DNA of 64,000 nucleotides from Fictibacillus enclensis (lineage in GTDB: Bacteria; Bacillota; Bacilli; Bacillales; Fictibacillaceae). Shown piece by piece: positions 1-64,000 of the stretch (positions are counted from its first letter, which is position 1; each line of letters begins with the position of its first letter). Below the pieces are notes generated by a model that searched no databases, had not been told where the DNA came from, and saw nothing but the letters and a program-made list of their open reading frames with translations. Made by a program: the position numbers and the translations under genes. The DNA lies in NCBI RefSeq assembly GCF_001457035.1, contig NZ_KQ758619.1:372001-436000 (forward strand), written 5' to 3'.

Positions 1-519
1 ACAGAATGTGCAAAGGACTGCGGAGATTATACGTCCCTTATCGTGTTTTATGAAACACCGGGGGAAATGGCGGAAAGCATGAAGGTGGAGGAGTATGAAC
101 AGCTGTTTTGGAGCCAGCTGGCGGGTTTGGCCCAACGGGACACGAGTGAATGGCCGGCCCATATACCGAACGACCCGCATGAACATCTGTGGGAGTTTTG
201 TTTTCATGAGGAGCAGTACTTTATGTATTGCGGCACACCGGCACATGTTAACCGCCACAGCAGGTATTTTCCCTGTTTTATCCTGGCCATTACCCCAAGG
301 TGGGTTCTCGAGAGATTCAATTCATCTCCGTCCAGGGCTTCTAAAATCAAACAACGGATTCGTGACCGCCTGAAAAAATATGATTCGATTGATATTCATA
401 ACGATTTGAAAACGTACGGAAATGAAGATAATTATGAATGGAAGCAATATTTTTTGCGTGATGACGATACGGCGGTATCCAAATGCCCTTTCCACCGGTT
501 TTTCAAAAAGAAAAAATAA
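1..519 (+). CDS. YqcI/YcgG family protein, 5' end cut by window
   Basis: The reading frame is open from base 1 to a TAA at 519, so the gene starts outside the window; a GTG at 43 is only an internal codon. The visible 172 residues resemble the C-terminal part of the YqcI/YcgG family, cytoplasmic proteins of about 240-260 residues and unknown function. Recognisable features are the aromatic, His-rich stretch WEFCFHEEQYFMYCGTPAHV, the conserved R-x-S-R-x-F-P near it, and a basic C-terminal tail ending KKKK. A good terminator follows 20 bases after the stop. The family call rests on overall resemblance; no catalytic role can be given. Confidence 0.7.
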   Translation, partial: TECAKDCGDYTSLIVFYETPGEMAESMKVEEYEQLFWSQLAGLAQRDTSEWPAHIPNDPHEHLWEFCFHEEQYFMYCGTPAHVNRHSRYFPCFILAITPRWVLERFNSSPSRASKIKQRIRDRLKKYDSIDIHNDLKTYGNEDNYEWKQYFLRDDDTAVSKCPFHRFFKKKK

Positions 520-540
520 GTTCGTGAAGCGTTCCTGAAT

Positions 541-562
541 AGAGCGGGAGCGCTCTTTTTTC
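541..562 (+). terminator. Rho-independent terminator of the YqcI-like gene
   Basis: AGAGCG, a four-base loop GGAG, then CGCTCT followed by a run of six T. It lies 21 bases behind the stop codon of the first gene. Confidence 0.85.
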
Positions 563-605
563 TATTCAATAGTTTTTATGAACAAAATAGTTAGGATATA
601 GAAAA

Positions 606-627
606 AATAGTGGTAAACTATTATAAT
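606..627 (+). promoter_or_regulatory. Probable terC promoter with overlapping inverted repeat
   Basis: A perfect TATAAT at 622-627 lies 42 bases before the TerC start. An inverted repeat AATAGT-N5-ACTATT (606-622) overlaps its upstream edge, and further AATAGT half-sites occur at about 569 and 587. No good -35 is seen, which fits an activator- or repressor-controlled promoter. I do not see a yybP-ykoY-type manganese riboswitch here. Confidence 0.45.
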
Positions 628-669
628 GTAATATTAGAGTGAACTATTTAACATAGACAAGGTGGTTTC

Positions 670-1329
670 ATGGATAATTTATTGGTCAATCTTTTAGAAA
701 TCCTTCTTATAAATATTGTGCTGAGCGGGGATAATGCAGTGGTTATCGCGCTTGCCTGCCGGAATTTAGAAGAGCGGCACAGAAACAAGGCCATTTTCTT
801 CGGTACGTTCGGAGCGGTATTTTTAAGAGTGGTATTAACGTTTGTTGCGGTTTATTTATTGAAGATTCCTTTTTTAAACTTTGTCGGCGGACTGCTGTTG
901 TTGTGGATTGCCATTAAGCTTTTAAAAGGGGAAGAAGAGGGCGATATTGAAGCGAACTCCAGTCTTTCCGGGGCAATTAAAACCATTATTATAGCGGACC
1001 TTGTCATGAGTTTGGACAACATTGTGGCCGTTGCGGGGGCAGCCAACGGAAATATCGTGCTGATCATTCTTGGTCTCATCATCAGTATTCCATTAATCAT
1101 TTGGGGAAGCCAGCTGCTCATGAAGATCATGACACGATTTCCCATCATCATCATTCTCGGAGCGGCATTGCTCGGCTATACCGCTGGCGAAATGATGCTG
1201 AAGGACAAGGCTGTCGGGCATTATCTCGAAAACATCGATTTCAATCTTCATCTCGTTGTACCGCTTCTGCTCGCCGTGCTTGTCGTTGTGATCGGCAAGT
1301 TCAGCGGCCGGCATGCAGAAAGTCATTAA
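670..1329 (+). CDS. TerC family integral membrane protein (YjbE-like)
   Basis: A 219-residue polytopic membrane protein of the TerC/YjbE group. The two inverted halves carry the family hallmark acidic pair: SGDN at residues 19-22 and SLDN at 114-117, both in membrane helices. About seven hydrophobic helices are visible, and the length equals that of Bacillus YjbE. Members of this family in Bacillus (MeeF, MeeY) have been linked to manganese export that supplies secreted enzymes; whether this copy does so is inference. The ATG follows AAGGTGGTTTC. The next gene, on the opposite strand, is a ZIP-type metal transporter, and the two share a bidirectional terminator. Confidence 0.88.
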   Translation: MDNLLVNLLEILLINIVLSGDNAVVIALACRNLEERHRNKAIFFGTFGAVFLRVVLTFVAVYLLKIPFLNFVGGLLLLWIAIKLLKGEEEGDIEANSSLSGAIKTIIIADLVMSLDNIVAVAGAANGNIVLIILGLIISIPLIIWGSQLLMKIMTRFPIIIILGAALLGYTAGEMMLKDKAVGHYLENIDFNLHLVVPLLLAVLVVVIGKFSGRHAESH

Positions 1330-1346
1330 TTCAAAAAGATATAAAA

Positions 1347-1394
1347 GACAAGCCCTCTTTTGTTGACAGAAGTCAGAAGAGGGCTTGTTTTTTG
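1347..1394. terminator. Bidirectional terminator between terC and ZIP genes
   Basis: GACAAGCCCTC and GAGGGCTTGT pair around a 21-base loop, with T-runs on the plus side and a weaker one on the minus side. It sits between convergent genes. Confidence 0.85.
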
Positions 1395-2129
1395 TTATAT
1401 TGTCGTCAAGATAAGCGAAACCAACAATCCGATGGCGGCGACCAGCCCGACAATGGATCCTCCTTCTTCAAAGGCTTCGGGCATCATGGTTGAACCGACC
1501 ATGGTGATAATACCGCCTGCTGCAAAAGAGGCAATGATGGCCATGACTTCCTCTGAAGCATTTTCCAAAAAGAAATAGCCGCCCCACGCACTTAAAGTAG
1601 AGATGAAGAGAACAGATAACCAAAGAATCATAATTTTTTGTTTGCTCATATTGCTTTTCAGCATCCCTGACGTACTCGACAAGCCCTCTGGGATATTACT
1701 GATAAAAATGGCGATGACCAGCAGCCAGCTGACATTGTTGTTTTCGATAAGGCTGGCACCGATCATAATCGATTCGGGAATGGCGTCCATCACGGTTCCG
1801 ATAAAAATCGCGAGGCCGGAACTGCTTTTCGAGGCATCATTTTGTCCGGCCGATCTCTTCCGCTGATGGCCTCCTTTTCGAGAGATAAAAAAATCCAGAA
1901 GGGTGAACATGATGGCGCCCACCAAAAAGCCAGACCCTGTTGGGAGCAAACCTCCCGACCGGACAGACTCTCCGAGTAATTCATATGTAGCTGCACCAAT
2001 CAACACCCCTGTACCAAACGACATGATAAATCCTATCACTCGTTTTTTGATTGGGAAGGCTATGGCGGCAATTGCACCCAGCAGCACTGCTGAACCGGAT
2101 ATGGCCCCCCACATTGCGGCAATCCACAT
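1395..2129 (-). CDS. ZIP family divalent metal transporter
   Basis: A 244-residue membrane protein with eight predicted helices and a hydrophilic, basic loop (about residues 90-105, RKGGHQRKRSAGQ) between helices 3 and 4, the usual ZIP layout. Helices 4 and 5 carry the ZIP signatures DAIPES and SNIPEG. In characterised zinc and iron transporters these positions are HNxPEG and HExPxEx, so the metal-binding histidines are replaced here by Asp and Ser/Asn; metal choice may differ. The start is supported by AAAGGAGGTGGAAAC directly before the ATG. It faces the TerC gene, so both may concern metal balance (inference). Confidence 0.85.
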   Translation of the reverse strand: MWIAAMWGAISGSAVLLGAIAAIAFPIKKRVIGFIMSFGTGVLIGAATYELLGESVRSGGLLPTGSGFLVGAIMFTLLDFFISRKGGHQRKRSAGQNDASKSSSGLAIFIGTVMDAIPESIMIGASLIENNNVSWLLVIAIFISNIPEGLSSTSGMLKSNMSKQKIMILWLSVLFISTLSAWGGYFFLENASEEVMAIIASFAAGGIITMVGSTMMPEAFEEGGSIVGLVAAIGLLVSLILTTI

Positions 2130-2195
2130 GTTTCCACCTCCTTTAGGCTTATTACAGTTTTACCCAAAGGAGGCGGAAAAGTAACAAATGCGAAG

Positions 2196-3530
2196 TCAGA
2201 GCAGGGTTAACGCTCCCGTAAGCAGAGCGAGACATGTGATAACCAACGCGGTCAAAATGGCCCATTTGTACGCAAAACGCTGAAACGCACTAATATCGAC
2301 ATTGACCATACTGACAAGCAGGAAGGTGGAAGCCACCAGCGGGCTCATTAAATGGACCGGTTGCCCCATAATGGAAGCCCTTGCAATTTCAATGGGACTG
2401 ACCCCGTAAGCGGAAGCCGCCTCTGCAAGAATCGGGAGCACGCCGAAGTAATAGGCATCGTTGGAAAGAACAAAGGTAAACGGCATGCTGGTAATGGCCA
2501 CGATCGCCGGGAACAGCGGTCCAGCCGAGTCCGGAATGATGGAAATGAGAGCCTGTGCAATCGCATCCACCATTTTAGTACCTGATAATATACCGGCGAA
2601 CACACCTGCAGCAAACACAAGCAGTACAACGGTGAGTGCATTGTTCGCATGCGCTGCGATTCGTTCCTTTTGAAGATCTAGATTCGGATAGTTGATCATC
2701 AGCGCCATAATAAAGCCGACTAAAAATAAGGCTGGGGCCGGAAGTAAGCCCATTACTAAAACGGTCATTACAGCAATGACAAGTAATAAGTTGAAATAGC
2801 GGAGATGCGGGCGTTTGAAGCTTGCAGAATCACCATCTGCAGACATGGTTTCCTGGGCAGCGGCCAATTGTGAAAGGATCTCAGGATCTACCTTTTTATG
2901 CTTCAGATCGGCAATTCCAATCCGGCGTCGTTCTCTTTTTCCGAGAAGATACCCTGTAAAAACGACCCATAACGCGCCTCCGATCATGGTTGGCAGCAGG
3001 GGAATGAAAAATTCGGAAGCATCCAGCCCCATAACGGCGATGGCCCGTGTGGCAGGACCGCCCCAAGGGGTCATTCCACTCATGATGCTGAGCGAAAGCA
3101 TGGATACGGTAGCCAGAATCAATGGATTCATCCCAATGCGGATATAAAGGGGAAGCAATGCGGAAACAGCGATCATATAAGTGGTGGTTCCGTCACCGTC
3201 CAACGCCACCAGTAAGGAAAGAATGGCTGTTCCCATGGCAATTTTTACAGGATCTCCTTTAACAATCTTAAGGATCTTTTCTACGAGTGGATCAAACAAG
3301 CCGGCATCAATTAAAATACCGAAAAACAAAATGGCAAAGAGCAGCAAAGCAGCAGATGGTGCGACGAGCTTCAGTCCGTCCATAATCATCGTGCCCAGCT
3401 TCCCTCCAAATCCGCCAAGAACAGCAAAGACGACAGGAACAAGAGTAAGAGAGGCGATCGGTGATAAACGTTTTGCCATGATCAAATACGTAAACACCAC
3501 AATCATGATAATACCAAGAATAGCCAGCAT
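2196..3530 (-). CDS. yraO: CitMHS family carboxylate transporter (YraO-like)
   Basis: A 444-residue secondary transporter of the citrate-Mg2+:H+ / citrate-Ca2+:H+ symporter (CitMHS) family, with about 11-12 helices and the conserved MTPWGGPATR loop near residue 155. GAGGAGG lies 11 bases before the ATG. The next genes are a LysR regulator and a PrpF-type isomerase, the same trio as yraO-yraN-yraM of Bacillus subtilis. The substrate is probably a tricarboxylate related to what the PrpF-like enzyme isomerises (aconitate, methylaconitate or similar); that is inference. A cre-like site and a copy of the element also found before the prpF-like gene lie upstream, suggesting catabolite repression plus LysR control. 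Confidence 0.88.
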   Translation of the reverse strand: MLAILGIIMIVVFTYLIMAKRLSPIASLTLVPVVFAVLGGFGGKLGTMIMDGLKLVAPSAALLLFAILFFGILIDAGLFDPLVEKILKIVKGDPVKIAMGTAILSLLVALDGDGTTTYMIAVSALLPLYIRIGMNPLILATVSMLSLSIMSGMTPWGGPATRAIAVMGLDASEFFIPLLPTMIGGALWVVFTGYLLGKRERRRIGIADLKHKKVDPEILSQLAAAQETMSADGDSASFKRPHLRYFNLLLVIAVMTVLVMGLLPAPALFLVGFIMALMINYPNLDLQKERIAAHANNALTVVLLVFAAGVFAGILSGTKMVDAIAQALISIIPDSAGPLFPAIVAITSMPFTFVLSNDAYYFGVLPILAEAASAYGVSPIEIARASIMGQPVHLMSPLVASTFLLVSMVNVDISAFQRFAYKWAILTALVITCLALLTGALTLL

Positions 3531-3552
3531 AGTACGAAAACCTCCTCATTTC

Positions 3553-3566
3553 TGTATACGCTTTCA
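3553..3566 (-). promoter_or_regulatory. cre-like CcpA site before the CitMHS gene
   Basis: TGTATACGCTTTCA differs at one position from the cre consensus TGWAANCGNTNWCA. It lies 23 bases upstream of the start codon. Citrate transporters in Bacillus are known CcpA targets. Confidence 0.55.
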
Positions 3567-3624
3567 AAACTGACGATTTAAAAAGCGTCTAACATGTTTG
3601 TTCAAGAATAATACACGTCAATGA

Positions 3625-3674
3625 ATAAGTTAAATATATATTTTTTTATCAATTTAATAAAAAATATTTATAAC
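3625..3674 (-). promoter_or_regulatory. LysR-type control element, copy 2 (CitMHS gene)
   Basis: Read on the minus strand this 50-bp AT-rich stretch begins GTTATAAATATTTTTTA and aligns without gaps to 4608-4657 in front of the PrpF-like gene: the first 17 bases are identical and most of the remaining 33 match. It contains a T-N11-A type core, as expected for a LysR-family site. It lies 95 bases before the CitMHS start codon. Confidence 0.65.
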
Positions 3675-3696
3675 GTAACTATGCTGGTTAGACGCG

Positions 3697-4566
3697 CTAC
3701 AAGGCAGTTGATGGTTCTTGATTCAAAAAATCAATAAATGCTTTGGCAACAGCCAGGTTGAGAGAATCGGGATGATACATCAGCCAGGTGTCACGAAGGA
3801 CAGGTTCGTTATTTTTATACGAAAGCCCTTTAACAAAAAGGTTGTCTGAAGGCTGCAGGCAGATTTCAGGGACAATACCGAATCCGAGCCCGTGCTTCAC
3901 CATCTCCTTGCAGGTTTCCTGGCGGTCCACTTCCATGGCGACAGAAGGCGGGCTGGCAAAGTTATCATGCCACCATGCGGTGATTAAATTATCGAGCGAT
4001 GTATCGGTTTTATAGTGGATCAGCGGCAATTCTGGCAGGTTTTCCAAATTGACTTCAGATCTAGAGATCAGACATAGCCTTTCTTTTGTCAGCAAAAATT
4101 TATCTCCCCGCCAATGGTAATCTCCTCTTAACACGCCAACGTGGATACTGGAAGCATCCAGCAGACTCATAATTTTCGTGCTCCAGCCGGTATTGACCTT
4201 AAATTGAACATCGGGATAGATTTTAGAAAATCGTTTAAGAATATCGGGAAGGCGGTATTGCGCAAAATTACTCGATACACCGATTCGAAGTGTTCCTTTA
4301 ACCGCTTGTCCGATATTTGAAATGTGATCTTTTGTCCTCTGCAGTTCTTCAATCATTTGCTCTGCATATTTGGCGAGATATTCTCCCTCTGCAGTAAATT
4401 CAATTCCTCTTTTTCGTTTATAGAACAATCGGGTATCAAAGGATTCTTCGAGATGCCTTAGCCGGTAGCTCAGAGCAGGCTGTGAAATGTAGAGTTTTTC
4501 TGCTGCCCGCGTAATACTTTTTTCCTCGTACAATATTTTCATTAGTGTCCAGTCTTTCTCGTCCAT
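3697..4566 (-). CDS. yraN: LysR family transcriptional regulator (YraN-like)
   Basis: A 289-residue LysR-type regulator: N-terminal winged helix-turn-helix (residues about 5-60, with RAAEKLYISQPALSYRLRHLE) and a C-terminal two-lobed effector domain starting near TLRIGVS. The ATG at 4566 is chosen over a GTG three codons earlier because AAGGAG lies eight bases before it. The gene sits between the CitMHS transporter and the divergent PrpF-type gene. The twin 50-bp elements before those two genes are the obvious targets; the upstream copy also covers this gene's own promoter region, so autoregulation is likely. Confidence 0.92.
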   Translation of the reverse strand: MDEKDWTLMKILYEEKSITRAAEKLYISQPALSYRLRHLEESFDTRLFYKRKRGIEFTAEGEYLAKYAEQMIEELQRTKDHISNIGQAVKGTLRIGVSSNFAQYRLPDILKRFSKIYPDVQFKVNTGWSTKIMSLLDASSIHVGVLRGDYHWRGDKFLLTKERLCLISRSEVNLENLPELPLIHYKTDTSLDNLITAWWHDNFASPPSVAMEVDRQETCKEMVKHGLGFGIVPEICLQPSDNLFVKGLSYKNNEPVLRDTWLMYHPDSLNLAVAKAFIDFLNQEPSTAL

Positions 4567-4607
4567 TCTTCTCACTCCTTTTTTTTATCCTATCACTCCT
4601 GTTTTTA

Positions 4608-4657
4608 GTTATAAATATTTTTTAAGGTTTTAGATAAATAATATGTATTTAATTTAT
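4608..4657 (+). promoter_or_regulatory. LysR-type control element, copy 1 (PrpF-like gene)
   Basis: Shares GTTATAAATATTTTTTA and a similar following 33 bases with 3625-3674 (minus strand). The first part contains TTA-N11-TAA, matching the T-N11-A LysR rule; the second part carries the inverted repeat GATAAAT-N12-ATTTATC (4633-4658). It lies in the divergent promoter region between the LysR and PrpF-like genes. Confidence 0.68.
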
Positions 4658-4718
4658 CGGAAGAATTGGACTAAGATGAGTTCAAAGAGAGAAGAGCAAA
4701 TCAGTTGAGGTGATGATG

Positions 4719-5873
4719 ATGACAAAAGTTCCGGTAATCATTATGCGGGGAGGAACAAGCAAAGGCGCATTTTTCAATGAAAAGGATATGCCAGAGCAGC
4801 GGAAAGATTGGGAAGAGTTTTTGCTGGATGTCATGGGAAGCCCGGACAACATGCAAATTGATGGGTTGGGCGGCGCCAATTCACTTACCAGTAAAGTGGC
4901 CATCATAAAGAAATCAGAAGCAGCCGATGTGGACATTGATTATACCTTTGCCCAAGTGAGCATTGACAAGAAAATGGTCGATTTTAAAGGGAACTGTGGA
5001 AATATTTCTTCGGCGGTTGGTCCATATGCCATCGAACAGGGATTGGTGAGGGCAAGGGAACCGGTGACAAAAGTAAGGATTTACAATACGAATACAAAAA
5101 AGGTGATTATTTCTGAAGTGGAAGTAGAGGATGGAAGGGTGAAACTGGAAGGGAATTGTTCGATTCCCGGGGTGCCAGGAACCGGATCTCCTATTTATCT
5201 GTCATTTGAAGATGCCGAAGGATCGGTGACAGGCAGGGTGTTTCCTACTGGAAATGCCATTGATTTCATTGAGACATCGTTCGGTGCCTTTTGTATCTCT
5301 ATCGTTGACGTTGCGAATCCGCTTGTTTTTGTCAAGGCGATGGATGTGGGGTTGAACGGAATCGAACTGCCTGATGACTATTCCCCGGATTCATTAGCAA
5401 AACTGGAAGAAGTACGATCAATCGCTGCTGAGCTTTGCGGATTTTGTTCAAGAGAAGAGGCGACGGATCAATCACCCGCTGTACCAAAGCTTACGATTGT
5501 TGCAGAACCAAAGGATTACATGGATCTTGCCGGGCGGAAGCGGAAAGCGGAGGAAATGGATTTGGTCATTCGGATGATGTCCATGCAGCGGCCACACAGG
5601 GCATTGGCCATAACGGGGGCGGTATGTACAACAGCGGCAGCTTACCTGGAAAACACCATTGTTTCCCGTATGATTTCAGACCGGAACAGCACCCTTCGCC
5701 TTGCCCATCCGGCCGGGGTCATGGAAACCCAGGCAAAACTCTATGAAAAGAAAGTGCACGCGATAAAGGTGGTCCGGACCTCAAGAAGAATTATGGAAGG
5801 TTACGTTTACACCAAAAAAGAGTATGCAATGGCAACAACAAAAAATCATAGAAAAGAACAGCTCGTATTTTAA
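4719..5873 (+). CDS. yraM: PrpF family isomerase (YraM-like)
   Basis: About 384 residues, the length of PrpF/GalD enzymes, which have a double diaminopimelate-epimerase fold and shift double bonds in substrates such as 2-methyl-cis-aconitate, methylitaconate or oxalomesaconate. Visible signatures are MRGGTSKG near the N terminus, the GNCGN loop around residue 90 with the likely catalytic Cys, and a matching C-terminal RPHRALAITGAVCT segment. Four start codons follow each other (GTG-ATG-ATG-ATG); the last, at 4719, has the best spacing from TTGAGG. No prpBCD genes are near, so it is unlikely to serve the methylcitrate cycle here; the CitMHS neighbour suggests uptake and isomerisation of an aconitate-like acid. 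Confidence 0.88.
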   Translation: MTKVPVIIMRGGTSKGAFFNEKDMPEQRKDWEEFLLDVMGSPDNMQIDGLGGANSLTSKVAIIKKSEAADVDIDYTFAQVSIDKKMVDFKGNCGNISSAVGPYAIEQGLVRAREPVTKVRIYNTNTKKVIISEVEVEDGRVKLEGNCSIPGVPGTGSPIYLSFEDAEGSVTGRVFPTGNAIDFIETSFGAFCISIVDVANPLVFVKAMDVGLNGIELPDDYSPDSLAKLEEVRSIAAELCGFCSREEATDQSPAVPKLTIVAEPKDYMDLAGRKRKAEEMDLVIRMMSMQRPHRALAITGAVCTTAAAYLENTIVSRMISDRNSTLRLAHPAGVMETQAKLYEKKVHAIKVVRTSRRIMEGYVYTKKEYAMATTKNHRKEQLVF

Positions 5874-6439
5874 ACGCGATGACCTCTCCATTTGGCGTAT
5901 AGTGCAGCAGCCAATCCACCCGCTACACCGGCCAGGAGATCCCCCATGGTATCTTTGTTCCCGCCGAGCTGCATGGTGTGGGTAGCTACCAGATCTCCGG
6001 TATATTCATAGATTTCCCAGAGGACTGAGGCAAGGGATGAAAAGGAGAGAATGAAAAGAAAATAAAGCCAGGGAGATACGCTGTCCCTGAGCTTTTCGGG
6101 CACGAACCGTTTGTAAAGCGACATGCCGCATAAGCCGACAAAGGCTCCTTTATAGGAATGAAGGGTGGTATCCCACCACGGAAACTTCAGATAAAACTGC
6201 ATGATGCTGCCAAGGTACGTGGTACACAAAAGAAATAGAAAGTAACCCATAATAAGAACCAGAGGAAAGGGATTTCTTTTCAGAAAAAGCAGACCAAGGG
6301 GCAGCGCGCTGACTGCAATTCCGCCAAGAGCAACCTGCCAGCGGGAGGCATCATCTTTCATAAGGTAATAGATAAACAAGCCCAGCATAAATGCCATAAA
6401 AAGCAGACTGCTCCACACCAAAATTTTTCGTTCCACCAC
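5870..6439 (-). CDS. Small polytopic membrane protein, DUF2238/YjdF-like motifs
   Basis: About 189 residues with five to six hydrophobic helices. The frame is open further upstream but runs through a terminator hairpin and an SDR remnant, so I place the start at the GTG at 6439, nine bases behind AAGGAGG. The spaced motifs WWDTTLHSYKG, LWEIYEYTGD and DTMGDLLAG recall the H-x(n)-E-x-x-E-x(n)-D-T-x-x-D pattern of YjdF-type membrane proteins, whose function is not known. Its stop codon overlaps that of the convergent PrpF-like gene by three bases, with no terminator between them. Confidence 0.7.
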   Translation of the reverse strand: MVERKILVWSSLLFMAFMLGLFIYYLMKDDASRWQVALGGIAVSALPLGLLFLKRNPFPLVLIMGYFLFLLCTTYLGSIMQFYLKFPWWDTTLHSYKGAFVGLCGMSLYKRFVPEKLRDSVSPWLYFLFILSFSSLASVLWEIYEYTGDLVATHTMQLGGNKDTMGDLLAGVAGGLAAALYAKWRGHRV

Positions 6440-6497
6440 GTTCACCTGCCTCCTTGTACTGTTATCAGTATGGCCAACAGGGAAAATATGAAACAGG

Positions 6498-6530
6498 AAA
6501 AAGCCGCAAGCACCGTTGCTTGCGGCTTTT
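6498..6530 (-). terminator. Hairpin terminator behind the SDR remnant
   Basis: AAAAGCCGCAAGC and GCTTGCGGCTTTT pair around a six-base loop, with T-runs on both strands. It probably terminated the now decayed SDR gene on the minus strand. Confidence 0.75.
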
Positions 6531-6537
6531 ATTCCGT

Positions 6538-6675
6538 CGTTTCCTTTTGTTTGTTTCAAGGAACTGTCTGCCGGCTTCCTCTTCCTTTGTGCCGGCAAGG
6601 GAGTCGATGAGCGGCGTTTCAATGGTTCCCGGAGAAATGGAGTTGACCCGGATGCGTGTATTCCTCCAAAGTATG
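6538..6675 (-). pseudogene. Remnant of a short-chain dehydrogenase (SDR) gene
   Basis: On the minus strand one frame reads RIRVNSISPGTIETPLIDSL followed by AGTKEEEAGRQFLETNK, the typical SDR segment after the catalytic Tyr-Lys (IRVNxxxPGxxxTP). The Rossmann N terminus, the YxxxK site and the C-terminal end are missing; the frame runs into the terminator hairpin at 6530. Only about 45 codons survive, so this is a scar and not a gene. Confidence 0.75.
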
Positions 6676-6760
6676 TGAAGTAAACATGAGGTGCTGATGG
6701 GAAGCGTTTACAATCATGGCATGGAAAAACGCCCCGTGCCGTACAGCGCGGAGGGTTCTC

Positions 6761-8710
6761 CTATAATGCTTCTTTGATGACTTTTTTATAATAAACGACC
6801 GACAGGATTCCAAAGATGGAGTAAAGTGCAGTGTACAGAACCATAACCAGGATGATGGGTGTCCACAGCTCAGTTCCAAAAAGGAACCATCCGGACTTCA
6901 CGGCAAAATAACTGTGGATCAGCCCCAATACGAGCGGAATCCCGAAGTTGAACAGCTGCTTGAAACGAATGCCCTTCAGCAAATCTCCTCTCGTAAACCC
7001 AAGCTTTCTTAAAATGGTGTAGTTCGGCTTTTCCTCTTCGCTCTCATCCATCTGCTTAAAATAGAGAATACAGCCCGATGTAATCAGGAAAGTCAATCCA
7101 AGGAAACCAACGATAAACATCGTCAGACCCATATTCTGCTTTTGATCTTGAAGCATTTCCACTCTTGAGAATTGGCCTGCTTTAAACTGTTGCTTCTGAA
7201 ACAGGTCATCCGCTTTTTGCAGCTGATTTTCGTTCGTGACATCAATCCCCACATAACGGGAAGGTTCGGTTTTAAGAGAGGGATCAAGCCCGTCTTTAAG
7301 CTCGCGAAACACAGAATCATTCACTACCGCTGTCGGTAATCCGCGTGTAAAAGGGATGGAGACGACCGAATCCTTCTTCATGCCGATGTAGTTTTGCAGG
7401 ATCTTCTCCTTTTTGGTTTTCCATATGATTTGGCCGGAGTCTTTGATCTTAAAAAAGGATTTTTGAAGATCGGTCACGCCAGTCAAATACATGTCTCTTT
7501 TCGAGAGGTTTTGGCCATTTACACTGGAATCGCTGATCACTGAAATGCTCGTGTTTTTCGGATTGAGCCCTGTGGCTGTGGAGGAAGCTTCAAGCTTCGC
7601 CTCCATAACGGAGGATATATCCGCATTTATGTGGAGCACTTCAATGTTTGTTTCCTTGAAGCTAATATTATTTTTGTTTAACTCCTTCTTGAATGTGCCG
7701 GCCGCATCGGTGCTGGTGAACGAAAATTGGTTGGGCACATAGTTCCTGGCCGTTTTTTCAGCGGAATAGTAAGAAATATAGGTTAATGACAAGAGCCCAA
7801 TGGCGAGTGCTGACACGGTTGTAATGATCGTCAGCAAAAGAGCGTTCGACTTCATCCGGAACATGATGGACGACAGGGAGAGAACCTCATTGACAGACAG
7901 ATATCCATTTTTCTTTTTGCGGATCAGGTTGAACACAAACCTTACAGATCCCTTATAGAACAAGTAGGTTCCCAAAATAACAGACCCGAGAATCGAAATC
8001 ATTGCCAGATAAAGCTTGGCTTCGTTGTTGAAATCACCACCAAATAGCTTGGAGGATACATAATATCCCGCAATGATGAGAACCAGACCGAGTATTCCCA
8101 TGATAATTTCCAGCACAGAGATTTTCTTTACTTTGCTTTCTGTCGATGAAACCGCGCGGAAGAGGGACAAAATGGTCTGTCTTTTGATAAAAATAAAGTT
8201 CGTTAACATGATGACGCAGTAGATGACGGCAAAGACTATGATCGTTTGGACCATTGCCTGTGCTGAGAAATGCAGGGTGGCAATGGCATGAACACCTGTA
8301 ACCTTGTATAAAATCATGATGGCCAGCTTTGAAAAGGCAAAGCCGAAAAGGATGCCCAAGAGAACTGAGCCGAAGTATAGCAAGAAATTTTCAGCAGTGA
8401 GAATACGGAAAATCTTGCTTTTGGTCATGCCGATCAGCTGAAACAATCCAATTTCCTTGCTTCGTCTTTTAATAAAAATCTTATTCGCATATAAAAGGAA
8501 GATGGCAACGATGGCAATGAGTAAAACGGAAGCGGCTTTAAGTGCTGCTCCACCTTTAATCGATCCCTTTGCCTCATCCATGGATGGATCGTACTGCAGG
8601 GTTACAAACGCGAAATAAAGGGCGGCACTGAAAATCAGGGCAAAGACATAGAGATAATAGTTCTTCAGGTTTTTTTTCAGATTGCGAACGATCAGTTGAT
8701 TAATGCTCAT
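6761..8710 (-). CDS. bceB: Bacitracin-type ABC transporter permease BceB
   Basis: About 649 residues, matching BceB (646 in B. subtilis). FtsX/MacB-like permease with ten membrane helices and one large extracellular domain (about residues 310-510) between helices 7 and 8, the region that senses bacitracin-like peptides in this family. Diagnostic stretches are [20 protein letters not shown] after helix 2, [19 protein letters not shown] and [16 protein letters not shown] near the C terminus. I choose the ATG at 8710 ([14 protein letters not shown]), overlapping the end of bceA by 11 bases, over an upstream GTG. With BceA it frees cell-wall lipid targets from peptide antibiotics and signals to BceS. 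Confidence 0.95.
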
Positions 8711-9461
8711 TCTGAACACCGCCAAGCACACCTTGTGTTTTCATAACATCCCTGAAAAATTCCTGTCTTGTCTGGTTTCCTTTGTGAAGCTGGGTGTACA
8801 GATGCCCATCCTTGATGAAAAGGATACGGCTGCAATAGCTGGCGGCCACAGGGTCGTGGGTAACCATGATGATCGTTGCGTTACGGCTCCGGTTCAGCTC
8901 AGCGAGCTTGTTCAGCAGGTCAGAAGCCGATTTCGAATCCAGTGCACCTGTCGGCTCATCGGCAAAGATGATGCTCGGCTCGTGGATAAATGCCCGTGCA
9001 GCGGAAGTGCGCTGTTTCTGTCCGCCGGAAATTTCATTCGGGTATTTGTCCTTCAGTTCATAAATGCCAAGCTCGTTCGCGATTGTATGGAACCGGTGAT
9101 CTGCCTCGGCGGGGGAGGTTTTTGTCACGGACAATGGCAGCAGGATATTTTCTTTTACCGTCAATGTATCAAGCAGGTTATATTCCTGAAAGATAAACCC
9201 GAGATGATGCTTGCGAAATTCGGCCAGTTGTTTTTCTTTCATCCCTGTAATCTCATTGCCTTCAATCATGACGGAGCCGCTGTTGATCCGGTCAATGGAA
9301 GAAAGGACGTTCAAAAGGGTCGTTTTTCCCGATCCGGATGGTCCCATAATGCTGACGAATTCCCCTTTATCAAAACTGAAATCGAGTCCTTTCAGCACTT
9401 CTTGTTTGTTAAATTTATTGCCGTAGCTTTTGTGTAGGTTTTTGGCTTCTAATATGGTCAT
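8700..9461 (-). CDS. bceA: Bacitracin-type ABC transporter ATPase BceA
   Basis: 253 residues, the length of BceA. Walker A GPSGSGKT at residues 40-47, Q-loop [12 protein letters not shown] signature SGGQKQR, Walker [16 protein letters not shown] and the switch His in MVTHDP. AAGGAG lies before the ATG. It is the first gene of the bceAB unit; the promoter gap to bceS contains a TATACT box and a perfect palindrome that fits BceR binding. One change worth noting is [14 protein letters not shown], where the usual residue after QR is V or A. Confidence 0.95.
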
Positions 9462-9495
9462 GCGTTCTGCACTCCTTTTGTTTCTTGATATCTAA

Positions 9496-9501
9496 AGTAT
9501 A
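9496..9501 (-). promoter_or_regulatory. -10 box of the bceAB promoter
   Basis: TATACT on the minus strand, 34 bases upstream of the bceA start codon. No convincing -35 hexamer lies 17 bases further up, which fits a promoter that needs the BceR activator bound at 9551-9572. Confidence 0.5.
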
Positions 9502-9550
9502 AAAGGAAAGAATTCTCACTTCCTTCGATTCGCCGAACAAAAGGGAAAAG

Positions 9551-9572
9551 CATGTGACAAAGATGTCACATG
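9551..9572. promoter_or_regulatory. Perfect BceR-type operator palindrome
   Basis: CATGTGACA and TGTCACATG form a perfect inverted repeat around the spacer AAGA. BceR-type regulators are described as binding TNACA-N4-TGTAA-like repeats with a four-base spacer, which this resembles. It lies 90 bases before bceA and its right arm includes the bceS stop codon. Confidence 0.8.
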
Positions 9573-10570
9573 CCCGTAATCTTCAAGAAGTCGTTTGGTT
9601 TGGGGAACGACAGCGTAAATATGGTTCCTTTTTCCAGCTCGGATTGTACCTCAATCTCAATCAACAAAGAAACAGCGGCTTTTTTTGCCAGGTACAATCC
9701 CATGCCTGTAGCAGCATGATCCCCGTGGTGCGCTGTTGAAGTAAACCCCTTGTCAAAAATCCGAGGAAGGTCCCTCGGATCTATACCACGGCCATCATCC
9801 GCAATCCGGAGAAACGCTCTTTCGCCGTGCTTACCGGTGGAAATGACGATATCGGACTCCATGCTGTATTTGACGGCATTCGTTAGCAGCTGTCTTACAA
9901 TGAAGGAGAGCCATTTGCTGTCACTTAAAACAACGGTTTCTTCCAGCTGCAGATCAAACCCGATCCCTTTTTGAATGCACCAGGATTGAAGGGTCTTTAT
10001 TTCCGAGAACAAAAGATCCTCCAGGTCCACTTTTTCCACATACAAATCATTTTCCATAAAAGGGAGGCGCTTCTGGTGAAGCTGCTGGTCCAGAAGATAA
10101 TGAATACGAAGCCATTCATAAAGAAAAGGGTTTTTCAGCTTTTCATCCTCCAGGCGGTCGATCATCAGCCGGAGAGCGGTCAGCGGCGTCTTCACTTCAT
10201 GGATCCATCCCAGCAAATCGTCTTTTGCCTCTTCCGTTTCTTCTTGATAAAAGGCTGCTTTCTCCTTTAAATATGTACTCTGGCTGACCAGGCTGTTCTC
10301 TATGATTTTTTCAAACGGGGTTTCCGCTTCCGGCAGGCTGGTCAAATCAAAATCGTTCTCCCGTTCCTCCAGCCGCTGATAAAATTTCGTTTCCTTATGA
10401 TAGCGAAAGACCAGGAACAGGGCGAACAGTATCAGTGACAGAAAAATGACGTAAAGCACCGAACCGGCAGGGATGGAAGAATCGATATAGCAAACGGAAA
10501 GAATAGCAAGCTGAAGAACGAGGTAAGCAGCAATCCAGCTGCGCCGTTCGGAAAGGAAAGCGCGGATCAT
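9566..10570 (-). CDS. bceS: Bacitracin-sensing histidine kinase BceS
   Basis: 334 residues, exactly the BceS length. Two N-terminal membrane helices (about 13-31 and 36-56) with almost no extracellular loop, as in intramembrane-sensing kinases that read the state of the BceAB transporter. The phospho-acceptor His is in GWIHEVKTPLTALR (about residue 124); ATP-binding boxes are LLTNAVKYS, DDGRGIDPRDL and GMGLYLAKKA. The ATG overlaps the bceR stop codon, so translation is coupled. The stop codon lies inside the operator of the next transcription unit. Confidence 0.95.
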   Translation of the reverse strand: MIRAFLSERRSWIAAYLVLQLAILSVCYIDSSIPAGSVLYVIFLSLILFALFLVFRYHKETKFYQRLEERENDFDLTSLPEAETPFEKIIENSLVSQSTYLKEKAAFYQEETEEAKDDLLGWIHEVKTPLTALRLMIDRLEDEKLKNPFLYEWLRIHYLLDQQLHQKRLPFMENDLYVEKVDLEDLLFSEIKTLQSWCIQKGIGFDLQLEETVVLSDSKWLSFIVRQLLTNAVKYSMESDIVISTGKHGERAFLRIADDGRGIDPRDLPRIFDKGFTSTAHHGDHAATGMGLYLAKKAAVSLLIEIEVQSELEKGTIFTLSFPKPNDFLKITGM

Positions 10571-11256
10571 GAGCTGCCCTCTTCTAAAGCCATATAACCC
10601 TGGCCGATCTTTGTTTCGATAGAGCTGCCCAAGCCAATTTCCTCTAATTTTTTTCGCAAGCGATTCACATTCACGGTAAGGGTGTTGTCGCTGATAAACC
10701 GCTTATCGTCCCAGAGGCTGTTGATCAGATGGTCTCTGCTTACAATTTTGTTTTTTTGTTCGATGAGCAATTTCAGGATAAACATTTCGTTTTTTGTCAG
10801 TTCCACGGTTCCATCGTCATTGGATACCGTATTTCGGTCATAATCGACCGCCGCTCCGGCCCATGTCCGGAATTCCGTTTTTTCAGCATTATAGTTATAC
10901 ACCCGGCGAAGAATCGCCTGTATTTTGGCAATGAGCACATCAAAATGGAACGGCTTCTGAACAAAATCATCCGCTCCAAACTGCATCGACATCACCATAT
11001 CCGATGGATGGTCACGCGACGATAAAAAGATAATGGGTACGTTAGAATGCGAGCGGATCATCCGGCACCAATGAAAACCGTCGAATTTAGGCAGTTGAAT
11101 ATCCAGGATCACCAGGTCGGGATTAAGGTCTGTATACTCCTGAAACACAGAGTTAAAATCACTGATACCGTAAATCTCATAAGACCATTGGCTGAGCCGT
11201 TCTTTCATCTCATGAAACAGCGAGGTATCATCTTCTACAAGCAATAGTTTAAACAT
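10567..11256 (-). CDS. bceR: Bacitracin response regulator BceR
   Basis: 229 residues, OmpR/PhoB type. Receiver domain with acidic pair at residues 9-10, phospho-acceptor Asp52 in VILDIQLPKFDGFHWCR, and Lys in FVQKPFHF; C-terminal winged helix with LTKNEMFILKLLIEQKNKIV and SDNTLTVNVNRLRKKLEEIG. The sequence is very close to B. subtilis BceR as I remember it. It starts the bceRS unit, with GGGTGGTGA before the ATG. It should activate bceAB through the palindrome at 9551-9572. Confidence 0.96.
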   Translation of the reverse strand: MFKLLLVEDDTSLFHEMKERLSQWSYEIYGISDFNSVFQEYTDLNPDLVILDIQLPKFDGFHWCRMIRSHSNVPIIFLSSRDHPSDMVMSMQFGADDFVQKPFHFDVLIAKIQAILRRVYNYNAEKTEFRTWAGAAVDYDRNTVSNDDGTVELTKNEMFILKLLIEQKNKIVSRDHLINSLWDDKRFISDNTLTVNVNRLRKKLEEIGLGSSIETKIGQGYMALEEGSS

Positions 11257-11293
11257 TTTCAGTTCACCACCCGATTGTATCCTTTTTCCCCAT

Positions 11294-11299
11294 ATTATA
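11294..11299 (-). promoter_or_regulatory. -10 box of the bceRS promoter
   Basis: TATAAT on the minus strand, 38 bases before the bceR start. The matching -35 region is weak. Confidence 0.5.
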
Positions 11300-11432
11300 G
11301 CAAAAGGGTGATGGCTGCATAAGAACGAATGGATAGATCCTTGAAAATCGGGGAATGAAGGAGAATAGATATCGTATCCATAGTGAAAACGTGTGATGGA
11401 AATGGAAGAGAATAAGTGAAGGAGGGCAACCC

Positions 11433-11735
11433 ATGACAGAAAAATTCCCGCTGCCGATCGGTACGGTTGTTACACTCGAGGGTTCTGACCGCCCCGTGAT
11501 GATTTATGGCCGCATGTCGATCGCAGCTGATGAGGTGCTGTTTGATTATATTGGGTGCAGCTACCCAATCGGGCACAGTAACAGCAATAACAACGTCTAC
11601 TTTCAGCACTGCAAAATCCAATCCATCCTTCATAAAGGCTATATCTCCGACGAAGAAGAGGATCTGAGCATCAAACTCGAAGTAGAACGCGAAAGGTTAA
11701 GAAATGATGAGGAAACTAGTGAAGAAGGAAATTGA
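11433..11735 (+). CDS. DUF4176 domain protein
   Basis: 100 residues, acidic C-terminal tail. The opening PLPIGTVVTLEGSDRPVMIYGR and the later LFDYIGCSYPIGH match DUF4176, a small domain often found beside type VII secretion and LXG toxin genes in Firmicutes. No such genes are near, so this copy stands alone. AAGGAGGGCAACCC gives a strong start. The stop is followed at once by a terminator hairpin. Function unknown. Confidence 0.8.
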   Translation: MTEKFPLPIGTVVTLEGSDRPVMIYGRMSIAADEVLFDYIGCSYPIGHSNSNNNVYFQHCKIQSILHKGYISDEEEDLSIKLEVERERLRNDEETSEEGN

Positions 11736-11738
11736 GGA

Positions 11739-11770
11739 AAAAGCGTTCAGCAGGGCTGCCCGCTTTTTTA
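11739..11770 (+). terminator. Terminator of the DUF4176 gene
   Basis: AAAAAGCG and CGCTTTTTT pair around an inner GCAGGGCTGC stem; the T-run is good. Confidence 0.65.
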
Positions 11771-12402
11771 TGGGGTGTTTTATGTGTGACCCGTTTGGTG
11801 AGTAAAAGGTTGGAATTCCGTGCCGTGGAAACCTACGTTCCGTGGAATGTTGCACGAACCGCGAAAAGGGGAGTTCAGGGGAATGGGAGTTTGGCGGTCT
11901 GCCTGCATCGCTGCTACGGGACAAAACATGGAACTGCGCTGCTCCCATTCTGACTTTTTAAAGCATGTGGAAAACGATTACGATGTACTGATTCCTAAAC
12001 TTGTTCCGTATTTTATTGAAAAAGGCGGTCCAGTCATCGGTATTCAGGTCGAAAATGAATATCACGGTTATGGTAAGGATGCCTCCTACATGGCTTTTTG
12101 GGGAGATGCAATGCGTGATCGCGGCATTGACGGGGTGCTGTTTACATCTGATGGGTCTGATATGCTGAAAAACGCTTCTCTGCCCGATGTTCTTGCGACC
12201 GTGAACTTTGGCTCTCGATCTGAGGAAGGATTTGAAAAGCTGAAAAAATTTCAGCCTAATTCGCCAGCCATGTGAATAGAATACTGGAGTCACCATTGGG
12301 ACGGAGAGCATCATACGAGGGGAGGGGAGGATGCAGGCGAAGTGCTGGATGAAATGTTTAAGGCTGGAGGCTCCATCAATTTCTATGTTTCACGGAGGAA
12401 CG

Positions 12403-12417
12403 TATCGTCGGCCGATA
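12403..12417. repeat. Inverted-repeat site at left edge of the inversion
   Basis: TATCG-N5-CGATA followed by CAC. The same TATCG-N5-CGATACA pattern occurs at 12970, so the two edges of the flipped GH35 segment carry matching palindromes. Confidence 0.6.
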
Positions 12418-12969
12418 CACCGAAATTCCAGATATGGATATACCAGGAACATTGCCCTTTGTTTAGCCAGGAAGCGATACAAACGTATCGCCAATCGAAT
12501 CGGATGTAAATGTTCCTTTAAAAATCCTTGGATAACGGCAATTCAACATCCCTTTACCTTCCGAAGTATTACCAAGACACACTTCAGGTTCGAATTTATA
12601 CATTCCCCAATGATAAATGTACTGATTGTTAAGCCAAATCCACTGTGTAATCCCTTTTGGTTCCTTCAGGTTTTTACCGTAATTGGCACGTCCCATGTTA
12701 TCTACAGTATTTCCAGCATGTTTACAGGTTAAAGAGAATGAAAGATTCACCATTTGCTTTTCATCTTTCCTTATGCGGGTGTTCTCCATTCACATAAATG
12801 AACACCCGACCATTGATACCTCTTGTATCCATCTCATATTTCCCCGGAAATTCGACAGTAGTTTTATACAAAATATACCCATAGTTCTGGCAAGCCTGCT
12901 CCATAGGCAAAGGATAAACACTGTTCGTTATAGAGTCATGTCCCGCAGCCAGTCAAAACCAACATTCCA

Positions 12970-12984
12970 TATCGCTCAGCGATA
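12970..12984. repeat. Inverted-repeat site at right edge of the inversion
   Basis: TATCG-CTCAG-CGATA followed by CAT, the partner of 12403-12417. With the next bases the stem extends to TATCGCT-C-AGCGATA. Confidence 0.6.
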
Positions 12985-13198
12985 CATCACCCTATGCATT
13001 TGTGAACAGTTTTAATCTGGGAAGATATTGGCCGGAAGGTCCGCAGGAAACACTCCATCTTCCAAGACCTAAAGAAGGGGAAAATGAAATCGTGTGCTCG
13101 AGCTGAAAGAGAGTAGTTTTTGAGTTAGCTTGGGCCGATTTTTGTTCGAACAGATACGTTTGTCGAATTTAGTCGTAATCAAATCAGGATAAACCATT

Positions 13199-13291
13199 TG
13201 AAAGTAAAAGGGTGATTTTTGAACATAAATAAGAGTTTTTAAAAATAAACTCGCCTTTTTTGAAAATAAAATACCCCTAATTGAAAAAAAT
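13199..13291 (+). repeat. 21-bp phased repeat array, five units, core TGAAAATAAA
   Basis: Cores TGAAAGTAAA, TGAACATAAA, TAAAAATAAA, TGAAAATAAA and TGAAAAAAAT begin at 13199, 13220, 13240, 13261 and 13282: spacing 21, 20, 21 and 21. The 11 bases between cores are not conserved. The period equals that of the arrays at 16677 and 22133, but I see no leader here. Confidence 0.7.
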
Positions 13292-13323
13292 TGTGCAGAC
13301 ACATAAATAGCGTCGCTTCCAAT

Positions 13324-13362
13324 CAAAAAAACCGCGGCGGAAGTCAAATCCGGTGCGGTTTT
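13324..13362 (-). terminator. Terminator of the fused permease gene
   Basis: AAAACCGC and GCGGTTTT pair; read on the minus strand the second arm is followed by a run of T. It lies just behind the stop codon at 13370. Confidence 0.75.
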
Positions 13363-13369
13363 CATCGTT

Positions 13370-15787
13370 TTACCTGAAATAATATTGATCCTGGAGGCTT
13401 AGCCACCAGTGTCCCTTTGATTTTTCGGTGAAAAGGACAAGATATCGTCCTTTGAGATAGGATAATGAATCTTTTGTCTCTTTCATCGGCTTCATTTTCA
13501 TCGCCTCTTTAATATCCTTGCGGGAGCTGTCGTACTCAACCTGCATGCGGTTGATCACCCGGCTCAACCCGGAGGAAATAATGATTTGGTAGCCGTCTTC
13601 CTTGTAATAATATTCCGTTCGTTTCTCATAATCTTTCACTTTTATCGGCTTTCCATAAACGCCGTTAATGATCGACCGTTCCATTGGTCCGCCAATATAG
13701 TACTCTCTGACCCCATTGATCATTCCGTCAGCAAATTGGCTAATCGTGTCACGTTCGAGTTCCACAATGGGAATCTTCCGTTCTGTTTCCTTCGCTTCAA
13801 CTTTCTGTGCGGAGACTGCTTTTGCTCTTTGTCTGAAGTCATCCGAAAACTTGTGAACGGCAAAGAAACACAACCCAACGGCTACAGCCACGATCACGAG
13901 GGAAGCAGGATGAAAGTACTTCTTTCTTTGCCACTGTAAATCCTCAATCGTCCTTTTCAACCCCTCAAGCATCAAGTTGACCCCGAAAATGGACACCGCA
14001 AAGAACAGAACAGGAATGATAAGAAGATACGGCCGGAGCATCATTTGCCGGTAGTAGGAGCCAATCAGGCCGGACCATTCATTCGACATGGACTTCGGTA
14101 AAAGATCACCGCCAAAGACCGTGTACTCTTCAAGAACGGTGCCGCCAAAAAAGATTTGCAGCAGCCCGAGGTGGGCAAACAAAATCAGGACGTACATGAT
14201 TTGCTGAATGTAGATAAACCACAATTTCGGCAGCGTGTGCGGAAGGATATGCCTGGAAAAAACATGAAAGCGGCTGCCTCCGAGAACTTTCGCGCTGGTG
14301 ACAAACTCACGGTAACTGATCAATTCCATTTCCGAACCGATCATCACAGACACCGCAGGAACGGCAACGAGCGTCAAGATCAGAATGTAAAAGGTGCCTT
14401 TTTGCCAAAACGTCATACCTTCTGAAAGAACGACCGCGTTCAGAATAAAATAACAAAGCAGCGCAACCGGTATATAATGGGTGGAATCGACAAGCCCTTT
14501 GAGCCATTCTTTCACCCTTTGATTCATGATAAAGAACAAATAGCCGCCAGCAAAGGATAGGAGAAGCCGGGCCAGGCTGATGAAGAAAGCAAGTCCGATC
14601 GTATACTTGGCACCTGATGCGATTTTATAAAGCAGTTCAAATCCAAACTGGTCGGTGCCAAACCAGAAACGGGAAGAAGGCTCAAATGGCGCGCGCCCAA
14701 GCGCATTGAATCCATCCTTGGCATATATGACTTGAGTTTGTGGAATCTCGTTGCCAAACGCATAGTTATGGATCAGGCTTAACGCGAGGATGGAACCGAT
14801 GATGCAAAATCCAGCAACAAAAAGAGGCTGTGCAGCGACATATTGCAGCGGGCGTACGATTCGAACGAGCAAACGCTTCAGCACTCGCCACAACGGCTCC
14901 AAATTCAAGCTCGATTGAGCTGCGGCAGTTGCTGCCGCCTCGCTTTGCATGGCCCAACGGTTGGTAAACCACGATCCAAGGGCGAAAAACGCATACATCG
15001 GAAGGAAGACAAGCAGGGAGGCAACGGTAAAAATAGCTGGAAACCCGTGCTGATAGACAAAATTGGTGATGCCGCGAATGTTGAACAGGATTTCAATGAC
15101 AAGCAAATTTGAAAGCATGAACCAAAGAATCATTTTGGACTGGTGAAAAAAGTGAATTAAGGTGTTTGGCATGATGTGATGAATCAGAATATAGAGACGT
15201 GAAAGTCCCTTGCTTTTTGCATTTTCGATATACGGTTCTTCCCACTCCTCTTCCATATGAAACAGCAGAATGCGCAGGGAAAGGATAATCGGCATCACAC
15301 TTAAACAGAGAATCGGGAGAGTGTATGGCTGTGAATCTCCAAAGGCAACTACATCAAAAAGAAGCACATTTGTTTTTTTGTAAATCCAGATGATCAAAAA
15401 TTGAATCAGCACCGTAATCAAAATATCGGGAAACGACTCAAACACAAACAGAATGGACTTGGCTCCCTGATACAATCGTTTAGGAAGCAGGGAAATCAGA
15501 ATGCTGAGCAGGATCGCTAGAAATAGAGCCAGAAACAACGCGGAAAACAGCACTGTCATGGAATAGGTATAAGGCTCCCACACATCAGGAAAAAGCGATC
15601 GTTGGGCTGCCCCGGCTGGATAAGTAATATCAGCCAAATGGGACAGCTGGCTCAGCAACTCTTTCAATCCATCCGTATACTTGCTGAATTGAAAAGATGT
15701 TCCGTTAAAAGCAAACGGAACAGCCCCCATCAGCAAGATGCCAAGGATGGATGTAACAAATGTGATAAACATGCGTTTTATCAGCAT
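13370..15787 (-). CDS. Fused two-domain oligopeptide-type ABC permease
   Basis: About 805-819 residues; the frame opens at a GTG (15829) but the ATG at 15787 (MLIKRMFITFV) behind GGAGG is the likelier start. The first half is a DppB/OppB-like permease: an N-terminal helix, an extracytoplasmic stretch, helices from about residue 90, and the ATPase-docking loop (ENAKSKGLSRLYILIHHIMP). The second half is a DppC/OppC-like permease with its own docking loop (TSAKVLGGSRFHVFSRHILP). A last helix near residue 650 leads to an unrecognised domain of about 150 residues, probably outside the cell. Such permeases are normally two separate proteins of about 300 residues. No ATPase or binding-protein gene is beside it, so its partners must be elsewhere. 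Confidence 0.85.
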   Translation of the reverse strand: MLIKRMFITFVTSILGILLMGAVPFAFNGTSFQFSKYTDGLKELLSQLSHLADITYPAGAAQRSLFPDVWEPYTYSMTVLFSALFLALFLAILLSILISLLPKRLYQGAKSILFVFESFPDILITVLIQFLIIWIYKKTNVLLFDVVAFGDSQPYTLPILCLSVMPIILSLRILLFHMEEEWEEPYIENAKSKGLSRLYILIHHIMPNTLIHFFHQSKMILWFMLSNLLVIEILFNIRGITNFVYQHGFPAIFTVASLLVFLPMYAFFALGSWFTNRWAMQSEAAATAAAQSSLNLEPLWRVLKRLLVRIVRPLQYVAAQPLFVAGFCIIGSILALSLIHNYAFGNEIPQTQVIYAKDGFNALGRAPFEPSSRFWFGTDQFGFELLYKIASGAKYTIGLAFFISLARLLLSFAGGYLFFIMNQRVKEWLKGLVDSTHYIPVALLCYFILNAVVLSEGMTFWQKGTFYILILTLVAVPAVSVMIGSEMELISYREFVTSAKVLGGSRFHVFSRHILPHTLPKLWFIYIQQIMYVLILFAHLGLLQIFFGGTVLEEYTVFGGDLLPKSMSNEWSGLIGSYYRQMMLRPYLLIIPVLFFAVSIFGVNLMLEGLKRTIEDLQWQRKKYFHPASLVIVAVAVGLCFFAVHKFSDDFRQRAKAVSAQKVEAKETERKIPIVELERDTISQFADGMINGVREYYIGGPMERSIINGVYGKPIKVKDYEKRTEYYYKEDGYQIIISSGLSRVINRMQVEYDSSRKDIKEAMKMKPMKETKDSLSYLKGRYLVLFTEKSKGHWWLSLQDQYYFR

Positions 15788-16054
15788 AAAATGGAAAAAT
15801 CCTCCGATCAAAAAGGTAAATGAAGGCACAGTGAATCAGTACCCCATACCTAGAATATGTTCCATAAATTTACACTAATCTCCTTCTTTTGACGCGTTAA
15901 TTTTAAAGAAACCATCATTCGATATTACATTGTCGAAAACTTGGAACCTATTACCTGTGGAAATTGCTACAATTAGCCACTATTTATCTCAATATCTTGT
16001 GATACTCTAGTAATGAATGAGTAGATACATATAGAAATATGGGGGGATTTTACA

Positions 16055-16600
16055 TTGTCTAGTGAAAAAGAAGCATTGCTTTTTCGTTTGCAGCAGATGG
16101 AGGAAAAAGAACGATTTTTCCTGAAAGAACTTCAAAAAGAAAGAAATGAAATATATGATCGGCTGCGGGAAATTGACAGCCAGCCAAGCCTGTCATCGTT
16201 GGCTGCATTTAAAGAACCGGTGAAGGTGAGGGAAGAGGCAGCTGTTGCAGTAGAAACGGGAGTGCTGGAGGATGAAGCACCGACGGCTGTTCCTGGAAAA
16301 AAAGAGGTGGTGGAGTCATTACCCTCATCAAGCAGCAGTTCTGCTGCAGCTGCTCCAAGACCAAAGGTTTCAAACGTCCAAGCCGTAAGAGATGTTCTGA
16401 AAGACAGCAGCAAGAGCCTGACCATTTCAGAAATCAGACGTGAACTGGACAGGCAATATGGCTTATCACCAGCCAACCTGACAACCATCCTTTACAAGCT
16501 GAAAAAAGAAACGGATGCGATCACTAGCCCGGGCAGAGGCGTTTATTTTTATCAAGAGCCTGTGAACGCAGAAGGTGAAGAGCTTCAAGAGGAAGAATAA
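16055..16600 (+). CDS. Rok-like DNA-binding repressor
   Basis: 181 residues. The N-terminal coiled coil EKEALLFRLQQMEEKE through ERNEIYDRLREID closely follows the start of B. subtilis Rok, a nucleoid-associated repressor of AT-rich and acquired genes. A low-complexity linker rich in Ser/Ala/Pro (about 50-105) joins a C-terminal winged-helix-like domain (about 110-170: VRDVLKDSSKSLTISEIRRE to ILYKLKKETDAI and PGRGVYFY). This matches the Rok plan of oligomerisation domain, linker and DNA-binding domain. The start is a TTG eight bases behind GGGGGGA. A strong terminator follows. Confidence 0.72.
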   Translation: MSSEKEALLFRLQQMEEKERFFLKELQKERNEIYDRLREIDSQPSLSSLAAFKEPVKVREEAAVAVETGVLEDEAPTAVPGKKEVVESLPSSSSSSAAAAPRPKVSNVQAVRDVLKDSSKSLTISEIRRELDRQYGLSPANLTTILYKLKKETDAITSPGRGVYFYQEPVNAEGEELQEEE

Positions 16601-16610
16601 GAGAGATGAT

Positions 16611-16651
16611 GAAACCCCATGCAGACTATTATGCTGCGTGGGGTTTTCTTA
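16611..16651 (+). terminator. Terminator of the Rok-like gene
   Basis: AAACCCCATGCAG pairs with CTGCGTGGGGTTT across a nine-base loop, followed by T-rich sequence. Confidence 0.88.
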
Positions 16652-16654
16652 TCT

Positions 16655-16795
16655 TTTTATGAAAACGATGTGATTGGTGAGTAAAGGTTTAAAACGGTGA
16701 GTAAAATCTGAATTTCCGTGAGTAAAGTCTTTAATATGGTGAGTAAGCAAAACATTTCCGTGAGTGAACACAGGAAAACGGTGAGTAAACGCTAA
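16655..16795 (+). repeat. 21-bp phased repeat array, six units, core GTGAGTAAA
   Basis: A leader TTTTTATGAAAACGATGTGA (16655-16674) is followed by GTGAGTAAA or close variants at 16677, 16697, 16718, 16739, 16760 and 16781: spacing 20, 21, 21, 21, 21. The bases between cores vary, although alternate units share TTTCC or AAAAC before the core. The leader begins four bases behind the terminator. The short open frame on the opposite strand simply repeats (F/L)TH and is not taken as a gene. Confidence 0.85.
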
Positions 16796-16811
16796 ACCCT
16801 CGCCAGCACGC

Positions 16812-16840
16812 AAAAAAAGACCACCCCGGAGGGCAGCCTT
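16812..16840 (-). terminator. Terminator of the LCP gene
   Basis: On the minus strand GGCTGCCCTC and CGGGGTGGTC pair imperfectly (with G-U pairs), followed by seven T. It lies 15 bases behind the stop codon. Confidence 0.7.
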
Positions 16841-16854
16841 CTTCATCTAATTTA

Positions 16855-17793
16855 TTAAGAAATCTCCAATTGTTCCTTCAGCATCGTCTGGATGCGTGTG
16901 CGTTCTTCATCCGGTACGATAAGATAATAGATGCCGTTGATCATTTGGCCGTTTCCTTTGATCTCTACGTTATCCACGTTGTTGCGGGCACCTTTGTATT
17001 TGGACTGAATGTCTTTCATTTCATCAAAGGTCAAGTTGGTTTTGACGTTGGAACCGATCACGTCCAGAATGTCTCCCATTTTTGTTACGGAAGAAACCTG
17101 GGCTCCTTCGTTAATGATCGCTGAGATCACTTGGCGCTGGCGGGCGTTACGGCCAAAGTCGCCTTGAGGATCTTCTTTTCTCATACGGGTGTAAGCCAAT
17201 GCTTCTTTACCGCTTAGCTTTAACTCGCCTTTCGGGAAGTTATAACCGTCGTATTTAAACGCCAGGCGTTCGTTGTCGACTGTTACTCCGCCAAGCGCAT
17301 CCACTAATCCCTGGAAGCTTTCCATGTTTACTTTTACATAATAATCGACCGGAACATCAAGGAAGTTTTCAACGGTCTTGATGGCCATTTTTTCTCCGCC
17401 AAATGCGTATGCATGGTTGATCTTGTCTTCTTTGCCTTTTCCAACAATCTCGGTGCGCGTATCACGCGGGATACTGGTCATGACCATTTTGTTTGTTTTT
17501 GGATTGACTGTAACTAAAATCAATGTGTCCGAACGGCCTCGGTCGCCTTGTCGCTCATCGACCCCAAGAATCAGGATGGATAGGGGATCACCTTTGTCAG
17601 GTGTCAGCGCACCTTTACGCTTGTCCGATCCATTCCATTCAGAACCTTCATGCATTTTGTTGGCTGTGCTTTTTACGGAACCATAGACATAGTAAATTCC
17701 GCCTGCAGCAATAAGCACGATTACCCCTATAACGATTAACGCAATCTTTAAACCAGAGCGCTTTTTCTTGCGCTTTGCTGAACGACTATCCAT
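16855..17793 (-). CDS. tagU: LytR-CpsA-Psr family cell-wall polymer ligase (TagU-like)
   Basis: 312 residues. A basic cytoplasmic start (SAKRKKKRSG), one membrane helix (about 15-36) and an extracellular LCP domain. Family signatures are ILILGVDERQGDRGRSDTL, TSIPRDTRTEI, INHAYAFGG and YTRMRKEDPQGDFGRNARQR, which include the Arg and Asp residues that bind the polyprenyl-pyrophosphate substrate. LCP enzymes attach wall teichoic acid or other polymers from lipid carriers to peptidoglycan. The size and layout fit TagU (LytR); Bacillus usually has three LCP paralogues, so the exact orthologue is not certain. It is transcribed alone. Confidence 0.88.
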   Translation of the reverse strand: MDSRSAKRKKKRSGLKIALIVIGVIVLIAAGGIYYVYGSVKSTANKMHEGSEWNGSDKRKGALTPDKGDPLSILILGVDERQGDRGRSDTLILVTVNPKTNKMVMTSIPRDTRTEIVGKGKEDKINHAYAFGGEKMAIKTVENFLDVPVDYYVKVNMESFQGLVDALGGVTVDNERLAFKYDGYNFPKGELKLSGKEALAYTRMRKEDPQGDFGRNARQRQVISAIINEGAQVSSVTKMGDILDVIGSNVKTNLTFDEMKDIQSKYKGARNNVDNVEIKGNGQMINGIYYLIVPDEERTRIQTMLKEQLEIS

Positions 17794-17943
17794 TTCATCA
17801 ACCTCTTCTTTATTAGTAACGGCTAAAATTCATAGCATGTTTTATATCGGATTAATTTCAATATCTTTTATAATATAACAGAAAATTACAAGTTTGCTAG
17901 GGATTATTGAAAGATTATTACAGCAAATTTTTAATTGCACGCC

Positions 17944-17979
17944 AAAAAAGCCGATCCTCATCAAGAGGATCGGCTTTAG
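17944..17979 (-). terminator. Terminator of the SleB-like gene
   Basis: AAAGCCGATCCTC and GAGGATCGGCTTT pair around a short loop; on the minus strand a T-run follows. Confidence 0.88.
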
Positions 17980-17991
17980 CTTATAAAAAAA

Positions 17992-18612
17992 TTATTTAGC
18001 AAAAATATGATTGCCAATGCGTGTAACGCTTTGTCGTTTGAAAATCCACTGGTTGGTTGCCGTGTTTGGATTGTAATAGAAAACGGAACCGTATGTAGGA
18101 TCCCAGCCTTTTAAAGCATCAACGACTGCACGATATGAATCGGGGCCGGGAGATAGATTGTATTGGCCGTCATGAACGGCAGTAAACGCGTTTGTCTGGT
18201 TGACAACACGGTAGGCATCCTTTGGAAAACGGCGGTCTTCCAGGCGGTTCAGGATCACGGCAGCAACTGCGACTTTACCAATATAGGATTCTCCGCGTGC
18301 CTCTCCGTTGACCACCCTTGCCATAATGTCCAAATCGTTTAATTTTCTCAGTGTTTTAGGACCGGCTACTCCATCAGGAACAAGTCCGGCTGCCTGTTGG
18401 AAGTTCGTAACAGAATTTTTGGTAAGAGGACCAAAGTATCCAGTCACCGGGCCATGAAAATAGCCGGCGTTTTTCATCGTATGCTGCAGAGCGGTGACTT
18501 CCCGGCCGGTGCTCCCTTTTCCCAGCATTTGAGCGTACGACAAGCTTGGTGTGGCTACTAGTGTGAACCCCATGACGACTAAAACTGCAATTCTTTTTAC
18601 AATCTTCATCAA
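17992..18612 (-). CDS. SleB-like cell wall hydrolase
   Basis: 206 residues: signal peptide (about 1-27, ending SLSYAQ), a peptidoglycan-binding type 1 domain (about 30-92, KGSTGREVTALQHTMKNAGY to GPKTLRKL) and a SleB/CwlJ-type hydrolase domain (about 95-206) with the catalytic-type MARVVNGEARGE, VAAVILNRLED and SVFYYNP motifs. SleB is a lytic transglycosylase that degrades spore cortex during germination. No ypeB follows, and this protein is shorter than SleB itself, so it is better called a SleB paralogue. The start is TTG or the ATG one codon later, behind AGAGGTGATG. Confidence 0.88.
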   Translation of the reverse strand: MMKIVKRIAVLVVMGFTLVATPSLSYAQMLGKGSTGREVTALQHTMKNAGYFHGPVTGYFGPLTKNSVTNFQQAAGLVPDGVAGPKTLRKLNDLDIMARVVNGEARGESYIGKVAVAAVILNRLEDRRFPKDAYRVVNQTNAFTAVHDGQYNLSPGPDSYRAVVDALKGWDPTYGSVFYYNPNTATNQWIFKRQSVTRIGNHIFAK

Positions 18613-18955
18613 TCTACATCACCTCTCGCTATTTTTTTACGCTACCGTTTTACAGTAGCAGACAAATCATACTGTAAAATCCAACTTTAGGTTTATTTTG
18701 GAATGAGAAGGAAGTAACTTTTTTTCCTTTGATAAAGGGACCTGGGCACTATTTACCATGTACGATTAAATGGTCCATCCTATTGTTTTTAGTATCATTG
18801 GCGGAGGAAGCCATCTTCCCGTAATGTCCGAAACCCCTCCAGGGAACAGCCTTCAGGAGCTGTATACGCTTCACGAAGAACTGAAGGTTAAAAAGAAGAA
18901 AATACAGGTCGCCGAGCAATACGAAGCCAGGCCGCTAAAATGACCTGGCTGTTGT
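18613..18955. other. Intergenic stretch with one possible small gene
   Basis: About 340 bases between the SleB-like gene and the dehydrogenase gene. Apart from the small open frame at 18770-18943 and a hairpin AGCCAGG-CCTGGCT over its end, I see only the SleB-like promoter region (AT-rich, 18630-18720). Confidence 0.5.
18770..18943 (+). CDS. Possible small protein, 57 residues
   Basis: An open frame MVHPIVFSIIGGG followed by a hydrophilic, Lys-rich helix (LQELYTLHEELKVKKKKIQV). No good ribosome site lies before the first ATG; a second ATG at residue 19 has GGAGGA upstream at long spacing and would give 39 residues. A hairpin with AGCCAGG/CCTGGCT arms overlaps the stop and is followed by a T-rich stretch. 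I do not recognise the protein. Confidence 0.35.
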   Translation: MVHPIVFSIIGGGSHLPVMSETPPGNSLQELYTLHEELKVKKKKIQVAEQYEARPLK

Positions 18956-19936
18956 TTATTTCAATACTCCTTTTAGTTCACCTACTACAGAGGCCGGTTC
19001 TTTGCCGGTTACGGCTGCAACCAAATTCTCGACGGCAAGCATGGCCATATCAAATCTCGTTTGGTAGGTGGCCGATCCGATATGGGGAAGGGTCACCACA
19101 TTTGGCAATTCGAGCAGCGGGTTATCCGGCGAAACTGGCTCCTGGTCGAAGACGTCGAGGCCGGCAGCAAGGATTTTCCCATTTTGAAGAGCTTCTGTCA
19201 GTGCCCCTTCGTCGACTGTTTGTCCACGGGACGTATTAATAAAAATGGCTGACTTTTTCATTTGGGCAAACTGCTCCCTGCCCATCAGATGCTTTGTTTC
19301 TTCGGTAAACGGAACCATCAGCAGCACAAAGTCCGACTTCTGTAAAAGTTCTTCCTGTGACACATAGGATGCATCCAGTTCTTTTTCTGTCTCCATCTTT
19401 CTGTGGCGGTTGTGATACAGAATATCCATGTTGAAGCCGAATTTGGCACGGCGGCCGATCGCCTCGCCAATCCTTCCCATGCCGATGATACCCAGCGTCT
19501 TTCCGTGGACGTCCACACCAAACAGCGGTTCATCACTTTTCTTTTCCCATTTTCCGTCCTTCACGAGCTTGTCGAGCTCAGGTACACGGCGGGCCGCAGA
19601 CAGCATGAGCGCGAGGGCTAGGTCAGCCACGGTCTCGTTCAACACGTCCGGTGTGTTCGTCCCGATGATGTTCCTTCGTTTCATGGCATCCGTATCAAAA
19701 TTGTTGTAGCCGACCGAGATGTTGCTCACGACTTTTAAGTTGGGCGCATGATCAAGCAGTTCATCATCGATCTTTTCCCCGGTAATCAAAAGACCTTCTG
19801 CTTGTCCCAGCTTCTGCAGCAGCTCGCTGCGGGGAATCGGCTCCGAGCCTTCCCATTTATCGTAGGAGCAGTGTTCAGCAATATAGTTTTCGACTTCTTC
19901 TGGTACAGGTTTTGCCAGGTAAACATAAGGTTTCAA
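18956..19936 (-). CDS. D-2-hydroxyacid dehydrogenase (glyoxylate/2-ketogluconate reductase type)
   Basis: 326 residues, the D-isomer-specific 2-hydroxyacid dehydrogenase fold. NAD(P) Rossmann motif GIIGMGRIGEAIGRR near residue 150; catalytic Arg in NTSRGQTVDE, Glu in the DVFDQEP region and the His of LPHIGSAT. It resembles Bacillus YvcT and bacterial glyoxylate/hydroxypyruvate/2-ketogluconate reductases. The start is TTG behind AAAGGAGGAACATCC. It lies 15 bases behind an MFS sugar-acid transporter gene, so uptake and reduction of a keto-acid such as 2-ketogluconate is likely (inference). Confidence 0.88.
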   Translation of the reverse strand: MKPYVYLAKPVPEEVENYIAEHCSYDKWEGSEPIPRSELLQKLGQAEGLLITGEKIDDELLDHAPNLKVVSNISVGYNNFDTDAMKRRNIIGTNTPDVLNETVADLALALMLSAARRVPELDKLVKDGKWEKKSDEPLFGVDVHGKTLGIIGMGRIGEAIGRRAKFGFNMDILYHNRHRKMETEKELDASYVSQEELLQKSDFVLLMVPFTEETKHLMGREQFAQMKKSAIFINTSRGQTVDEGALTEALQNGKILAAGLDVFDQEPVSPDNPLLELPNVVTLPHIGSATYQTRFDMAMLAVENLVAAVTGKEPASVVGELKGVLK

Positions 19937-19951
19937 GGATGTTCCTCCTTT

Positions 19952-21256
19952 TTAGTTTTCAATCGGTTTGTTCACGATGAACCAGTAGCACAAGGCCGCA
20001 CAGCCAGCAATAACGCCTCCGGAAATAAAAGCCAGAGAGTAGGAGCCGGTAGAGTCGACGATCAGGCCGGCGATGACAGGAGAAAACGCGCCGCCAAAAT
20101 ACCCGCCAAAGTTTTGAATGGACCCGACAGATGCGACCATAGACGGCGGGGCAATGTCCCCGGCCAGCGCCCATGCACTTCCAGTCATCGCTGAAATAAA
20201 GCAAAGAGCAAGGGTAAGCAGAGCGATCGTCATGGCAAGGCTCTCGACAAACGGAACAGCGCATACGACGATAGCAGCACAAATGGCACTTACACTAATC
20301 GCAATGCGTTTTGCCTTGATCGGTGACGCCATTTCTTTGTCCACCATCTTTTTGGTCAGGTAGCCTCCGAAAATGTTGCCGAAGATTCCACCTACCCAAG
20401 GAATCCCTGCATAAATTCCCAGTTCTTTTAGTGTAACACCATGAACGTTCGTCAGGAACAGGGGAAGGAAGACAAGGAAGATGTTCCAGATCCAGATGGT
20501 GCAGAAAAAGCCGAGAATCATTCCCCATACACTCCGGTATTTGAACAGCTCTCTCCATTTAATTTTGGAGGTTTGGATGCTTTGCTCAGAACCTGCCCCA
20601 TCCGACTGGATATAGTCCAATTCCTGTTTGGTCAGCTTGCGGCTTTGGTCCGGATTTTTGTAAAAGACGTAGAATCCGATGGCGAATATGATGCCAAGAA
20701 CGCCAGTGATGTAAAAAAGGGCTCTCCAGCCAAACGTAACCATGATGAATACGAGCAAAGGCGGTGCAATAGCAGGGCCCCACTTGGAGGAGGAGTCCCA
20801 AATGCCTGTTGCCAGCCCGCGTTCCTTTTTCGGAAACCAATAAGACGTGATCTTTGCCATCGTCGGAAAGCACGGTGCTTCACCGACACCGAGCAGCACG
20901 CGGGCGAAAATGAACGTGCCCATCTTGGATACTGCGCCTGTCAGCATTGTCGCTCCGCTCCACCAAATCAAGGCCAGGGTATACACTTTTTTCGTGCCAA
21001 ACCGGTCGATCAGCCAGCCCGCCGGAAGCTGCATGAGGGCATAGCTCCATGAAAAAACAGTGCCTAATAAACCGATATCCGTGGCAGTCAGCCCCAGATC
21101 CTTCATCATTTGCGGGGCAGCGATCGAAAGGTTCGCACGGTCAAGATAATTGATAATACCCCCGATCAACAGCCAGATAACGACCGTCCACCGAAACTTC
21201 TTTGCCAAATTGGCCGTTTTTACCTGCTTGGTTTGCAGATTTGCTTCCATAGCCAT
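19952..21256 (-). CDS. MFS transporter, sugar-acid (ACS) type
   Basis: 434 residues with 12 membrane helices and a central cytoplasmic loop (about 215-245). The motifs NYLDRANLSIAAPQM, WLIDRFGTKKVY and GEAPCFPTMAKITSYWFP are those of the anion:cation symporter branch (glucarate, galactonate, ketogluconate and tartrate carriers). AGGAGGGATAGGT precedes the ATG. It forms an operon with the 2-hydroxyacid dehydrogenase gene. Upstream lie a cre-like site and a perfect 23-bp palindrome, so catabolite repression and a specific regulator are probable; no regulator gene is adjacent. Confidence 0.88.
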   Translation of the reverse strand: MAMEANLQTKQVKTANLAKKFRWTVVIWLLIGGIINYLDRANLSIAAPQMMKDLGLTATDIGLLGTVFSWSYALMQLPAGWLIDRFGTKKVYTLALIWWSGATMLTGAVSKMGTFIFARVLLGVGEAPCFPTMAKITSYWFPKKERGLATGIWDSSSKWGPAIAPPLLVFIMVTFGWRALFYITGVLGIIFAIGFYVFYKNPDQSRKLTKQELDYIQSDGAGSEQSIQTSKIKWRELFKYRSVWGMILGFFCTIWIWNIFLVFLPLFLTNVHGVTLKELGIYAGIPWVGGIFGNIFGGYLTKKMVDKEMASPIKAKRIAISVSAICAAIVVCAVPFVESLAMTIALLTLALCFISAMTGSAWALAGDIAPPSMVASVGSIQNFGGYFGGAFSPVIAGLIVDSTGSYSLAFISGGVIAGCAALCYWFIVNKPIEN

Positions 21257-21291
21257 ACCTATCCCTCCTAAATTTATTAAAACGCCTTAAT

Positions 21292-21305
21292 TGGCAGCGC
21301 TTTCA
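21292..21305 (-). promoter_or_regulatory. cre-like CcpA site of the MFS/dehydrogenase operon
   Basis: On the minus strand TGAAAGCGCTGCCA matches TGWAANCGNTNWCA at 13 of 14 positions. It lies 36 bases before the start codon. Confidence 0.65.
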
Positions 21306-21357
21306 AAATGATAAAAATGAGACAATCTTCTGTTTGGACAGGGAGGCAAAATCTTCA

Positions 21358-21380
21358 TTAGTTTTATAATATAAAACTAA
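21358..21380. promoter_or_regulatory. Perfect 23-bp palindrome, probable operator
   Basis: TTAGTTTTATA and its exact complement flank a central A. It is about 100 bases upstream of the MFS gene and contains AT-rich -10-like sequence. The regulator is unknown. Confidence 0.6.
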
Positions 21381-21496
21381 GTTTTGATAATATAACAAAA
21401 AAATAAACAGATAATTCTGTCGATAATTTTATTATGGTCATAAAAGTTTGTCAATCGTTCTGGAAATAATGGGTATAAAGTCCTGAGGAGAAGAGA

Positions 21497-22045
21497 TTAT
21501 GGATAGAGTCTTTTATATTCCTTTCTGATTTCTTCGTACAGTTCTTCAACAGGTTGGGAACTATCAAGCTTAAGAACGGGGCTTTTTGATATTGTCATGA
21601 GATACGTATGCTGAGCAAATGTGCCTGCACTGCTCTTACTTTTTGCCGTGTAATAGGTTTTGCACCACTCTAAAAAGTCGTTTGTGTACTCTCTGTTTTC
21701 ATCAAACCACCATGATTTATTTCGATTTTCCCGTTGGCGTTCTCTATCTCTTAACCGTTTTAATCGGATGGTTTCATCAAGTGAAAGAAAAACCAGGAGC
21801 TCCCGGCTGCAAAAGCCCTGCGGATACCATGAATCGATAGAACCGGAGACCGCATAACTGCTGAAAGACTCCATGTCTTTTTGATACATGTCCAACCGCT
21901 TTTCAATCGGATGATTTTCAGTAAAAGTATCATCTTTCCACAAATATTGATCGGTATCGATCCATTTAATCTTTTCTTTTTCACTAATGTATTGGGCCAA
22001 CGTGCTTTTTCCGGCTCCAGACCCACCGATGATTTGTATTTTCAC
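21497..22045 (-). CDS. P-loop adenylate-kinase-like protein
   Basis: About 182 residues. Walker A GGSGAGKST at the N terminus, DTDQYLW as the acceptor-site region, VSGSID in the third strand, and a lid-like Arg-rich segment RLRDRERQREN. This fits the adenylate-kinase-like P-loop group often annotated as DNA topology modulation (FlaR)-related protein; the true substrate is unknown. The GTG at 22045 lies eight bases behind AGGGGG and is preferred over the ATG at 22051, which is too close to it. Confidence 0.7.
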   Translation of the reverse strand: MKIQIIGGSGAGKSTLAQYISEKEKIKWIDTDQYLWKDDTFTENHPIEKRLDMYQKDMESFSSYAVSGSIDSWYPQGFCSRELLVFLSLDETIRLKRLRDRERQRENRNKSWWFDENREYTNDFLEWCKTYYTAKSKSSAGTFAQHTYLMTISKSPVLKLDSSQPVEELYEEIRKEYKRLYP

Positions 22046-22110
22046 TGTCATCACCCCCTATTTAATTAATTTTACGAGATAGAAACTGTTCAATCAATAA
22101 CGGATTATTT

Positions 22111-22205
22111 TTTATGAAAATGACGTCATATGCAACTATTCTTTGTCGAACCGCAAGTAATATTTACCTTCTCACAAGTATTCGGGTCTTTAGCGCAAGT
22201 AATGT
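22111..22205 (+). repeat. 21-bp phased repeat array, four units, core GCAAGTAAT
   Basis: Leader TTTTATGAAAATGACGTCAT (22111-22130), then GCAACTATT, GCAAGTAAT, ACAAGTATT and GCAAGTAAT at 22133, 22154, 22175 and 22196: spacing exactly 21 each time. The spacer CTTTGTCGAACC of the first unit recurs at 28121, 34082 and, nearly, 59675. It lies in the divergent gap before rbsR. Confidence 0.85.
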
Positions 22206-22239
22206 ACATCCACTAGCCTGGACTGCCAAAAATTTCTCT

Positions 22240-22268
22240 TTGACATTTATAAAAAGAGAAATTATACT
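22240..22268 (+). promoter_or_regulatory. Sigma-A promoter of the rbs operon
   Basis: TTGACA at 22240-22245 and TATACT at 22263-22268 with a 17-base spacer. The first RbsR operator starts two bases behind the -10. Confidence 0.9.
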
Positions 22269-22269
22269 G

Positions 22270-22287
22270 TGTGTAACCGGTTACACA
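22270..22287. promoter_or_regulatory. RbsR operator O1
   Basis: TGTGTAACCGGTTACACA, a perfect 18-bp palindrome with the central CG of LacI-family operators, covering the transcription start region. Confidence 0.9.
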
Positions 22288-22314
22288 TCAGAACCGCTTA
22301 TTTATTTCAACACA

Positions 22315-22328
22315 TGTAACCGGTTACA
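22315..22328. promoter_or_regulatory. RbsR operator O2
   Basis: TGTAACCGGTTACA, the same core as O1. The two centres are 43 bp apart, about four helical turns, so both sites face the same side of the DNA. Confidence 0.88.
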
Positions 22329-22360
22329 CATAGCGATTTGGATTTTATGGGGTGTTCAGT

Positions 22361-23401
22361 ATGGCAACCATCAGAGATGTCGCCAAACAAGCGGGGGTTT
22401 CCGTGGCGACGGTATCCAGGGTGCTCAACAGCAATGGATACGTAAATAATGAAACAAAGAAAAAGGTAGACGAAGCGATCAGGCAATTGAATTACAAGCC
22501 AAATGCGGTTGCCCGAAGCCTTTATAAAAAAACATCAAAAACAATCGGATTGATCGTACCGGACATTGTGAACCCGTTTTTCCCCGAACTGGCAAGAGCG
22601 GTGGAGGATACGGCTCACAAGAAGGGCTATAATGTGTTCTTTTGCAACACTGATGAGAATGTGGAGAAGGAAGAGCATTATCTGGAGATTCTTCTCCAAA
22701 AGTATGTGGATGGCGTGATTGTTGCTTCCAATACGCTCACAGCTGAAAAAGTGAAAGAGCTGAACATACCTGTCGTAAGTATTGACCGTAAGATTACCGC
22801 GGAAATTCCAACAGTGGTCGTAAAAAATAAGGAAGGTGCGCAAAAGGCAACAAGTTATCTAAAAGAAATTGGCTGCGAGCGCATCGCCCATCTCAGGGGC
22901 CCCCACCATATTGACAACGCGAACGAGCGGGCGGACGGCTACCTTGAAGAAGTGGGAAGCGCGCCCTGGTTCCAATCCAGCTATATAGCGGACGGAAACT
23001 ATGTGATGAAGACCGCGATCCAGGCAACGGTGGAGCTTTTGGAGCGTCATCCAGAGATTGACGGGATTTTTGCGGCAAACGATGTGATGGCGATCGGAGC
23101 AGTAAAGGCCGCTCATCGGATTGGAAAAATGGTGCCTGAGGAGCTGGCCATCATCGGGTTTGACGGAATTTCCATGGCCGAAGCGACGACACCAGAGCTT
23201 ACCACCATAGCGCAGCCGATTTACGATATGGGCACAGCGGTTACCGATCTGCTCGTAAAGCTCATTGAAAAGAAGCCTGTTGAGCGCACGTTCCTCGAAC
23301 TGAAGGTTGAACTAATCGAGCGGGAATCCACCAGAAAACAGAACAACAACAAAGGAGGACGAGAACATGGCGCCAAAGATCACAGTAGTAGGCAGTATTA
23401 A
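22361..23401 (+). CDS. rbsR: Ribose operon repressor RbsR (LacI family)
   Basis: 346 residues from the ATG at 22361 (MATIRDVAKQAGVSVATVSR), which has GGGGTG seven bases upstream; a GTG three codons earlier is less likely. N-terminal LacI helix-turn-helix with hinge (NYKPNAVARSLYKKTSKTIG) and a periplasmic-binding-like effector domain (IVPDIVNPFFPELARAVED onward). It heads the rbs operon and should bind the two TGTAACCGGTTACA operators at its own promoter. The last 35 bases overlap rbsK, so the ribosome site of rbsK lies inside this gene. Confidence 0.95.
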   Translation: MATIRDVAKQAGVSVATVSRVLNSNGYVNNETKKKVDEAIRQLNYKPNAVARSLYKKTSKTIGLIVPDIVNPFFPELARAVEDTAHKKGYNVFFCNTDENVEKEEHYLEILLQKYVDGVIVASNTLTAEKVKELNIPVVSIDRKITAEIPTVVVKNKEGAQKATSYLKEIGCERIAHLRGPHHIDNANERADGYLEEVGSAPWFQSSYIADGNYVMKTAIQATVELLERHPEIDGIFAANDVMAIGAVKAAHRIGKMVPEELAIIGFDGISMAEATTPELTTIAQPIYDMGTAVTDLLVKLIEKKPVERTFLELKVELIERESTRKQNNNKGGREHGAKDHSSRQY

Positions 23402-24245
23402 CATGGACCTGGTGACCCTTTCGGAAAAAGTGCCCAAGATGGGAGAAACCCTCCTTGGACAGGAATTCAGGACGATACCTGGAGGAAAGGGAGCCAACCA
23501 AGCAGTGGCAGCGGCAAAACTCGGAGCTGATGTCCGGATGGTAGGCTGTGTCGGTGATGATGTATTTGGCACAGAGCTGCTGGAGCATCTGAAAAAACAG
23601 GGCGTCGATGTCAGCCATGTAGATCAGGTTTCCGGATCAACAGGAACGGCTACCATCCTTGTTTCAGAAGGTGATAACAGCATCATTGTGGTTCCTGCAG
23701 CCAACCATAGTGTGACTCCTTTGTTGGTGGAAAAGAAGCGGGATGCCATTGCCGGCAGTGATTTTCTGTTGGTACAGCTTGAAATTCCGCTGGAAAGTGT
23801 CCAAAAGGCGGTGAGCATCGCAAAGGAAAACGGAGTAAAGGTCATCCTGAATCCCGCCCCTATAGAGGAGTTGTCTGAAGAACTCCTACAGCAAACGGAC
23901 TATATCACCCCTAATGAACATGAGCTGGAACGGCTGCTTCAAGATCGTGACCAAGCCTCCATTCAGGACAAAATCATTGTAACTAAGGGATCGGATGGCC
24001 TTACGTTTTATCAAAACAATGAGGAAGTCAACCTTCCTTCCTACTCAGTTGAGGTAAAGGACACGACTGGGGCTGGTGATTCATTTAACGGCGGACTGGC
24101 TGTTGGATTGAGCCAGGGCATGTCGCTACAAGAAGCCTGCAGATATGGAAATGCGGTCGCGGCCCTCTCGACCACCAAGCTCGGTGCCCAGACCGGCATG
24201 CCAACTAAGGAAGAAGTCGAGCAGTTTATCGCTGTTAACGGATAA
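23367..24245 (+). CDS. rbsK: Ribokinase RbsK
   Basis: 292 residues, PfkB family. Substrate motif GSINMDLV at the N terminus, GGKGANQAVAAAKLGADV (PfkB signature 1), and DTTGAGDSFNGG with the catalytic Asp near residue 235 (signature 2). It phosphorylates ribose to ribose 5-phosphate in the cytoplasm. AAAGGAGGACGAGAAC precedes the ATG, which overlaps the rbsR 3' end. Confidence 0.95.
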   Translation: MAPKITVVGSINMDLVTLSEKVPKMGETLLGQEFRTIPGGKGANQAVAAAKLGADVRMVGCVGDDVFGTELLEHLKKQGVDVSHVDQVSGSTGTATILVSEGDNSIIVVPAANHSVTPLLVEKKRDAIAGSDFLLVQLEIPLESVQKAVSIAKENGVKVILNPAPIEELSEELLQQTDYITPNEHELERLLQDRDQASIQDKIIVTKGSDGLTFYQNNEEVNLPSYSVEVKDTTGAGDSFNGGLAVGLSQGMSLQEACRYGNAVAALSTTKLGAQTGMPTKEEVEQFIAVNG

Positions 24246-24285
24246 ATTTTTATAGAAATTACAGCATGAAAAAGAGGTGAGGCAA

Positions 24286-24678
24286 TTGAAAAAACACGGG
24301 ATGCTGAACAGTGAGATAGCAGCTGTGCTGGCACGGCTCGGGCATACAGACACCATCGTGATCGCAGACTGCGGACTGCCGATCCCTGACGGCGTAAAAC
24401 GGATCGACATCTCCCTGACCATGGGCACACCAGGCTTTCTGGAAACCTTGAGGGCTGTCGTGGAGGACATGGAGACAGAAGAAATCACGTTTGCTGAGGA
24501 GCTGCAGGAAAACAGCGCCTACCTCCAGCAAGTCCTGGGCACAGTGCCTGAGGCAAAACAGCAGATGGTGCCGCACGAAACGTTCAAAAGGTTAACGAAA
24601 AACGCGAAAGCGGTCATCCGCACAGGTGAAACCACACCTTATGCCAACATCATTTTACAAGCGGGGGTGATTTTCTGA
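24286..24678 (+). CDS. rbsD: D-ribose pyranase RbsD
   Basis: 130 residues from the TTG at 24286 ([20 protein letters not shown]), behind GAGGTGAGGC; this start matches the usual MKKHG opening. His and Asp of the active site are in [19 protein letters not shown]; the C terminus [19 protein letters not shown] is standard. It converts beta-pyranose to furanose ribose for RbsK and the pentose pathway. The stop overlaps the rbsA start (ATGA). Confidence 0.95.
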
Positions 24679-26174
24679 TGAATGAAACACCACTTGTTCA
24701 GTTAAGCGGAATCTATAAATCTTTTTCAGATGTACACGTGTTAAAAGATGTCAATTTTGAAGTGAGGCCCGGAGAGGTTCACGCCCTTATGGGAGAAAAC
24801 GGCGCTGGCAAATCAACGTTAATGAAGATTATGGCCGGCATCTACCAGCGGGACAAGGGAACAGCCATGGTGAAAGGAAAAGAGGTTCATTTTTCCTCGC
24901 CTAAGGAAGCGGAAGAAATGGGAATCGGCGTTGTCCATCAGGAGCTGAACATTATTCCTTATCTGACCGTCACCGAAAATCTGTTTCTTGGAAAAGAACT
25001 GACCTACGGTAAAAGCGGAATTTTACGGACAGGTGCCATGCGAAAACAAGCAAGGAAAGCACTGGAGGCATTAGGAGTTAAGATCGATCCCGATGCGGTC
25101 GCCGGCGAGCTGTCTGTCGGGCAGCAGCAGATGATCGAAATTGCGAAAGTGCTTGAAACGAACTCGGACTGCATCATCATGGACGAGCCGACCGCCGCAC
25201 TGACCGACCGTGAAATCGAAGCCCTTTTTGAAGTCATTGAAAAACTGAGAAACCAGGGCGTAGGCATTGTGTATATTTCCCACCGGATGGAGGAAATCTT
25301 TCGTATTTGTGACCGAATCTCTGTACTGCGGGATGGAAATTTTATCGGTACAAAAATGGTAAGTGAAACGGACTTCGACGAAATTGTCTCCATGATGGTC
25401 GGCCGCGAGCTTGGTGACCGGTTCCCGGTACGACAGGTCACGATTGGACCGGAACGGCTCAGAGTGGAAAACCTGTCGCGGAATGAACACTTCAAGGACA
25501 TTCATTTTGATGTAAAGCAGGGAGAAATCCTTGGAGTCGCCGGATTGATGGGTGCTGGCCGTACCGAGATCATGGAAGCCATTTTCGGATACAAGAAAAA
25601 GGACAGCGGCACCGTTTATCTGGACGGTCAGCGCTTGAACATCTCAAAACCCGCGGACGCGATTGCCGCAGGATTGGCTTTTGTCACAGAGGACCGCAAA
25701 GACAAAGGACTGGTGATCGGGATGACTGTCCGAGAAAACTTTACTCTCACCAATTTGAAAGCGGTCTCAAAAAATGGAATTCTTTCTGCGCGATCGGAAC
25801 AGGAAGAAACCGACCGGCTGATTAAGAAACTCCACGTGAAAACGTCAGGGCGGGAACAAACCGTCAAGTCGTTGAGCGGAGGAAACCAGCAAAAGATTGT
25901 CATCGGTAAATGGGTGAACAATCAGCCGAAGGTATTGATCCTTGATGAGCCGACCCGCGGGGTCGATGTTGGCGCCAAGAAAGAAATCTACCAGATCATG
26001 AATGAACTGACCGAGCAGGGAGTGTCGATCATTATGGTATCTTCCGAGCTACCCGAAATCCTTGGCATGAGTGACCGGATTCTCGTCATTCATGAAGGGA
26101 AGATCGCCAAAATCTTGCACCGTCAGGAAGCGGATCAGGAGAAAATCATGCACGCTGCTACAGGAGGGATGTAA
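24678..26174 (+). CDS. rbsA: Ribose ABC importer ATPase RbsA
   Basis: 498 residues with two ATP-binding domains, as usual for RbsA/MglA. Domain 1: Walker [10 protein letters not shown], signature [15 protein letters not shown], Walker [12 protein letters not shown]. Domain 2 (from about 255): degenerate Walker [10 protein letters not shown], signature [15 protein letters not shown], Walker [16 protein letters not shown]. The unequal second P-loop is normal for this family. It energises ribose uptake through RbsC. Confidence 0.96.
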
Positions 26175-26176
26175 GA

Positions 26177-27121
26177 ATGTCTGCATCAACAAGAAAGATC
26201 AGCATTTTTCAGAAACTGGGTCCGCTTATCGGACTGGCTATTATCTTAATTGTTCTATCCATATTAAGTCCGCAGTTTTTCACATTGGCCAATATTTTAA
26301 ATGTACTGCGGCAGGTGTCCATTAATGCTTTGATCGCATTTGGACTCACCTTTGTCATCCTGACGGGAGGCATTGACCTGTCCGTCGGCTCGATGCTCGC
26401 ATTGTCCGGAGCCATAACGGCAGGATTGATGGCCGGCGGCACCGATCCGATACTCGCCATGCTTGTCGGATTGGCAGCGGGCGCCGTCATGGGTGCTATC
26501 AATGGTTTGATCATCACGAAAGGGAAGGTTGCACCGTTCATCGCAACCCTTGCTACCATGACCGTATTCCGCGGGTTGACCCTCGTATACACCGATGGAA
26601 AACCGATCACAGGCTTGTCCGATGATATGAGCTTTGTGTTGATGGGCCGGGGCTATTTCGCAGGTATCCCGATTCCGGTCATCTGGATGCTCGCATCCTT
26701 CGCTGTTCTTTGGTTCCTTTTGAAAAAGACGACCTTTGGACGAAGAACATACGCCATCGGAGGCAACGAGGAGGCTTCACTGCTCTCCGGGATAAAAGTC
26801 GACCGCATCAAAGTGATGATCTACTCGCTGACCGGTTTGCTTTCTGCCTTTGCAGGAATCATCCTTACATCCCGATTGAATTCCGCACAGCCAACAGCGG
26901 GTACTGCGTACGAACTCGATGCGATCGCAGCAGTTGTACTTGGCGGAACAAGCTTGTCAGGAGGCAGAGGATGGATTTTCGGAACGCTGATCGGTGCTCT
27001 TATCATCGGTGTACTGAACAACGGACTGAATCTATTAAACGTTTCATCCTTCTATCAACAGGTCGTAAAGGGCGGGGTCATCCTTCTCGCCGTATTGCTA
27101 GACCGCAAGAAGGCCGCTTAA
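26177..27121 (+). CDS. rbsC: Ribose ABC importer permease RbsC
   Basis: 314 residues, branched-chain/ribose-type permease with about ten helices. Signatures are ILTGGIDLSVGSMLALSGAI near residue 60 and VLGGTSLSGGRGWIFGTLIGA near residue 255. ACAGGAGGGATGTAAGA precedes the ATG, two bases behind the rbsA stop. Confidence 0.95.
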   Translation: MSASTRKISIFQKLGPLIGLAIILIVLSILSPQFFTLANILNVLRQVSINALIAFGLTFVILTGGIDLSVGSMLALSGAITAGLMAGGTDPILAMLVGLAAGAVMGAINGLIITKGKVAPFIATLATMTVFRGLTLVYTDGKPITGLSDDMSFVLMGRGYFAGIPIPVIWMLASFAVLWFLLKKTTFGRRTYAIGGNEEASLLSGIKVDRIKVMIYSLTGLLSAFAGIILTSRLNSAQPTAGTAYELDAIAAVVLGGTSLSGGRGWIFGTLIGALIIGVLNNGLNLLNVSSFYQQVVKGGVILLAVLLDRKKAA

Positions 27122-27148
27122 CTTATTAAAAAATATAGGGAGGAATAC

Positions 27149-28081
27149 ATGATGAAAACTATGGTTAAAAGTTTTGTTCTATTGCTGGTTGGAGCGCTGC
27201 TCTTGACCGCTTGCTCCACAAAAGCGCCAGGAACAGAGAGCGACAGCAAGAAAAAAGGCAAAGGGGATCTGAAAATCGGTCTTTCCATTTCCACACTCAA
27301 CAACCCGTTCTTTGTTACGCTAAAAGAAGGTGCTCAAAAAGAAGCGAAAAAAGCAGGCGTGCAGCTTAAGTCAGTGGATGCACAGGACGATTCTGCAAAA
27401 CAGGCCAATGACATCGAGGATTTAATCCAGCAAGGTGTGGACGTACTTCTTGTGAACCCAACAGATTCCGCTGCCATTTCCTCAGCGATTGAATCAGCCA
27501 ACAGCGCCGGCATTCCGGTCATCACCGTCGACCGTAGTGCAGAAGGCGGAAAAGTAGTCTCCCATATCGCTTCCGATAACGTGGAAGGCGGTAAAATGGC
27601 AGGCGAATACATTGCCAAGCAACTGAAAGGCAAAGGAAATGTCGTCGAGCTTGAAGGGATTTCCGGATCTTCAGCCGCCCGTGAGCGTGGAGAAGGATTC
27701 CATAAAGCCGTTGATAATGAAAAAGGAATGAAAGTTGTAGCGAAGCAAACCGCAAGCTTTGACCGTGCCAAAGGCTTGAATGTTATGGAAAACATCCTTC
27801 AAGGCAACAAAAACGTCGATGCAGTATTCGCGCACAACGATGAAATGGCGCTTGGCGCCCTACAAGCGTTGGAAGCTGCAGGCTTGAAAGATGTAATTGT
27901 CGTCGGCTTTGACGCCACCGATGACGCACAAAAAGCGATCAAAGACGGAAAAATGGCCGCAACCGTTGCCCAAAAGCCGGACATGATCGGTTCAGAAGCC
28001 GTACAAACAGCGGTAAAAGTAAGCAAGAAAGAAAAAGTAGACAAGTTTATTCCGGTAGATCTGGACTTGATTACGAAATAA
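27149..28081 (+). CDS. rbsB: Ribose-binding lipoprotein RbsB
   Basis: 310 residues. Lipoprotein signal peptide with lipobox LLTAC (Cys about residue 22), then a type I periplasmic-binding fold (KIGLSISTLNNPFFVTLKEG, VDVLLVNPTDSAAISSAIE, VDAVFAHNDEMALGALQALE, VVGFDATDDA). It captures ribose at the outer membrane face of the cell and delivers it to RbsC. It ends the rbs operon; a repeat leader and a strong terminator follow. Confidence 0.96.
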   Translation: MMKTMVKSFVLLLVGALLLTACSTKAPGTESDSKKKGKGDLKIGLSISTLNNPFFVTLKEGAQKEAKKAGVQLKSVDAQDDSAKQANDIEDLIQQGVDVLLVNPTDSAAISSAIESANSAGIPVITVDRSAEGGKVVSHIASDNVEGGKMAGEYIAKQLKGKGNVVELEGISGSSAARERGEGFHKAVDNEKGMKVVAKQTASFDRAKGLNVMENILQGNKNVDAVFAHNDEMALGALQALEAAGLKDVIVVGFDATDDAQKAIKDGKMAATVAQKPDMIGSEAVQTAVKVSKKEKVDKFIPVDLDLITK

Positions 28082-28090
28082 ATGGACGTT

Positions 28091-28141
28091 TTTATGAAAA
28101 TGACGTGATAAGAAAGTATTCTTTGTCGAACCACAACTAAT
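28091..28141 (+). repeat. Phased-repeat copy behind rbsB, two units
   Basis: Leader TTTATGAAAATGACGTGATA, then GAAAGTATT at 28112 and ACAACTAAT at 28133 (spacing 21), with the shared spacer CTTTGTCGAACC. Here it lies between the rbsB stop and the terminator. Confidence 0.8.
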
Positions 28142-28159
28142 ATTGCAAAAACTCCTCTA

Positions 28160-28193
28160 AACAAGCCCCTTTTTAAAAAGGGGCTTGTTTTTT
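28160..28193 (+). terminator. Terminator of the rbs operon
   Basis: AACAAGCCCCTTTTT and AAAAAGGGGCTTGTT form a long stem with a T-run behind it; the stem is symmetric enough to work in both directions. Confidence 0.92.
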
Positions 28194-28203
28194 AACTAAT
28201 AAA

Positions 28204-28237
28204 TTTCAAAAATGAAATTAATCTTTCAAAAATGAAA
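28204..28237. repeat. Twin palindromes TTTCAAAAATGAAA
   Basis: Two identical 14-bp copies of TTTCA-A4-TGAAA start at 28204 and 28224, 20 bp apart. They look like paired operator sites, but no plus-strand gene follows before the minus-strand patatin gene. The rest of 28240-28530 is AT-rich without a gene I can support. Confidence 0.55.
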
Positions 28238-28532
28238 GAACAAACGCCGAGATGCTGAAATAGAAATAATAAACTATTTCCGGGGAAATTCCACAATTAT
28301 TGCAGGGAAAGTGAGTGGGTAGGATGTCCATAGGTAGAATCATTTATTATCATCGCAGGAAGCAGAAACCAACTACCCATAAACCGTTTGCGCTTAATAC
28401 TTTTCGCGGATAAGTAATCTAAATTCGCTCATATGAGGCTAAAATCGTTTTGCGGACTCTATTTAACTGCTTTGATAACTCAAAAGCCTTGTTATTAACA
28501 CGAAATAACCCCGTAAACCACAAGCAAACAGC

Positions 28533-28558
28533 AAAAAGCCACCCGATTTGGGCGGCTT
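28533..28558 (-). terminator. Terminator of the first patatin-like gene
   Basis: On the minus strand GAAGCCGCCC and GGGTGGCTTTTT pair around AAATC; the T-run is good. Confidence 0.85.
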
Positions 28559-28574
28559 CCTTACATTCCTAACA

Positions 28575-29531
28575 TCAACCCCAATTTTTCTCCACAAATC
28601 GAACAACAGGTTCTAAGTTAGTCTCATTCGCAATCTCGATCAAAGCGGGGACGACGGTTGGATCGGTTTTAGAGAAATTAGGGATGCGTGGATCTAACCG
28701 ATAGAAGCGCTTGCCGAGCAGGTTCTCACTAACCATCGATTCATAATAGGCAGAGCTGCTGCTGGTAATTTGCAAAAAGGGCAGCAGCGGTTCATTCGTT
28801 GAATGATCCAGGAGGACGCCCCAGTTCGGTGGCAGGTCCTCCAGGTTTTCAGGACGGATGTTATCTGCGCTGACCATTCCCCAGCCTCTGGTATCTCTTC
28901 TTAACTGTGTTGGCTGTTCGCCTGTTCCGATGGATAAAACCGCAATTTTGTCCAAAGGGACGCACGCTTTACCAACTGCGAACGAAATGCAGGCCGTACA
29001 TGGGTTTGTTGCGACGAGATAGCCATCCGCATAATTCTGGTAGGCGCGTTGTGCCGTGGGTGCACCGCTGCTCCGGAGGATAACATCGCTCACTTTTTCA
29101 TTTAAGTAGGGAGAGCCAGGGAAGTTGTTGAACAGCACAGGATTCCACCGATCCACCTCTGGGTCGTACAAGTGAAACGAAGGAATAACAACTTTTGGTT
29201 TTAAGTCTTTAAGTCGAAGGTCATCCGGGAAAAACTCCCGAATCGCTTTAATAAAGCCGGAGAATGGCAATTGCTGATTAAAAACAGGACCACCTGGCCG
29301 CGAAACACTGAATGCCGGCAGAATTTCTTTCTTGAAAAAACGGAAAGTTTCTTTTGGTGTTCTTCCGCTGGCTAGTGCAAGAGCGGTAAAGGAACCGATG
29401 GAATTTCCGGCGAAAACATCCGTTTTACGAACAAGTTGTGGCGTTAATTTCACCAATCGGTTCAAAAGCTGTAAGCTTAATGCCCCCAAAACTCCGCCTC
29501 CATCAAAGGTCATGATCCGGTATTTGCCCAA
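28575..29531 (-). CDS. Patatin-like phospholipase, copy 1
   Basis: 318 residues. Oxyanion-hole motif DGGGVLGAL at residues 10-18, nucleophile elbow GNSIG (G-x-S-x-G, Ser about 45) and the catalytic Asp in YADGYLVATNP near residue 168, where most patatins have DGG. Patatins hydrolyse acyl lipids with a Ser-Asp dyad. No signal peptide is visible, so it is likely cytoplasmic. The start is TTG behind AAAGGAGAA. It is about 80 percent identical by eye to the gene at 30996-31961, and the similarity continues some 60 bases upstream of both starts. Copy 1 carries odd Cys residues (NPCTACISFAVGKACV) where copy 2 has Ser/Ala. Confidence 0.9.
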   Translation of the reverse strand: MGKYRIMTFDGGGVLGALSLQLLNRLVKLTPQLVRKTDVFAGNSIGSFTALALASGRTPKETFRFFKKEILPAFSVSRPGGPVFNQQLPFSGFIKAIREFFPDDLRLKDLKPKVVIPSFHLYDPEVDRWNPVLFNNFPGSPYLNEKVSDVILRSSGAPTAQRAYQNYADGYLVATNPCTACISFAVGKACVPLDKIAVLSIGTGEQPTQLRRDTRGWGMVSADNIRPENLEDLPPNWGVLLDHSTNEPLLPFLQITSSSSAYYESMVSENLLGKRFYRLDPRIPNFSKTDPTVVPALIEIANETNLEPVVRFVEKNWG

Positions 29532-29632
29532 AGAAAATTCTCCTTTCTATTCCGATCACAAGTATCCTTCAGTTTATGTTAGTTTGGATGCAATTGTATG
29601 GGCGAAAAAACTCCCTTTGTTGAACCCCGAGT

Positions 29633-29745
29633 AAACACAAAAAAGCCAACCGAGCACAAGCTGCTGGCTGCCCTATCCCTTCCTTTATCGCCAAAAATTA
29701 CTGAATGACTATGGAGGAGGTCCGATCGCAGTGGTGTTTTGCTTA
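29633..29745. repeat. Dispersed ~110-bp repeat, copy 1
   Basis: Starts ACAAAAAAGCCAACCGA with a GCC(A)GGC-type hairpin and ends GTGGTGTTTTGC. It aligns with 51432-51538, including ATCGCCAA, ATGGAGGAG and GTGG-GTTTTGC. Read on the minus strand it could be a gene 3' end with terminator, but neither copy keeps a full frame. Confidence 0.6.
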
Positions 29746-29780
29746 AGTTCATGTCCTCAGGTAAATTTGTTCTTGTATTT

Positions 29781-29798
29781 TGTAAGCAAATGTTTACA
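29781..29798. promoter_or_regulatory. Palindrome before the DUF6454 gene
   Basis: TGTAAGCAAATGTTTACA, an imperfect 18-bp inverted repeat about 90 bases upstream of the start codon; possible operator. Confidence 0.4.
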
Positions 29799-29888
29799 AA
29801 TACCAAATAAGCAAATTACTCTTTCTTAATATCCTTTGTGTAAGGTTAATATGACAACTTGATATTAATAAACTGAGGAGGATGAATA

Positions 29889-30851
29889 ATGAAAAAAGTA
29901 ATTTTTGCAATAGCAGCCACCATTGCTATTAGTACTTTATCAACTGCGTTTGTCTACGCTGATGCTCATAATTCCGGGAAAGAAGAAAATGAAATGGTTG
30001 AGAAATTTCAAGACCTTACACGGGATAATACCTGGGAACAAAAAGGAAAAATCGATCTTAAATTTAACACTTATCATCCACAAGGAATGACGAAAGTTGG
30101 AGACGTTTATTACATGTCTTCCGTAGAAATCATAGAAAAACCGGTAAAATACAATAAGCCTCAAGAAGGTTATGACCGTACACCAGGTAAAGGCATTGGC
30201 CACCTTTTTGTATTCAATAATGAAGGTGAACTTTTAAAGGATATTAAGCTTGGTGAAGGCAGTATATACCACCCAGGTGGCATTGCCTATGATGGTAAAT
30301 CGGTTTGGGTTCCCGCTGCCGAATACCGCCCAAACAGCAAGTCAATCATATACAAGATAGATCCTCAAACAATGAAATCTAAGGAAGTGTTCCGCGCAAA
30401 TGACCACATTGGTGGAATTCTTCGTGATGGAAAACATGGAACTTTAAAAGCTGTAAGTTGGGGTTCAAGATCCTTTTATGGGTTTAATGAAAAAGGAAAA
30501 GTACTTAGCAAATCAAATAACCCTAGTCATTTCATCGATTATCAGGATTGTGAAAACGCAGGAAAAGATAGCATGATTTGCAGTGGCATTACTGAATTGC
30601 CACAACAAGGATCTGCCAATGATAAATATGAATTAGGTGGACTAGCTTTACTAGATATGAGAACAATGGATATGGTTCACGAATTGCCCATTACTCTGTT
30701 TTCAACTCAGGGACATGTTGTGACACGGAATCCAGTATTTCTTGAAAATACGAAACAAGGAATAAAAATGTACGCTGTTCCCGATGACGATCAATCTTCT
30801 ATGCTGGTGTATGAAACAAAAGTCAATAGAACAACCGGGCAGGATAATTGA
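29889..30851 (+). CDS. Secreted DUF6454 beta-propeller-like protein
   Basis: 320 residues. Signal peptide (about 1-25, AFVYADA) without lipobox Cys, so probably released. The body carries HPQGMTKVGDVYYMSSVE, GKGIGHLFVF, YHPGGIAYDGKSVWVPAAEY and KIDPQTM, all typical of the DUF6454 family, whose repeated strand pattern suggests a beta-propeller; function unknown. GAGGAGG lies before the ATG. It sits alone, divergent from patatin copy 1 and convergent with patatin copy 2. Confidence 0.82.
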   Translation: MKKVIFAIAATIAISTLSTAFVYADAHNSGKEENEMVEKFQDLTRDNTWEQKGKIDLKFNTYHPQGMTKVGDVYYMSSVEIIEKPVKYNKPQEGYDRTPGKGIGHLFVFNNEGELLKDIKLGEGSIYHPGGIAYDGKSVWVPAAEYRPNSKSIIYKIDPQTMKSKEVFRANDHIGGILRDGKHGTLKAVSWGSRSFYGFNEKGKVLSKSNNPSHFIDYQDCENAGKDSMICSGITELPQQGSANDKYELGGLALLDMRTMDMVHELPITLFSTQGHVVTRNPVFLENTKQGIKMYAVPDDDQSSMLVYETKVNRTTGQDN

Positions 30852-30921
30852 ACAGCGTAGGTTGTTGTGGCCTATCCTTATCTACTAACGGTTTAGATTA
30901 AATCTGCATGGATAACCCAAA

Positions 30922-30949
30922 AGGCATTCTTTTTCACACGAAAATGCCT
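30922..30949 (-). terminator. Weak hairpin behind patatin copy 2
   Basis: AGGCATT and AATGCCT pair around 14 bases; on the minus strand only TTTT follows. It lies between convergent genes. Confidence 0.45.
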
Positions 30950-30995
30950 CAAAACTAATAGAATTTAGTCAAGTTCTCTTCACGCCAACGTCAGT

Positions 30996-31961
30996 CTACT
31001 TGCATACACCCCAATAGTTCTCCACAAAACGAACAACCTGCTGCAAATTGGTTTCGTTCGCAATCTCGATGACAATGGGAGCGGAGGCAGGGTCGGTTAG
31101 GGAGAGGCTGGGGATGCGCGGGTTTAATCGAAAAAAGCGTTTGCCCAGCAGATTGCCACTGATCATGGTTGCATTATACGAGGCGCTGCTGCCGGTCACT
31201 TGAAGAAAGGGCAATAACGGTTCATCCGTTGCATGGTCTAAGAGGACGCCCCAGTTTGGAGGCAAATCCTCCAGGTTTTCGGGACGGATGTTATCTGCGC
31301 TCACCATTCCCCAGCCTCTGGTGTCTCTTTTTAAGCGTGTCGGCGATTCACCGGTTCCAATGGATAAAACCGCGATTTTGTCCAGAGGTACACCAGCCTT
31401 CCCAACGGCCAACGAGATGCTGTCTGCACTGGGGTTTGCTGCAAAGATATATCCATCCACATAGTTCTGATAGGCACGTTGGGTAGCGGGAGCCCCGCTG
31501 CTTCTCAGAATGACATCACTCGCTTTTTCATTTAAATAGGGAGAACCGGGGAAGTTGTGGAACAGGACAACGTTCCAACGATCCAATTTCTGGTCGTACA
31601 AGTGAAACGCAGGCACAACCACTCTGCGGTTTAAGTCTTTCAGGCGGAGGTCATCCGGAAAAAACTCTCGTATCGCTTGAATGAAACCAGAATACGGTAA
31701 TTGCTGGTTGAAAACAGGTCCACCTGGCCGGGAAACACTGAAAGGCGGCAGAATTTCTTCCTTAAAATAACGGAAGGTCTCTTTTGGCGTTCTTCCGCTG
31801 GCTAGCGCAAGGGCGGTGAATGAACCGACGGAAGTGCCGGCGAAAAGATCCGTTTTACGGACGAGCTGCGGGGTTACTTTCGCCAATCGGTTCAAAAGCT
31901 GTAAGCTTAATGCCCCCAAAGTGCCGCCTCCATCAAAGGTCATGATCCGGAATTTGCCCAA
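30996..31961 (-). CDS. Patatin-like phospholipase, copy 2
   Basis: 321 residues, paralogue of 28575-29531. DGGGTLGAL oxyanion motif, GTSVG nucleophile elbow and VDGYIFAANP with the catalytic Asp. Same TTG start behind AAAGGAGAAA and a conserved upstream stretch (CCTTTCTATTCCGA and GTATCCTTCAGTTTATGTTA in plus-strand reading). The conserved leader shows that gene and promoter were duplicated together. This copy keeps more usual residues at the positions where copy 1 has Cys, so it may be the parent. Confidence 0.9.
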   Translation of the reverse strand: MGKFRIMTFDGGGTLGALSLQLLNRLAKVTPQLVRKTDLFAGTSVGSFTALALASGRTPKETFRYFKEEILPPFSVSRPGGPVFNQQLPYSGFIQAIREFFPDDLRLKDLNRRVVVPAFHLYDQKLDRWNVVLFHNFPGSPYLNEKASDVILRSSGAPATQRAYQNYVDGYIFAANPSADSISLAVGKAGVPLDKIAVLSIGTGESPTRLKRDTRGWGMVSADNIRPENLEDLPPNWGVLLDHATDEPLLPFLQVTGSSASYNATMISGNLLGKRFFRLNPRIPSLSLTDPASAPIVIEIANETNLQQVVRFVENYWGVCK

Positions 31962-32130
31962 AGTTAATTTCTCCTTTCTATTCCGAACAAAAGTATCCTT
32001 CAGTTTATGTTAGTGTGGCGGCAGGTGTATGGGCGGAAGATCTCCCTTATCCACCGATCTTTTTTGTTTCAAAGTGATAAACTAAATCATGCCGCAAGCA
32101 ACTAATCGCAAAAAAGCAAACCGGTCACAC

Positions 32131-32158
32131 ACTAAAGGATTCCGTTTTCGGTTGCTTT
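32131..32158. repeat. Inverted repeat, left arm, of the 32.1-33.9 kb cassette
   Basis: Begins ACTAAAGGATTCCGTTT; the same 17 bases occur in opposite orientation at 33934-33950, and the following bases (to TGCTTT) also match with one gap. Together with AAGCAAACCG at 32115 it may also act as a terminator stem. Confidence 0.6.
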
Positions 32159-32176
32159 ATTGATAAATGACATAAT

Positions 32177-32206
32177 AAATGACGTGTGAATTGGCACACG
32201 TCATTT
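32177..32206. terminator. Strong hairpin, bidirectional terminator-like
   Basis: AAATGACGTGTG and CACACGTCATTT form a perfect 12-bp stem around AATTGG. No gene ends here now, so it may be left over from a lost gene. Confidence 0.55.
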
Positions 32207-32385
32207 TCCCTATTTAGTCTAGTTTTAGCTTGTTTCCTTATTTTTGGCACTGCAAATGACATTATATTTTATAATGGACAATAAGTAGTGCGGATCAAGA
32301 TCAGTGCCACTTGGGATGCTGGCAATATGCGCTTCGCATCTAACTAACGGGGCAGATTACTTAAAGAAAGCAAGGGGGAGATACG

Positions 32386-33228
32386 TTGACTGATATTAAA
32401 AATATTGGACGTTTTTGTTTGACGAATGATAATGGTTATATAATAAACGACTCAAATTTAGAAAAGGTTAAACCTGAATTTTACAAGGTGATAGAAGAGG
32501 TAGTAGAAAATTACCAAAAACACTTGGGCTCCGATCTGCATAGTGTATATGTCAGGGGGTCAGTTCCCCGTGGATTGGGTATATATGGGGTTTCAGACTT
32601 AGATACAATAGCAATAACGAATAGAGAAAAGAATGATATAGACTTGAAATGGGTGGATAAAGCAGAAAATGACTTGAATAGAAAATATGATTGTATAAAG
32701 GGTGTAGAGTTTAGTTTCTATTCCATTGAAGATATGATAGAAACCATTAACTTTTCAATCATTCCGTTTATGATTAAGACTCATAGTGTTTGTGTATATG
32801 GAGAAGATATAAGGGGGAAATTACCTAACTATAAGGCAGATAAAACACTTGGGAACCAACATCTTGTTAACTTAAAGAATCAAATCAAACAAGCTAAAGA
32901 AGACGTTGCAGGCAATGACGATAAAGAAGATATATTGGATTGTTGCGCATGGATCATGAAAATCATCGTTAGGGCAGGCCTTGCACTTGTCATTGAGAAA
33001 GAAAGGAAGTATACAAGAGACTTGTACCCAGCGTATGAGATATTTTCTAAGTATTATCCAGAGAAAGAATCTGAAATGAAACAAGCAGTTAAATATGCTA
33101 TTAATCCTACAGAAAATGGGAATGCGATCATTGTTTTTTTAGATGATATGGGAACGTGGATGATAAACGAAGCTGATAAATGGTTGCAGGTGCACAACCC
33201 CCAAAAGGTAAGTAATATGGAAATGTAG
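32386..33228 (+). CDS. Nucleotidyltransferase-domain protein
   Basis: 280 residues. An N-terminal polymerase-beta-like nucleotidyltransferase motif is clear: VRGSVPRGLG then SDLDTIAI (G-S-x-x-R-G with D-x-D). The middle and C-terminal parts are helical (KNQIKQAKEDV, WIMKIIVRAGLAL, YEIFSKYYPEKESEMKQAV), as in aminoglycoside-adenylyltransferase-like proteins. Antibiotic modification is possible but not shown. The start is TTG behind AAGGGGGAG. The gene is more AT-rich than its neighbours and lies in a region bounded by inverted repeats, which suggests transfer. Confidence 0.78.
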   Translation: MTDIKNIGRFCLTNDNGYIINDSNLEKVKPEFYKVIEEVVENYQKHLGSDLHSVYVRGSVPRGLGIYGVSDLDTIAITNREKNDIDLKWVDKAENDLNRKYDCIKGVEFSFYSIEDMIETINFSIIPFMIKTHSVCVYGEDIRGKLPNYKADKTLGNQHLVNLKNQIKQAKEDVAGNDDKEDILDCCAWIMKIIVRAGLALVIEKERKYTRDLYPAYEIFSKYYPEKESEMKQAVKYAINPTENGNAIIVFLDDMGTWMINEADKWLQVHNPQKVSNMEM

Positions 33229-33433
33229 AAAAGGACTTCAACACTAAATTTGTGATACGTAAACAATAGTTGTACGTAAACAAAAGGTGCTTGAGTTGAA
33301 GACGAACTGGCAATTTATAATAAAAGGCTCGATTGTTGTTTTTTTAACCCCCTAAATAGTATAAAGAATCACAGCCATTCTTCGATAGACTGGCTGTATT
33401 CGTTATTCAATACTAGTTTGCATAGAAGATGAA

Positions 33434-33772
33434 TTATTTTAGTGTAGACTCTAGTGCTTCATTTTTAACTTCAAGTATGTACTTACTAAGCACCTGTTCT
33501 CTACCGCCATTGTTTTCGTACCAATCTTTAATCCTTTGAACATGTGCTTTATCATTTTTCACATTTGTTTCAATTTCCACATATTTTTCATAGCTGTCAT
33601 ATTCCCATATGGCAAAGATTTCGACAGTATTGTCCTTGTTATCCCTCATCCATCTCCCTACCAAGCGTGCACCATGCTTTAATTGATTAGGTAAGTTTGT
33701 ATTGTTAAAGTGCGCATTGAACTCCTCAACAAAATCACTTTTAACAGTATAAAATTTTCTTCGATAAAACAT
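33434..33772 (-). CDS. NIPSNAP family protein
   Basis: 112 residues with the NIPSNAP/dimeric alpha-beta barrel pattern: FYRRKFYTVKSDFVEEFNAHF at the start, ARLVGRWMRDNKDNTVEIFA and IWEYDSYEKYVEIE in the middle. These small proteins have no settled function. AGGAGG lies before the ATG. A weak stem CAGCCA/TGGCTG (33371-33396) follows the stop. Confidence 0.82.
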   Translation of the reverse strand: MFYRRKFYTVKSDFVEEFNAHFNNTNLPNQLKHGARLVGRWMRDNKDNTVEIFAIWEYDSYEKYVEIETNVKNDKAHVQRIKDWYENNGGREQVLSKYILEVKNEALESTLK

Positions 33773-33922
33773 ATCTGAACCTCCTATTATGTATCGCCTG
33801 TTCGCTTATCCTCCACAATCCTGCTACGTTTGCTGAATAAGCACTGAAAAAATAATACCATAAAAAGTAAATTTAAACTTGTCTTATTTAAAAGCAACAA
33901 TCTTTACGAAAAGTTTATTGTA

Positions 33923-33950
33923 AAAGCACCTCGAAACGGAATCCTTTAGT
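33923..33950. repeat. Inverted repeat, right arm, of the 32.1-33.9 kb cassette
   Basis: Ends AAACGGAATCCTTTAGT, the exact complement of the first 17 bases at 32131. Confidence 0.6.
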
Positions 33951-34050
33951 CACGCCGATCCTGTGAATGGGCCAAACATCTCCATGGAATTTATTTCAGA
34001 GAAAAACCCTGAAATCCTCTATGTCAGTCTATGTCATTGCTCGGAGGAGG

Positions 34051-34102
34051 GTTTATGAAAATGACGTGATATGCAAGTATTCTTTGTCGAACCGCAAGTA
34101 AT
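34051..34102 (+). repeat. Phased-repeat copy, two units
   Basis: Leader GTTTATGAAAATGACGTGAT, then GCAAGTATT at 34073 and GCAAGTAAT at 34094 (spacing 21) with spacer CTTTGTCGAACC between. Confidence 0.82.
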
Positions 34103-34124
34103 CTCATAAATTCACAAAAAAGGA

Positions 34125-34159
34125 AACACCACCTCGCTGTCTGTTGTCGGGGTGGTGTT
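34125..34159 (-). terminator. Hairpin, terminator-like on the minus strand
   Basis: AACACCACC and GGTGGTGTT pair; the minus strand continues into CCTTTTTTG. No minus-strand gene precedes it. Confidence 0.5.
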
Positions 34160-34324
34160 ATTATGGTTTGATATAGATAAAGATTCTACATATTTCGACT
34201 TTTTATAGTCGGTTATCTTAACAATATCAGAAAATTATAACAAAATTTTAAAACGATCAAAACTCGATTTTAAAACTGCTGATTTTGTAATTGCGTTACT
34301 TTAAGAATGTGAGGGGGGGCACAC

Positions 34325-35113
34325 GTGTCGGAATTACTTATTGTCGATAATGATAAACAATGCCGAAGAGAAGTTTGTGCAATCATTCAGGAAAGTAAAT
34401 ACAGCTTTTTATCCATTTATGAATCCAGTACGGCCCATCGAGGGATGCTGTTGCTGAAACAAAGCAAGCCGAGCGCACTCATGATTGATATTTCCTTGCC
34501 AGATACCGATGGCATAGCGTTTGGCAAAATAGCTCTTCAGTTGTATCCGGACCTTCCGATTATCGTGATGACCCAATTAAAGATGTTTGAACTCGTTCAA
34601 TCGTCCATCAATGCCGGTTTTTTAGGTTACTTATTGAAACCGCTTTCTAAAAATGAACTGATTGAAACGTTAGACAGGGTGTTGATTCCTGTTCTGAGCA
34701 AAAGTATAAACCAGGTTATGAAATCAAATGAAGAGCCCTTTACTGCAGATCTGAAAAATCCGATCGGCAGCGCCATCCAATACATGCAAATCTATTACAG
34801 CGAACCCCTCACATTAAAAGGTGTTGCAGACAAGGTATACCTGAGCCCTTCTTATTTCAGCAAACTGTTTAAAGAGGAAACAGGAATGACGTTTGTTGAA
34901 TATCTGTCGTTTGTCAGAGTGCAAAAAGCCAAATCCCTGCTGAGAATGTCAACACTGCCCATTGAAGTGATTGCCAACAATGCCGGTTTTGCGAATTCGG
35001 GATATTTTGCCACTACCTTTAAAAAGCTTACTGGAATAACACCGAGCGATTACCGTGAGCAATTTCATTTAGAGGCTGAGCAGGGACTAACGATATCAGC
35101 TGGAGGTGTGTAG
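34325..35113 (+). CDS. Response regulator with AraC-type output domain
   Basis: 262 residues. Receiver domain with acidic pocket DND (8-10), phospho-acceptor Asp55 in LMIDISLPDTDG, Thr in VMTQLK and Lys in LLKPLSKNE; then an AraC/XylS helix-turn-helix domain (about 150-250: LTLKGVADKVYLSPSYFSKL, IEVIANNAGFANSGYFATTF, GITPSDYRE). Such regulators (YesN type) normally have a histidine kinase beside them; none is here. The GTG start follows GAGGGGGGG. It is the first gene of the catabolic cluster and ends one base before the XdhC gene starts, so it is probably the cluster's activator. Confidence 0.88.
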   Translation: MSELLIVDNDKQCRREVCAIIQESKYSFLSIYESSTAHRGMLLLKQSKPSALMIDISLPDTDGIAFGKIALQLYPDLPIIVMTQLKMFELVQSSINAGFLGYLLKPLSKNELIETLDRVLIPVLSKSINQVMKSNEEPFTADLKNPIGSAIQYMQIYYSEPLTLKGVADKVYLSPSYFSKLFKEETGMTFVEYLSFVRVQKAKSLLRMSTLPIEVIANNAGFANSGYFATTFKKLTGITPSDYREQFHLEAEQGLTISAGGV

Positions 35114-36187
35114 ATGCTCCCGATTTATCTTGAAATGAAACGCTGTATCCAAAACGGTCTCCGGGGAGTTTTGGGGACAATTATCCGTACGGAAGGCTCT
35201 ACCTATCAAAAGTCAGGGGCCAAATGCTTTTGGAGCGAAGATGGAACGTTAACCGGATTATTAAGCGGGGGGTGTGTTGAGGGAGACTTCATGGAACACG
35301 CAAAAGAGGTGTTGAAGTCGGCATCCTGTAAAACGATAAGCTATGATTTCCGAGGTGGCGGTGACGATTTATGGGGCCTTGGCCTCGGATGCAACGGTTC
35401 CATTGATATTTTCCTGGAGCCCTTTGATTCACTGGGTGACCCTGAAAAGGCAGCCCGTAGCATGGAGATCTGTCAAACGGCACTTGCCCATGAAGTCAGC
35501 ATCGCCACTATTGTAGAAGCACCTGACCCTGTGTTGATTGGTGAAAAATGGGTATGTGAACAGGTTCCTTTTCATCAATCCAGGGCAGGGGTATATTCCA
35601 TCCCTTACGGGGAGAAAGAGGCCCTTGTATTTTCAGAAACCCTCACGCCTCCTCCACAACTGGTCATTTTTGGTGCAGGACCGGATGCAGTGCCTCTCAT
35701 TAAGGGAGCAAAGCAATTGAACTGGCAAGTGACTGTCATCGATCATCGTCCTGCTTTTGTGAACCAACAACATTTTCCGGAGGCCGATCATCTCGTTTGT
35801 GTTTCAAAAGGAGAATGGCCGGACCTTCAGATAGGCAGCTATTCGTTTGTGGTCATTATGACCCATCATTTTGAACAGGATGCTCTTTTTCTGAAGCAGT
35901 CACTGAAAACAGCGGCTCCATATATTGGGGTGCTTGGTCCGAACAAACGGACGTACCAGCTGTTGGATCAGATGAATTCCGGGCTTACCCAGGAGCAACT
36001 TTCTCGTCTCCACAGTCCTATTGGCTTGGATATCGGCTCAAAAACACCGGAAGAAATTGCGCTCAGTATTTTGGCGGAAATCACCATGATCTACCGAGAC
36101 AAGGGAAGCGGAAATCCTCTTCATGTGATGAAGGAAACGAGCTTCACGAAATACATGGAAAAGAAAGTGGGTGAACTGGCATTGTGA
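35114..36187 (+). CDS. XdhC/CoxI family molybdenum-enzyme maturation factor
   Basis: 357 residues. N-terminal XdhC_CoxI domain (LGTIIRTEGSTYQKSGAKC, LLSGGCVEGDF, GLGLGCNGSIDIFLEP) and a C-terminal Rossmann domain (VIFGAGPDAVPLIKGAKQLN, then VLGPNKRT). XdhC binds molybdenum cofactor, promotes its sulfuration and hands it to xanthine-oxidase-family enzymes. The ATG starts directly behind the stop of the regulator; the stop overlaps the next gene (GTGA). It serves the large subunit encoded at 36794. Confidence 0.92.
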   Translation: MLPIYLEMKRCIQNGLRGVLGTIIRTEGSTYQKSGAKCFWSEDGTLTGLLSGGCVEGDFMEHAKEVLKSASCKTISYDFRGGGDDLWGLGLGCNGSIDIFLEPFDSLGDPEKAARSMEICQTALAHEVSIATIVEAPDPVLIGEKWVCEQVPFHQSRAGVYSIPYGEKEALVFSETLTPPPQLVIFGAGPDAVPLIKGAKQLNWQVTVIDHRPAFVNQQHFPEADHLVCVSKGEWPDLQIGSYSFVVIMTHHFEQDALFLKQSLKTAAPYIGVLGPNKRTYQLLDQMNSGLTQEQLSRLHSPIGLDIGSKTPEEIALSILAEITMIYRDKGSGNPLHVMKETSFTKYMEKKVGELAL

Positions 36188-36792
36188 CTCCCCAAAAAAA
36201 CACATGGGCCATCATTTTGGCAGCCGGGCAGTCAAAACGGATGGGAACGCCAAAAATGATGCTGCGCCACAAGGGAAAAACACTTATCCATCACGTAATA
36301 GATGCGGCTGTAAATTCTAAAGCAGACGGTGTAATCATTGTGATTAACCCGGAAGTAGACGGTTTGCTTGCAGAGGCTTCTGTTCCGGGGGTCAGCAAGG
36401 TTTTCTTGAATGATCAGTCGGACAGCGGATTGTCGATGTCTATGAAATCAGGCCTTTACGTGTTGCCGTCAGAAGCAGAAGCCGCCATTTTTCTGCTGGG
36501 GGACCAGCCCCTTGTCACCACCAGAGAGATTGATTTACTTTTGGAGGAGTTTCAGGGGAACCAGGCTTATTCCATATATCAATCGTCCTATCGGGGAAAG
36601 AAGGGACACCCTGTCTTGTTTCAACGGAGTATGTTCGACCGGCTGCTTGATGTCAAGGGCGACAAAGGGGGCCGCGAGGTGATCAGGCAATTTTCCGGAG
36701 AGACCCAAACCGTTGAAATGGGAAGAAGCCACCCTTTTGATATTGATACCAAGGACGATTACAGAAGGCTATTAAGAAAGGAGGTCTCCTAA
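36184..36792 (+). CDS. MobA-like molybdenum cofactor nucleotidyltransferase
   Basis: 202 residues, NTP-transferase fold. ILAAGQSKRMGTPKMMLRHK is the nucleotide-binding signature and LLGDQPLV holds the metal-binding Asp. This is the MocA/PucB group, which attaches CMP to the cofactor for xanthine-oxidase-type enzymes. The GTG start overlaps the XdhC stop codon. A gene pair XdhC plus MobA-like beside the three subunits is the standard kit for a Mo hydroxylase. Confidence 0.9.
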   Translation: MTPQKNTWAIILAAGQSKRMGTPKMMLRHKGKTLIHHVIDAAVNSKADGVIIVINPEVDGLLAEASVPGVSKVFLNDQSDSGLSMSMKSGLYVLPSEAEAAIFLLGDQPLVTTREIDLLLEEFQGNQAYSIYQSSYRGKKGHPVLFQRSMFDRLLDVKGDKGGREVIRQFSGETQTVEMGRSHPFDIDTKDDYRRLLRKEVS

Positions 36793-36793
36793 A

Positions 36794-39223
36794 ATGGACA
36801 AAGTTATTGGCAAGGCCGTGACAAGAGTTGAGGACATGCGGCTGTTGACCGGACAAGGCAAATACATTGATGATATCGGAACCCCTGCCCAGACCTTTCA
36901 AGCGGCCATTTTAAGAAGCTCCAGCTCCCATGCCAATCTTGTTTCGATCGATACGGCTGAGGCTGAAAAGGTGCCAGGAGTAAAAGCAGTAATAACCGGT
37001 GAGCAGGTGAAGAAATACCTTGAGCCGTTCAGTGTAGGTGTCAGCGCTCCCGTTCATTATTATCCAATCGCCGTTGATAAAGTAAGGTATGTCGGAGAGC
37101 CTGTGGCGGTCGTGGTTGCAAAAAGCCGATATATCGCCGAGGATGCGATGGAACGGATCAAAGTGAAGTATGAAGCGCTCCCGCCGGTCGTTGATATTGA
37201 GGGTTCAATGGAGGAAGATGCCCCCATCCTTCATGAAAACGTTGGATCCAACATCGCCAATCACCGTACGTTTCATTACGGAAAAGTCGATCAGGCGTTT
37301 GAAGAAGCGGACAGGATCATTAAGCATAAATATCTTTTTCCGAAATATACCGCAACCCCTGTGGAGACATACGGAATTATCGCAAACTATGAATCAAGTG
37401 AAAATCAGTATACGGTGCACGCTAATTTTCACGGACCGTTTGTTATCCAGGCCATCATGGCTCAGGCACTGAAAATACCAAGCAATAAGCTGAGAATTAT
37501 TGTTCCAAAGGACATTGGGGGAAGCTATGGCATCAAAGCGGGAACTTTTCCCTACATGGTGCTCCTTTCGGTGGCCAGCCGGATTGCCGGATGCCCGGTA
37601 AAGTGGATTGAAGACCGCCAGGAGCACCTGTCGGCCAGCTCCAGCGGAACGGACAGGGTAACCTATATTGAAGCGGCGGTCAAGAACAACGGGAAGGTAA
37701 CCGGGCTGCGCATGAAGATGATCGATAATGTGGGTGCCTACATCAGGGCTCCCGAGCCCGCCTGCCTGTACCGTACACACGCAAATTCAACGGGTGCCTA
37801 TGATATTCCCAACCTGCATATTGATGCTTACGCCATTATGACGAATAAGCTGCCTACAGGGCTGATCAGAGGCTACGGTGGCCAGGAACTGTATTTTCCT
37901 CTGGAGAGGATCATGCAAAGGGTGGCGTTCGAGCTGAATCTGGATCCGGCGGATGTTATTCGTGAAAATCTCATTAAAAAAGAGCAGTTTCCTTACAAAA
38001 CGGCTTCAGGCGGCATGTATGACAGCGGGGACTATATGAAAGGATTCGAACTGGCACTGGAGACCGGAAAGTATGAGGAATTCCGCAAAAAACAAGAAAA
38101 AGCAAGAAAGGAAGGGAAAATCGTCGGTGTCGGTCTTGCCTGCATTGTCGAACCTTCGGGGTCTAACATGGGATATATCACGGTGGCACTGACTCCGGAA
38201 GAACGGGCAAAATCGCTGCCGAAATCGGGCTGTTCGGAAGCGGCTACCGTTTCGATGGATCCAATGGGAAGCGTGAACGTTAGGATCAGTACAACACCTT
38301 CCGGACAAGGGCATGAAACCGTTGCGGCACAAATCGTTTCTGAGGTATTGAGCATTCCGGCGGATAAAATCAAGGTGGTGGCAGAGCTGGACACGTCCAC
38401 AAGCGCCTGGTCCATTGCGTCAGGCAGCTATTCAAGCCGTTTTGCTTCATTGGGTTCAAGCGCAGTCTTTTATGCAGCGCACAAGGTGAAGGAAAAATTG
38501 ATGAAAATTGCTTCTCACCAGATGAAAGTGAGTGAGAGTGAACTGGAACTGCGAGACGGAGCTTTTTATGAAAAGAACGACCCGACAAAAAAATATGCAT
38601 TAAAAAGAGCGGCGGGATCTGCCCATTGGAATCCTCTTTCTCTTCCAGAAGGAATGGAACCTGGAATCTATGAAACATACTATTACTCTGTAAAAGCGGC
38701 TGAGCCGCCTGATGAAAATGATCTCATCAACTCATCTGTCACGTACGGATTTGTGGCTGATCTGGTAACAGTGGAGATTGACCCGGATACTGGGGAGGTT
38801 CGTATTCTCGATTATGTCACGATTCACGATGCCGGGAAACTACTGAATCCACTCATCGTCGATGGACAAATCTTTGGCGGGCTTGCCCATGGGCTGGGCG
38901 GGGCGCTCTATGAGGAGCTCGTATACGACAACAAAGGGCAGCTGCTAACCGGATCATTCATGGACTATTTGTGTCCGACTGCCCCGGAAATCCCGAACGT
39001 GACAATCAAGCATATCGAAACGCCATCTCCCATGACTCCGCTTGGTGCCAAGGGCCTTGGGGAAGGCAATACGATGAGTGCGCCAGTGGCTGTCGCCAAT
39101 GCGGTGAGTGATGCACTCACTCCATATCAAATAGAAATTGACACATTACCGCTGAGTCCCAATCGAATTTGGACGCTTCTGAATCAAGCGAAGCAAAACA
39201 AAAATAAAGAGGTGACCGTCTAA
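36794..39223 (+). CDS. Mo hydroxylase large subunit (CoxL/XdhA/HmfA-like)
   Basis: 809 residues, xanthine-oxidase family molybdopterin subunit. N-terminal a/b hammerhead (LLTGQGKYIDDI), cofactor contacts in IPKDIGGSYGIK-like and TPSGQGHETVAAQI segments, and the catalytic Glu in GAKGLGEGN (about residue 757). The active-site loop reads LIRGYGGQE around residue 360; true CO dehydrogenase form I has AYRCSFR and form II AYRGAGR, so this is not a CO dehydrogenase despite Cox-like neighbours. It would hydroxylate an aromatic or heterocyclic ring, with water as oxygen donor. In the furoate pathway the corresponding subunit of furoyl-CoA dehydrogenase is HmfA; that match is inference from context. 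Confidence 0.93.
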   Translation: MDKVIGKAVTRVEDMRLLTGQGKYIDDIGTPAQTFQAAILRSSSSHANLVSIDTAEAEKVPGVKAVITGEQVKKYLEPFSVGVSAPVHYYPIAVDKVRYVGEPVAVVVAKSRYIAEDAMERIKVKYEALPPVVDIEGSMEEDAPILHENVGSNIANHRTFHYGKVDQAFEEADRIIKHKYLFPKYTATPVETYGIIANYESSENQYTVHANFHGPFVIQAIMAQALKIPSNKLRIIVPKDIGGSYGIKAGTFPYMVLLSVASRIAGCPVKWIEDRQEHLSASSSGTDRVTYIEAAVKNNGKVTGLRMKMIDNVGAYIRAPEPACLYRTHANSTGAYDIPNLHIDAYAIMTNKLPTGLIRGYGGQELYFPLERIMQRVAFELNLDPADVIRENLIKKEQFPYKTASGGMYDSGDYMKGFELALETGKYEEFRKKQEKARKEGKIVGVGLACIVEPSGSNMGYITVALTPEERAKSLPKSGCSEAATVSMDPMGSVNVRISTTPSGQGHETVAAQIVSEVLSIPADKIKVVAELDTSTSAWSIASGSYSSRFASLGSSAVFYAAHKVKEKLMKIASHQMKVSESELELRDGAFYEKNDPTKKYALKRAAGSAHWNPLSLPEGMEPGIYETYYYSVKAAEPPDENDLINSSVTYGFVADLVTVEIDPDTGEVRILDYVTIHDAGKLLNPLIVDGQIFGGLAHGLGGALYEELVYDNKGQLLTGSFMDYLCPTAPEIPNVTIKHIETPSPMTPLGAKGLGEGNTMSAPVAVANAVSDALTPYQIEIDTLPLSPNRIWTLLNQAKQNKNKEVTV

Positions 39224-39678
39224 TGGAAGGAAAAGGAAATATGGTATTGGAGGCAGGAGTAAACAGAGCGTATGAAGTGCTCCTTGATCCTGCTGTGCTT
39301 GAAAAATGCATTATGGGCTGCAAAAAACTTGTGTTGGTGGATGACAACAAGTATGAAGCAGAGCTGTCCATTGGAATTGCGGCTATCAAAGGAAACTACT
39401 CTTCAACGATTGAGATCCTCGACCTGGAAGAGCCCCGTCATTACAAATTGGCGGTCAAGGGTGAAGGAGCTCCGGGAACGGTAGAAGCCGTTGGAATCGT
39501 AGACTTGACGCCGGATGGCGAAAGCTCGACTCTTCTAAACTACTCCTATGAAGCAGAAGTAGGCGGAAAGGTAGCGATGGTGGGCCAGCGAATGCTCGGA
39601 GGGGTAGCAAAACTGGTGATTCAGGACTTTTTTAAGAAACTGGGCAAGGAACTAAAACGAATGGAACAGAGCGCCTAA
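39223..39678 (+). CDS. CoxG family (SRPBCC) protein
   Basis: 151 residues, START-like fold: LDPAVLEKCIMGCKKL, SIGIAAIKGNYSS, YKLAVKGEGAPGTVEAVG and LNYSYEAEVGGKVAMVGQRM are the usual CoxG stretches. CoxG proteins accompany CoxLMS-type enzymes and are thought to help place or recruit them at the membrane. The start codon overlaps the stop of the large subunit (TAATGG), so translation is coupled. Confidence 0.9.
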   Translation: MEGKGNMVLEAGVNRAYEVLLDPAVLEKCIMGCKKLVLVDDNKYEAELSIGIAAIKGNYSSTIEILDLEEPRHYKLAVKGEGAPGTVEAVGIVDLTPDGESSTLLNYSYEAEVGGKVAMVGQRMLGGVAKLVIQDFFKKLGKELKRMEQSA

Positions 39679-39698
39679 AGAAAGGGGCAGAGCACATA

Positions 39699-40583
39699 AT
39701 GAAACCGGCCAAGTTCGATTACTACCGTCCTAAGGATCTTCCGGAAGCGCTGTCTCTTCTCGAATCAAGCGGTTTTGACGGCAAGATTATTGCAGGGGGA
39801 CAGAGCCTGGTGCCGATTATGAACATGAGGCTGGCAACACCTGAATGTTTAATTGACATTAACGGTCTTCAGGATCTGAATTTTATCGAGAGCGATGATC
39901 GTGTGTTGAAGATCGGGACGATGACCCGGCAAAATACGGTGGAGACTTCACAACTCATCAAAGATCAATGCGGTCTCGTTACCGAAGCGGTTGCACATAT
40001 CGGCCATCTTCAAACGAGAAACCGTGGAACGATCGGAGGAAGCATTGTCCATGCCGACCCCAGTGCCGAGCTTCCTCTTGTAATGATGGCGCTCAATGGC
40101 ACGCTTCATATCTCTTCAGAAGACGAAACAAGAAGCGTGAAGGCGGAGGATTTTTTTCTCACATTTCTAACGACAGATATGATGCCCAACGAAATGCTGA
40201 CTGAAGTTCATTTGCCTATTTGGAAGGGACGGGTCGGGTCTTCCTTTCAGGAAGTGGCGAGGCGTCATGGGGATTTTGCTCTTGTAGCCGCCGCTTGTCA
40301 GCTTGAGCTTGATGCTCATGACCGAATTTCAGATATCCGGCTGGCTCTTGGCGGGGTCGAGGCGATTCCCCTTTTAATTAGTGATGCGAAAGAACTTCTT
40401 GCAGGAGAAAGGCTTACGGATGCAGCGCTGCAAAAAGTGGCCGATGTGGTGGCGGGCAGTGTGGAGCCTGAATCGGATCTGCACGCTTCTGCGGCCTACC
40501 GGACACAATTGGCGAAGGTATTGACGACGAGAGTAGTGCACCAAGCATACGAGAGAGCAAAGGGGTCAGCAGTATGTCCTTAA
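39699..40583 (+). CDS. Mo hydroxylase FAD subunit (CoxM-like)
   Basis: 294 residues. FAD-binding motifs IIAGGQSLVPIMNMRLATPE (about 28-47) and TRNRGTIGGSIVHADPSAEL (about 105-124), then the CO-dehydrogenase flavoprotein C-terminal domain. It passes electrons from the iron-sulfur subunit to the acceptor. There is no insert with extra Cys residues, so no additional 4Fe-4S cluster as in 4-hydroxybenzoyl-CoA reductase. The end overlaps the start of the next gene by ten bases. Confidence 0.93.
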   Translation: MKPAKFDYYRPKDLPEALSLLESSGFDGKIIAGGQSLVPIMNMRLATPECLIDINGLQDLNFIESDDRVLKIGTMTRQNTVETSQLIKDQCGLVTEAVAHIGHLQTRNRGTIGGSIVHADPSAELPLVMMALNGTLHISSEDETRSVKAEDFFLTFLTTDMMPNEMLTEVHLPIWKGRVGSSFQEVARRHGDFALVAAACQLELDAHDRISDIRLALGGVEAIPLLISDAKELLAGERLTDAALQKVADVVAGSVEPESDLHASAAYRTQLAKVLTTRVVHQAYERAKGSAVCP

Positions 40584-41065
40584 CCGAGATAAATGTGACG
40601 ATCAACGGCAAAGCATACTCCGAATGGGTGGAACCGCGAATGCTGCTAAGTGACTTCATTCGTGAAACATGCGGATTGACAGGCACCCATGTCGGCTGTG
40701 AGCATGGCGTGTGCGGCGCGTGTACCATCAGCATGGACGGTGCAGCTGTCCGGTCCTGCCTCATTTTTGCCGTGCAGGCCGATAACAGGGAAATAAAGAC
40801 GGTCGAAGGACTGGCCTGCAACGGAGAAATGACAGCGCTTCAAAAGAACTTTGTGGAATGCCATGGTCTGCAGTGCGGTTTTTGCACCGCCGGAATCTTG
40901 ATGTCCATCACCGATTTCCTTGAAAAGAACCCACAGCCATCCACAAAAGAAATCAAAGAGACCCTGTCAGGGCATCTGTGCCGCTGCACAGGCTATGACG
41001 GAATTGTAAAGGCTGTACAGAAAACGGTTCAGGATAACCAAAAAGAAGTCTTGCAAAGGAGTTGA
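40574..41065 (+). CDS. Mo hydroxylase [2Fe-2S] subunit (CoxS-like)
   Basis: 163 residues with two cluster domains: the plant-ferredoxin type GCEHGVCGACTISMDG with a further Cys at RSCL, and the helical C-terminal type CGFCTAGILMS and HLCRCTGYDGIV. All eight Cys ligands are present. It carries electrons from the Mo centre to FAD. The order large, CoxG, FAD, FeS differs from the common CoxMSL order. Confidence 0.94.
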   Translation: MSLTEINVTINGKAYSEWVEPRMLLSDFIRETCGLTGTHVGCEHGVCGACTISMDGAAVRSCLIFAVQADNREIKTVEGLACNGEMTALQKNFVECHGLQCGFCTAGILMSITDFLEKNPQPSTKEIKETLSGHLCRCTGYDGIVKAVQKTVQDNQKEVLQRS

Positions 41066-41069
41066 ACCC

Positions 41070-42623
41070 ATGAATCTTGGAACGTTACTTGAATTTGCAG
41101 TTGAGCGGTTTCCGAACAAGGATGCAGTTGTACAGCAAGAAGAGCGTATATCCTACGCCAGACTGAACAACCAGATTGATAAACTTGCCGCATCGCTTCA
41201 ACGGATTGGAATCAAGCAGCAGGATCGCGTCATGGTTCTGCTCAAAAACCGGGTAGAAAATGTAATCCTCTATTGGTCTCTGCAAAAGCTGGGAGCCATA
41301 TACACACCGTTGAACTTCAGGCTATCGGCAAAGGAGGTAGAGTATTGCTTCAATGACGCGGAAGCAACGGCGATTGTCTATGAAGATGCGAGTCAGGAGG
41401 CGGTGTTAAAAGCAAGGTTTAACGAACGGCCGGTATACATTGGTCTTAATGGAGTAGAGGGAGCGGATATCTATTTTTCCGAACTGATTGAAAGAAGCCC
41501 CAATACGTATGAGAGACCCGCGATTCAGGATGATGACATTGCGCTAATGCTTTACACATCGGGAACAACCGGAAAGCCAAAAGGTGTGCCAAGAAGTCAT
41601 AAAAATGAGTATGCGTCGGCACTTGCTCATATCATCCAGAATCAATATTCGGAAGGGGAAAGCACACTCGGCACCATGCCTCTTTACCATACGATGGGCA
41701 TGCGGTCTCTGCTCTCCATTACCTTTTTAAATGGAAAACTGGTTATACTGCCTGACTTCGATGCGAAGGATGCGCTTGAATTACTCAGTAAAGAAGCAGT
41801 TTCCTGTCTGTATCTTGTTCCCACTTTGTACCATGACATCCTGAAGCATCCCCAATTTGCCGAATACGACCTTTCTGCCCTGAAAAAGATCGGATACGCG
41901 GGAGCCTCGATGACCACATCGCTGACCGAAAAGTGCATCGAGAAGCTAAAGCCCGAGGTGTTTGTAAACCACTATGGCAGCACAGAGGTTTACACGTTTA
42001 CGATCAATTCGAACGTATTCGAAAAACCGTGCTGTGCCGGAAAACCAGGATTCCACCAAAACATCAGGCTGGTCAGGGCGGACCCGGATGCAACAGCAAC
42101 CTGTGAAGAAATTGTGGGCAAAGACGAGGTAGGGGAGATCATCGTCAACCTGGAATCGGGAGAAGCATTCAAAGGGTACTGGAACCGGCCAGATGCGAAC
42201 CAGAAAGCCATTCGGGACGGCTGGTATTTTACCGGAGACCTTGGTGTGATGGATGAAGACGGTGACTTGTACGTGGTCGGCAGAGTGGATGACATGATTA
42301 TATCGGGCGGGGAGAATATCCATCCTTTGGAGGTGGAGGACGTGCTGGCCGAACATGAAAAGGTACTGGAGGTTGCGATCGTTGGGGAAGAGGATGACAG
42401 GTGGGGGCAAATTGTATCCGCTTTTGTTGTTCCCGGCTGCCATACGGTGTCTATCCAGGAGCTTGATGAGTTTTGCAAGAACCATCCCCAACTGTCCAAT
42501 TACAAACGGCCGCGCAAATATGTATTTGTTAAGGAAATCCCAAAAAGCCCGGTTGGTAAAATCCTGCGGCGGAAGCTCAGAGACGGGGAATTTGAACCAT
42601 TTGGAACAGAAAAAGTAGTGTAA
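41070..42623 (+). CDS. AMP-forming acyl-CoA ligase (HmfD-like candidate)
   Basis: 517 residues, ANL family. P-loop LYTSGTTGKPKGVPRSHKN (about 170), aromatic-binding YGSTEVYTFT (about 305), GWYFTGDLGVMDEDG (hinge Asp) and catalytic Lys in SPVGKILRRKLR. It activates a carboxylate to its CoA thioester with ATP. The aryl-CoA-ligase-like binding region suits an aromatic or furan acid. The placement between the Mo hydroxylase and a crotonase-type gene matches furoyl-CoA synthetase in hmf clusters (inference). Confidence 0.88.
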   Translation: MNLGTLLEFAVERFPNKDAVVQQEERISYARLNNQIDKLAASLQRIGIKQQDRVMVLLKNRVENVILYWSLQKLGAIYTPLNFRLSAKEVEYCFNDAEATAIVYEDASQEAVLKARFNERPVYIGLNGVEGADIYFSELIERSPNTYERPAIQDDDIALMLYTSGTTGKPKGVPRSHKNEYASALAHIIQNQYSEGESTLGTMPLYHTMGMRSLLSITFLNGKLVILPDFDAKDALELLSKEAVSCLYLVPTLYHDILKHPQFAEYDLSALKKIGYAGASMTTSLTEKCIEKLKPEVFVNHYGSTEVYTFTINSNVFEKPCCAGKPGFHQNIRLVRADPDATATCEEIVGKDEVGEIIVNLESGEAFKGYWNRPDANQKAIRDGWYFTGDLGVMDEDGDLYVVGRVDDMIISGGENIHPLEVEDVLAEHEKVLEVAIVGEEDDRWGQIVSAFVVPGCHTVSIQELDEFCKNHPQLSNYKRPRKYVFVKEIPKSPVGKILRRKLRDGEFEPFGTEKVV

Positions 42624-42651
42624 TTGCTGATCAATGAGAGGAGAAATGAAA

Positions 42652-43440
42652 ATGACAACTGCAACTCAATATGACCATATCCGTGTGGAAAAAAACGAGG
42701 CGGCACAAACAGCCACAATTATCTTTGACAGGCCAGAAAAAATGAATTATATCAGCATGCTGGCGAGAGCTCAGTTTTCCAAGATCTTTGATGAATTAAA
42801 TGCGGATGAAGATGTGCGCGTAATTATCGTAAAGGGGGAAGGCGATAAATGCTTTAGTGCGGGAGGAAGCATTCCGCAGTTCATGGAAACCCACCCTGAA
42901 GAACTGTCGCGATTAAGAGTTAATGTGGCTGCACCCGAACGCTCTCCAAAACCGGTTATTGCCCAGCTTCAGGGATATACGTTCGGTGTAGGGTTTGAAA
43001 TTGCGATGGCTTGCGACTTCCGGATCGCCGCCGATGACACACTGCTTGGATTGCCGGAAATGAACCTTGGAATGATTCCGGGAAGCGGCGGAACCCAGCG
43101 TGTAGCACGTGCGGTTGGACTGACCAGGGCGAAGGATATGATTATGAGGGCAAGAAGAATTCCTGCGGATGAAGCCTATCAATGGGGATTGCTGACAAAG
43201 GTTGTTAGCAAGGCCGAGCTTGAAAATGAAGTGAACAGTTTGGCTGAAGAGCTTGTCCGTTTTTCTCCTTTGGCACAGCGGGTTTGCAAGGAAGTCTTAA
43301 ATGCCGCCGAAGAAGGCCCTTTGAGTACAGGCTTGGAGATTGAGGGAAGAGCTTACGGAATGCTGAGATGCACGGAGGATTTTAAAGAAGGTGTCGATTC
43401 TTTTGTGGAAAAAAGAAAACCTAAATTTACTGGGAAGTAA
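42652..43440 (+). CDS. Enoyl-CoA hydratase/isomerase family protein (HmfE-like candidate)
   Basis: About 262 residues, crotonase fold. Oxyanion hole FSAGGSIPQF; both acidic catalytic positions of hydratases appear kept, Glu in GVGFEIAMACDFRIA and Glu in LGLPEMNLGMIPGSGGTQR. I take the ATG at 42652 (MTTATQYDHI), ten bases behind AGGAG, over ATGs at 42634 and 42646. In furoate degradation a crotonase-like protein follows the Mo hydroxylase and acts on hydroxyfuroyl-CoA or its lactone; the same role is proposed here. Confidence 0.9.
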   Translation: MTTATQYDHIRVEKNEAAQTATIIFDRPEKMNYISMLARAQFSKIFDELNADEDVRVIIVKGEGDKCFSAGGSIPQFMETHPEELSRLRVNVAAPERSPKPVIAQLQGYTFGVGFEIAMACDFRIAADDTLLGLPEMNLGMIPGSGGTQRVARAVGLTRAKDMIMRARRIPADEAYQWGLLTKVVSKAELENEVNSLAEELVRFSPLAQRVCKEVLNAAEEGPLSTGLEIEGRAYGMLRCTEDFKEGVDSFVEKRKPKFTGK

Positions 43441-43571
43441 CGGATGAGAGTAATCCCGCGATTCTGGCGGGGTTACTCTGTACCCGTTTTTTGCATAATT
43501 AAAAAACTGAATATTCTGTTTATAACTCATCCAAGCTAAGTCACATAAAAACTTTAGTATTGGAGGAAATA

Positions 43572-44912
43572 ATGATGTCAAATGCTGTATCTACCGGTGT
43601 AGTAAGAGAAACAGAACCGAAAAAAACGGAAAACAAGCAGATCGTTTCGGCTACCGCCGCTTCTCTACTGGGCTGGTCGTTTGATTTATATGACCTTTTC
43701 ATCCTGCTATATGTGACACCCACCATAGGCAAATTATTTTTTCCAACGACCAATCCTACGCTGTCTCTTGCTGCGGTGTATGCCTCTTTCGCCGTTACCC
43801 TGCTTATGCGGCCGCTGGGATCCGCCATATTTGGTTCCTATGCGGACAAGCACGGAAGAAAAAATGCGATGACCGTAGCCATTATAGGAGTGGGTTTAAG
43901 CACCGCTGTTTTCGGGCTGCTCCCCACGGTTCCTCAAATCGGGTTTTTTGCTGCCCTTCTTTTTTTACTGCTTCGCCTGGTTCAGGGTGTTTTTGTTGGA
44001 GGGGTGGTTGCTTCCACCCATACGATCGGTACCGAATCAGCGCCTCCTAAATGGAGGGGACTCATGTCGGGGTTGATCGGCGGAGGCGGTGCAGGATTGG
44101 GTGCACTGTTTGCTTCCATCGCATTTATGGTGGTCTCTGCCATTTTCCCTGGTGAAGCATTTGAGGGCTGGGGATGGAGAGTCATGTTCTTTACGGGGAT
44201 TTTGGGATCTGTTGCTGGTCTTTTTGTTTTCCGGACACTGGAAGAATCCCCACTATGGACGGAAATGAAAAAGAAAAAGAATGAGAATCAGAATGTGGTG
44301 GAACAAAAACCCGTCAAAGCCCTATTTACGACATATTCAAAAATTTTGCTGGTTAACTTGATGATCGTAATCGGGGGAGGATCCGGTTATTATCTAACCG
44401 CCGGATTTATTCCAACGTTCCTCAATGTCGTCAATAAGGTATCTTCTGCAACTCTGTCAGGCGTTCTTATCGCCGCAAGTATAGCGACGATCATATCGGC
44501 CATGATTGCCGGCCATCTGAGTGAAGTGTATGGAAGGAAAAAGGTTTTCATGGTTGTCGGGTTGTTAAACGTGATCGGCCTGCCGTATTTTTATCTCTCG
44601 CTGGCCGATGCAGGCTCAGTTACTGCCATCTACTTTTACGTGGTATGTCTTGTGTTTTTGGGAAATGCGGCCTACGCTCCTGTCCTGATATTCTTAAACG
44701 AGCGGTTCCCGACCTCCATCCGATCGACCGGCACCGGCCTGTCCTGGAACATGGGTTTTGCCATTGGAGGCATGATGCCTACCTTTGTCACCCTAGCAAG
44801 CGGAACGGTTGATAATATTCCACACACTCTAATGTATTTTGCCATTGTCATCTATCTTGTCTACATTGTTGGAAGCGTTATCATACCAGAGACCAAAGGA
44901 AGGCTGCAATAA
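43572..44912 (+). CDS. MFS transporter, metabolite:H+ symporter type
   Basis: About 446 residues, 12 helices, with the MFS signature SYADKHGRKNAMT between helices 2 and 3 and a matching HLSEVYGRKK in the second half. The start GWSFDLYDLFILLYVTPTIG with its Asp is typical of aromatic-acid and sialic-acid carriers. GGAGG lies eight bases before the ATG at 43572. Likely importer of the acid or aldehyde handled by the cluster. Confidence 0.88.
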   Translation: MMSNAVSTGVVRETEPKKTENKQIVSATAASLLGWSFDLYDLFILLYVTPTIGKLFFPTTNPTLSLAAVYASFAVTLLMRPLGSAIFGSYADKHGRKNAMTVAIIGVGLSTAVFGLLPTVPQIGFFAALLFLLLRLVQGVFVGGVVASTHTIGTESAPPKWRGLMSGLIGGGGAGLGALFASIAFMVVSAIFPGEAFEGWGWRVMFFTGILGSVAGLFVFRTLEESPLWTEMKKKKNENQNVVEQKPVKALFTTYSKILLVNLMIVIGGGSGYYLTAGFIPTFLNVVNKVSSATLSGVLIAASIATIISAMIAGHLSEVYGRKKVFMVVGLLNVIGLPYFYLSLADAGSVTAIYFYVVCLVFLGNAAYAPVLIFLNERFPTSIRSTGTGLSWNMGFAIGGMMPTFVTLASGTVDNIPHTLMYFAIVIYLVYIVGSVIIPETKGRLQ

Positions 44913-44946
44913 TCATCCAATCTAAAACGGAAAGGAGTATGATGGG

Positions 44947-46431
44947 ATGTCCACTTTCGTTACTCAGAAAGTACCAACCTACTATAATTTTGCCGGTGGT
45001 GAATGGACAGAATCCACGTCCAATGAGCTGATTGAGTCGTACAATCCTGCGACTGGAGATCTGTTTAGCTACTCGCAAAAATCAAATGTAAGAGATGTTA
45101 CAGCTGCCATTGAGTCTGTACGGCACGCCTTTCTGACCAGTGACTGGGCGGTAAATCCAAAGCGCCGCTATGAAGCCTTGCTGGCTCTCGCTGAAAATAT
45201 AACAAAGAACCTGGAGCGTCTTTCCCGGATTCTCACGATTGACCAGGGGAAGACCATACGAGAGTCAAGAGGGGAACTGGCGGGCTGCATCGACACTCTT
45301 AAATATTTTGCCGGGGCCGCTAGAACCGTGTTTGGGCGTTCCATGCAGCTGGAACCTGCCAACTTCGGGGTGATTGTTAAAGAACCCATCGGGGTGGTGG
45401 GCATCATCTCTCCGTGGAACTGGCCCGCGTTGCTGATGGTCCGTGAGCTTGCCCCGGCGCTTGCTGCCGGTAATGGGGTCATCGTCAAGCCCGCGAGCCT
45501 GACGCCCTCGATTTCTGCTGAAATTTTCAAGCTGATCGCCGAGATCCCTCATTTTCCTAAGGGAATCGTGAGTCTCATAACAGGTCCCGGAAGAGAAATT
45601 GGTGCGGCGATGGCGGCCAGTGAAAAGATCGATATGATCAGTTTTACCGGAGATACAGCGACCGGAAAGTCGATCATGGAAACAGGGGCCAAAAATATCA
45701 AAAAGATCGCGCTCGAACTTGGAGGCAAATCCCCCAATATTGTTTTTGAGGATGCCAATCTGGACAAGGCCATTCCGATCATCGGCCGTTCCATTTTTAT
45801 TTCCGCCGGCCAAATCTGCATGGCCGGGTCCAGAGTAATAATTGAGGAATCCATTAAGGACACAGTGGTTCAGCGGTTGAAAGAATATGCCGAACAGCTC
45901 AAGGTGGATAACGGCCTTTTGGAAACATCCGATATGGGGCCGCTTGTGTCGCAAAGCCAATTGGACATAGTCCAAGGCTATTGCGATCTGGGGCGTCAGG
46001 AAGGGACGATTGTAACTGGCGGTGAGCGCTTGACCGGGGGATCGCACGACCTGGGCTATTACTTCCAACCGACCATTATTGACGGGCTTGCGAGTGACAG
46101 CAGGGTGATGCAGGAAGAAATTTTCGGGCCTGTACTCGCTGTTCAGACGTTTTCGAGCGAAGAAGAAGCGCTTCATCTGGCAAACGACAGTGACTTTGGG
46201 CTTTCTGCGGGAGTATGGACATCCAACCTTAACCGCGCCATGCGATTGTCAAAAGGGATTAAGGCTGGAACCGTATGGATCAATACGTATAATAAAAACT
46301 TCCCTGAAGCAGAGTTTGGCGGCTACAAGCAAAGCGGTCTGGGCCGGACACGGGGCGTGGATGGTTTGATGGAATACTGTGAAACGAAGCATGTCCATAT
46401 TGAAGTCGAAGAACCGGGGGAGGAAGTATGA
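44947..46431 (+). CDS. NAD(P)-dependent aldehyde dehydrogenase
   Basis: 494 residues, class 3-fold ALDH. Asn in SPWNWPALL, cofactor site SFTGDTATG, general-base Glu in ELGGKSPN and catalytic Cys in AGQICMAGSR (about residue 295). It would oxidise an aldehyde such as furfural or hydroxymethylfurfural, or an aryl aldehyde, to the acid that the CoA ligase activates. AAGGAG precedes the ATG; the stop overlaps the alcohol dehydrogenase start by four bases. Confidence 0.93.
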   Translation: MSTFVTQKVPTYYNFAGGEWTESTSNELIESYNPATGDLFSYSQKSNVRDVTAAIESVRHAFLTSDWAVNPKRRYEALLALAENITKNLERLSRILTIDQGKTIRESRGELAGCIDTLKYFAGAARTVFGRSMQLEPANFGVIVKEPIGVVGIISPWNWPALLMVRELAPALAAGNGVIVKPASLTPSISAEIFKLIAEIPHFPKGIVSLITGPGREIGAAMAASEKIDMISFTGDTATGKSIMETGAKNIKKIALELGGKSPNIVFEDANLDKAIPIIGRSIFISAGQICMAGSRVIIEESIKDTVVQRLKEYAEQLKVDNGLLETSDMGPLVSQSQLDIVQGYCDLGRQEGTIVTGGERLTGGSHDLGYYFQPTIIDGLASDSRVMQEEIFGPVLAVQTFSSEEEALHLANDSDFGLSAGVWTSNLNRAMRLSKGIKAGTVWINTYNKNFPEAEFGGYKQSGLGRTRGVDGLMEYCETKHVHIEVEEPGEEV

Positions 46432-47609
46432 TGCAGAGTAGTTCCATTACTCAACAGTCGGAGCAAAGCTACTCCTTTCATCTGCCGACCCGAATTGAAT
46501 TCGGGTTTGGCAAAGCCTCCATACTTGGCGGACACCTAGCTGCAATGGGAGTGAAACAGGCGTTTATTGTAAGTGACCAGGGAGTGGTGTCCGCAGGATT
46601 ATTAAGTAACATTAATGCCTCTCTTCAAGAAGCTGGCATCTCATCTGAACTGTATCTCGAGGTGGAACCGGATCCCAGTTTTAAAACGATTGACAGAGGA
46701 GCGGATTGTTTTCGCAAAAGTCACTGCGATGTCCTGATTGCCGTTGGAGGAGGCAGCGTGATGGATACGGCCAAAGGAATAAGAATCGTAGCTCAACACG
46801 GTCAAAGTATTGGGGATTACGCAGGAGTCGAACGGATCAAAAGTGGTTCGGTCATTCCGCTTGTCGCGGTACCAACCACCTCCGGGACGGGCAGTGAGGT
46901 TACGATTTTCGGAGTTTACTCGGACTGGGAAAACCAGGTAAAAGTAACCGTAAACAGCCGATATATGGCACCGACATTGGCTATTGTGGATCCTGAGCTG
47001 ACATTGGGCCTGCCGAAAAAAATAACCGCATCCACCGGAATTGATGCATTGGCCCATGGAATTGAAACCTACTTTTCCCGCCGGGCCAGCCCGGCAACCG
47101 ACGCACTGGCGACAGAGGCAATTGCAACGATAGGATCTTCTTTAAGAGCAGCGGTGGAGAATGGTCATGACAAGGCGGCCAGGACCCGGATGTCACATGG
47201 AAGCTTGCTCGCAGGCATGGCATTCAATAACGGATTGCTTGGACTGGCGCACGCCATTGGCAGCGCGCTTTCAGGACATTGTCACGTTCCTCATGGCATA
47301 GCGATCGGGTTGTTGCTTCCGCATGTCATCGAGTTCAATGCGGGAGAGAATGTTCAAAAGGCAGCAAACATTGCGAACCTGCTGGGAATCCATAATGGAT
47401 CATCTTCATCCCTAGCGGCGCAGGCAGCAGAAGCCGTAGCTCAACTGGTTTCTGATATTGGTCTGCCGACCCGGTTAAGAGACGTTGATGTATCTGAACA
47501 TCAGCTTGGTGTTATCGCTTTGGATTCTTTCAAAAGCGGAATGATGAAGTGGAACCCGAAACAGCCGTCCGAGGCTGAGGTGCTGGAACTGTTGAAGAAA
47601 ATATATTAA
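46428..47609 (+). CDS. Iron-containing alcohol dehydrogenase
   Basis: 393 residues, group III. Cofactor motif IAVGGGSVMDTAKGIR (about 105-120), PTTSGTGSEVT, and the metal-binding Asp/His set in ITASTGIDALAHGIE, GLAHAIGSAL and VPHGIAIGLLLPH. Paired and overlapping with the aldehyde dehydrogenase gene, it completes an alcohol-aldehyde-acid route. Confidence 0.93.
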   Translation: MMQSSSITQQSEQSYSFHLPTRIEFGFGKASILGGHLAAMGVKQAFIVSDQGVVSAGLLSNINASLQEAGISSELYLEVEPDPSFKTIDRGADCFRKSHCDVLIAVGGGSVMDTAKGIRIVAQHGQSIGDYAGVERIKSGSVIPLVAVPTTSGTGSEVTIFGVYSDWENQVKVTVNSRYMAPTLAIVDPELTLGLPKKITASTGIDALAHGIETYFSRRASPATDALATEAIATIGSSLRAAVENGHDKAARTRMSHGSLLAGMAFNNGLLGLAHAIGSALSGHCHVPHGIAIGLLLPHVIEFNAGENVQKAANIANLLGIHNGSSSSLAAQAAEAVAQLVSDIGLPTRLRDVDVSEHQLGVIALDSFKSGMMKWNPKQPSEAEVLELLKKIY

Positions 47610-47630
47610 TCCACTGGGGAGGTATGTTCG

Positions 47631-48461
47631 ATGGCTGAAGAACTGGTATTTGGTTTGGATGAAAGTACGGATGAGGTGGCCTGGAAGCTTTATCGAAAAG
47701 CGATTCGGTTTGGCACGTGGGATCCTGCTGAAATTGACCTATCACGAGACAGGGAGGACTATGAAAGACTGGACAAGGATTTGCAAGATTACCTCATTCA
47801 CTTTTGTACCGGTTTTCTCGACGCGGAAGAAAATGTAGCTTTGAAATTCTGTCCATGGATCATGCTTGGGGCTTCCACTCAGCAGCAGGCCTTTCTTAGC
47901 ACGCAGCTCGTGGAAGAATTCAAGCATACGGAATTTTTTCTTCGCTATTTTCAGGAAGTACTCGGCATCGACAGGACTGATGGTGTGCAAAATGCGGTTC
48001 AGCAAAAGCTGGACGAGCGGGGCAAAAGGATGCTGAACGCTCTGGAAGGCAGTGAAGAGCAGAAGGAAGAGGCTCTGGTGGAGGGGCTCGCTCATTACCA
48101 GGGAATCATTGAAGGCGTACAGGCCATGGCAGGTTACGACGTTTTCGAAGCCGTGTATGGCAGTAAAGGGATTTTGCCGGGTTTAAAGGAAGGATTCAAA
48201 CGGATCAAGGAAGATGAAGGGCGTCATGTCGGATTTGGACTCCGCATGCTGAAGGTGCTCGCGAAACAGGAAAAGCATGCAGCCAGCATTCGGAGAGTGT
48301 ATGAAGAATATCGTCCGCTCATTGCCATCCGGTATGATCAGCCGGTTATCGTCAACGGCCGCCAAATTCCTGTTCCCCCAGAAGTAAACGGTCGAGAGCG
48401 CGTGATGAAACTTTTTGAGCGCCGCCTGAAGGATATTTTTGGAGTCGTTTCGGTGAGCTGA
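47631..48461 (+). CDS. R2-like ligand-binding oxidase (R2lox) family protein
   Basis: 276 residues, ferritin-like di-metal carboxylate protein of the ribonucleotide-reductase R2 superfamily. Metal ligands by pattern: Glu67 (DAEENVA), Glu96 and His99 (EEFKHTE), Glu161 (IIEG), Glu196 and His199 (DEGRHVGF). The two residues that form the Val-Tyr ether cross-link in Mn/Fe R2lox proteins are in place: Val69 two residues after the first Glu, and Tyr156 five before Glu161, as in Geobacillus R2lox. LYRKAIRFGTWDPAEIDLS resembles the R2lox N terminus. Metabolic substrates of R2lox are unknown. Its position inside a catabolic operon, 20 bases behind the alcohol dehydrogenase, suggests an oxidative step there. 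Confidence 0.87.
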   Translation: MAEELVFGLDESTDEVAWKLYRKAIRFGTWDPAEIDLSRDREDYERLDKDLQDYLIHFCTGFLDAEENVALKFCPWIMLGASTQQQAFLSTQLVEEFKHTEFFLRYFQEVLGIDRTDGVQNAVQQKLDERGKRMLNALEGSEEQKEEALVEGLAHYQGIIEGVQAMAGYDVFEAVYGSKGILPGLKEGFKRIKEDEGRHVGFGLRMLKVLAKQEKHAASIRRVYEEYRPLIAIRYDQPVIVNGRQIPVPPEVNGRERVMKLFERRLKDIFGVVSVS

Positions 48462-48480
48462 ACAAAGGAGGAAATCCATT

Positions 48481-49914
48481 TTGTTGACAGCCAGTACTAT
48501 TATTATGGGTATAGTGATTTTGTATGTTTTGGCAACCTCATGCCTTGGCGTATATACGAAAAGGTTTTCGAAAAGCTCGGATAAGTACATGACAGGGGGA
48601 AAAGCATTTGGCCCGTTTGTGATCGGCGTCTTGATGATGTCTGAATTTATTGGCACCGGCTCAACAATTGGTACAGCTCAAACCGCTTTTTCCGAAGGGA
48701 TTTCCGCTTCTTGGAATCTAATCACCCTTGCACTTGCCTTTGCTCTATTTGCCTATACGCTCGCCAAGAAGTTTCATGAACGGGGAGAATATACGATATC
48801 AGGGGCCATTTCCAAAACATATGGAAATGGTGCGAGAACCATCACGTCCATTGTCATGATATATGCGCTGGGAGTGGTCAATGTTTCCATGTATGCCGGC
48901 GGTGCAGCTACGTTATCTGCCATATTGCATATTCCCCATTCTATGGCAGCCATTCTCGTTGGAGTAGTGACAGTCGTTTATGTGTCACTGGGCGGAATGT
49001 TCGCTGTAGCCTATACCAATTTGATTCATGCCTTTTTTAAATACGTGGGATTAATTCTGGCTGTCTCCTTTTCACTGGCAGCAGTTGGGGGTTTTTCTGG
49101 ATTATCAATAGAGATGAAGCCATCCATGCTTAATTGGACAGGAATTTCATGGCCGACCATTATTGCATGGACCATTGCTAACATCGGCTCCATTTTCTCT
49201 ACCCAATATATCATCCAGGCCGTCAGTTCAACAACCGATGATGCCAACGCTAAAAAAGCGAGCATTTATGCAGGCCTTATGGTTATTCCTGTTGGAATAA
49301 TGGCCGCTCTGATCGGAATGGCAGCCTCTGTATTGTTTCCTGATATTGCTTCCTCTGAGGCTTTTCCGATGACAACCACTCTTATGAATCCTTTCTTGGC
49401 CGGGCTGGTCATCGCCGGCTTGATAGCTGCTGTCTTTGGCACGGTAGCCGCTTCTACGATTGGAGCCGCTGCCCTTCTGTTAAAAGATTTTTATACACCG
49501 TTTTTTAATAGAGAAGGATCTGATTCTAAATCATTACGATTTTCTAGGATAGCAACTATTGTTATGGGGCTGTTGCCCATTCCGTTTGCCATTTTTGCTC
49601 CGGAAATCCTGAATACAATATTCTTTGCCAGAGCTCTTCGCACGACCATTGCAGTGATTGTCATCCTTATGTTTTATTTTCCCCGCTTCAGCAGCGGTTT
49701 TGGAGCTACAATGGGCATGGTGTCTGCGGTTGTTACAACCACAATCTGGTTCCTATCCGGAAACCCTCTTCATATTGATAACATTTACATTGCAGCGATC
49801 ACACCTTTAATTGTAATGAGCATAGATCACTTATTCCGGAAAAACAAACGGGTACACCAAAATGAACAATCTATCGACATGAATGACAGTTATCAAGTGA
49901 AGAAAATAGAATGA
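48481..49914 (+). CDS. Sodium:solute symporter (SSS) family transporter
   Basis: 477 residues with about 13 helices. SSS hallmarks: KYMTGGKAFGPFVIGV and SEFIGTGSTIGTAQTAFSEG in the first helices, GGMFAVAYTNLIHAFFKYVG in the middle. Probably a Na+-driven carboxylate or aromatic-acid importer. The start is TTG behind AAAGGAGGAAATCC. Its gene is followed within 15 bases by the UbiD decarboxylase gene, so its substrate may be what UbiD handles (inference). Confidence 0.9.
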   Translation: MLTASTIIMGIVILYVLATSCLGVYTKRFSKSSDKYMTGGKAFGPFVIGVLMMSEFIGTGSTIGTAQTAFSEGISASWNLITLALAFALFAYTLAKKFHERGEYTISGAISKTYGNGARTITSIVMIYALGVVNVSMYAGGAATLSAILHIPHSMAAILVGVVTVVYVSLGGMFAVAYTNLIHAFFKYVGLILAVSFSLAAVGGFSGLSIEMKPSMLNWTGISWPTIIAWTIANIGSIFSTQYIIQAVSSTTDDANAKKASIYAGLMVIPVGIMAALIGMAASVLFPDIASSEAFPMTTTLMNPFLAGLVIAGLIAAVFGTVAASTIGAAALLLKDFYTPFFNREGSDSKSLRFSRIATIVMGLLPIPFAIFAPEILNTIFFARALRTTIAVIVILMFYFPRFSSGFGATMGMVSAVVTTTIWFLSGNPLHIDNIYIAAITPLIVMSIDHLFRKNKRVHQNEQSIDMNDSYQVKKIE

Positions 49915-49928
49915 AAGGAGAGAGTTGT

Positions 49929-51332
49929 ATGAAAGCTAGAACTTTTCGTACATGGCTGGATCATCTTCAATCAAAGGGACGGTTGGCCGTAATCAATAAA
50001 AAGGTGAGTCCTGATTTTGAGATTGCGGCAGTGGCCAAAAAGCTTGATGGCCAAAAAGCAGCCTACTTCTCAAATGTAGATGGCTATAAAGTTCCTCTGG
50101 TTTCAGGAATATGCTCGAGCCGTCAGGATTTTGCAGATGCCTTGGAAACCGATGAAAAAGGAATCATTCCTAAATTCTCTAAGGCGGTTTCAATTCCAAA
50201 GCCGTGCAGATTAATAGAAAAGGAGGATGCCCCAGTAAAGGAAAATATTATAACGGAAAACATCGATATACTCAAAACCTTTCCTATTCCTATACATCAT
50301 GAAATGGATTCAGGTCATTACATCTCGGCAGCACTGTTCATTACACGCGATCCGGACACGCGCAAGCAAAATGTATCGATTCATCGCCTGCAAATTTCAG
50401 GTAAGGACAAGCTTGGTGTATTATTGCTTCCGAGGCACACTCATCATCTATATAAACAGGCAGAGGAGCAGGGGAAACCATTGGAATGCGCCATCGTGAT
50501 TGGTGTCGATCCGCTGACACTGCTAGCCTCGCAGGCGAGTACGCCATTTGGCGTGGATGAGCTGGAAATCGCGAGCGCATTGCGTTCTGAACCGCTGGAA
50601 ACCGTACGATGTGAAACGGTGGACATCGATGTGCCTGCCCGCGCCGAAATTGTAATAGAGGGAAAAATCCTTCCTCATATACGGGAACCTGAGGGGCCGT
50701 TTGGAGAATTCCCTAAATACTATGGGCCGCGGAGCGACAAAGAAATCGTGCAGGTCACTGCCATTTCCCATCGAGATAATCCCATCTTTTATACTATTGT
50801 CCCAGCAGGTTATGAACATCTTTTATTGGGGGGGATTCCAAGAGAAGCAAGCCTCCTCGAGAGCATACGACAGACAGTCCCTTCTGTAGCGGCTGTCCAT
50901 ATGAGTCCGGGAGGCACGTGTCGATATCATGCCATCGTTTCGATAAAAAAACGAAATGAAGGTGAAGCCAAGAATGCCATTCTCGCTGCCTTCGCCAACA
51001 GCTTTGACATTAAACATGTCGTAGTTGCTGATGAGGACGTTGATATTTTTAACATGGAGGAAGTCGAATGGGCTATCGCCACCCGCTTCCAGGCCAGCAA
51101 AGATATGGTTGTGATTCACGATGCCCAAGGTTCAAAGCTCGATCCATCTACCGATAACGGCTTAGGTTCAAAAACCGGTTTTGACTGCACCATCCCATTA
51201 AATAGTGAACCTATGAGATATAAGAGAATCACCATTCCGGGATATGATGAGCTAAATCTACAAGACTATCTTTCTCACGACGCGTCTGAATCAAAGAAAG
51301 AGAGTTTTGAAACAGACAAAGTCCTAACATGA
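49929..51332 (+). CDS. UbiD family prenyl-FMN decarboxylase (HmfF-like candidate)
   Basis: About 468 residues from the ATG at 49929 (MKARTFRTWL), behind AAGGAGAG. The UbiD active-site segment REPEGPFGEFPKYYG (about 245-260) holds the two catalytic Glu residues; VSIHRLQISGKDKLGVLL, YEHLLLGGIPRE and RFQASKDMVVIHDAQGSKLD are other family stretches. UbiD enzymes reversibly decarboxylate aromatic or unsaturated acids with prenylated FMN. In hmf clusters HmfF decarboxylates furan-2,5-dicarboxylate to furoate. The prFMN synthase (UbiX) is not in this window. Confidence 0.9.
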   Translation: MKARTFRTWLDHLQSKGRLAVINKKVSPDFEIAAVAKKLDGQKAAYFSNVDGYKVPLVSGICSSRQDFADALETDEKGIIPKFSKAVSIPKPCRLIEKEDAPVKENIITENIDILKTFPIPIHHEMDSGHYISAALFITRDPDTRKQNVSIHRLQISGKDKLGVLLLPRHTHHLYKQAEEQGKPLECAIVIGVDPLTLLASQASTPFGVDELEIASALRSEPLETVRCETVDIDVPARAEIVIEGKILPHIREPEGPFGEFPKYYGPRSDKEIVQVTAISHRDNPIFYTIVPAGYEHLLLGGIPREASLLESIRQTVPSVAAVHMSPGGTCRYHAIVSIKKRNEGEAKNAILAAFANSFDIKHVVVADEDVDIFNMEEVEWAIATRFQASKDMVVIHDAQGSKLDPSTDNGLGSKTGFDCTIPLNSEPMRYKRITIPGYDELNLQDYLSHDASESKKESFETDKVLT

Positions 51333-51334
51333 AG

Positions 51335-51360
51335 GAAAGCACTCTTCGGGGTGCTTTTTT
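51335..51360 (+). terminator. Terminator of the catabolic cluster
   Basis: AAAGCAC-TCTTCGG-GGTGCTTT followed by T; it lies just behind the UbiD stop codon. Confidence 0.88.
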
Positions 51361-51381
51361 GGTGTTTATGGATGGGTGCTA

Positions 51382-51430
51382 GGTTATGAAAATGACGTGA
51401 TATTCAACTAAATTCCCCCGCAACTAAACT
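51382..51430 (+). repeat. Degenerate phased-repeat copy
   Basis: Leader GGTTATGAAAATGACGTGAT, then TCAACTAAA and GCAACTAAA; the spacing is 16 here, not 21, as if five bases were lost. Confidence 0.6.
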
Positions 51431-51431
51431 A

Positions 51432-51538
51432 CAAAAAGCCAGCCGATCCCACCCGGCTGGCCGCCTAAAAACCCACTTCATCGCCAAGAATTGCTTGAAG
51501 ATGATGGAGGAGACGCCGAGGGTAGTGGCGTTTTGCAA
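51432..51538. repeat. Dispersed ~110-bp repeat, copy 2
   Basis: Partner of 29633-29745. The hairpin arms are GCCAGCCG and CGGCTGGC, with a T-run on the minus strand, so this part can act as a minus-strand terminator. Confidence 0.6.
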
Positions 51539-51695
51539 GGCCGTAGGTTGTTCCGACTTCCTTTTCTATAAAATGATTGAAAATAAAAATAATCATTGAA
51601 ATACTTTCATAGTTTGATTATGATGTGTATAAGTTAGTTTCTCCATTAAACAAACTAACTTTTGAAAAGTCATTACTAATTTTTTTGAGCGGTTA

Positions 51696-51709
51696 CGATA
51701 ACGCTTACA
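51696..51709 (-). promoter_or_regulatory. cre-like CcpA site of xylFGH
   Basis: On the minus strand TGTAAGCGTTATCG matches the cre consensus at 13 of 14 positions; it lies 17 bases before the xylF start codon. Confidence 0.65.
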
Positions 51710-51726
51710 TAGCGGGGAGGATGTCC

Positions 51727-52767
51727 ATGAAGAAGGTATTATCCGTTTTGGTGCTTGCGGCGCTTATATTTGCTGCCACAGCCCACGGTCAGGGTTTGCA
51801 GAAGGGCAAGAAGAGCGGTCAGGTCGTAATCGGCTTGAGCATTGATGATTTGAGGCTTGAGCGCTGGCAGAACGACCGCGATATTTTTGTAAAAGAAGCG
51901 AAAAAGCTTGGTGCGAAGGTAATGGTCCAGTCGGCCAATGGCGATGATACGAAGCAACTTTCCCAGTCGGAAAACCTGCTATCGCAAGGAGTCGATGTGC
52001 TTGTAGTGATTCCTCACAGTTCTGACGCCATGGCATCGGCAGTTGATTCAGCGGAAAAGCAGGGAGTGCCCGTTGTGGCGTATGATCGCCTTATTACAAA
52101 CTCGAATGTAACGGCTTACATTTCGTTTGATAACGTAAAAGTGGGCGAAATGCAGGCGGAATACCTCGTGAATAAAGTGCCAAAAGGAAACTACTTTTTG
52201 ATGGGCGGCTCTCCGACTGACAGCAACGCGAAGCTGTTCCGCAAAGGACAAATGAACGTGCTGCAGCCCTTGATCAAAAAAGGCGACATTAAAGTTGTTG
52301 GCAACCAGTGGGTGAAGGACTGGCAGGCAGATGAAGCGATGTCCATCATGGAAAACGGGCTCACGAGCAATAAAAACAACATTGATGCAGTAGTGGCATC
52401 CAATGACAGCACAGCAGGCGGAGCTATTCAGGCGCTTGCAGCACAAGGACTTGCCGGAAAAGTGGCGATTTCGGGTCAGGATGCGGATTTGGCAGGGGTA
52501 CAGCGGATTGCTGGCGGAACGCAAACGATGACAGTCTACAAACCAATCAAAAAACTCGCAACTGAAGCAGCCAAACTAGCAGTAGATGTCGCCCAAAAGA
52601 AAAAGATCAAAACGAACGGCAAGGTGAATAACGGGGAGAAGGACGTGCCATCCGTATTGCTCGATCCGATTGCCGTGGATAAAAAGAATATCAAGGAAAC
52701 GGTCGTGAAGGACGGCTTCCATAAGGAACAAGAGATTTACAAAAAAACGAACAACACTAAAGAGTAA
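51727..52767 (+). CDS. xylF: Xylose-type ABC substrate-binding protein
   Basis: 346 residues from the ATG at 51727 (MKKVLSVLVLAALIF), six bases behind GGGGAGGATG; the frame is open upstream but that part is not protein-like. Type I periplasmic-binding fold with VVIGLSIDDLRLERWQNDRD, which is characteristic of XylF, SQGVDVLVVIPHSS, VPVVAYDRLI and GQDADLAGVQRI. The signal peptide ends about ATAHGQ and has no Cys, so there is no lipobox. Binding proteins of Gram-positive importers are usually lipoproteins, as RbsB and the 61.2 kb protein here are. The substrate is inferred from the family; xylose or a related pentose is likely. Confidence 0.88.
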   Translation: MKKVLSVLVLAALIFAATAHGQGLQKGKKSGQVVIGLSIDDLRLERWQNDRDIFVKEAKKLGAKVMVQSANGDDTKQLSQSENLLSQGVDVLVVIPHSSDAMASAVDSAEKQGVPVVAYDRLITNSNVTAYISFDNVKVGEMQAEYLVNKVPKGNYFLMGGSPTDSNAKLFRKGQMNVLQPLIKKGDIKVVGNQWVKDWQADEAMSIMENGLTSNKNNIDAVVASNDSTAGGAIQALAAQGLAGKVAISGQDADLAGVQRIAGGTQTMTVYKPIKKLATEAAKLAVDVAQKKKIKTNGKVNNGEKDVPSVLLDPIAVDKKNIKETVVKDGFHKEQEIYKKTNNTKE

Positions 52768-52781
52768 CTGGAGGTTGCAAA

Positions 52782-54305
52782 ATGGGCAACGATATTCTTG
52801 TGATGAAACGCATCTCCAAAGAGTTTCCAGGTGTAAAAGCCCTTGATGAAGTCACTTTTTCCGTCAAAAGAGGTGAGATTCATGCCCTGTGCGGGGAAAA
52901 CGGCGCCGGAAAATCAACGCTGATGAAGGTGCTGAGCGGTATCTATCCACCAGGGACGTATGACGGGGATATCCTAGTAAATGGTGAAGTAAAGCAGTTT
53001 CATACGATCAAAGACTCGGAAAATGCCGGAATCTCCATCATTTATCAGGAACTCGCGCTCGCGCCAGAGTTAACGGTAGCGGAAAACATTTTCCTCGGGA
53101 ATGAAAGAGCACAAAAGGGCATCATTAACTGGGACCAGACGAATCTGGAGGCGAAAAGATGGCTCGATCAGGTGGGGCTGGATATCTCCCCTGATAAAAG
53201 AGTTAAGGATCTTGGCGTTGGCCAGCAGCAACTTGTTGAAATCGCAAAGGCACTTTCCAAAAAAAATGATCTGATCATCCTGGATGAACCTACAGCTGCC
53301 CTCACGGAAAGCGAGGTCGAAACACTGATCGGTATTCTGGAGGAGCTCAGGCGCCAGAATGTGACCTGCATCTATATTTCCCATAAGTTGAACGAAGTGA
53401 TGAGGCTTTGTGATTCGGTTACCGTTTTACGGGATGGGAAAACGATTGTTACGAAGCCGATCGATGATATGGATGAAGACAAAATCATTGCCTATATGGT
53501 CGGCCGGGAACTGACTCAGCTTTATCCGAAAAAAACCGGGGACTATATCGGTGGACCGGTTCTGGAAGTGAAAAACTTCAACGTCCATGACTATGCGGGC
53601 AGGCATGTAATTAAAGAGGCGAGCTTTATGGCGCGAAAAGGTGAGGTCCTGGGCATTGCCGGCCTGATGGGGTCTGGCCGGACGGAATTGTTTACGAGTC
53701 TTTTTGGTGCCTTTGAAGGAAAATACAGCGGAGAAATCACGATCGATGGGCAGAAAGCTTTTATTAAATCAGCAGCAGACGCCATTAAATGTGGCATGGC
53801 CTATGTATCCGAAGACCGGAAAAAGACGGGGCTCGTGCTCGATATGAGCATACGCAACAACACGACAATGGTGGCGCTTGATTCCGTCAGTGGAAACGGC
53901 ATTATTGATGAAGCCAAAGAGGTGCATGAAGCGGAGAAATACATGAAAGTGTTCAGGACAAAGGCGCCTTCCATCGAAACGAAGGTCGGCACGCTAAGCG
54001 GCGGGAACCAGCAGAAGGTGGTGCTCGGCAAATGGCTCATGACCAGTCCGAAAATCCTGATTCTCGATGAGCCTACAAGAGGAATTGATATCGGCGCAAA
54101 GTCGGAAATTTACGCCTTTATCCATGAGCTCGCCAAACAAGGAATCTCAATCATTATCATTTCTTCAGAACTGCCCGAAGTGCTCGGCATGGCCGATCGT
54201 GTGCTTGTCATGTCGGATGGCCGGATTGCCAAAGAGCTCTCCATCGAAGAGGCAGATCAAAATACCATTATGAAATGGGCTACAGGAGGGGCTGTCCATG
54301 CTTAA
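52782..54305 (+). CDS. xylG: Xylose-type ABC importer ATPase
   Basis: 507 residues, two ATP-binding domains. Domain 1: [35 protein letters not shown]. Domain 2: [40 protein letters not shown]. The insert SGIYPPGTYDGDILVNG in domain 1 is typical of XylG. CTGGAGG precedes the ATG; the end overlaps xylH by eight bases. Confidence 0.93.
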   Translation: MGNDILVMKRISKEFPGVKALDEVTFSVKRGEIHALCGENGAGKSTLMKVLSGIYPPGTYDGDILVNGEVKQFHTIKDSENAGISIIYQELALAPELTVAENIFLGNERAQKGIINWDQTNLEAKRWLDQVGLDISPDKRVKDLGVGQQQLVEIAKALSKKNDLIILDEPTAALTESEVETLIGILEELRRQNVTCIYISHKLNEVMRLCDSVTVLRDGKTIVTKPIDDMDEDKIIAYMVGRELTQLYPKKTGDYIGGPVLEVKNFNVHDYAGRHVIKEASFMARKGEVLGIAGLMGSGRTELFTSLFGAFEGKYSGEITIDGQKAFIKSAADAIKCGMAYVSEDRKKTGLVLDMSIRNNTTMVALDSVSGNGIIDEAKEVHEAEKYMKVFRTKAPSIETKVGTLSGGNQQKVVLGKWLMTSPKILILDEPTRGIDIGAKSEIYAFIHELAKQGISIIIISSELPEVLGMADRVLVMSDGRIAKELSIEEADQNTIMKWATGGAVHA

Positions 54306-55500
54306 TGCAAATGCGAATACACAAAGCAATCTTAATGATCCAGCGCCACAAAGGAAAGAAATTAAGCCAGAACAAAAAGGGAAATTCCGCCTGGATTTTC
54401 GTCAGTACTCACTTCTGATTGCCATTCTGGCGATTTTCGTTATCTTTACGATCGCGACAGACGGTTCATTCGTCACTTCGCGGAACCTGTCCAACCTGTT
54501 CCGCCAAATGTCGGTCACAGGGATCCTGGCTATCGGGATGACGCTTGTCATCGTTGCGGGGCATATTGATTTGTCCGTCGGCTCCCTGGTGGGTCTGACC
54601 GGGGGAATCGCCGCCATCCTTCATGTCTGGTATGACTGGAACACGTTTGCGGCCATCGGTGTCGCCCTTATCCTCGGTGTCATCCTTGGCGCTGTGCAAG
54701 GCTGGTGGATCGCTTATAAAAATGTGCCCGCGTTTATTGTGACGCTTGGCGGAATGATGGTGTTTCGAGGTATTCTGATCGGGGTAAGCAACGGGGAAAC
54801 GATCGCTCCGCTTCAGGATAATTTTAAAATGATCGGCCAGGGCTACATTCCATACACGGTCGGCTACATTATCGCCGTCATCGTTGTTGCCGCCTTGTTT
54901 GCTCTTTATTTTAAAAACCGTGTAAAAAAGATAAAGCTCGGCTTGCCGCTTGGCAATGAAAACGCGGCGTACGGAAGAGTTGCTCTTTTCTCGATCGTTT
55001 TTCTGCTGTTTGTCTACATGATGAACCGTTACCTTGGAATCCCGGCACCGATTATGGCAGTACTTGTTGTGGCAGGAATCTTTATTTTCCTTTCGCAAAG
55101 AACAACGTTTGGCCGCCATGTGTATGTAATCGGAGGCAACGCGGACGCCGCCAAATACTCGGGGATCAAAATCAAGCGCAATGTTCTCATCGTTTACATG
55201 CTGATGGGACTCCTCGCCGGAATTGCCGGAGTGCTCCTGACAAGCCGCCTGAACGCGGCAACCGTCGGGGCAGGGAACATGCTGGAACTGGATTCCATCG
55301 CAGCAGTCGTTATCGGGGGAACGAGCCTGATGGGTGGTGTCGGGACCATTATGGGTTCCATCATCGGAGCGCTGATCATGGTCAGCATCGATAACGGAAT
55401 GAGCATGATGAACATCGAGCCGTTCTGGCAGTACATTGTTAAGGGCTCTATTCTCGTGATAGCGGTTTGGATGGATGTTTCTACGAAAAGGAAGCAATAG
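54298..55500 (+). CDS. xylH: Xylose-type ABC importer permease
   Basis: 400 residues, longer than RbsC, as usual for XylH, because of a hydrophilic N-terminal tail (about 1-35) and extra helices in the middle (about 185-265). Signatures VIVAGHIDLSVGSLVGLTGG and VIGGTSLMGGVGTIMGSIIGA. It forms the membrane channel for the XylFGH importer. Confidence 0.92.
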   Translation: MLNANANTQSNLNDPAPQRKEIKPEQKGKFRLDFRQYSLLIAILAIFVIFTIATDGSFVTSRNLSNLFRQMSVTGILAIGMTLVIVAGHIDLSVGSLVGLTGGIAAILHVWYDWNTFAAIGVALILGVILGAVQGWWIAYKNVPAFIVTLGGMMVFRGILIGVSNGETIAPLQDNFKMIGQGYIPYTVGYIIAVIVVAALFALYFKNRVKKIKLGLPLGNENAAYGRVALFSIVFLLFVYMMNRYLGIPAPIMAVLVVAGIFIFLSQRTTFGRHVYVIGGNADAAKYSGIKIKRNVLIVYMLMGLLAGIAGVLLTSRLNAATVGAGNMLELDSIAAVVIGGTSLMGGVGTIMGSIIGALIMVSIDNGMSMMNIEPFWQYIVKGSILVIAVWMDVSTKRKQ

Positions 55501-55513
55501 GGAATAAAATAGG

Positions 55514-55545
55514 GAAAACCGTCCGGGAACTCGGGCGGCTTTCTT
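55514..55545 (+). terminator. Terminator of xylFGH
   Basis: AACCGTCCGGGAACTCGGGCGGCTTT: arms CCGTCCG and CGGGCGG with a T-rich tail. Confidence 0.82.
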
Positions 55546-55567
55546 TATTCGTCTTATACGGGAGGCG

Positions 55568-55650
55568 GTTTATGAAAATGACGTGATAGGCAACAACAGT
55601 TGCATGAATACCTTATCTAGAAAGTTGTTGTGCAGGAGTATGCATGTATA
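55568..55650 (+). repeat. Degenerate phased-repeat copy
   Basis: Leader GGTTTATGAAAATGACGTGA is well kept; the following units (GCAACAACA, GCATGAATACC, later GCATGTATACC) no longer keep the 21-bp step. The stretch to 55760 holds no gene I can support. Confidence 0.5.
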
Positions 55651-55763
55651 CCTACTAATATTCCCCAAATTAAAGTAATGATAGCCATAGGCAATGTAAA
55701 CCGTACTAATAATAATATGATGTAAACGGCTCCCGATGCAAAAGGAAAAGAGAGATTTTCGTA

Positions 55764-55797
55764 ATCGCCATGGACTTGGCGATCAAATTTTTTAATT
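55764..55797 (+). terminator. Hairpin, terminator-like
   Basis: ATCGCCA and TGGCGAT pair around six bases, followed by AAATTTTTTAA. No gene ends here. Confidence 0.45.
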
Positions 55798-55812
55798 TTA
55801 AAGCAGTAAAAT

Positions 55813-55838
55813 AAAAAACCACTCAGAGTGGTTTTTTA
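55813..55838. terminator. Terminator behind the small minus-strand gene
   Basis: AAAAAACCACT and AGTGGTTTTTT around CAG; it overlaps the end of the 51-codon gene. Confidence 0.75.
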
Positions 55839-55991
55839 ATCGCGCATTGCTCCTGCCTCTCGGGAAGTCATCGCACCTTGTCCTTCGCTTACATCTTTTT
55901 GAATTTCTTGTTTCACTTTTTGTGCATCAGTTCCGGAGAATTTTGGTTTCATTGGACCTAAGTCCTCTATAGCTTGTTGATCCTGTTGCAT
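55836..55991 (-). CDS. Small hydrophilic protein, about 51 residues
   Basis: On the minus strand AGGAGGAATTAT is followed by an ATG and a short frame: MQQDQQAIEDLGPMKPKFSG, then TDAQKVKQEIQKDVSEGQG and about twelve more residues. It is Gln/Lys/Asp-rich, without aromatic residues except one Phe, like small spore or stress proteins, but I cannot assign a family. The strong ribosome site and a terminator at the end support a real gene. I read the last codons by eye, and the exact stop may be off by one frame (alternative stop at 55824). Confidence 0.55.
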   Translation of the reverse strand: MQQDQQAIEDLGPMKPKFSGTDAQKVKQEIQKDVSEGQGAMTSREAGAMRD

Positions 55992-56082
55992 ATAATTCCT
56001 CCTCAATCTCTTGTTTAACCATCTTATTATTTACAAAAAAACCTTTTGTAACCAACGTTTTGCAAAATAACTGGCCAAACAG

Positions 56083-56289
56083 TTGTCCATTTTAAAAACA
56101 AACCAACACGTGAATATCCGGTTGACCACCAGAGCTCTCGTTTCGTTCAGGCGGTTTCCCTTTTCGACAGGCAGACTGACAAAAAAGGACTGGGCTTTCG
56201 TGGTCCAAAATCTTTCCGGTGGAGGACTCCAGTCTGTCGCTAAAATGGTAAACAAGCGGGTATGGGAATTAAATAAAGGCACTAAATGA
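56083..56289 (+). CDS. Possible small protein or gene remnant, 68 residues
   Basis: A frame from a TTG without a clear ribosome site (SILKTNQHVNIRL to SGGGLQSVAKMVNKRVWELN) ends two bases before a strong plus-strand terminator, which argues that transcription runs through it. It is basic, with no signal or membrane helix. It may be the 3' end of a longer lost gene. Not recognised. Confidence 0.35.
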   Translation: MSILKTNQHVNIRLTTRALVSFRRFPFSTGRLTKKDWAFVVQNLSGGGLQSVAKMVNKRVWELNKGTK

Positions 56290-56291
56290 TG

Positions 56292-56320
56292 AAAAGAGCG
56301 CTTGGTTAGCGCTCTTTTTT
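56292..56320 (+). terminator. Rho-independent terminator
   Basis: AAAAGAGCGCT-TGGTT-AGCGCTCTTTT with T-run, directly behind the frame ending at 56289. Confidence 0.85.
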
Positions 56321-56342
56321 GTGGGTTCTGCTATACGGCGGG

Positions 56343-56400
56343 GTTATGAAAACGCTGAGATATATGTACTTCAACTAAAAGTACCCTATAGTTGAAGTAC
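56343..56400 (+). repeat. Repeat leader with long hairpin
   Basis: GGTTATGAAAACG (leader-like) is followed by a perfect inverted repeat GTACTTCAACT (56366) / AGTTGAAGTAC (56390) around 13 bases. It sits right behind a terminator, as the other leader copies do. Confidence 0.55.
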
Positions 56401-56457
56401 ATTCTTTCAAATACTTTTTTTCATTTTGATAAAAAGGAGTAACGTGAAAAGTGGTCA

Positions 56458-58551
<2,094 letters not shown>

Positions 58552-59469
58552 ATGTTTGAACAATTATATAGACAAAGAATGGAACTCTCCAAACTCATAA
58601 ATGGCTACTTAAGTCAGAACGGTACTCACATGACGGCTATTCCGTCTTTGTTTTTCTCCCGTTACCCGAATAAAACTGGACCAAATTACGGAGTCCACAA
58701 GCCTTCCCTATGCATTGTCGTTCAAGGAATGAAAGAGGTATTCCTATCACAGGAACGATTTCAGTATGGTCCTGCCGATTATCTTGTTGCATCCGTTAAA
58801 CTGCCGATAACCGGACAAGTGACACAAGCCTCTTTGGAACAACCATACTTGGCTCTAAAACTTGAATTTACGCCGAGTGAAATAGTAGAGGTGTTACGTG
58901 ATACCCAAATAGAAGCTGATAAGAAGGAAAATGTGAAGAGAGGTATGTACGTCAGCAAAATAGAGCAACCTTTGCTAGACGCGGTAACTCGATTAGTTCG
59001 ACTCCTGGAAAATCCAAAGGAAATCCAGGTACTTGCTCCTCTAATTAGGAAAGAAATTATCTATAGAGTTCTCCAAGGAGAACATGGGGGGATACTGAAA
59101 CAAATTGCAATAGAAGGAAGTTACACCAATCAAATCAGTGATGTGATCGAGCATATCATGAAAAACTATGAAAAGTCTTTCAAAATTGAGGGACTTGCGG
59201 AAATAGGAAATATGAGTGTCTCCTCACTTCATCGACATTTTAAAGAGGTAACCGCAATGAGCCCGATCCAATTTCAAAAACAACTAAGGCTTCAAGAAGC
59301 CCGGAGCCTGTTGTTATCGGAAATACCGGATGCCGCTGATGTTGCCTTTCGGGTTGGCTATGAAAGTCCATCACAGTTCAGTCGTGAATATTCGCGAATG
59401 TTCGGTTTGCCGCCTAAAGAAGACATTAAGCGCCTCAAACAGAACAAGGATAAAACAATTAACGCTTGA
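58552..59469 (+). CDS. AraC family regulator (YqhC-like)
   Basis: 305 residues. N-terminal AraC_N cupin domain (about 40-190) with KPSLCIVVQGMKEVFLSQER and LVASVKLPITGQV, the pattern of E. coli YqhC, and a C-terminal double helix-turn-helix (FKIEGLAEIGNMSVSSLHRH, MSPIQFQKQLRLQEAR, DVAFRVGYESPSQFSREYSR). YqhC responds to aldehydes and activates the reductases YqhD and DkgA; two aldo/keto reductases lie divergently here, so the same logic is likely. AGGGGGA precedes the ATG. Confidence 0.9.
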   Translation: MFEQLYRQRMELSKLINGYLSQNGTHMTAIPSLFFSRYPNKTGPNYGVHKPSLCIVVQGMKEVFLSQERFQYGPADYLVASVKLPITGQVTQASLEQPYLALKLEFTPSEIVEVLRDTQIEADKKENVKRGMYVSKIEQPLLDAVTRLVRLLENPKEIQVLAPLIRKEIIYRVLQGEHGGILKQIAIEGSYTNQISDVIEHIMKNYEKSFKIEGLAEIGNMSVSSLHRHFKEVTAMSPIQFQKQLRLQEARSLLLSEIPDAADVAFRVGYESPSQFSREYSRMFGLPPKEDIKRLKQNKDKTINA

Positions 59470-59596
59470 GTTTCTGAAAACAGGTACAAATCGTGTGGTC
59501 TGGGGGAAGGTGCCAAATAAAAATTTACCTTCTGATTCATGCGTGGAGGTGTCCTGCCTCGTTCATAAGTAAGGAAGTAGTCCAATAGGTTTTCCT

Positions 59597-59625
59597 AAAA
59601 AGGCACTCCGTGGAGTGTCTTTTTG
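59597..59625 (+). terminator. Terminator of the AraC-type regulator
   Basis: AAAAAGGCACTCC-GTGGAGTGTCTTTTT; 130 bases behind the stop. Confidence 0.82.
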
Positions 59626-59642
59626 GTTTTTGTGCCTGGACA

Positions 59643-59696
59643 TTTTTATAAAAATGACTTGAAATACAAGCAGTCCTTGTCGAACCGTAAGTACCC
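59643..59696 (+). repeat. Phased-repeat copy, two units
   Basis: Leader TTTTTATAAAAATGACTTGA, then ACAAGCAGT at 59666 and GTAAGTACC at 59687 (spacing 21) with CTTGTCGAACC between. It starts 18 bases behind a terminator. Confidence 0.75.
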
Positions 59697-59710
59697 ATAT
59701 CTATTTGAGA

Positions 59711-59749
59711 TAAAAAAGACCTCATATCCACCGGATCATGAGGTCCTGT
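59711..59749 (-). terminator. Terminator of the decayed VOC gene
   Basis: On the minus strand GGACCTCAT and ATGAGGTC pair, followed by six T. Confidence 0.85.
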
Positions 59750-59752
59750 ACA

Positions 59753-59996
59753 CTATTTCTCCCAAAGCTCGACAAGTCGACCGTCAGGATCTTTAATCCA
59801 AGTAAACTTTCCATATTCACTAACCTCTTTGTCCTTTTCAAGAGGGACGCCAATTTGTTCAAGATGATGAATCGTTTCATTTCCTGGTTCGGGTGTAATC
59901 ATCGTCCCGTTCCAATTTTCCAGATGAATCCGCAGAGCACTTCACCGTACACCTTTTGTAGCTTCGAGATTCTTAACTCCAAAATATTCCTCCTAA
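59753..59996 (-). pseudogene. Decayed VOC (glyoxalase-like) gene
   Basis: The minus strand reads FGVKNLEATKGVR-stop, then ALRIHLENWNGTMITPEPGN, HHLEQIGVPLEKDKEV and FTWIKDPDGRLVELWEK with a normal stop. This is the pattern of small vicinal-oxygen-chelate proteins, but the middle (from the N-terminal helix to the third strand) is deleted and an in-frame stop interrupts it. The metal ligand Glu of VELWE is still present. AGGAGG before the first codons and the terminator behind are intact, so the damage is recent. Confidence 0.78.
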
Positions 59997-60057
59997 ACCT
60001 TTAATCATTGTATCTACCCCCTATTAAATTAAACTGAAAAATTTAGAAAATTTATAA

Positions 60058-60086
60058 TTGTCTAATTTACAATAAGCTGATATGAT
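60058..60086 (+). promoter_or_regulatory. Promoter of the LacI-type regulator gene
   Basis: TTGTCT (60058-60063) and TATGAT (60081-60086) with a 17-base spacer. Confidence 0.7.
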
Positions 60087-60107
60087 TAAATAACTCAGAA
60101 AATATCA

Positions 60108-60128
60108 GAAAATTTTTAAAAATATTTC
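60108..60128. promoter_or_regulatory. AT-rich inverted repeat, possible operator
   Basis: GAAAATTTTT-A-AAAATATTTC, an imperfect 21-bp palindrome downstream of the -10 and before the start codon; likely site of autoregulation. Confidence 0.4.
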
Positions 60129-60153
60129 CGAATGTGAACAAGGAGTTGCTGAA

Positions 60154-61170
60154 ATGAAAGTCACTTTGAAGGATATCGCTGAGGAAGTAAGCCTATCTAT
60201 TTCAACTGTATCAAGGGTATTAAATAATCATGCTAATTCAATTCCTGAAGAAATGAGAGAAAAAATATTTAAAGTTTCTAAAGAAATGGGATATAAAAAA
60301 CTTAATAATAGAAAAAACGAGAAAATAAATGAGAAAAAAATCGGTTGTGTAATTAATAATATTAAAAGTAAATACCAGGATCCGTACTTTTCTGAAATGA
60401 TTTATGGGGTAGAGCGGGAGCTGATTGAGCAAGGTTATAAAATGAGTTTTTCATACAATGATAAAGACTTAATCCATTTGGATCTTAAAGAAGAATATAA
60501 GGATGATACTTTGGGAGTTATTGTGGTTGGAGCACTACATGAAGATTTATTGAAGAATCTATCAAATAGTGTCCCTTATGTAATTTCTGTAGGAGGTAAA
60601 CCGGGGCTTAATATTGATTATGTAACAGTAGATTTTAAAGAAGCGGCTAAAAGGGCAACTGATTACTTGATAGGGTTGGGGCATGAAAAAATTGCATGTA
60701 TTAGTTCAAGTTCTTCCGCTCTTAATATACCTGCGGAAGAAGATGATAGATTCATTGGCTTTCAGGAAGTATTGGCTTCCCACAAGCTGCAATTAAAAAA
60801 AGAGTGGATTCAAGATGGGCTTTTTACAATTGAAGGCGGCTATAAAGCAATGAAGAGAATTTTGATGGATAAAGAGTTGCCTACTGCTGTTTTTACAGCA
60901 AGTGACCGCATGGCTCACGGTGCATATAAAGCCATACAGGAATATGGTTTGTCCATTCCCAAGGATATTTCTATTGTTTCTTTTGATAACATCGAAATGT
61001 CGAAATACGTAAATCCGCAGTTATCTACCATTCATGTTCATAAGGAGGACATGGGCAGAATCGCTGTCAAAATGTTACTCCAAAGAATGGATGATAGTAT
61101 TCGCTTTCCGCTAACGACTTACTTGCCCACTGAATTAATTGTTCGTGAAAGCTGCGAACCATTAACATAA
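60154..61170 (+). CDS. LacI family transcriptional regulator
   Basis: 338 residues. N-terminal helix-turn-helix VTLKDIAEEVSLSISTVSR and hinge, then a sugar-binding-like effector domain (YFSEMIYGVERELIEQGYKM, ATDYLIGLGHEKIACIS, TAVFTASDRMAHGAYKAIQE, ISIVSFDNIEMSKYVNPQLS). It is AT-rich compared with the neighbours. It probably controls the ABC sugar transporter genes directly downstream. AAGGAG precedes the ATG. Confidence 0.9.
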   Translation: MKVTLKDIAEEVSLSISTVSRVLNNHANSIPEEMREKIFKVSKEMGYKKLNNRKNEKINEKKIGCVINNIKSKYQDPYFSEMIYGVERELIEQGYKMSFSYNDKDLIHLDLKEEYKDDTLGVIVVGALHEDLLKNLSNSVPYVISVGGKPGLNIDYVTVDFKEAAKRATDYLIGLGHEKIACISSSSSALNIPAEEDDRFIGFQEVLASHKLQLKKEWIQDGLFTIEGGYKAMKRILMDKELPTAVFTASDRMAHGAYKAIQEYGLSIPKDISIVSFDNIEMSKYVNPQLSTIHVHKEDMGRIAVKMLLQRMDDSIRFPLTTYLPTELIVRESCEPLT

Positions 61171-61239
61171 ATTTTTGTTCCATGAAAGGGGGATCGGCGT
61201 TAAGTAGTTGTTCCACATATTGAAAAGGGAGGATTAATA

Positions 61240-62544
61240 ATGAAAGCGCTTTTAATTGGTAAAAACCTTTTTATGTTGATGTTAGTAGTTTCTCTCCTTG
61301 GTGGATGTGCCGCATCGAATTCGAATACTTCAGAGGACGCAGGAAAAAAGAACGGCAAAGAAACAATTGAGTTTGTATATTGGGCAGCAGCTGGGGGCGA
61401 AGAAAAAGGATTTAATGATTTAGTAAGCAAATTCGAATCAGAGAATCCTGATATAAAAGTAAAGAAAAGCCAAGTGCCTCCTCCGAATCAGGGTGATTAT
61501 TATACAAAAATACAAACTCGAATGGGTGGAGATGATGCACCTGATGTCTTCCGGGTCCAATATCAAAAGATTGGCGAGTTTTCCAGTCAGGGCGCATTGA
61601 TGGACTTGACAGACGTTGTAGGTAAAGACAAGGAAAACTACAACCCAAGTTTACTGACAGCTGTTACTTATAAAAATAAGATTTATGGCTTGCCGCACCA
61701 TACAGACACGCTAGCCGTTTTTTACAATAAAACGTTCCTTGATAAATTGAATATAAAAGCTCCTGACAATTTGAAGGACGCATGGACATGGGATCAATTA
61801 TTAGATGTTGCAAAAAAAATCGAGGACAAAAAGTTAGCACCAAACGGTATAGCGGCTAACATATCTGCTTCATCTGCCTACAGAACACTTCCCTTCTTTT
61901 TTGAAAATGGAGCTTCATTGCTAACGAAAGACTTAAAGAAAGCAAATGTGAATACACCTGAAGCAACCGAAACTTTAGCCTTTCTTCAAAAAATGTATAA
62001 GAACTATATGTCTAAAGGCAACAGCATGAAAGGCGCAGATGATCCAAATATGTTATTTACTTCAGGTAATGCAGGGCTCTTTATTACGGGGAACTGGATG
62101 ATTCCATTGTTTGAAAAAGATATGAAGGATGAATGGGGCGTTACATACATGCCTGTGAAGGATAGTGCTGCGTCGGATTTAGGAGGAAACGGATTGGCGG
62201 TACCGGCAAATAGCAAACACTCCAAAGCCGCAAAGAAATTTATTGCATTTATGGGTGAAAAGGAAAATATGAAGACATTTGTAGAGGAAGGTCTGTTCTT
62301 ACCTAGCCGCACAGATGTTAAGGGACCGTTTGAATATCAAATCAAAGATCCAAAAATGATGAATTTATTTATTGAACAATCTCAAACCGTGCCGGTAGAT
62401 TTAGCGAAAACGGTGACCATTCCGGAGTTCAGTAAAGTGAATCAGGCATTAGGAGATTCTTTTGAAGCGTTATATACCCAGAATGCTTCTCCTGAGAAAA
62501 CAGCGAAAGAATTGGAAGAAAAAATAAATTCAATCCTGAAATAG
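61240..62544 (+). CDS. Sugar ABC transporter substrate-binding lipoprotein
   Basis: 434 residues, family 1 (MalE/UgpB-like) binding protein. Lipobox LLGGC with Cys at about 23, followed by an Asn/Ser/Lys-rich linker. Domain motifs: EFVYWAAAGGEEKGFNDLVS, TRMGGDDAPDVFRVQ, YGLPHHTDTLAVFYNKTF, FTSGNAGLFITGNWM. It captures a sugar, likely an oligosaccharide or glycoside, for the two permeases that follow. GGGAGG precedes the ATG. Confidence 0.92.
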   Translation: MKALLIGKNLFMLMLVVSLLGGCAASNSNTSEDAGKKNGKETIEFVYWAAAGGEEKGFNDLVSKFESENPDIKVKKSQVPPPNQGDYYTKIQTRMGGDDAPDVFRVQYQKIGEFSSQGALMDLTDVVGKDKENYNPSLLTAVTYKNKIYGLPHHTDTLAVFYNKTFLDKLNIKAPDNLKDAWTWDQLLDVAKKIEDKKLAPNGIAANISASSAYRTLPFFFENGASLLTKDLKKANVNTPEATETLAFLQKMYKNYMSKGNSMKGADDPNMLFTSGNAGLFITGNWMIPLFEKDMKDEWGVTYMPVKDSAASDLGGNGLAVPANSKHSKAAKKFIAFMGEKENMKTFVEEGLFLPSRTDVKGPFEYQIKDPKMMNLFIEQSQTVPVDLAKTVTIPEFSKVNQALGDSFEALYTQNASPEKTAKELEEKINSILK

Positions 62545-62562
62545 AATGAAGGGGGGAGGACA

Positions 62563-63450
62563 ATGGTTTCAAGTCTTTCAAAATGGTACGAAAAGAGATC
62601 GATAAAAATTGCCCCTTATTTGTTCATCGCACCGAATATCATTCTATTTCTGACCTTTATGGTTATCCCGATTTTCTTTACGTTTTATATTAGTTTTCAA
62701 CAATGGGGGATGTTTGGAAAGCCAAGCTTTATCGGGCTTGAGAATTACTCACGGATGTTTGGGGATAAAGTTTTTTGGATATCGCTGCGAAATACAGTTT
62801 ATTATACGGCAGGTACGGTTCCGTTTAGTGCAGCACTTGGTTTGATTGGTGCCCTGATGCTGAATCAAAAGGTTCCCCTGCGCGCGATTTTTAGAACGAT
62901 ATTTTTTGCTCCTGTTGTCGTGTCACTAGTTGCGGCTGGCCTTATCTGGTCATGGATGTTTAATCCTAATTATGGATTGTTTAATGAAATTTTGAGCAAG
63001 TTCGGTGTCCATGGAGTAGATTGGCTTTCCTCATCCACCTGGGCAATGCCGGCTGTTATTCTGACAACACTTTGGGTAAGAATTGGCTATTGCCTGGTGA
63101 TCTACTTAGCTGGTCTCCAGGCAGTACCCGACTCACTTTATGAAGCAGCGGATATGGACGGTGCCAATGGCTGGCAAAAGTTTTGGCGTATTACTTTGCC
63201 CACGATTAAGCCGACCACTACTTTTATTCTAGTAATGGAAATTATTCATGGATTTATGGTTTTTGATTTGGTTTTCACTATGACAAAGGGCGGTCCTGGC
63301 TACTCAACTACCGTTATCGTGCAATATATCTATCAAAAGGCTTTTACTGAAGGTGAGATGGGGTATGCTTCGGCCATCGGAACTTTTTTCTTTTTTCTGG
63401 TCATGATTCTTACTTTGGTACAAATGAGGTTAGGGAGGGAAAAACAATGA
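62563..63450 (+). CDS. Sugar ABC transporter permease, MalF type
   Basis: 295 residues with six helices. The ATPase-docking EAA loop is EAADMDGANGWQKFWRITLP (about 205-224). N-terminal helix APYLFIAPNIILFLTFMVIP is typical of this CUT1 family. GGGGGGAGG precedes the ATG. The stop codon overlaps the next start (ATGA). Confidence 0.93.
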   Translation: MVSSLSKWYEKRSIKIAPYLFIAPNIILFLTFMVIPIFFTFYISFQQWGMFGKPSFIGLENYSRMFGDKVFWISLRNTVYYTAGTVPFSAALGLIGALMLNQKVPLRAIFRTIFFAPVVVSLVAAGLIWSWMFNPNYGLFNEILSKFGVHGVDWLSSSTWAMPAVILTTLWVRIGYCLVIYLAGLQAVPDSLYEAADMDGANGWQKFWRITLPTIKPTTTFILVMEIIHGFMVFDLVFTMTKGGPGYSTTVIVQYIYQKAFTEGEMGYASAIGTFFFFLVMILTLVQMRLGREKQ

Positions 63451-64000
63451 GTGATAATAAAGCCTTGCTTGCAAAAGAAGGTAAACTTGACGTTTCTCAG
63501 CCCCTTTCCTTGCCGAGACTGAGTCCGAAAAAGATTAAAACTACTGTAATCTTTCTGGTTTTATGTGGGATGGCTTTCCTCTTTCTGCTCCCATTTATTT
63601 GGATGTTGTCCACAGCGTTAAAAACCCCGGCAGAAGTAACTGCAAAAGATACCCATATTATTCCGGATAAATTGATGTGGAGCAACTTTTCAGACGCTCT
63701 CCACGCGGCTCCCTTTGCTGGTTATGTTGGAAACAGCCTGATCGTAAGTATATTAGCAGTAATTTTAACTGTGTTTATCAACTGTTTGGCAGGATATGCC
63801 TTTGCAAAATATAAATTCAGAGGGAGAAATCTCCTTTTTCTGATGATTTTGAGCACCTTGATTATCCCTGTTCAAATAACGATGATTCCCAATTTCTATA
63901 TTCTAAAGTACTTGGGATGGATTAACAGCTATGCAGGATTAATTGTCCCTAGGGCTGCAGAAGCTTTTGGGCTGTTCTTAGCCAGACAATACATCATGAA
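63447..64000 (+). CDS. Sugar ABC transporter permease, MalG type, cut by window end
   Basis: The ATG at 63447 overlaps the stop of the previous permease, and AGGGAGG lies ten bases upstream. 184 codons are visible: a hydrophilic start, a helix FLVLCGMAFLFLLPFIWMLS, TALKTPAEVTA, then NSLIVSILAVILTVFINCLA and AGYAFAKYKFRGRN. These are standard for the second permease of CUT1 sugar importers. The EAA loop lies beyond the window. No ATPase gene is seen; such systems often use a shared MsmX-type ATPase. Confidence 0.92.
   Translation, partial: MSDNKALLAKEGKLDVSQPLSLPRLSPKKIKTTVIFLVLCGMAFLFLLPFIWMLSTALKTPAEVTAKDTHIIPDKLMWSNFSDALHAAPFAGYVGNSLIVSILAVILTVFINCLAGYAFAKYKFRGRNLLFLMILSTLIIPVQITMIPNFYILKYLGWINSYAGLIVPRAAEAFGLFLARQYIM

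Follow-up and report, generated by a model that had tools for sequence, protein, structure and literature searches.

A predicted Hmf-type furan pathway in Fictibacillus enclensis and a distinct R2lox clade that co-occurs with the decarboxylase HmfF

A series of 15 genes within a 64,000-nucleotide stretch of the Fictibacillus enclensis genome (the window) very probably encodes, judging from orthology, a furan pathway of the Hmf type in this member of the Bacillales. It includes an R2lox protein of a separate clade, whose presence across genomes goes with that of HmfF, a UbiD-type 2,5-furandicarboxylate decarboxylase. This co-occurrence points to a possible role of R2lox, which probably acts in the upper branch of the pathway, on a ring substituent upstream of furandicarboxylate. 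The metal site of R2lox proteins is well studied and few natural roles have been assigned to them; for the second R2lox clade, the association with HmfF reduces the candidate substrates to a few furans. The findings could also offer additional hosts and enzymes for converting biomass furans to FDCA. The first-pass annotation had named R2lox among the members without singling it out; it is indeed present, and its pathway link turned out to be the informative feature of the series.

A gene series with Hmf order and Hmf relatives

The series spans 34325-51332, and every named gene is an open frame on the forward strand (Table 1). The first-pass annotation had described thirteen or more tightly spaced genes on one strand; strand and spacing were confirmed, whereas the count is exactly 15. 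The 14 stop-to-start gaps measure 0, -4, 1, -1, 20, -10, 4, 10, 119, 34, -4, 21, 19 and -4 bp, so that 13 are at most 34 bp; the only one above 100 bp separates HmfE from the MFS carrier, and an internal promoter may sit there. The terminator-like hairpin that follows the UbiD gene is backed only by its position, since such sites are about equally common in shuffled sequences (mean 17.7, compared with 19 in the scan). HmfE, aldehyde dehydrogenase (ALDH), iron-type alcohol dehydrogenase (FeADH), R2lox and UbiD occur together in 14 of the 27 other-genome loci carrying a clade R2lox, and again on plasmid pHTA426 of Geobacillus kaustophilus, which excludes a chance grouping.

Table 1. Genes and terminator-like site of the series
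Feature	Position	Strand	Evidence
Regulator	34325..35113	+	response-regulator receiver domain fused to AraC-type HTH; Pfam Response_reg, HTH_18; 52% to pHTA426 regulator
XdhC-like Mo-hydroxylase maturation factor	35114..36187	+	Pfam XdhC_C, XdhC_CoxI; NCBIfam NF045664 below cut-off
MocA-like molybdenum cofactor nucleotidyltransferase	36184..36792	+	TIGR03310 167 bits < cut-off 186; NTP_transf_3
HmfA, molybdopterin subunit of furoyl-CoA dehydrogenase	36794..39223	+	49-50% to proteobacterial HmfA; tree 100/99
CoxG-like protein	39223..39678	+	Pfam COXG; equivalent of C-terminal part of proteobacterial HmfA
HmfB, FAD subunit	39699..40583	+	38-39% to proteobacterial HmfB, 53% to pHTA426
HmfC, 2Fe-2S subunit	40574..41065	+	53-62% to proteobacterial HmfC
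HmfD, furoyl-CoA synthetase	41070..42623	+	47-48% to proteobacterial HmfD, 62% to pHTA426
HmfE, crotonase-fold enzyme	42634..43440	+	49-51% to proteobacterial HmfE, 71% to pHTA426
MFS carrier	43560..44912	+	58% to MFS gene after hmfE of C. necator pENH92; 56% to MFS after hmfF in three Pseudomonas loci
Aldehyde dehydrogenase	44947..46431	+	ALDH families; 78% to pHTA426
Iron-type alcohol dehydrogenase	46428..47609	+	Fe-ADH families; 65% to pHTA426
R2lox, HmfF-linked clade (GkR2loxII type)	47631..48461	+	NF006200 (curated family) 240 bits > cut-off 194
Sodium:solute symporter	48481..49914	+	Pfam SSF; SSS genes near hmfF also in Pseudomonas and Azospirillum loci, 45-47%
HmfF, UbiD-type 2,5-furandicarboxylate decarboxylase	49911..51332	+	best PDB match 6h6v, 582 bits, 56.6% identity; tree
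Terminator-like hairpin	51333..51360	+	12 pairs + T run, directly 3' of UbiD gene

The family names given in the first reading agree with the NCBIfam and Pfam matches. Its remark on the lack of a ring-cleavage dioxygenase also held, as none appeared among the best 25 NCBIfam matches of each of the 15 proteins or among the Pfam matches of the nine proteins scanned. UbiX (HmfG) and the FAD oxidase HmfH, both accessory rather than defining, have no NCBIfam or Pfam match among the 15 genes. Likewise, the 15 genes include no kinase gene and no evident electron-transfer partner for a monooxygenase.

HmfA to HmfE stand in the Hmf order and share 38-62% identity with two proteobacterial clusters. The check named in the first-pass annotation, whether the large subunit, ligase and UbiD group with a different known pathway, used trees of HmfA and UbiD and pairwise identities of the other proteins. 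In its tree, HmfA clusters with the HmfA of 16 other Hmf systems, apart from five non-Hmf Mo-hydroxylases. HmfD and HmfE adjoin HmfABC and are 47-51% identical to their proteobacterial counterparts, which have the same order. The separate CoxG is 39-40% identical to the matching stretches of HmfA from C. necator (residues 848-989) and D. shibae (residues 819-960); the HmfABCDE order recurs on two proteobacterial plasmids, where CoxG is fused to HmfA. The longer order regulator-XdhC-MocA-HmfA-CoxG-HmfB-HmfC-HmfD-HmfE is common to the window and pHTA426, so a Gram-positive Hmf cluster was already known from that plasmid.

The window UbiD also groups with Hmf proteins in its tree. Its best solved match is PtHmfF (6h6v), which we take to be from Pelotomaculum thermopropionicum, and the next solved UbiD reaches 229 bits. 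It is 32-42% identical to three other UbiDs of the same genome and 23% to a fourth; the UbiX-like genes lie elsewhere in the genome, beside three other UbiDs. The probable furan catabolic cluster of the first-pass annotation is thus supported at the sequence level by the identities of HmfA-E and by both trees. The breadth of the UbiD and crotonase families, together with the many heteroaromatics on which Mo-hydroxylases act, speaks for its alternative, a CoA-dependent route for another ring acid such as pyrrole, thiophene or hydroxybenzoate. Such a route is nonetheless highly improbable, given the Hmf grouping of HmfA and UbiD and the distance in score between 6h6v and the next structure. Moreover, the histidine called key to furan specificity in the available passages of PMC7976604 is retained as His303. 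The hmfFGH genes are described in part of PMC6604932 as much less conserved than hmfABCDE.

R2lox and its co-occurrence with HmfF

The window R2lox belongs to one distinct clade (100/99) on a long branch, which includes GkR2loxII (GKP26) of the G. kaustophilus plasmid; eight R2lox from Bacilli that fall outside this clade are 27-32% identical to the window protein. All 34 best solved-fold matches of its AlphaFold2 model (pLDDT 91.6) are R2lox, with TM-scores of 0.70-0.80 by query length. According to the passages available of PMC6060897, GkR2loxI binds its metals through E69, E102, H105, E167, E202 and H205; its cross-link pair is Val72-Tyr162. The ligands of the window protein (E66, E96, H99, E161, E196, H199) are invariant in 28/28 aligned sequences, 20 of them in the clade, and in 26/26 clade rows; the same holds for V69 and Y156, a Val-Tyr pair that may be able to form the ether cross-link. 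Beside the ligands, all 20 aligned clade members carry Gln92 and Gln164, whereas the seven other R2lox have Phe and Leu. In the literature passages at hand, no assigned function was found for GkR2loxII. Excerpts of a 2024 paper, whose basis there is cell-free E. coli lysate, propose for GkR2loxI an alkane hydroxylation that feeds an alcohol and an aldehyde dehydrogenase, and leave GkR2loxII open (PMC10867098).

Co-occurrence was counted in two partly overlapping genome samples with identity cut-offs of 50% for R2lox and 60% for HmfF, chosen after gaps in the values had been seen. In the order sample (n = 397), clade R2lox and HmfF were found in the identical nine genomes (Fisher p = 1.6e-18, relatedness ignored). 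Within the class sample (n = 398), all 18 R2lox genomes fall among the 21 with HmfF, compared with 0/377 without it (p = 2e-28, relatedness ignored). The HmfF cut-off does not coincide with the limits of a clade, as four counted HmfF (G572, G467, G072, G155) group with the set of 55-57% UbiDs (99/96) and not with the window HmfF; if the 56-57% UbiDs of G603 and G040 count as HmfF, 9/10 and 18/22 genomes carry R2lox. HmfF is present in all 27 R2lox-carrying genomes and on pHTA426; in 25 of these 28 loci no more than 10 kb separate it from R2lox, and the two go together across 13 families (as labelled in the database). In G572, R2lox and HmfF are about 17 kb apart, and FeADH and ALDH, encoded on the opposite strand, are at a distance of one gene from R2lox; in G635, R2lox (2.50 Mb) and HmfF (0.37 Mb) lie far apart on one contig.

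R2lox tracks HmfF more than HmfA. None of three HmfA-positive, HmfF-negative genomes (G035, G553, G585) has R2lox, and their HmfABCDE clusters contain no UbiD, FeADH or R2lox homologue. Among the 28 HmfF genomes of both samples, R2lox occurs in 20/20 with HmfA and in 5/8 without. The three R2lox-negative HmfF genomes of the class sample also lack HmfA, which ties R2lox to HmfA too; their loci hold an open UbiD frame (3/3) and mostly UbiX (2/3). Twelve loci with other R2lox, selected as controls, contain homologues of ALDH (10/12) and FeADH (8/12) and no HmfF (0/12).

A scan of HmfF loci matched R2lox in 7/13 Bacillota loci and in none of 67 non-Bacillota loci (loci only, many of which end at contig ends). 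A histidine-box FA_hydroxylase-like protein was found in 7/67 of the latter and on two plasmids. This protein is another O2-using dinuclear-iron type.

Possible reactions and competing explanations

The reactions and substrates proposed here are drawn from the observed gene content, orthology, conserved residues and co-occurrence. HmfD would activate 2-furoate to furoyl-CoA, the Mo enzyme HmfABC with CoxG would hydroxylate it, and HmfE would help to bring the product to 2-oxoglutarate. In the upper branch, FeADH and ALDH would oxidise 5-substituted furans to 2,5-furandicarboxylate, which HmfF would decarboxylate to 2-furoate. With O2 and a Mn/Fe or Fe/Fe site, R2lox would hydroxylate a methyl substituent of the furan (or oxidise a hydroxymethyl one), and the two dehydrogenases would take the resulting alcohol to the acid. 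We lean towards this model as a whole, with R2lox as a dedicated upper-branch enzyme and most likely a methyl hydroxylase; that it hydroxylates a methyl group specifically is a tentative assignment. Slightly more speculatively, the GkR2loxII-type clade might supply Gram-positive furan catabolism with its furan-substituent hydroxylase, leading from methylfurans through hydroxymethylfurans to furandicarboxylate, with the extra carbon removed by HmfF. A ring methyl would then be lost by oxidation and decarboxylation, and an unrelated membrane di-iron hydroxylase would be the functional match in some Proteobacteria.

The available part of PMC12064950 describes conversion of HMF to FDCA in P. umsongensis by an alcohol and an aldehyde dehydrogenase (PsfG, PsfA), so R2lox is not needed for HMF. 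By analogy, we propose that ALDH oxidises 5-formylfuroate (and furfural) like PsfA, and FeADH 5-hydroxymethylfuroate like PsfG, which is probably an SDR since the gene at that place in P. baetica is one.

R2lox could instead replace HmfH and oxidise HMF or 5-hydroxymethylfuroate at the hydroxymethyl or aldehyde group, with no C-H hydroxylation. HmfH-like GMC oxidases occur in 18/67 non-Bacillota and 0/13 Bacillota loci of the HmfF scan, where the latter often carry R2lox, yet the cluster already holds both dehydrogenases, which makes this reading unlikely. In addition, loci with the FA_hydroxylase-like gene may also hold GMC (2/7) or, in P. baetica, an SDR and a PsfA-like ALDH, so this gene is not a simple swap for HmfH. 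UbiD enzymes need oxidative maturation of prenylated FMN, and R2lox might mature HmfF, for example by oxidising this cofactor to its active form, without any furan substrate. The tight co-occurrence would suit such a role. However, non-Bacillota HmfF loci gave no R2lox match within the limits of that scan, the R2lox-negative HmfF genomes keep open UbiD frames and mostly UbiX, and other R2lox adjoin the same two dehydrogenase types without UbiD; we regard maturation as very improbable. A passenger that oxidises alkyl chains or lipids and is merely located in the cluster would agree with the fatty acid bound at the metal site of GkR2loxI (available passages of PMC6060897). The separate long-branched clade, its Gln pair and the way R2lox follows HmfF across families render this improbable as well.

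Relation to known systems

As far as the available passages describe it, the Hmf pathway of C. basilensis HMF14 (hmfABCDE and hmfFGH) and P. umsongensis GO16 has the same HmfABCDE order, HmfF, alcohol and aldehyde oxidation steps, an MFS carrier and a regulator. The window differs in its separate CoxG, in having FeADH in place of HmfH or the Pseudomonas PsfG, in the added R2lox, XdhC and MocA, and in the lack of UbiX among the 15 genes. GkR2loxI (4hr0) and the R2lox of M. tuberculosis (3ee4) and SaR2loxII (7qbk) share the fold, the six ligands and the Val-Tyr pair with the window R2lox, which is set apart by its clade and by residues next to the ligands, among them Gln92 and Gln164. PtHmfF is 56.6% identical to the window HmfF over 445 aa, and the three residues compared (His303, Arg311, Arg338) are common to both. 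Plasmid pHTA426 of G. kaustophilus HTA426 has a different upper-gene order, a second HmfD-like ligase, UbiX and no SSS match, but carries the same kinds of genes, including the R2lox GKP26, at 41-78% identity.

Identity of the cluster with Hmf pathways

The first-pass annotation had read the cluster as a probable furan (Hmf) catabolic pathway, and at sequence level this reading is borne out by the identities of HmfA-HmfE and UbiD together with the HmfA and UbiD trees. The standard Hmf scheme follows PMC6604932, PMC6678421 and PMC12064950. We compared the window proteins with those of two proteobacterial plasmids, pENH92 of C. necator and pDSHI01 of D. shibae, and obtained identities of 49-50% (HmfA), 38-39% (HmfB), 53-62% (HmfC), 47-48% (HmfD), 49-51% (HmfE) and 50% (UbiD). 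The window HmfA is shorter by some 200 residues than its proteobacterial counterpart, and since the surplus part of the latter is a 39-40% match to the separate CoxG of the window, HmfA plus CoxG together correspond to the proteobacterial HmfA. In the HmfA tree (22 rows), all 17 Hmf rows, comprising eight Bacilli, eight Proteobacteria and one actinobacterium, form one group (100/99), and the other five rows, non-Hmf Mo-hydroxylases of Bacilli, fall outside it. Assignment of the large subunit to CO dehydrogenase, xanthine dehydrogenase or hydroxybenzoyl-CoA reductase was rejected, as the curated-model scores lie far under their cut-offs; the HmfA tree also speaks against it.

The best solved relative of the window UbiD is 6h6v (PtHmfF) with 582 bits and 56.6% identity, followed outside the HmfF entries by a structure at 229 bits. 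Arg304 and Arg331 are what we take to be the furan-binding residues of PtHmfF. In the UbiD tree (34 rows), the window protein stands with the HmfF rows, and four further UbiDs encoded in the same genome lie away from it. Sequence and tree comparison thus places both the large subunit and UbiD with Hmf proteins and not with the non-Hmf relatives compared. The furan-specificity histidine of HmfF is numbered H297 in the pertinent part of PMC7976604 vs position 296 of the PDB chain in our analysis. According to a section of PMC12064950, Pseudomonas umsongensis GO16 without hmfF does not grow on HMF or FDCA and grows on furoate; the P. umsongensis locus in our tree (L152) comes from another strain, DSM 16611.

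The HmfF rows of Bacilli are split in this tree: those of genomes G072, G155, G467 and G572 join a UbiD set of other contexts (99/96). This set of Bacilli (loci L121, L122, L123, L229, L230) is 55-57% identical to HmfF and has UbiX nearby; neither a clade R2lox (see below) nor an ALDH or FeADH close to those of the cluster was found at the five loci, the ALDH of L122 reaching only 31%. The neighbours of L229 and L230 resemble TRAP transporter parts, judged by eye. This set probably serves another ring acid.

Judged from sequence, the window holds a Gram-positive Hmf cluster, a further example of a known pathway type, in a host genome of 4.5 Mb on 10 contigs, which the first-pass annotation places in the Bacillaceae. 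A terminator-like hairpin 3' of its last gene is weak evidence, because similar hairpins are about equally frequent in shuffled sequence. Among openly licensed papers, we found none on HMF, G. kaustophilus and decarboxylase together.

Coordinates of features in the window and in one locus of the same genus
Sequence	Positions	Strand	Feature	Observation
Window	30996-31961	-	Patatin-like phospholipase	CBASS phospholipase model weakly matched (78 vs cut-off 200 bits)
Window	32386-33228	+	Nucleotidyltransferase	ANT(9) aminoglycoside nucleotidyltransferase weakly matched (29 vs cut-off 340 bits)
Window	34325-51332	+	Furan cluster, 15 genes	Gaps -10 to 34 bp; single exception 119 bp 3' of hmfE
Window	47631-48461	+	R2lox
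Window	49911-51332	+	UbiD (HmfF)
Window	51625-55500	+	XylF-type D-xylose ABC binding protein and two following frames	Directly downstream of furan cluster; XylF above its cut-off; following frames resemble ABC ATPase and permease
L074 (G025, same genus)	~7400-8800		UbiD gene	Matches as two pieces in different frames; frameshift or sequencing fault

The R2lox clade and its co-occurrence with HmfF

The R2-like ligand-binding oxidase (R2lox) of the window scores above the cut-off of the curated R2lox model, and the alignment shows that the full set of six metal ligands is conserved, as is the Val-Tyr pair. For GkR2loxI of Geobacillus kaustophilus, part of PMC6060897 gives the metal-ligand residues and describes the Val-Tyr pair as forming an ether cross-link. 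The AlphaFold2 model (pLDDT 91.6) has R2lox structures as its 34 best solved matches (TM 0.70-0.80 by query length); a role as ribonucleotide reductase subunit was rejected, the first such enzyme appearing at rank 35.

We define the clade by an identity of 50% or more to the window protein. In the R2lox tree (69 rows), the 35 rows that reach this value come together as a single clade on a long branch (100/99); 34 of them are different, the window and own-genome copies being identical. GkR2loxII (GKP26), encoded on plasmid pHTA426, falls inside this furan-linked clade. Gln92, Gln164, His155, Phe97 and Asn68 occur in 20/20 aligned clade rows, and the seven other R2lox compared all carry Phe, Leu, Thr or Val, Ala and Ala, respectively; the R2lox of G478 (36-37%, loci L061 and L100) lies outside both the clade and this seven-row comparison. 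Since Gln92 and Gln164 stand about one turn from metal ligands, judged by sequence position, the residues suggest a site of higher polarity than the fatty-acid channel seen in known R2lox.

Counting HmfF at 60% identity or more, we found clade R2lox in 9/397 genomes of the order sample, with HmfF in the same nine, and in 18/398 of the class sample, all 18 being among the 21 genomes with HmfF. The two samples overlap (the window's genome and G072, for example, are in both), and by the tool's labels the clade members span 13 families. HmfF lies within 10 kb of R2lox in 25 of 28 loci; it is about 17 kb away in G572, elsewhere on the R2lox contig in G635, and on another contig in G467, where R2lox sits on a contig of 4.9 kb.

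HmfA, searched in 7 + 24 chosen genomes and 338 of the class sample, so that the order sample is covered in part, was present in 22/27 R2lox genomes other than the window's. Across the 28 HmfF genomes of both samples, R2lox accompanies HmfF in 20/20 with HmfA and 5/8 without it, and the three HmfF genomes lacking R2lox (G504, G523, G607) all lack HmfA. In G035, G553 and G585, which have an HmfABCDE cluster and no HmfF, clade R2lox was not found, nor was an FeADH homologue in the fetched clusters. By these counts, R2lox goes primarily with the genes that would produce and consume furandicarboxylate (HmfF, ALDH and FeADH), and its tie to HmfA is secondary. Fisher values for the co-occurrence overstate the case, since the genomes are related and some of the counts, of three and eight genomes, are low. 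The near-constant R2lox sets the cluster apart as a variant and provides a testable claim on an enzyme clade; our search of the openly licensed R2lox, pHTA426 and furan literature found no paper linking R2lox to furans.

A possible second lower pathway in genomes without HmfA

HmfF genomes without HmfA (loci L218 in G523, L219 in G504, L220 in G607, L084 in G448, L089 in G592, L097 in G521 and L099 in G501) carry UbiD-ALDH-FeADH-MFS genes beside varying subsets of other genes. These include larB, larE and larC (L218 and L219 copies above the NCBIfam cut-off), a ferredoxin gene, genes resembling NadC and MoCF, and genes of the dmpE/F/G type for conversion of 2-oxopent-4-enoate to pyruvate and acetyl-CoA (L218, L219, L089). 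A 475-aa protein (L218, L220, L084; 83-89% alike) gave no match in Pfam and a predicted structure of pLDDT 35. Some of these genes occur in 3/3 loci without R2lox and HmfA and in 4/5 with R2lox and no HmfA, the fifth meeting a contig end. The Lar_N (LarA) domain was detected in three of the five such genomes searched and not in the other two. As the formula of 2-oxopent-4-enoate equals 2-furoate plus two electrons, this route may open the furoate ring by a reductive, nickel-pincer-dependent reaction; our literature search found no paper joining the nickel-pincer nucleotide with furans.

Candidate hydroxylation step and known systems

A histidine-box protein resembling FA_hydroxylase was detected in 7/67 non-Bacillota HmfF loci (22 of these 67 being shorter than 21 kb) among the best 80 of at least 585 HmfF loci, as well as in both plasmids first examined (pENH92, pDSHI01). 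These nine proteins of proteobacterial HmfF clusters (L129, L131, L132, L143, L144, L167, L168, L015, L016) are of the sterol desaturase type and 51-86% alike, save one identical pair; of three scanned, the pENH92 protein alone passed the Pfam cut-off. In P. baetica, the gene lies between SDR and PsfA-like ALDH genes and is therefore additional to two dehydrogenases. Its presence may be seen as a parallel to R2lox, not as proof.

Among 12 control R2lox loci without HmfF, picked from longer match lists of both genome samples, ten hold an ALDH homologue and eight an FeADH homologue. In the sections of PMC10867098 on GkR2loxI, the gene arrangement is interpreted as a route from alkane via alcohol and aldehyde to acid, alkane loss is seen in lysate of E. 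coli making GkR2loxI, and GKP26 of pHTA426 is GkR2loxII, 30% identical, with aromatic-hydrocarbon hydroxylation left open. By analogy, the three-step logic of GkR2loxI put on a furan would give a route from methyl via hydroxymethyl and formyl to carboxyl, which HmfF would then take off.
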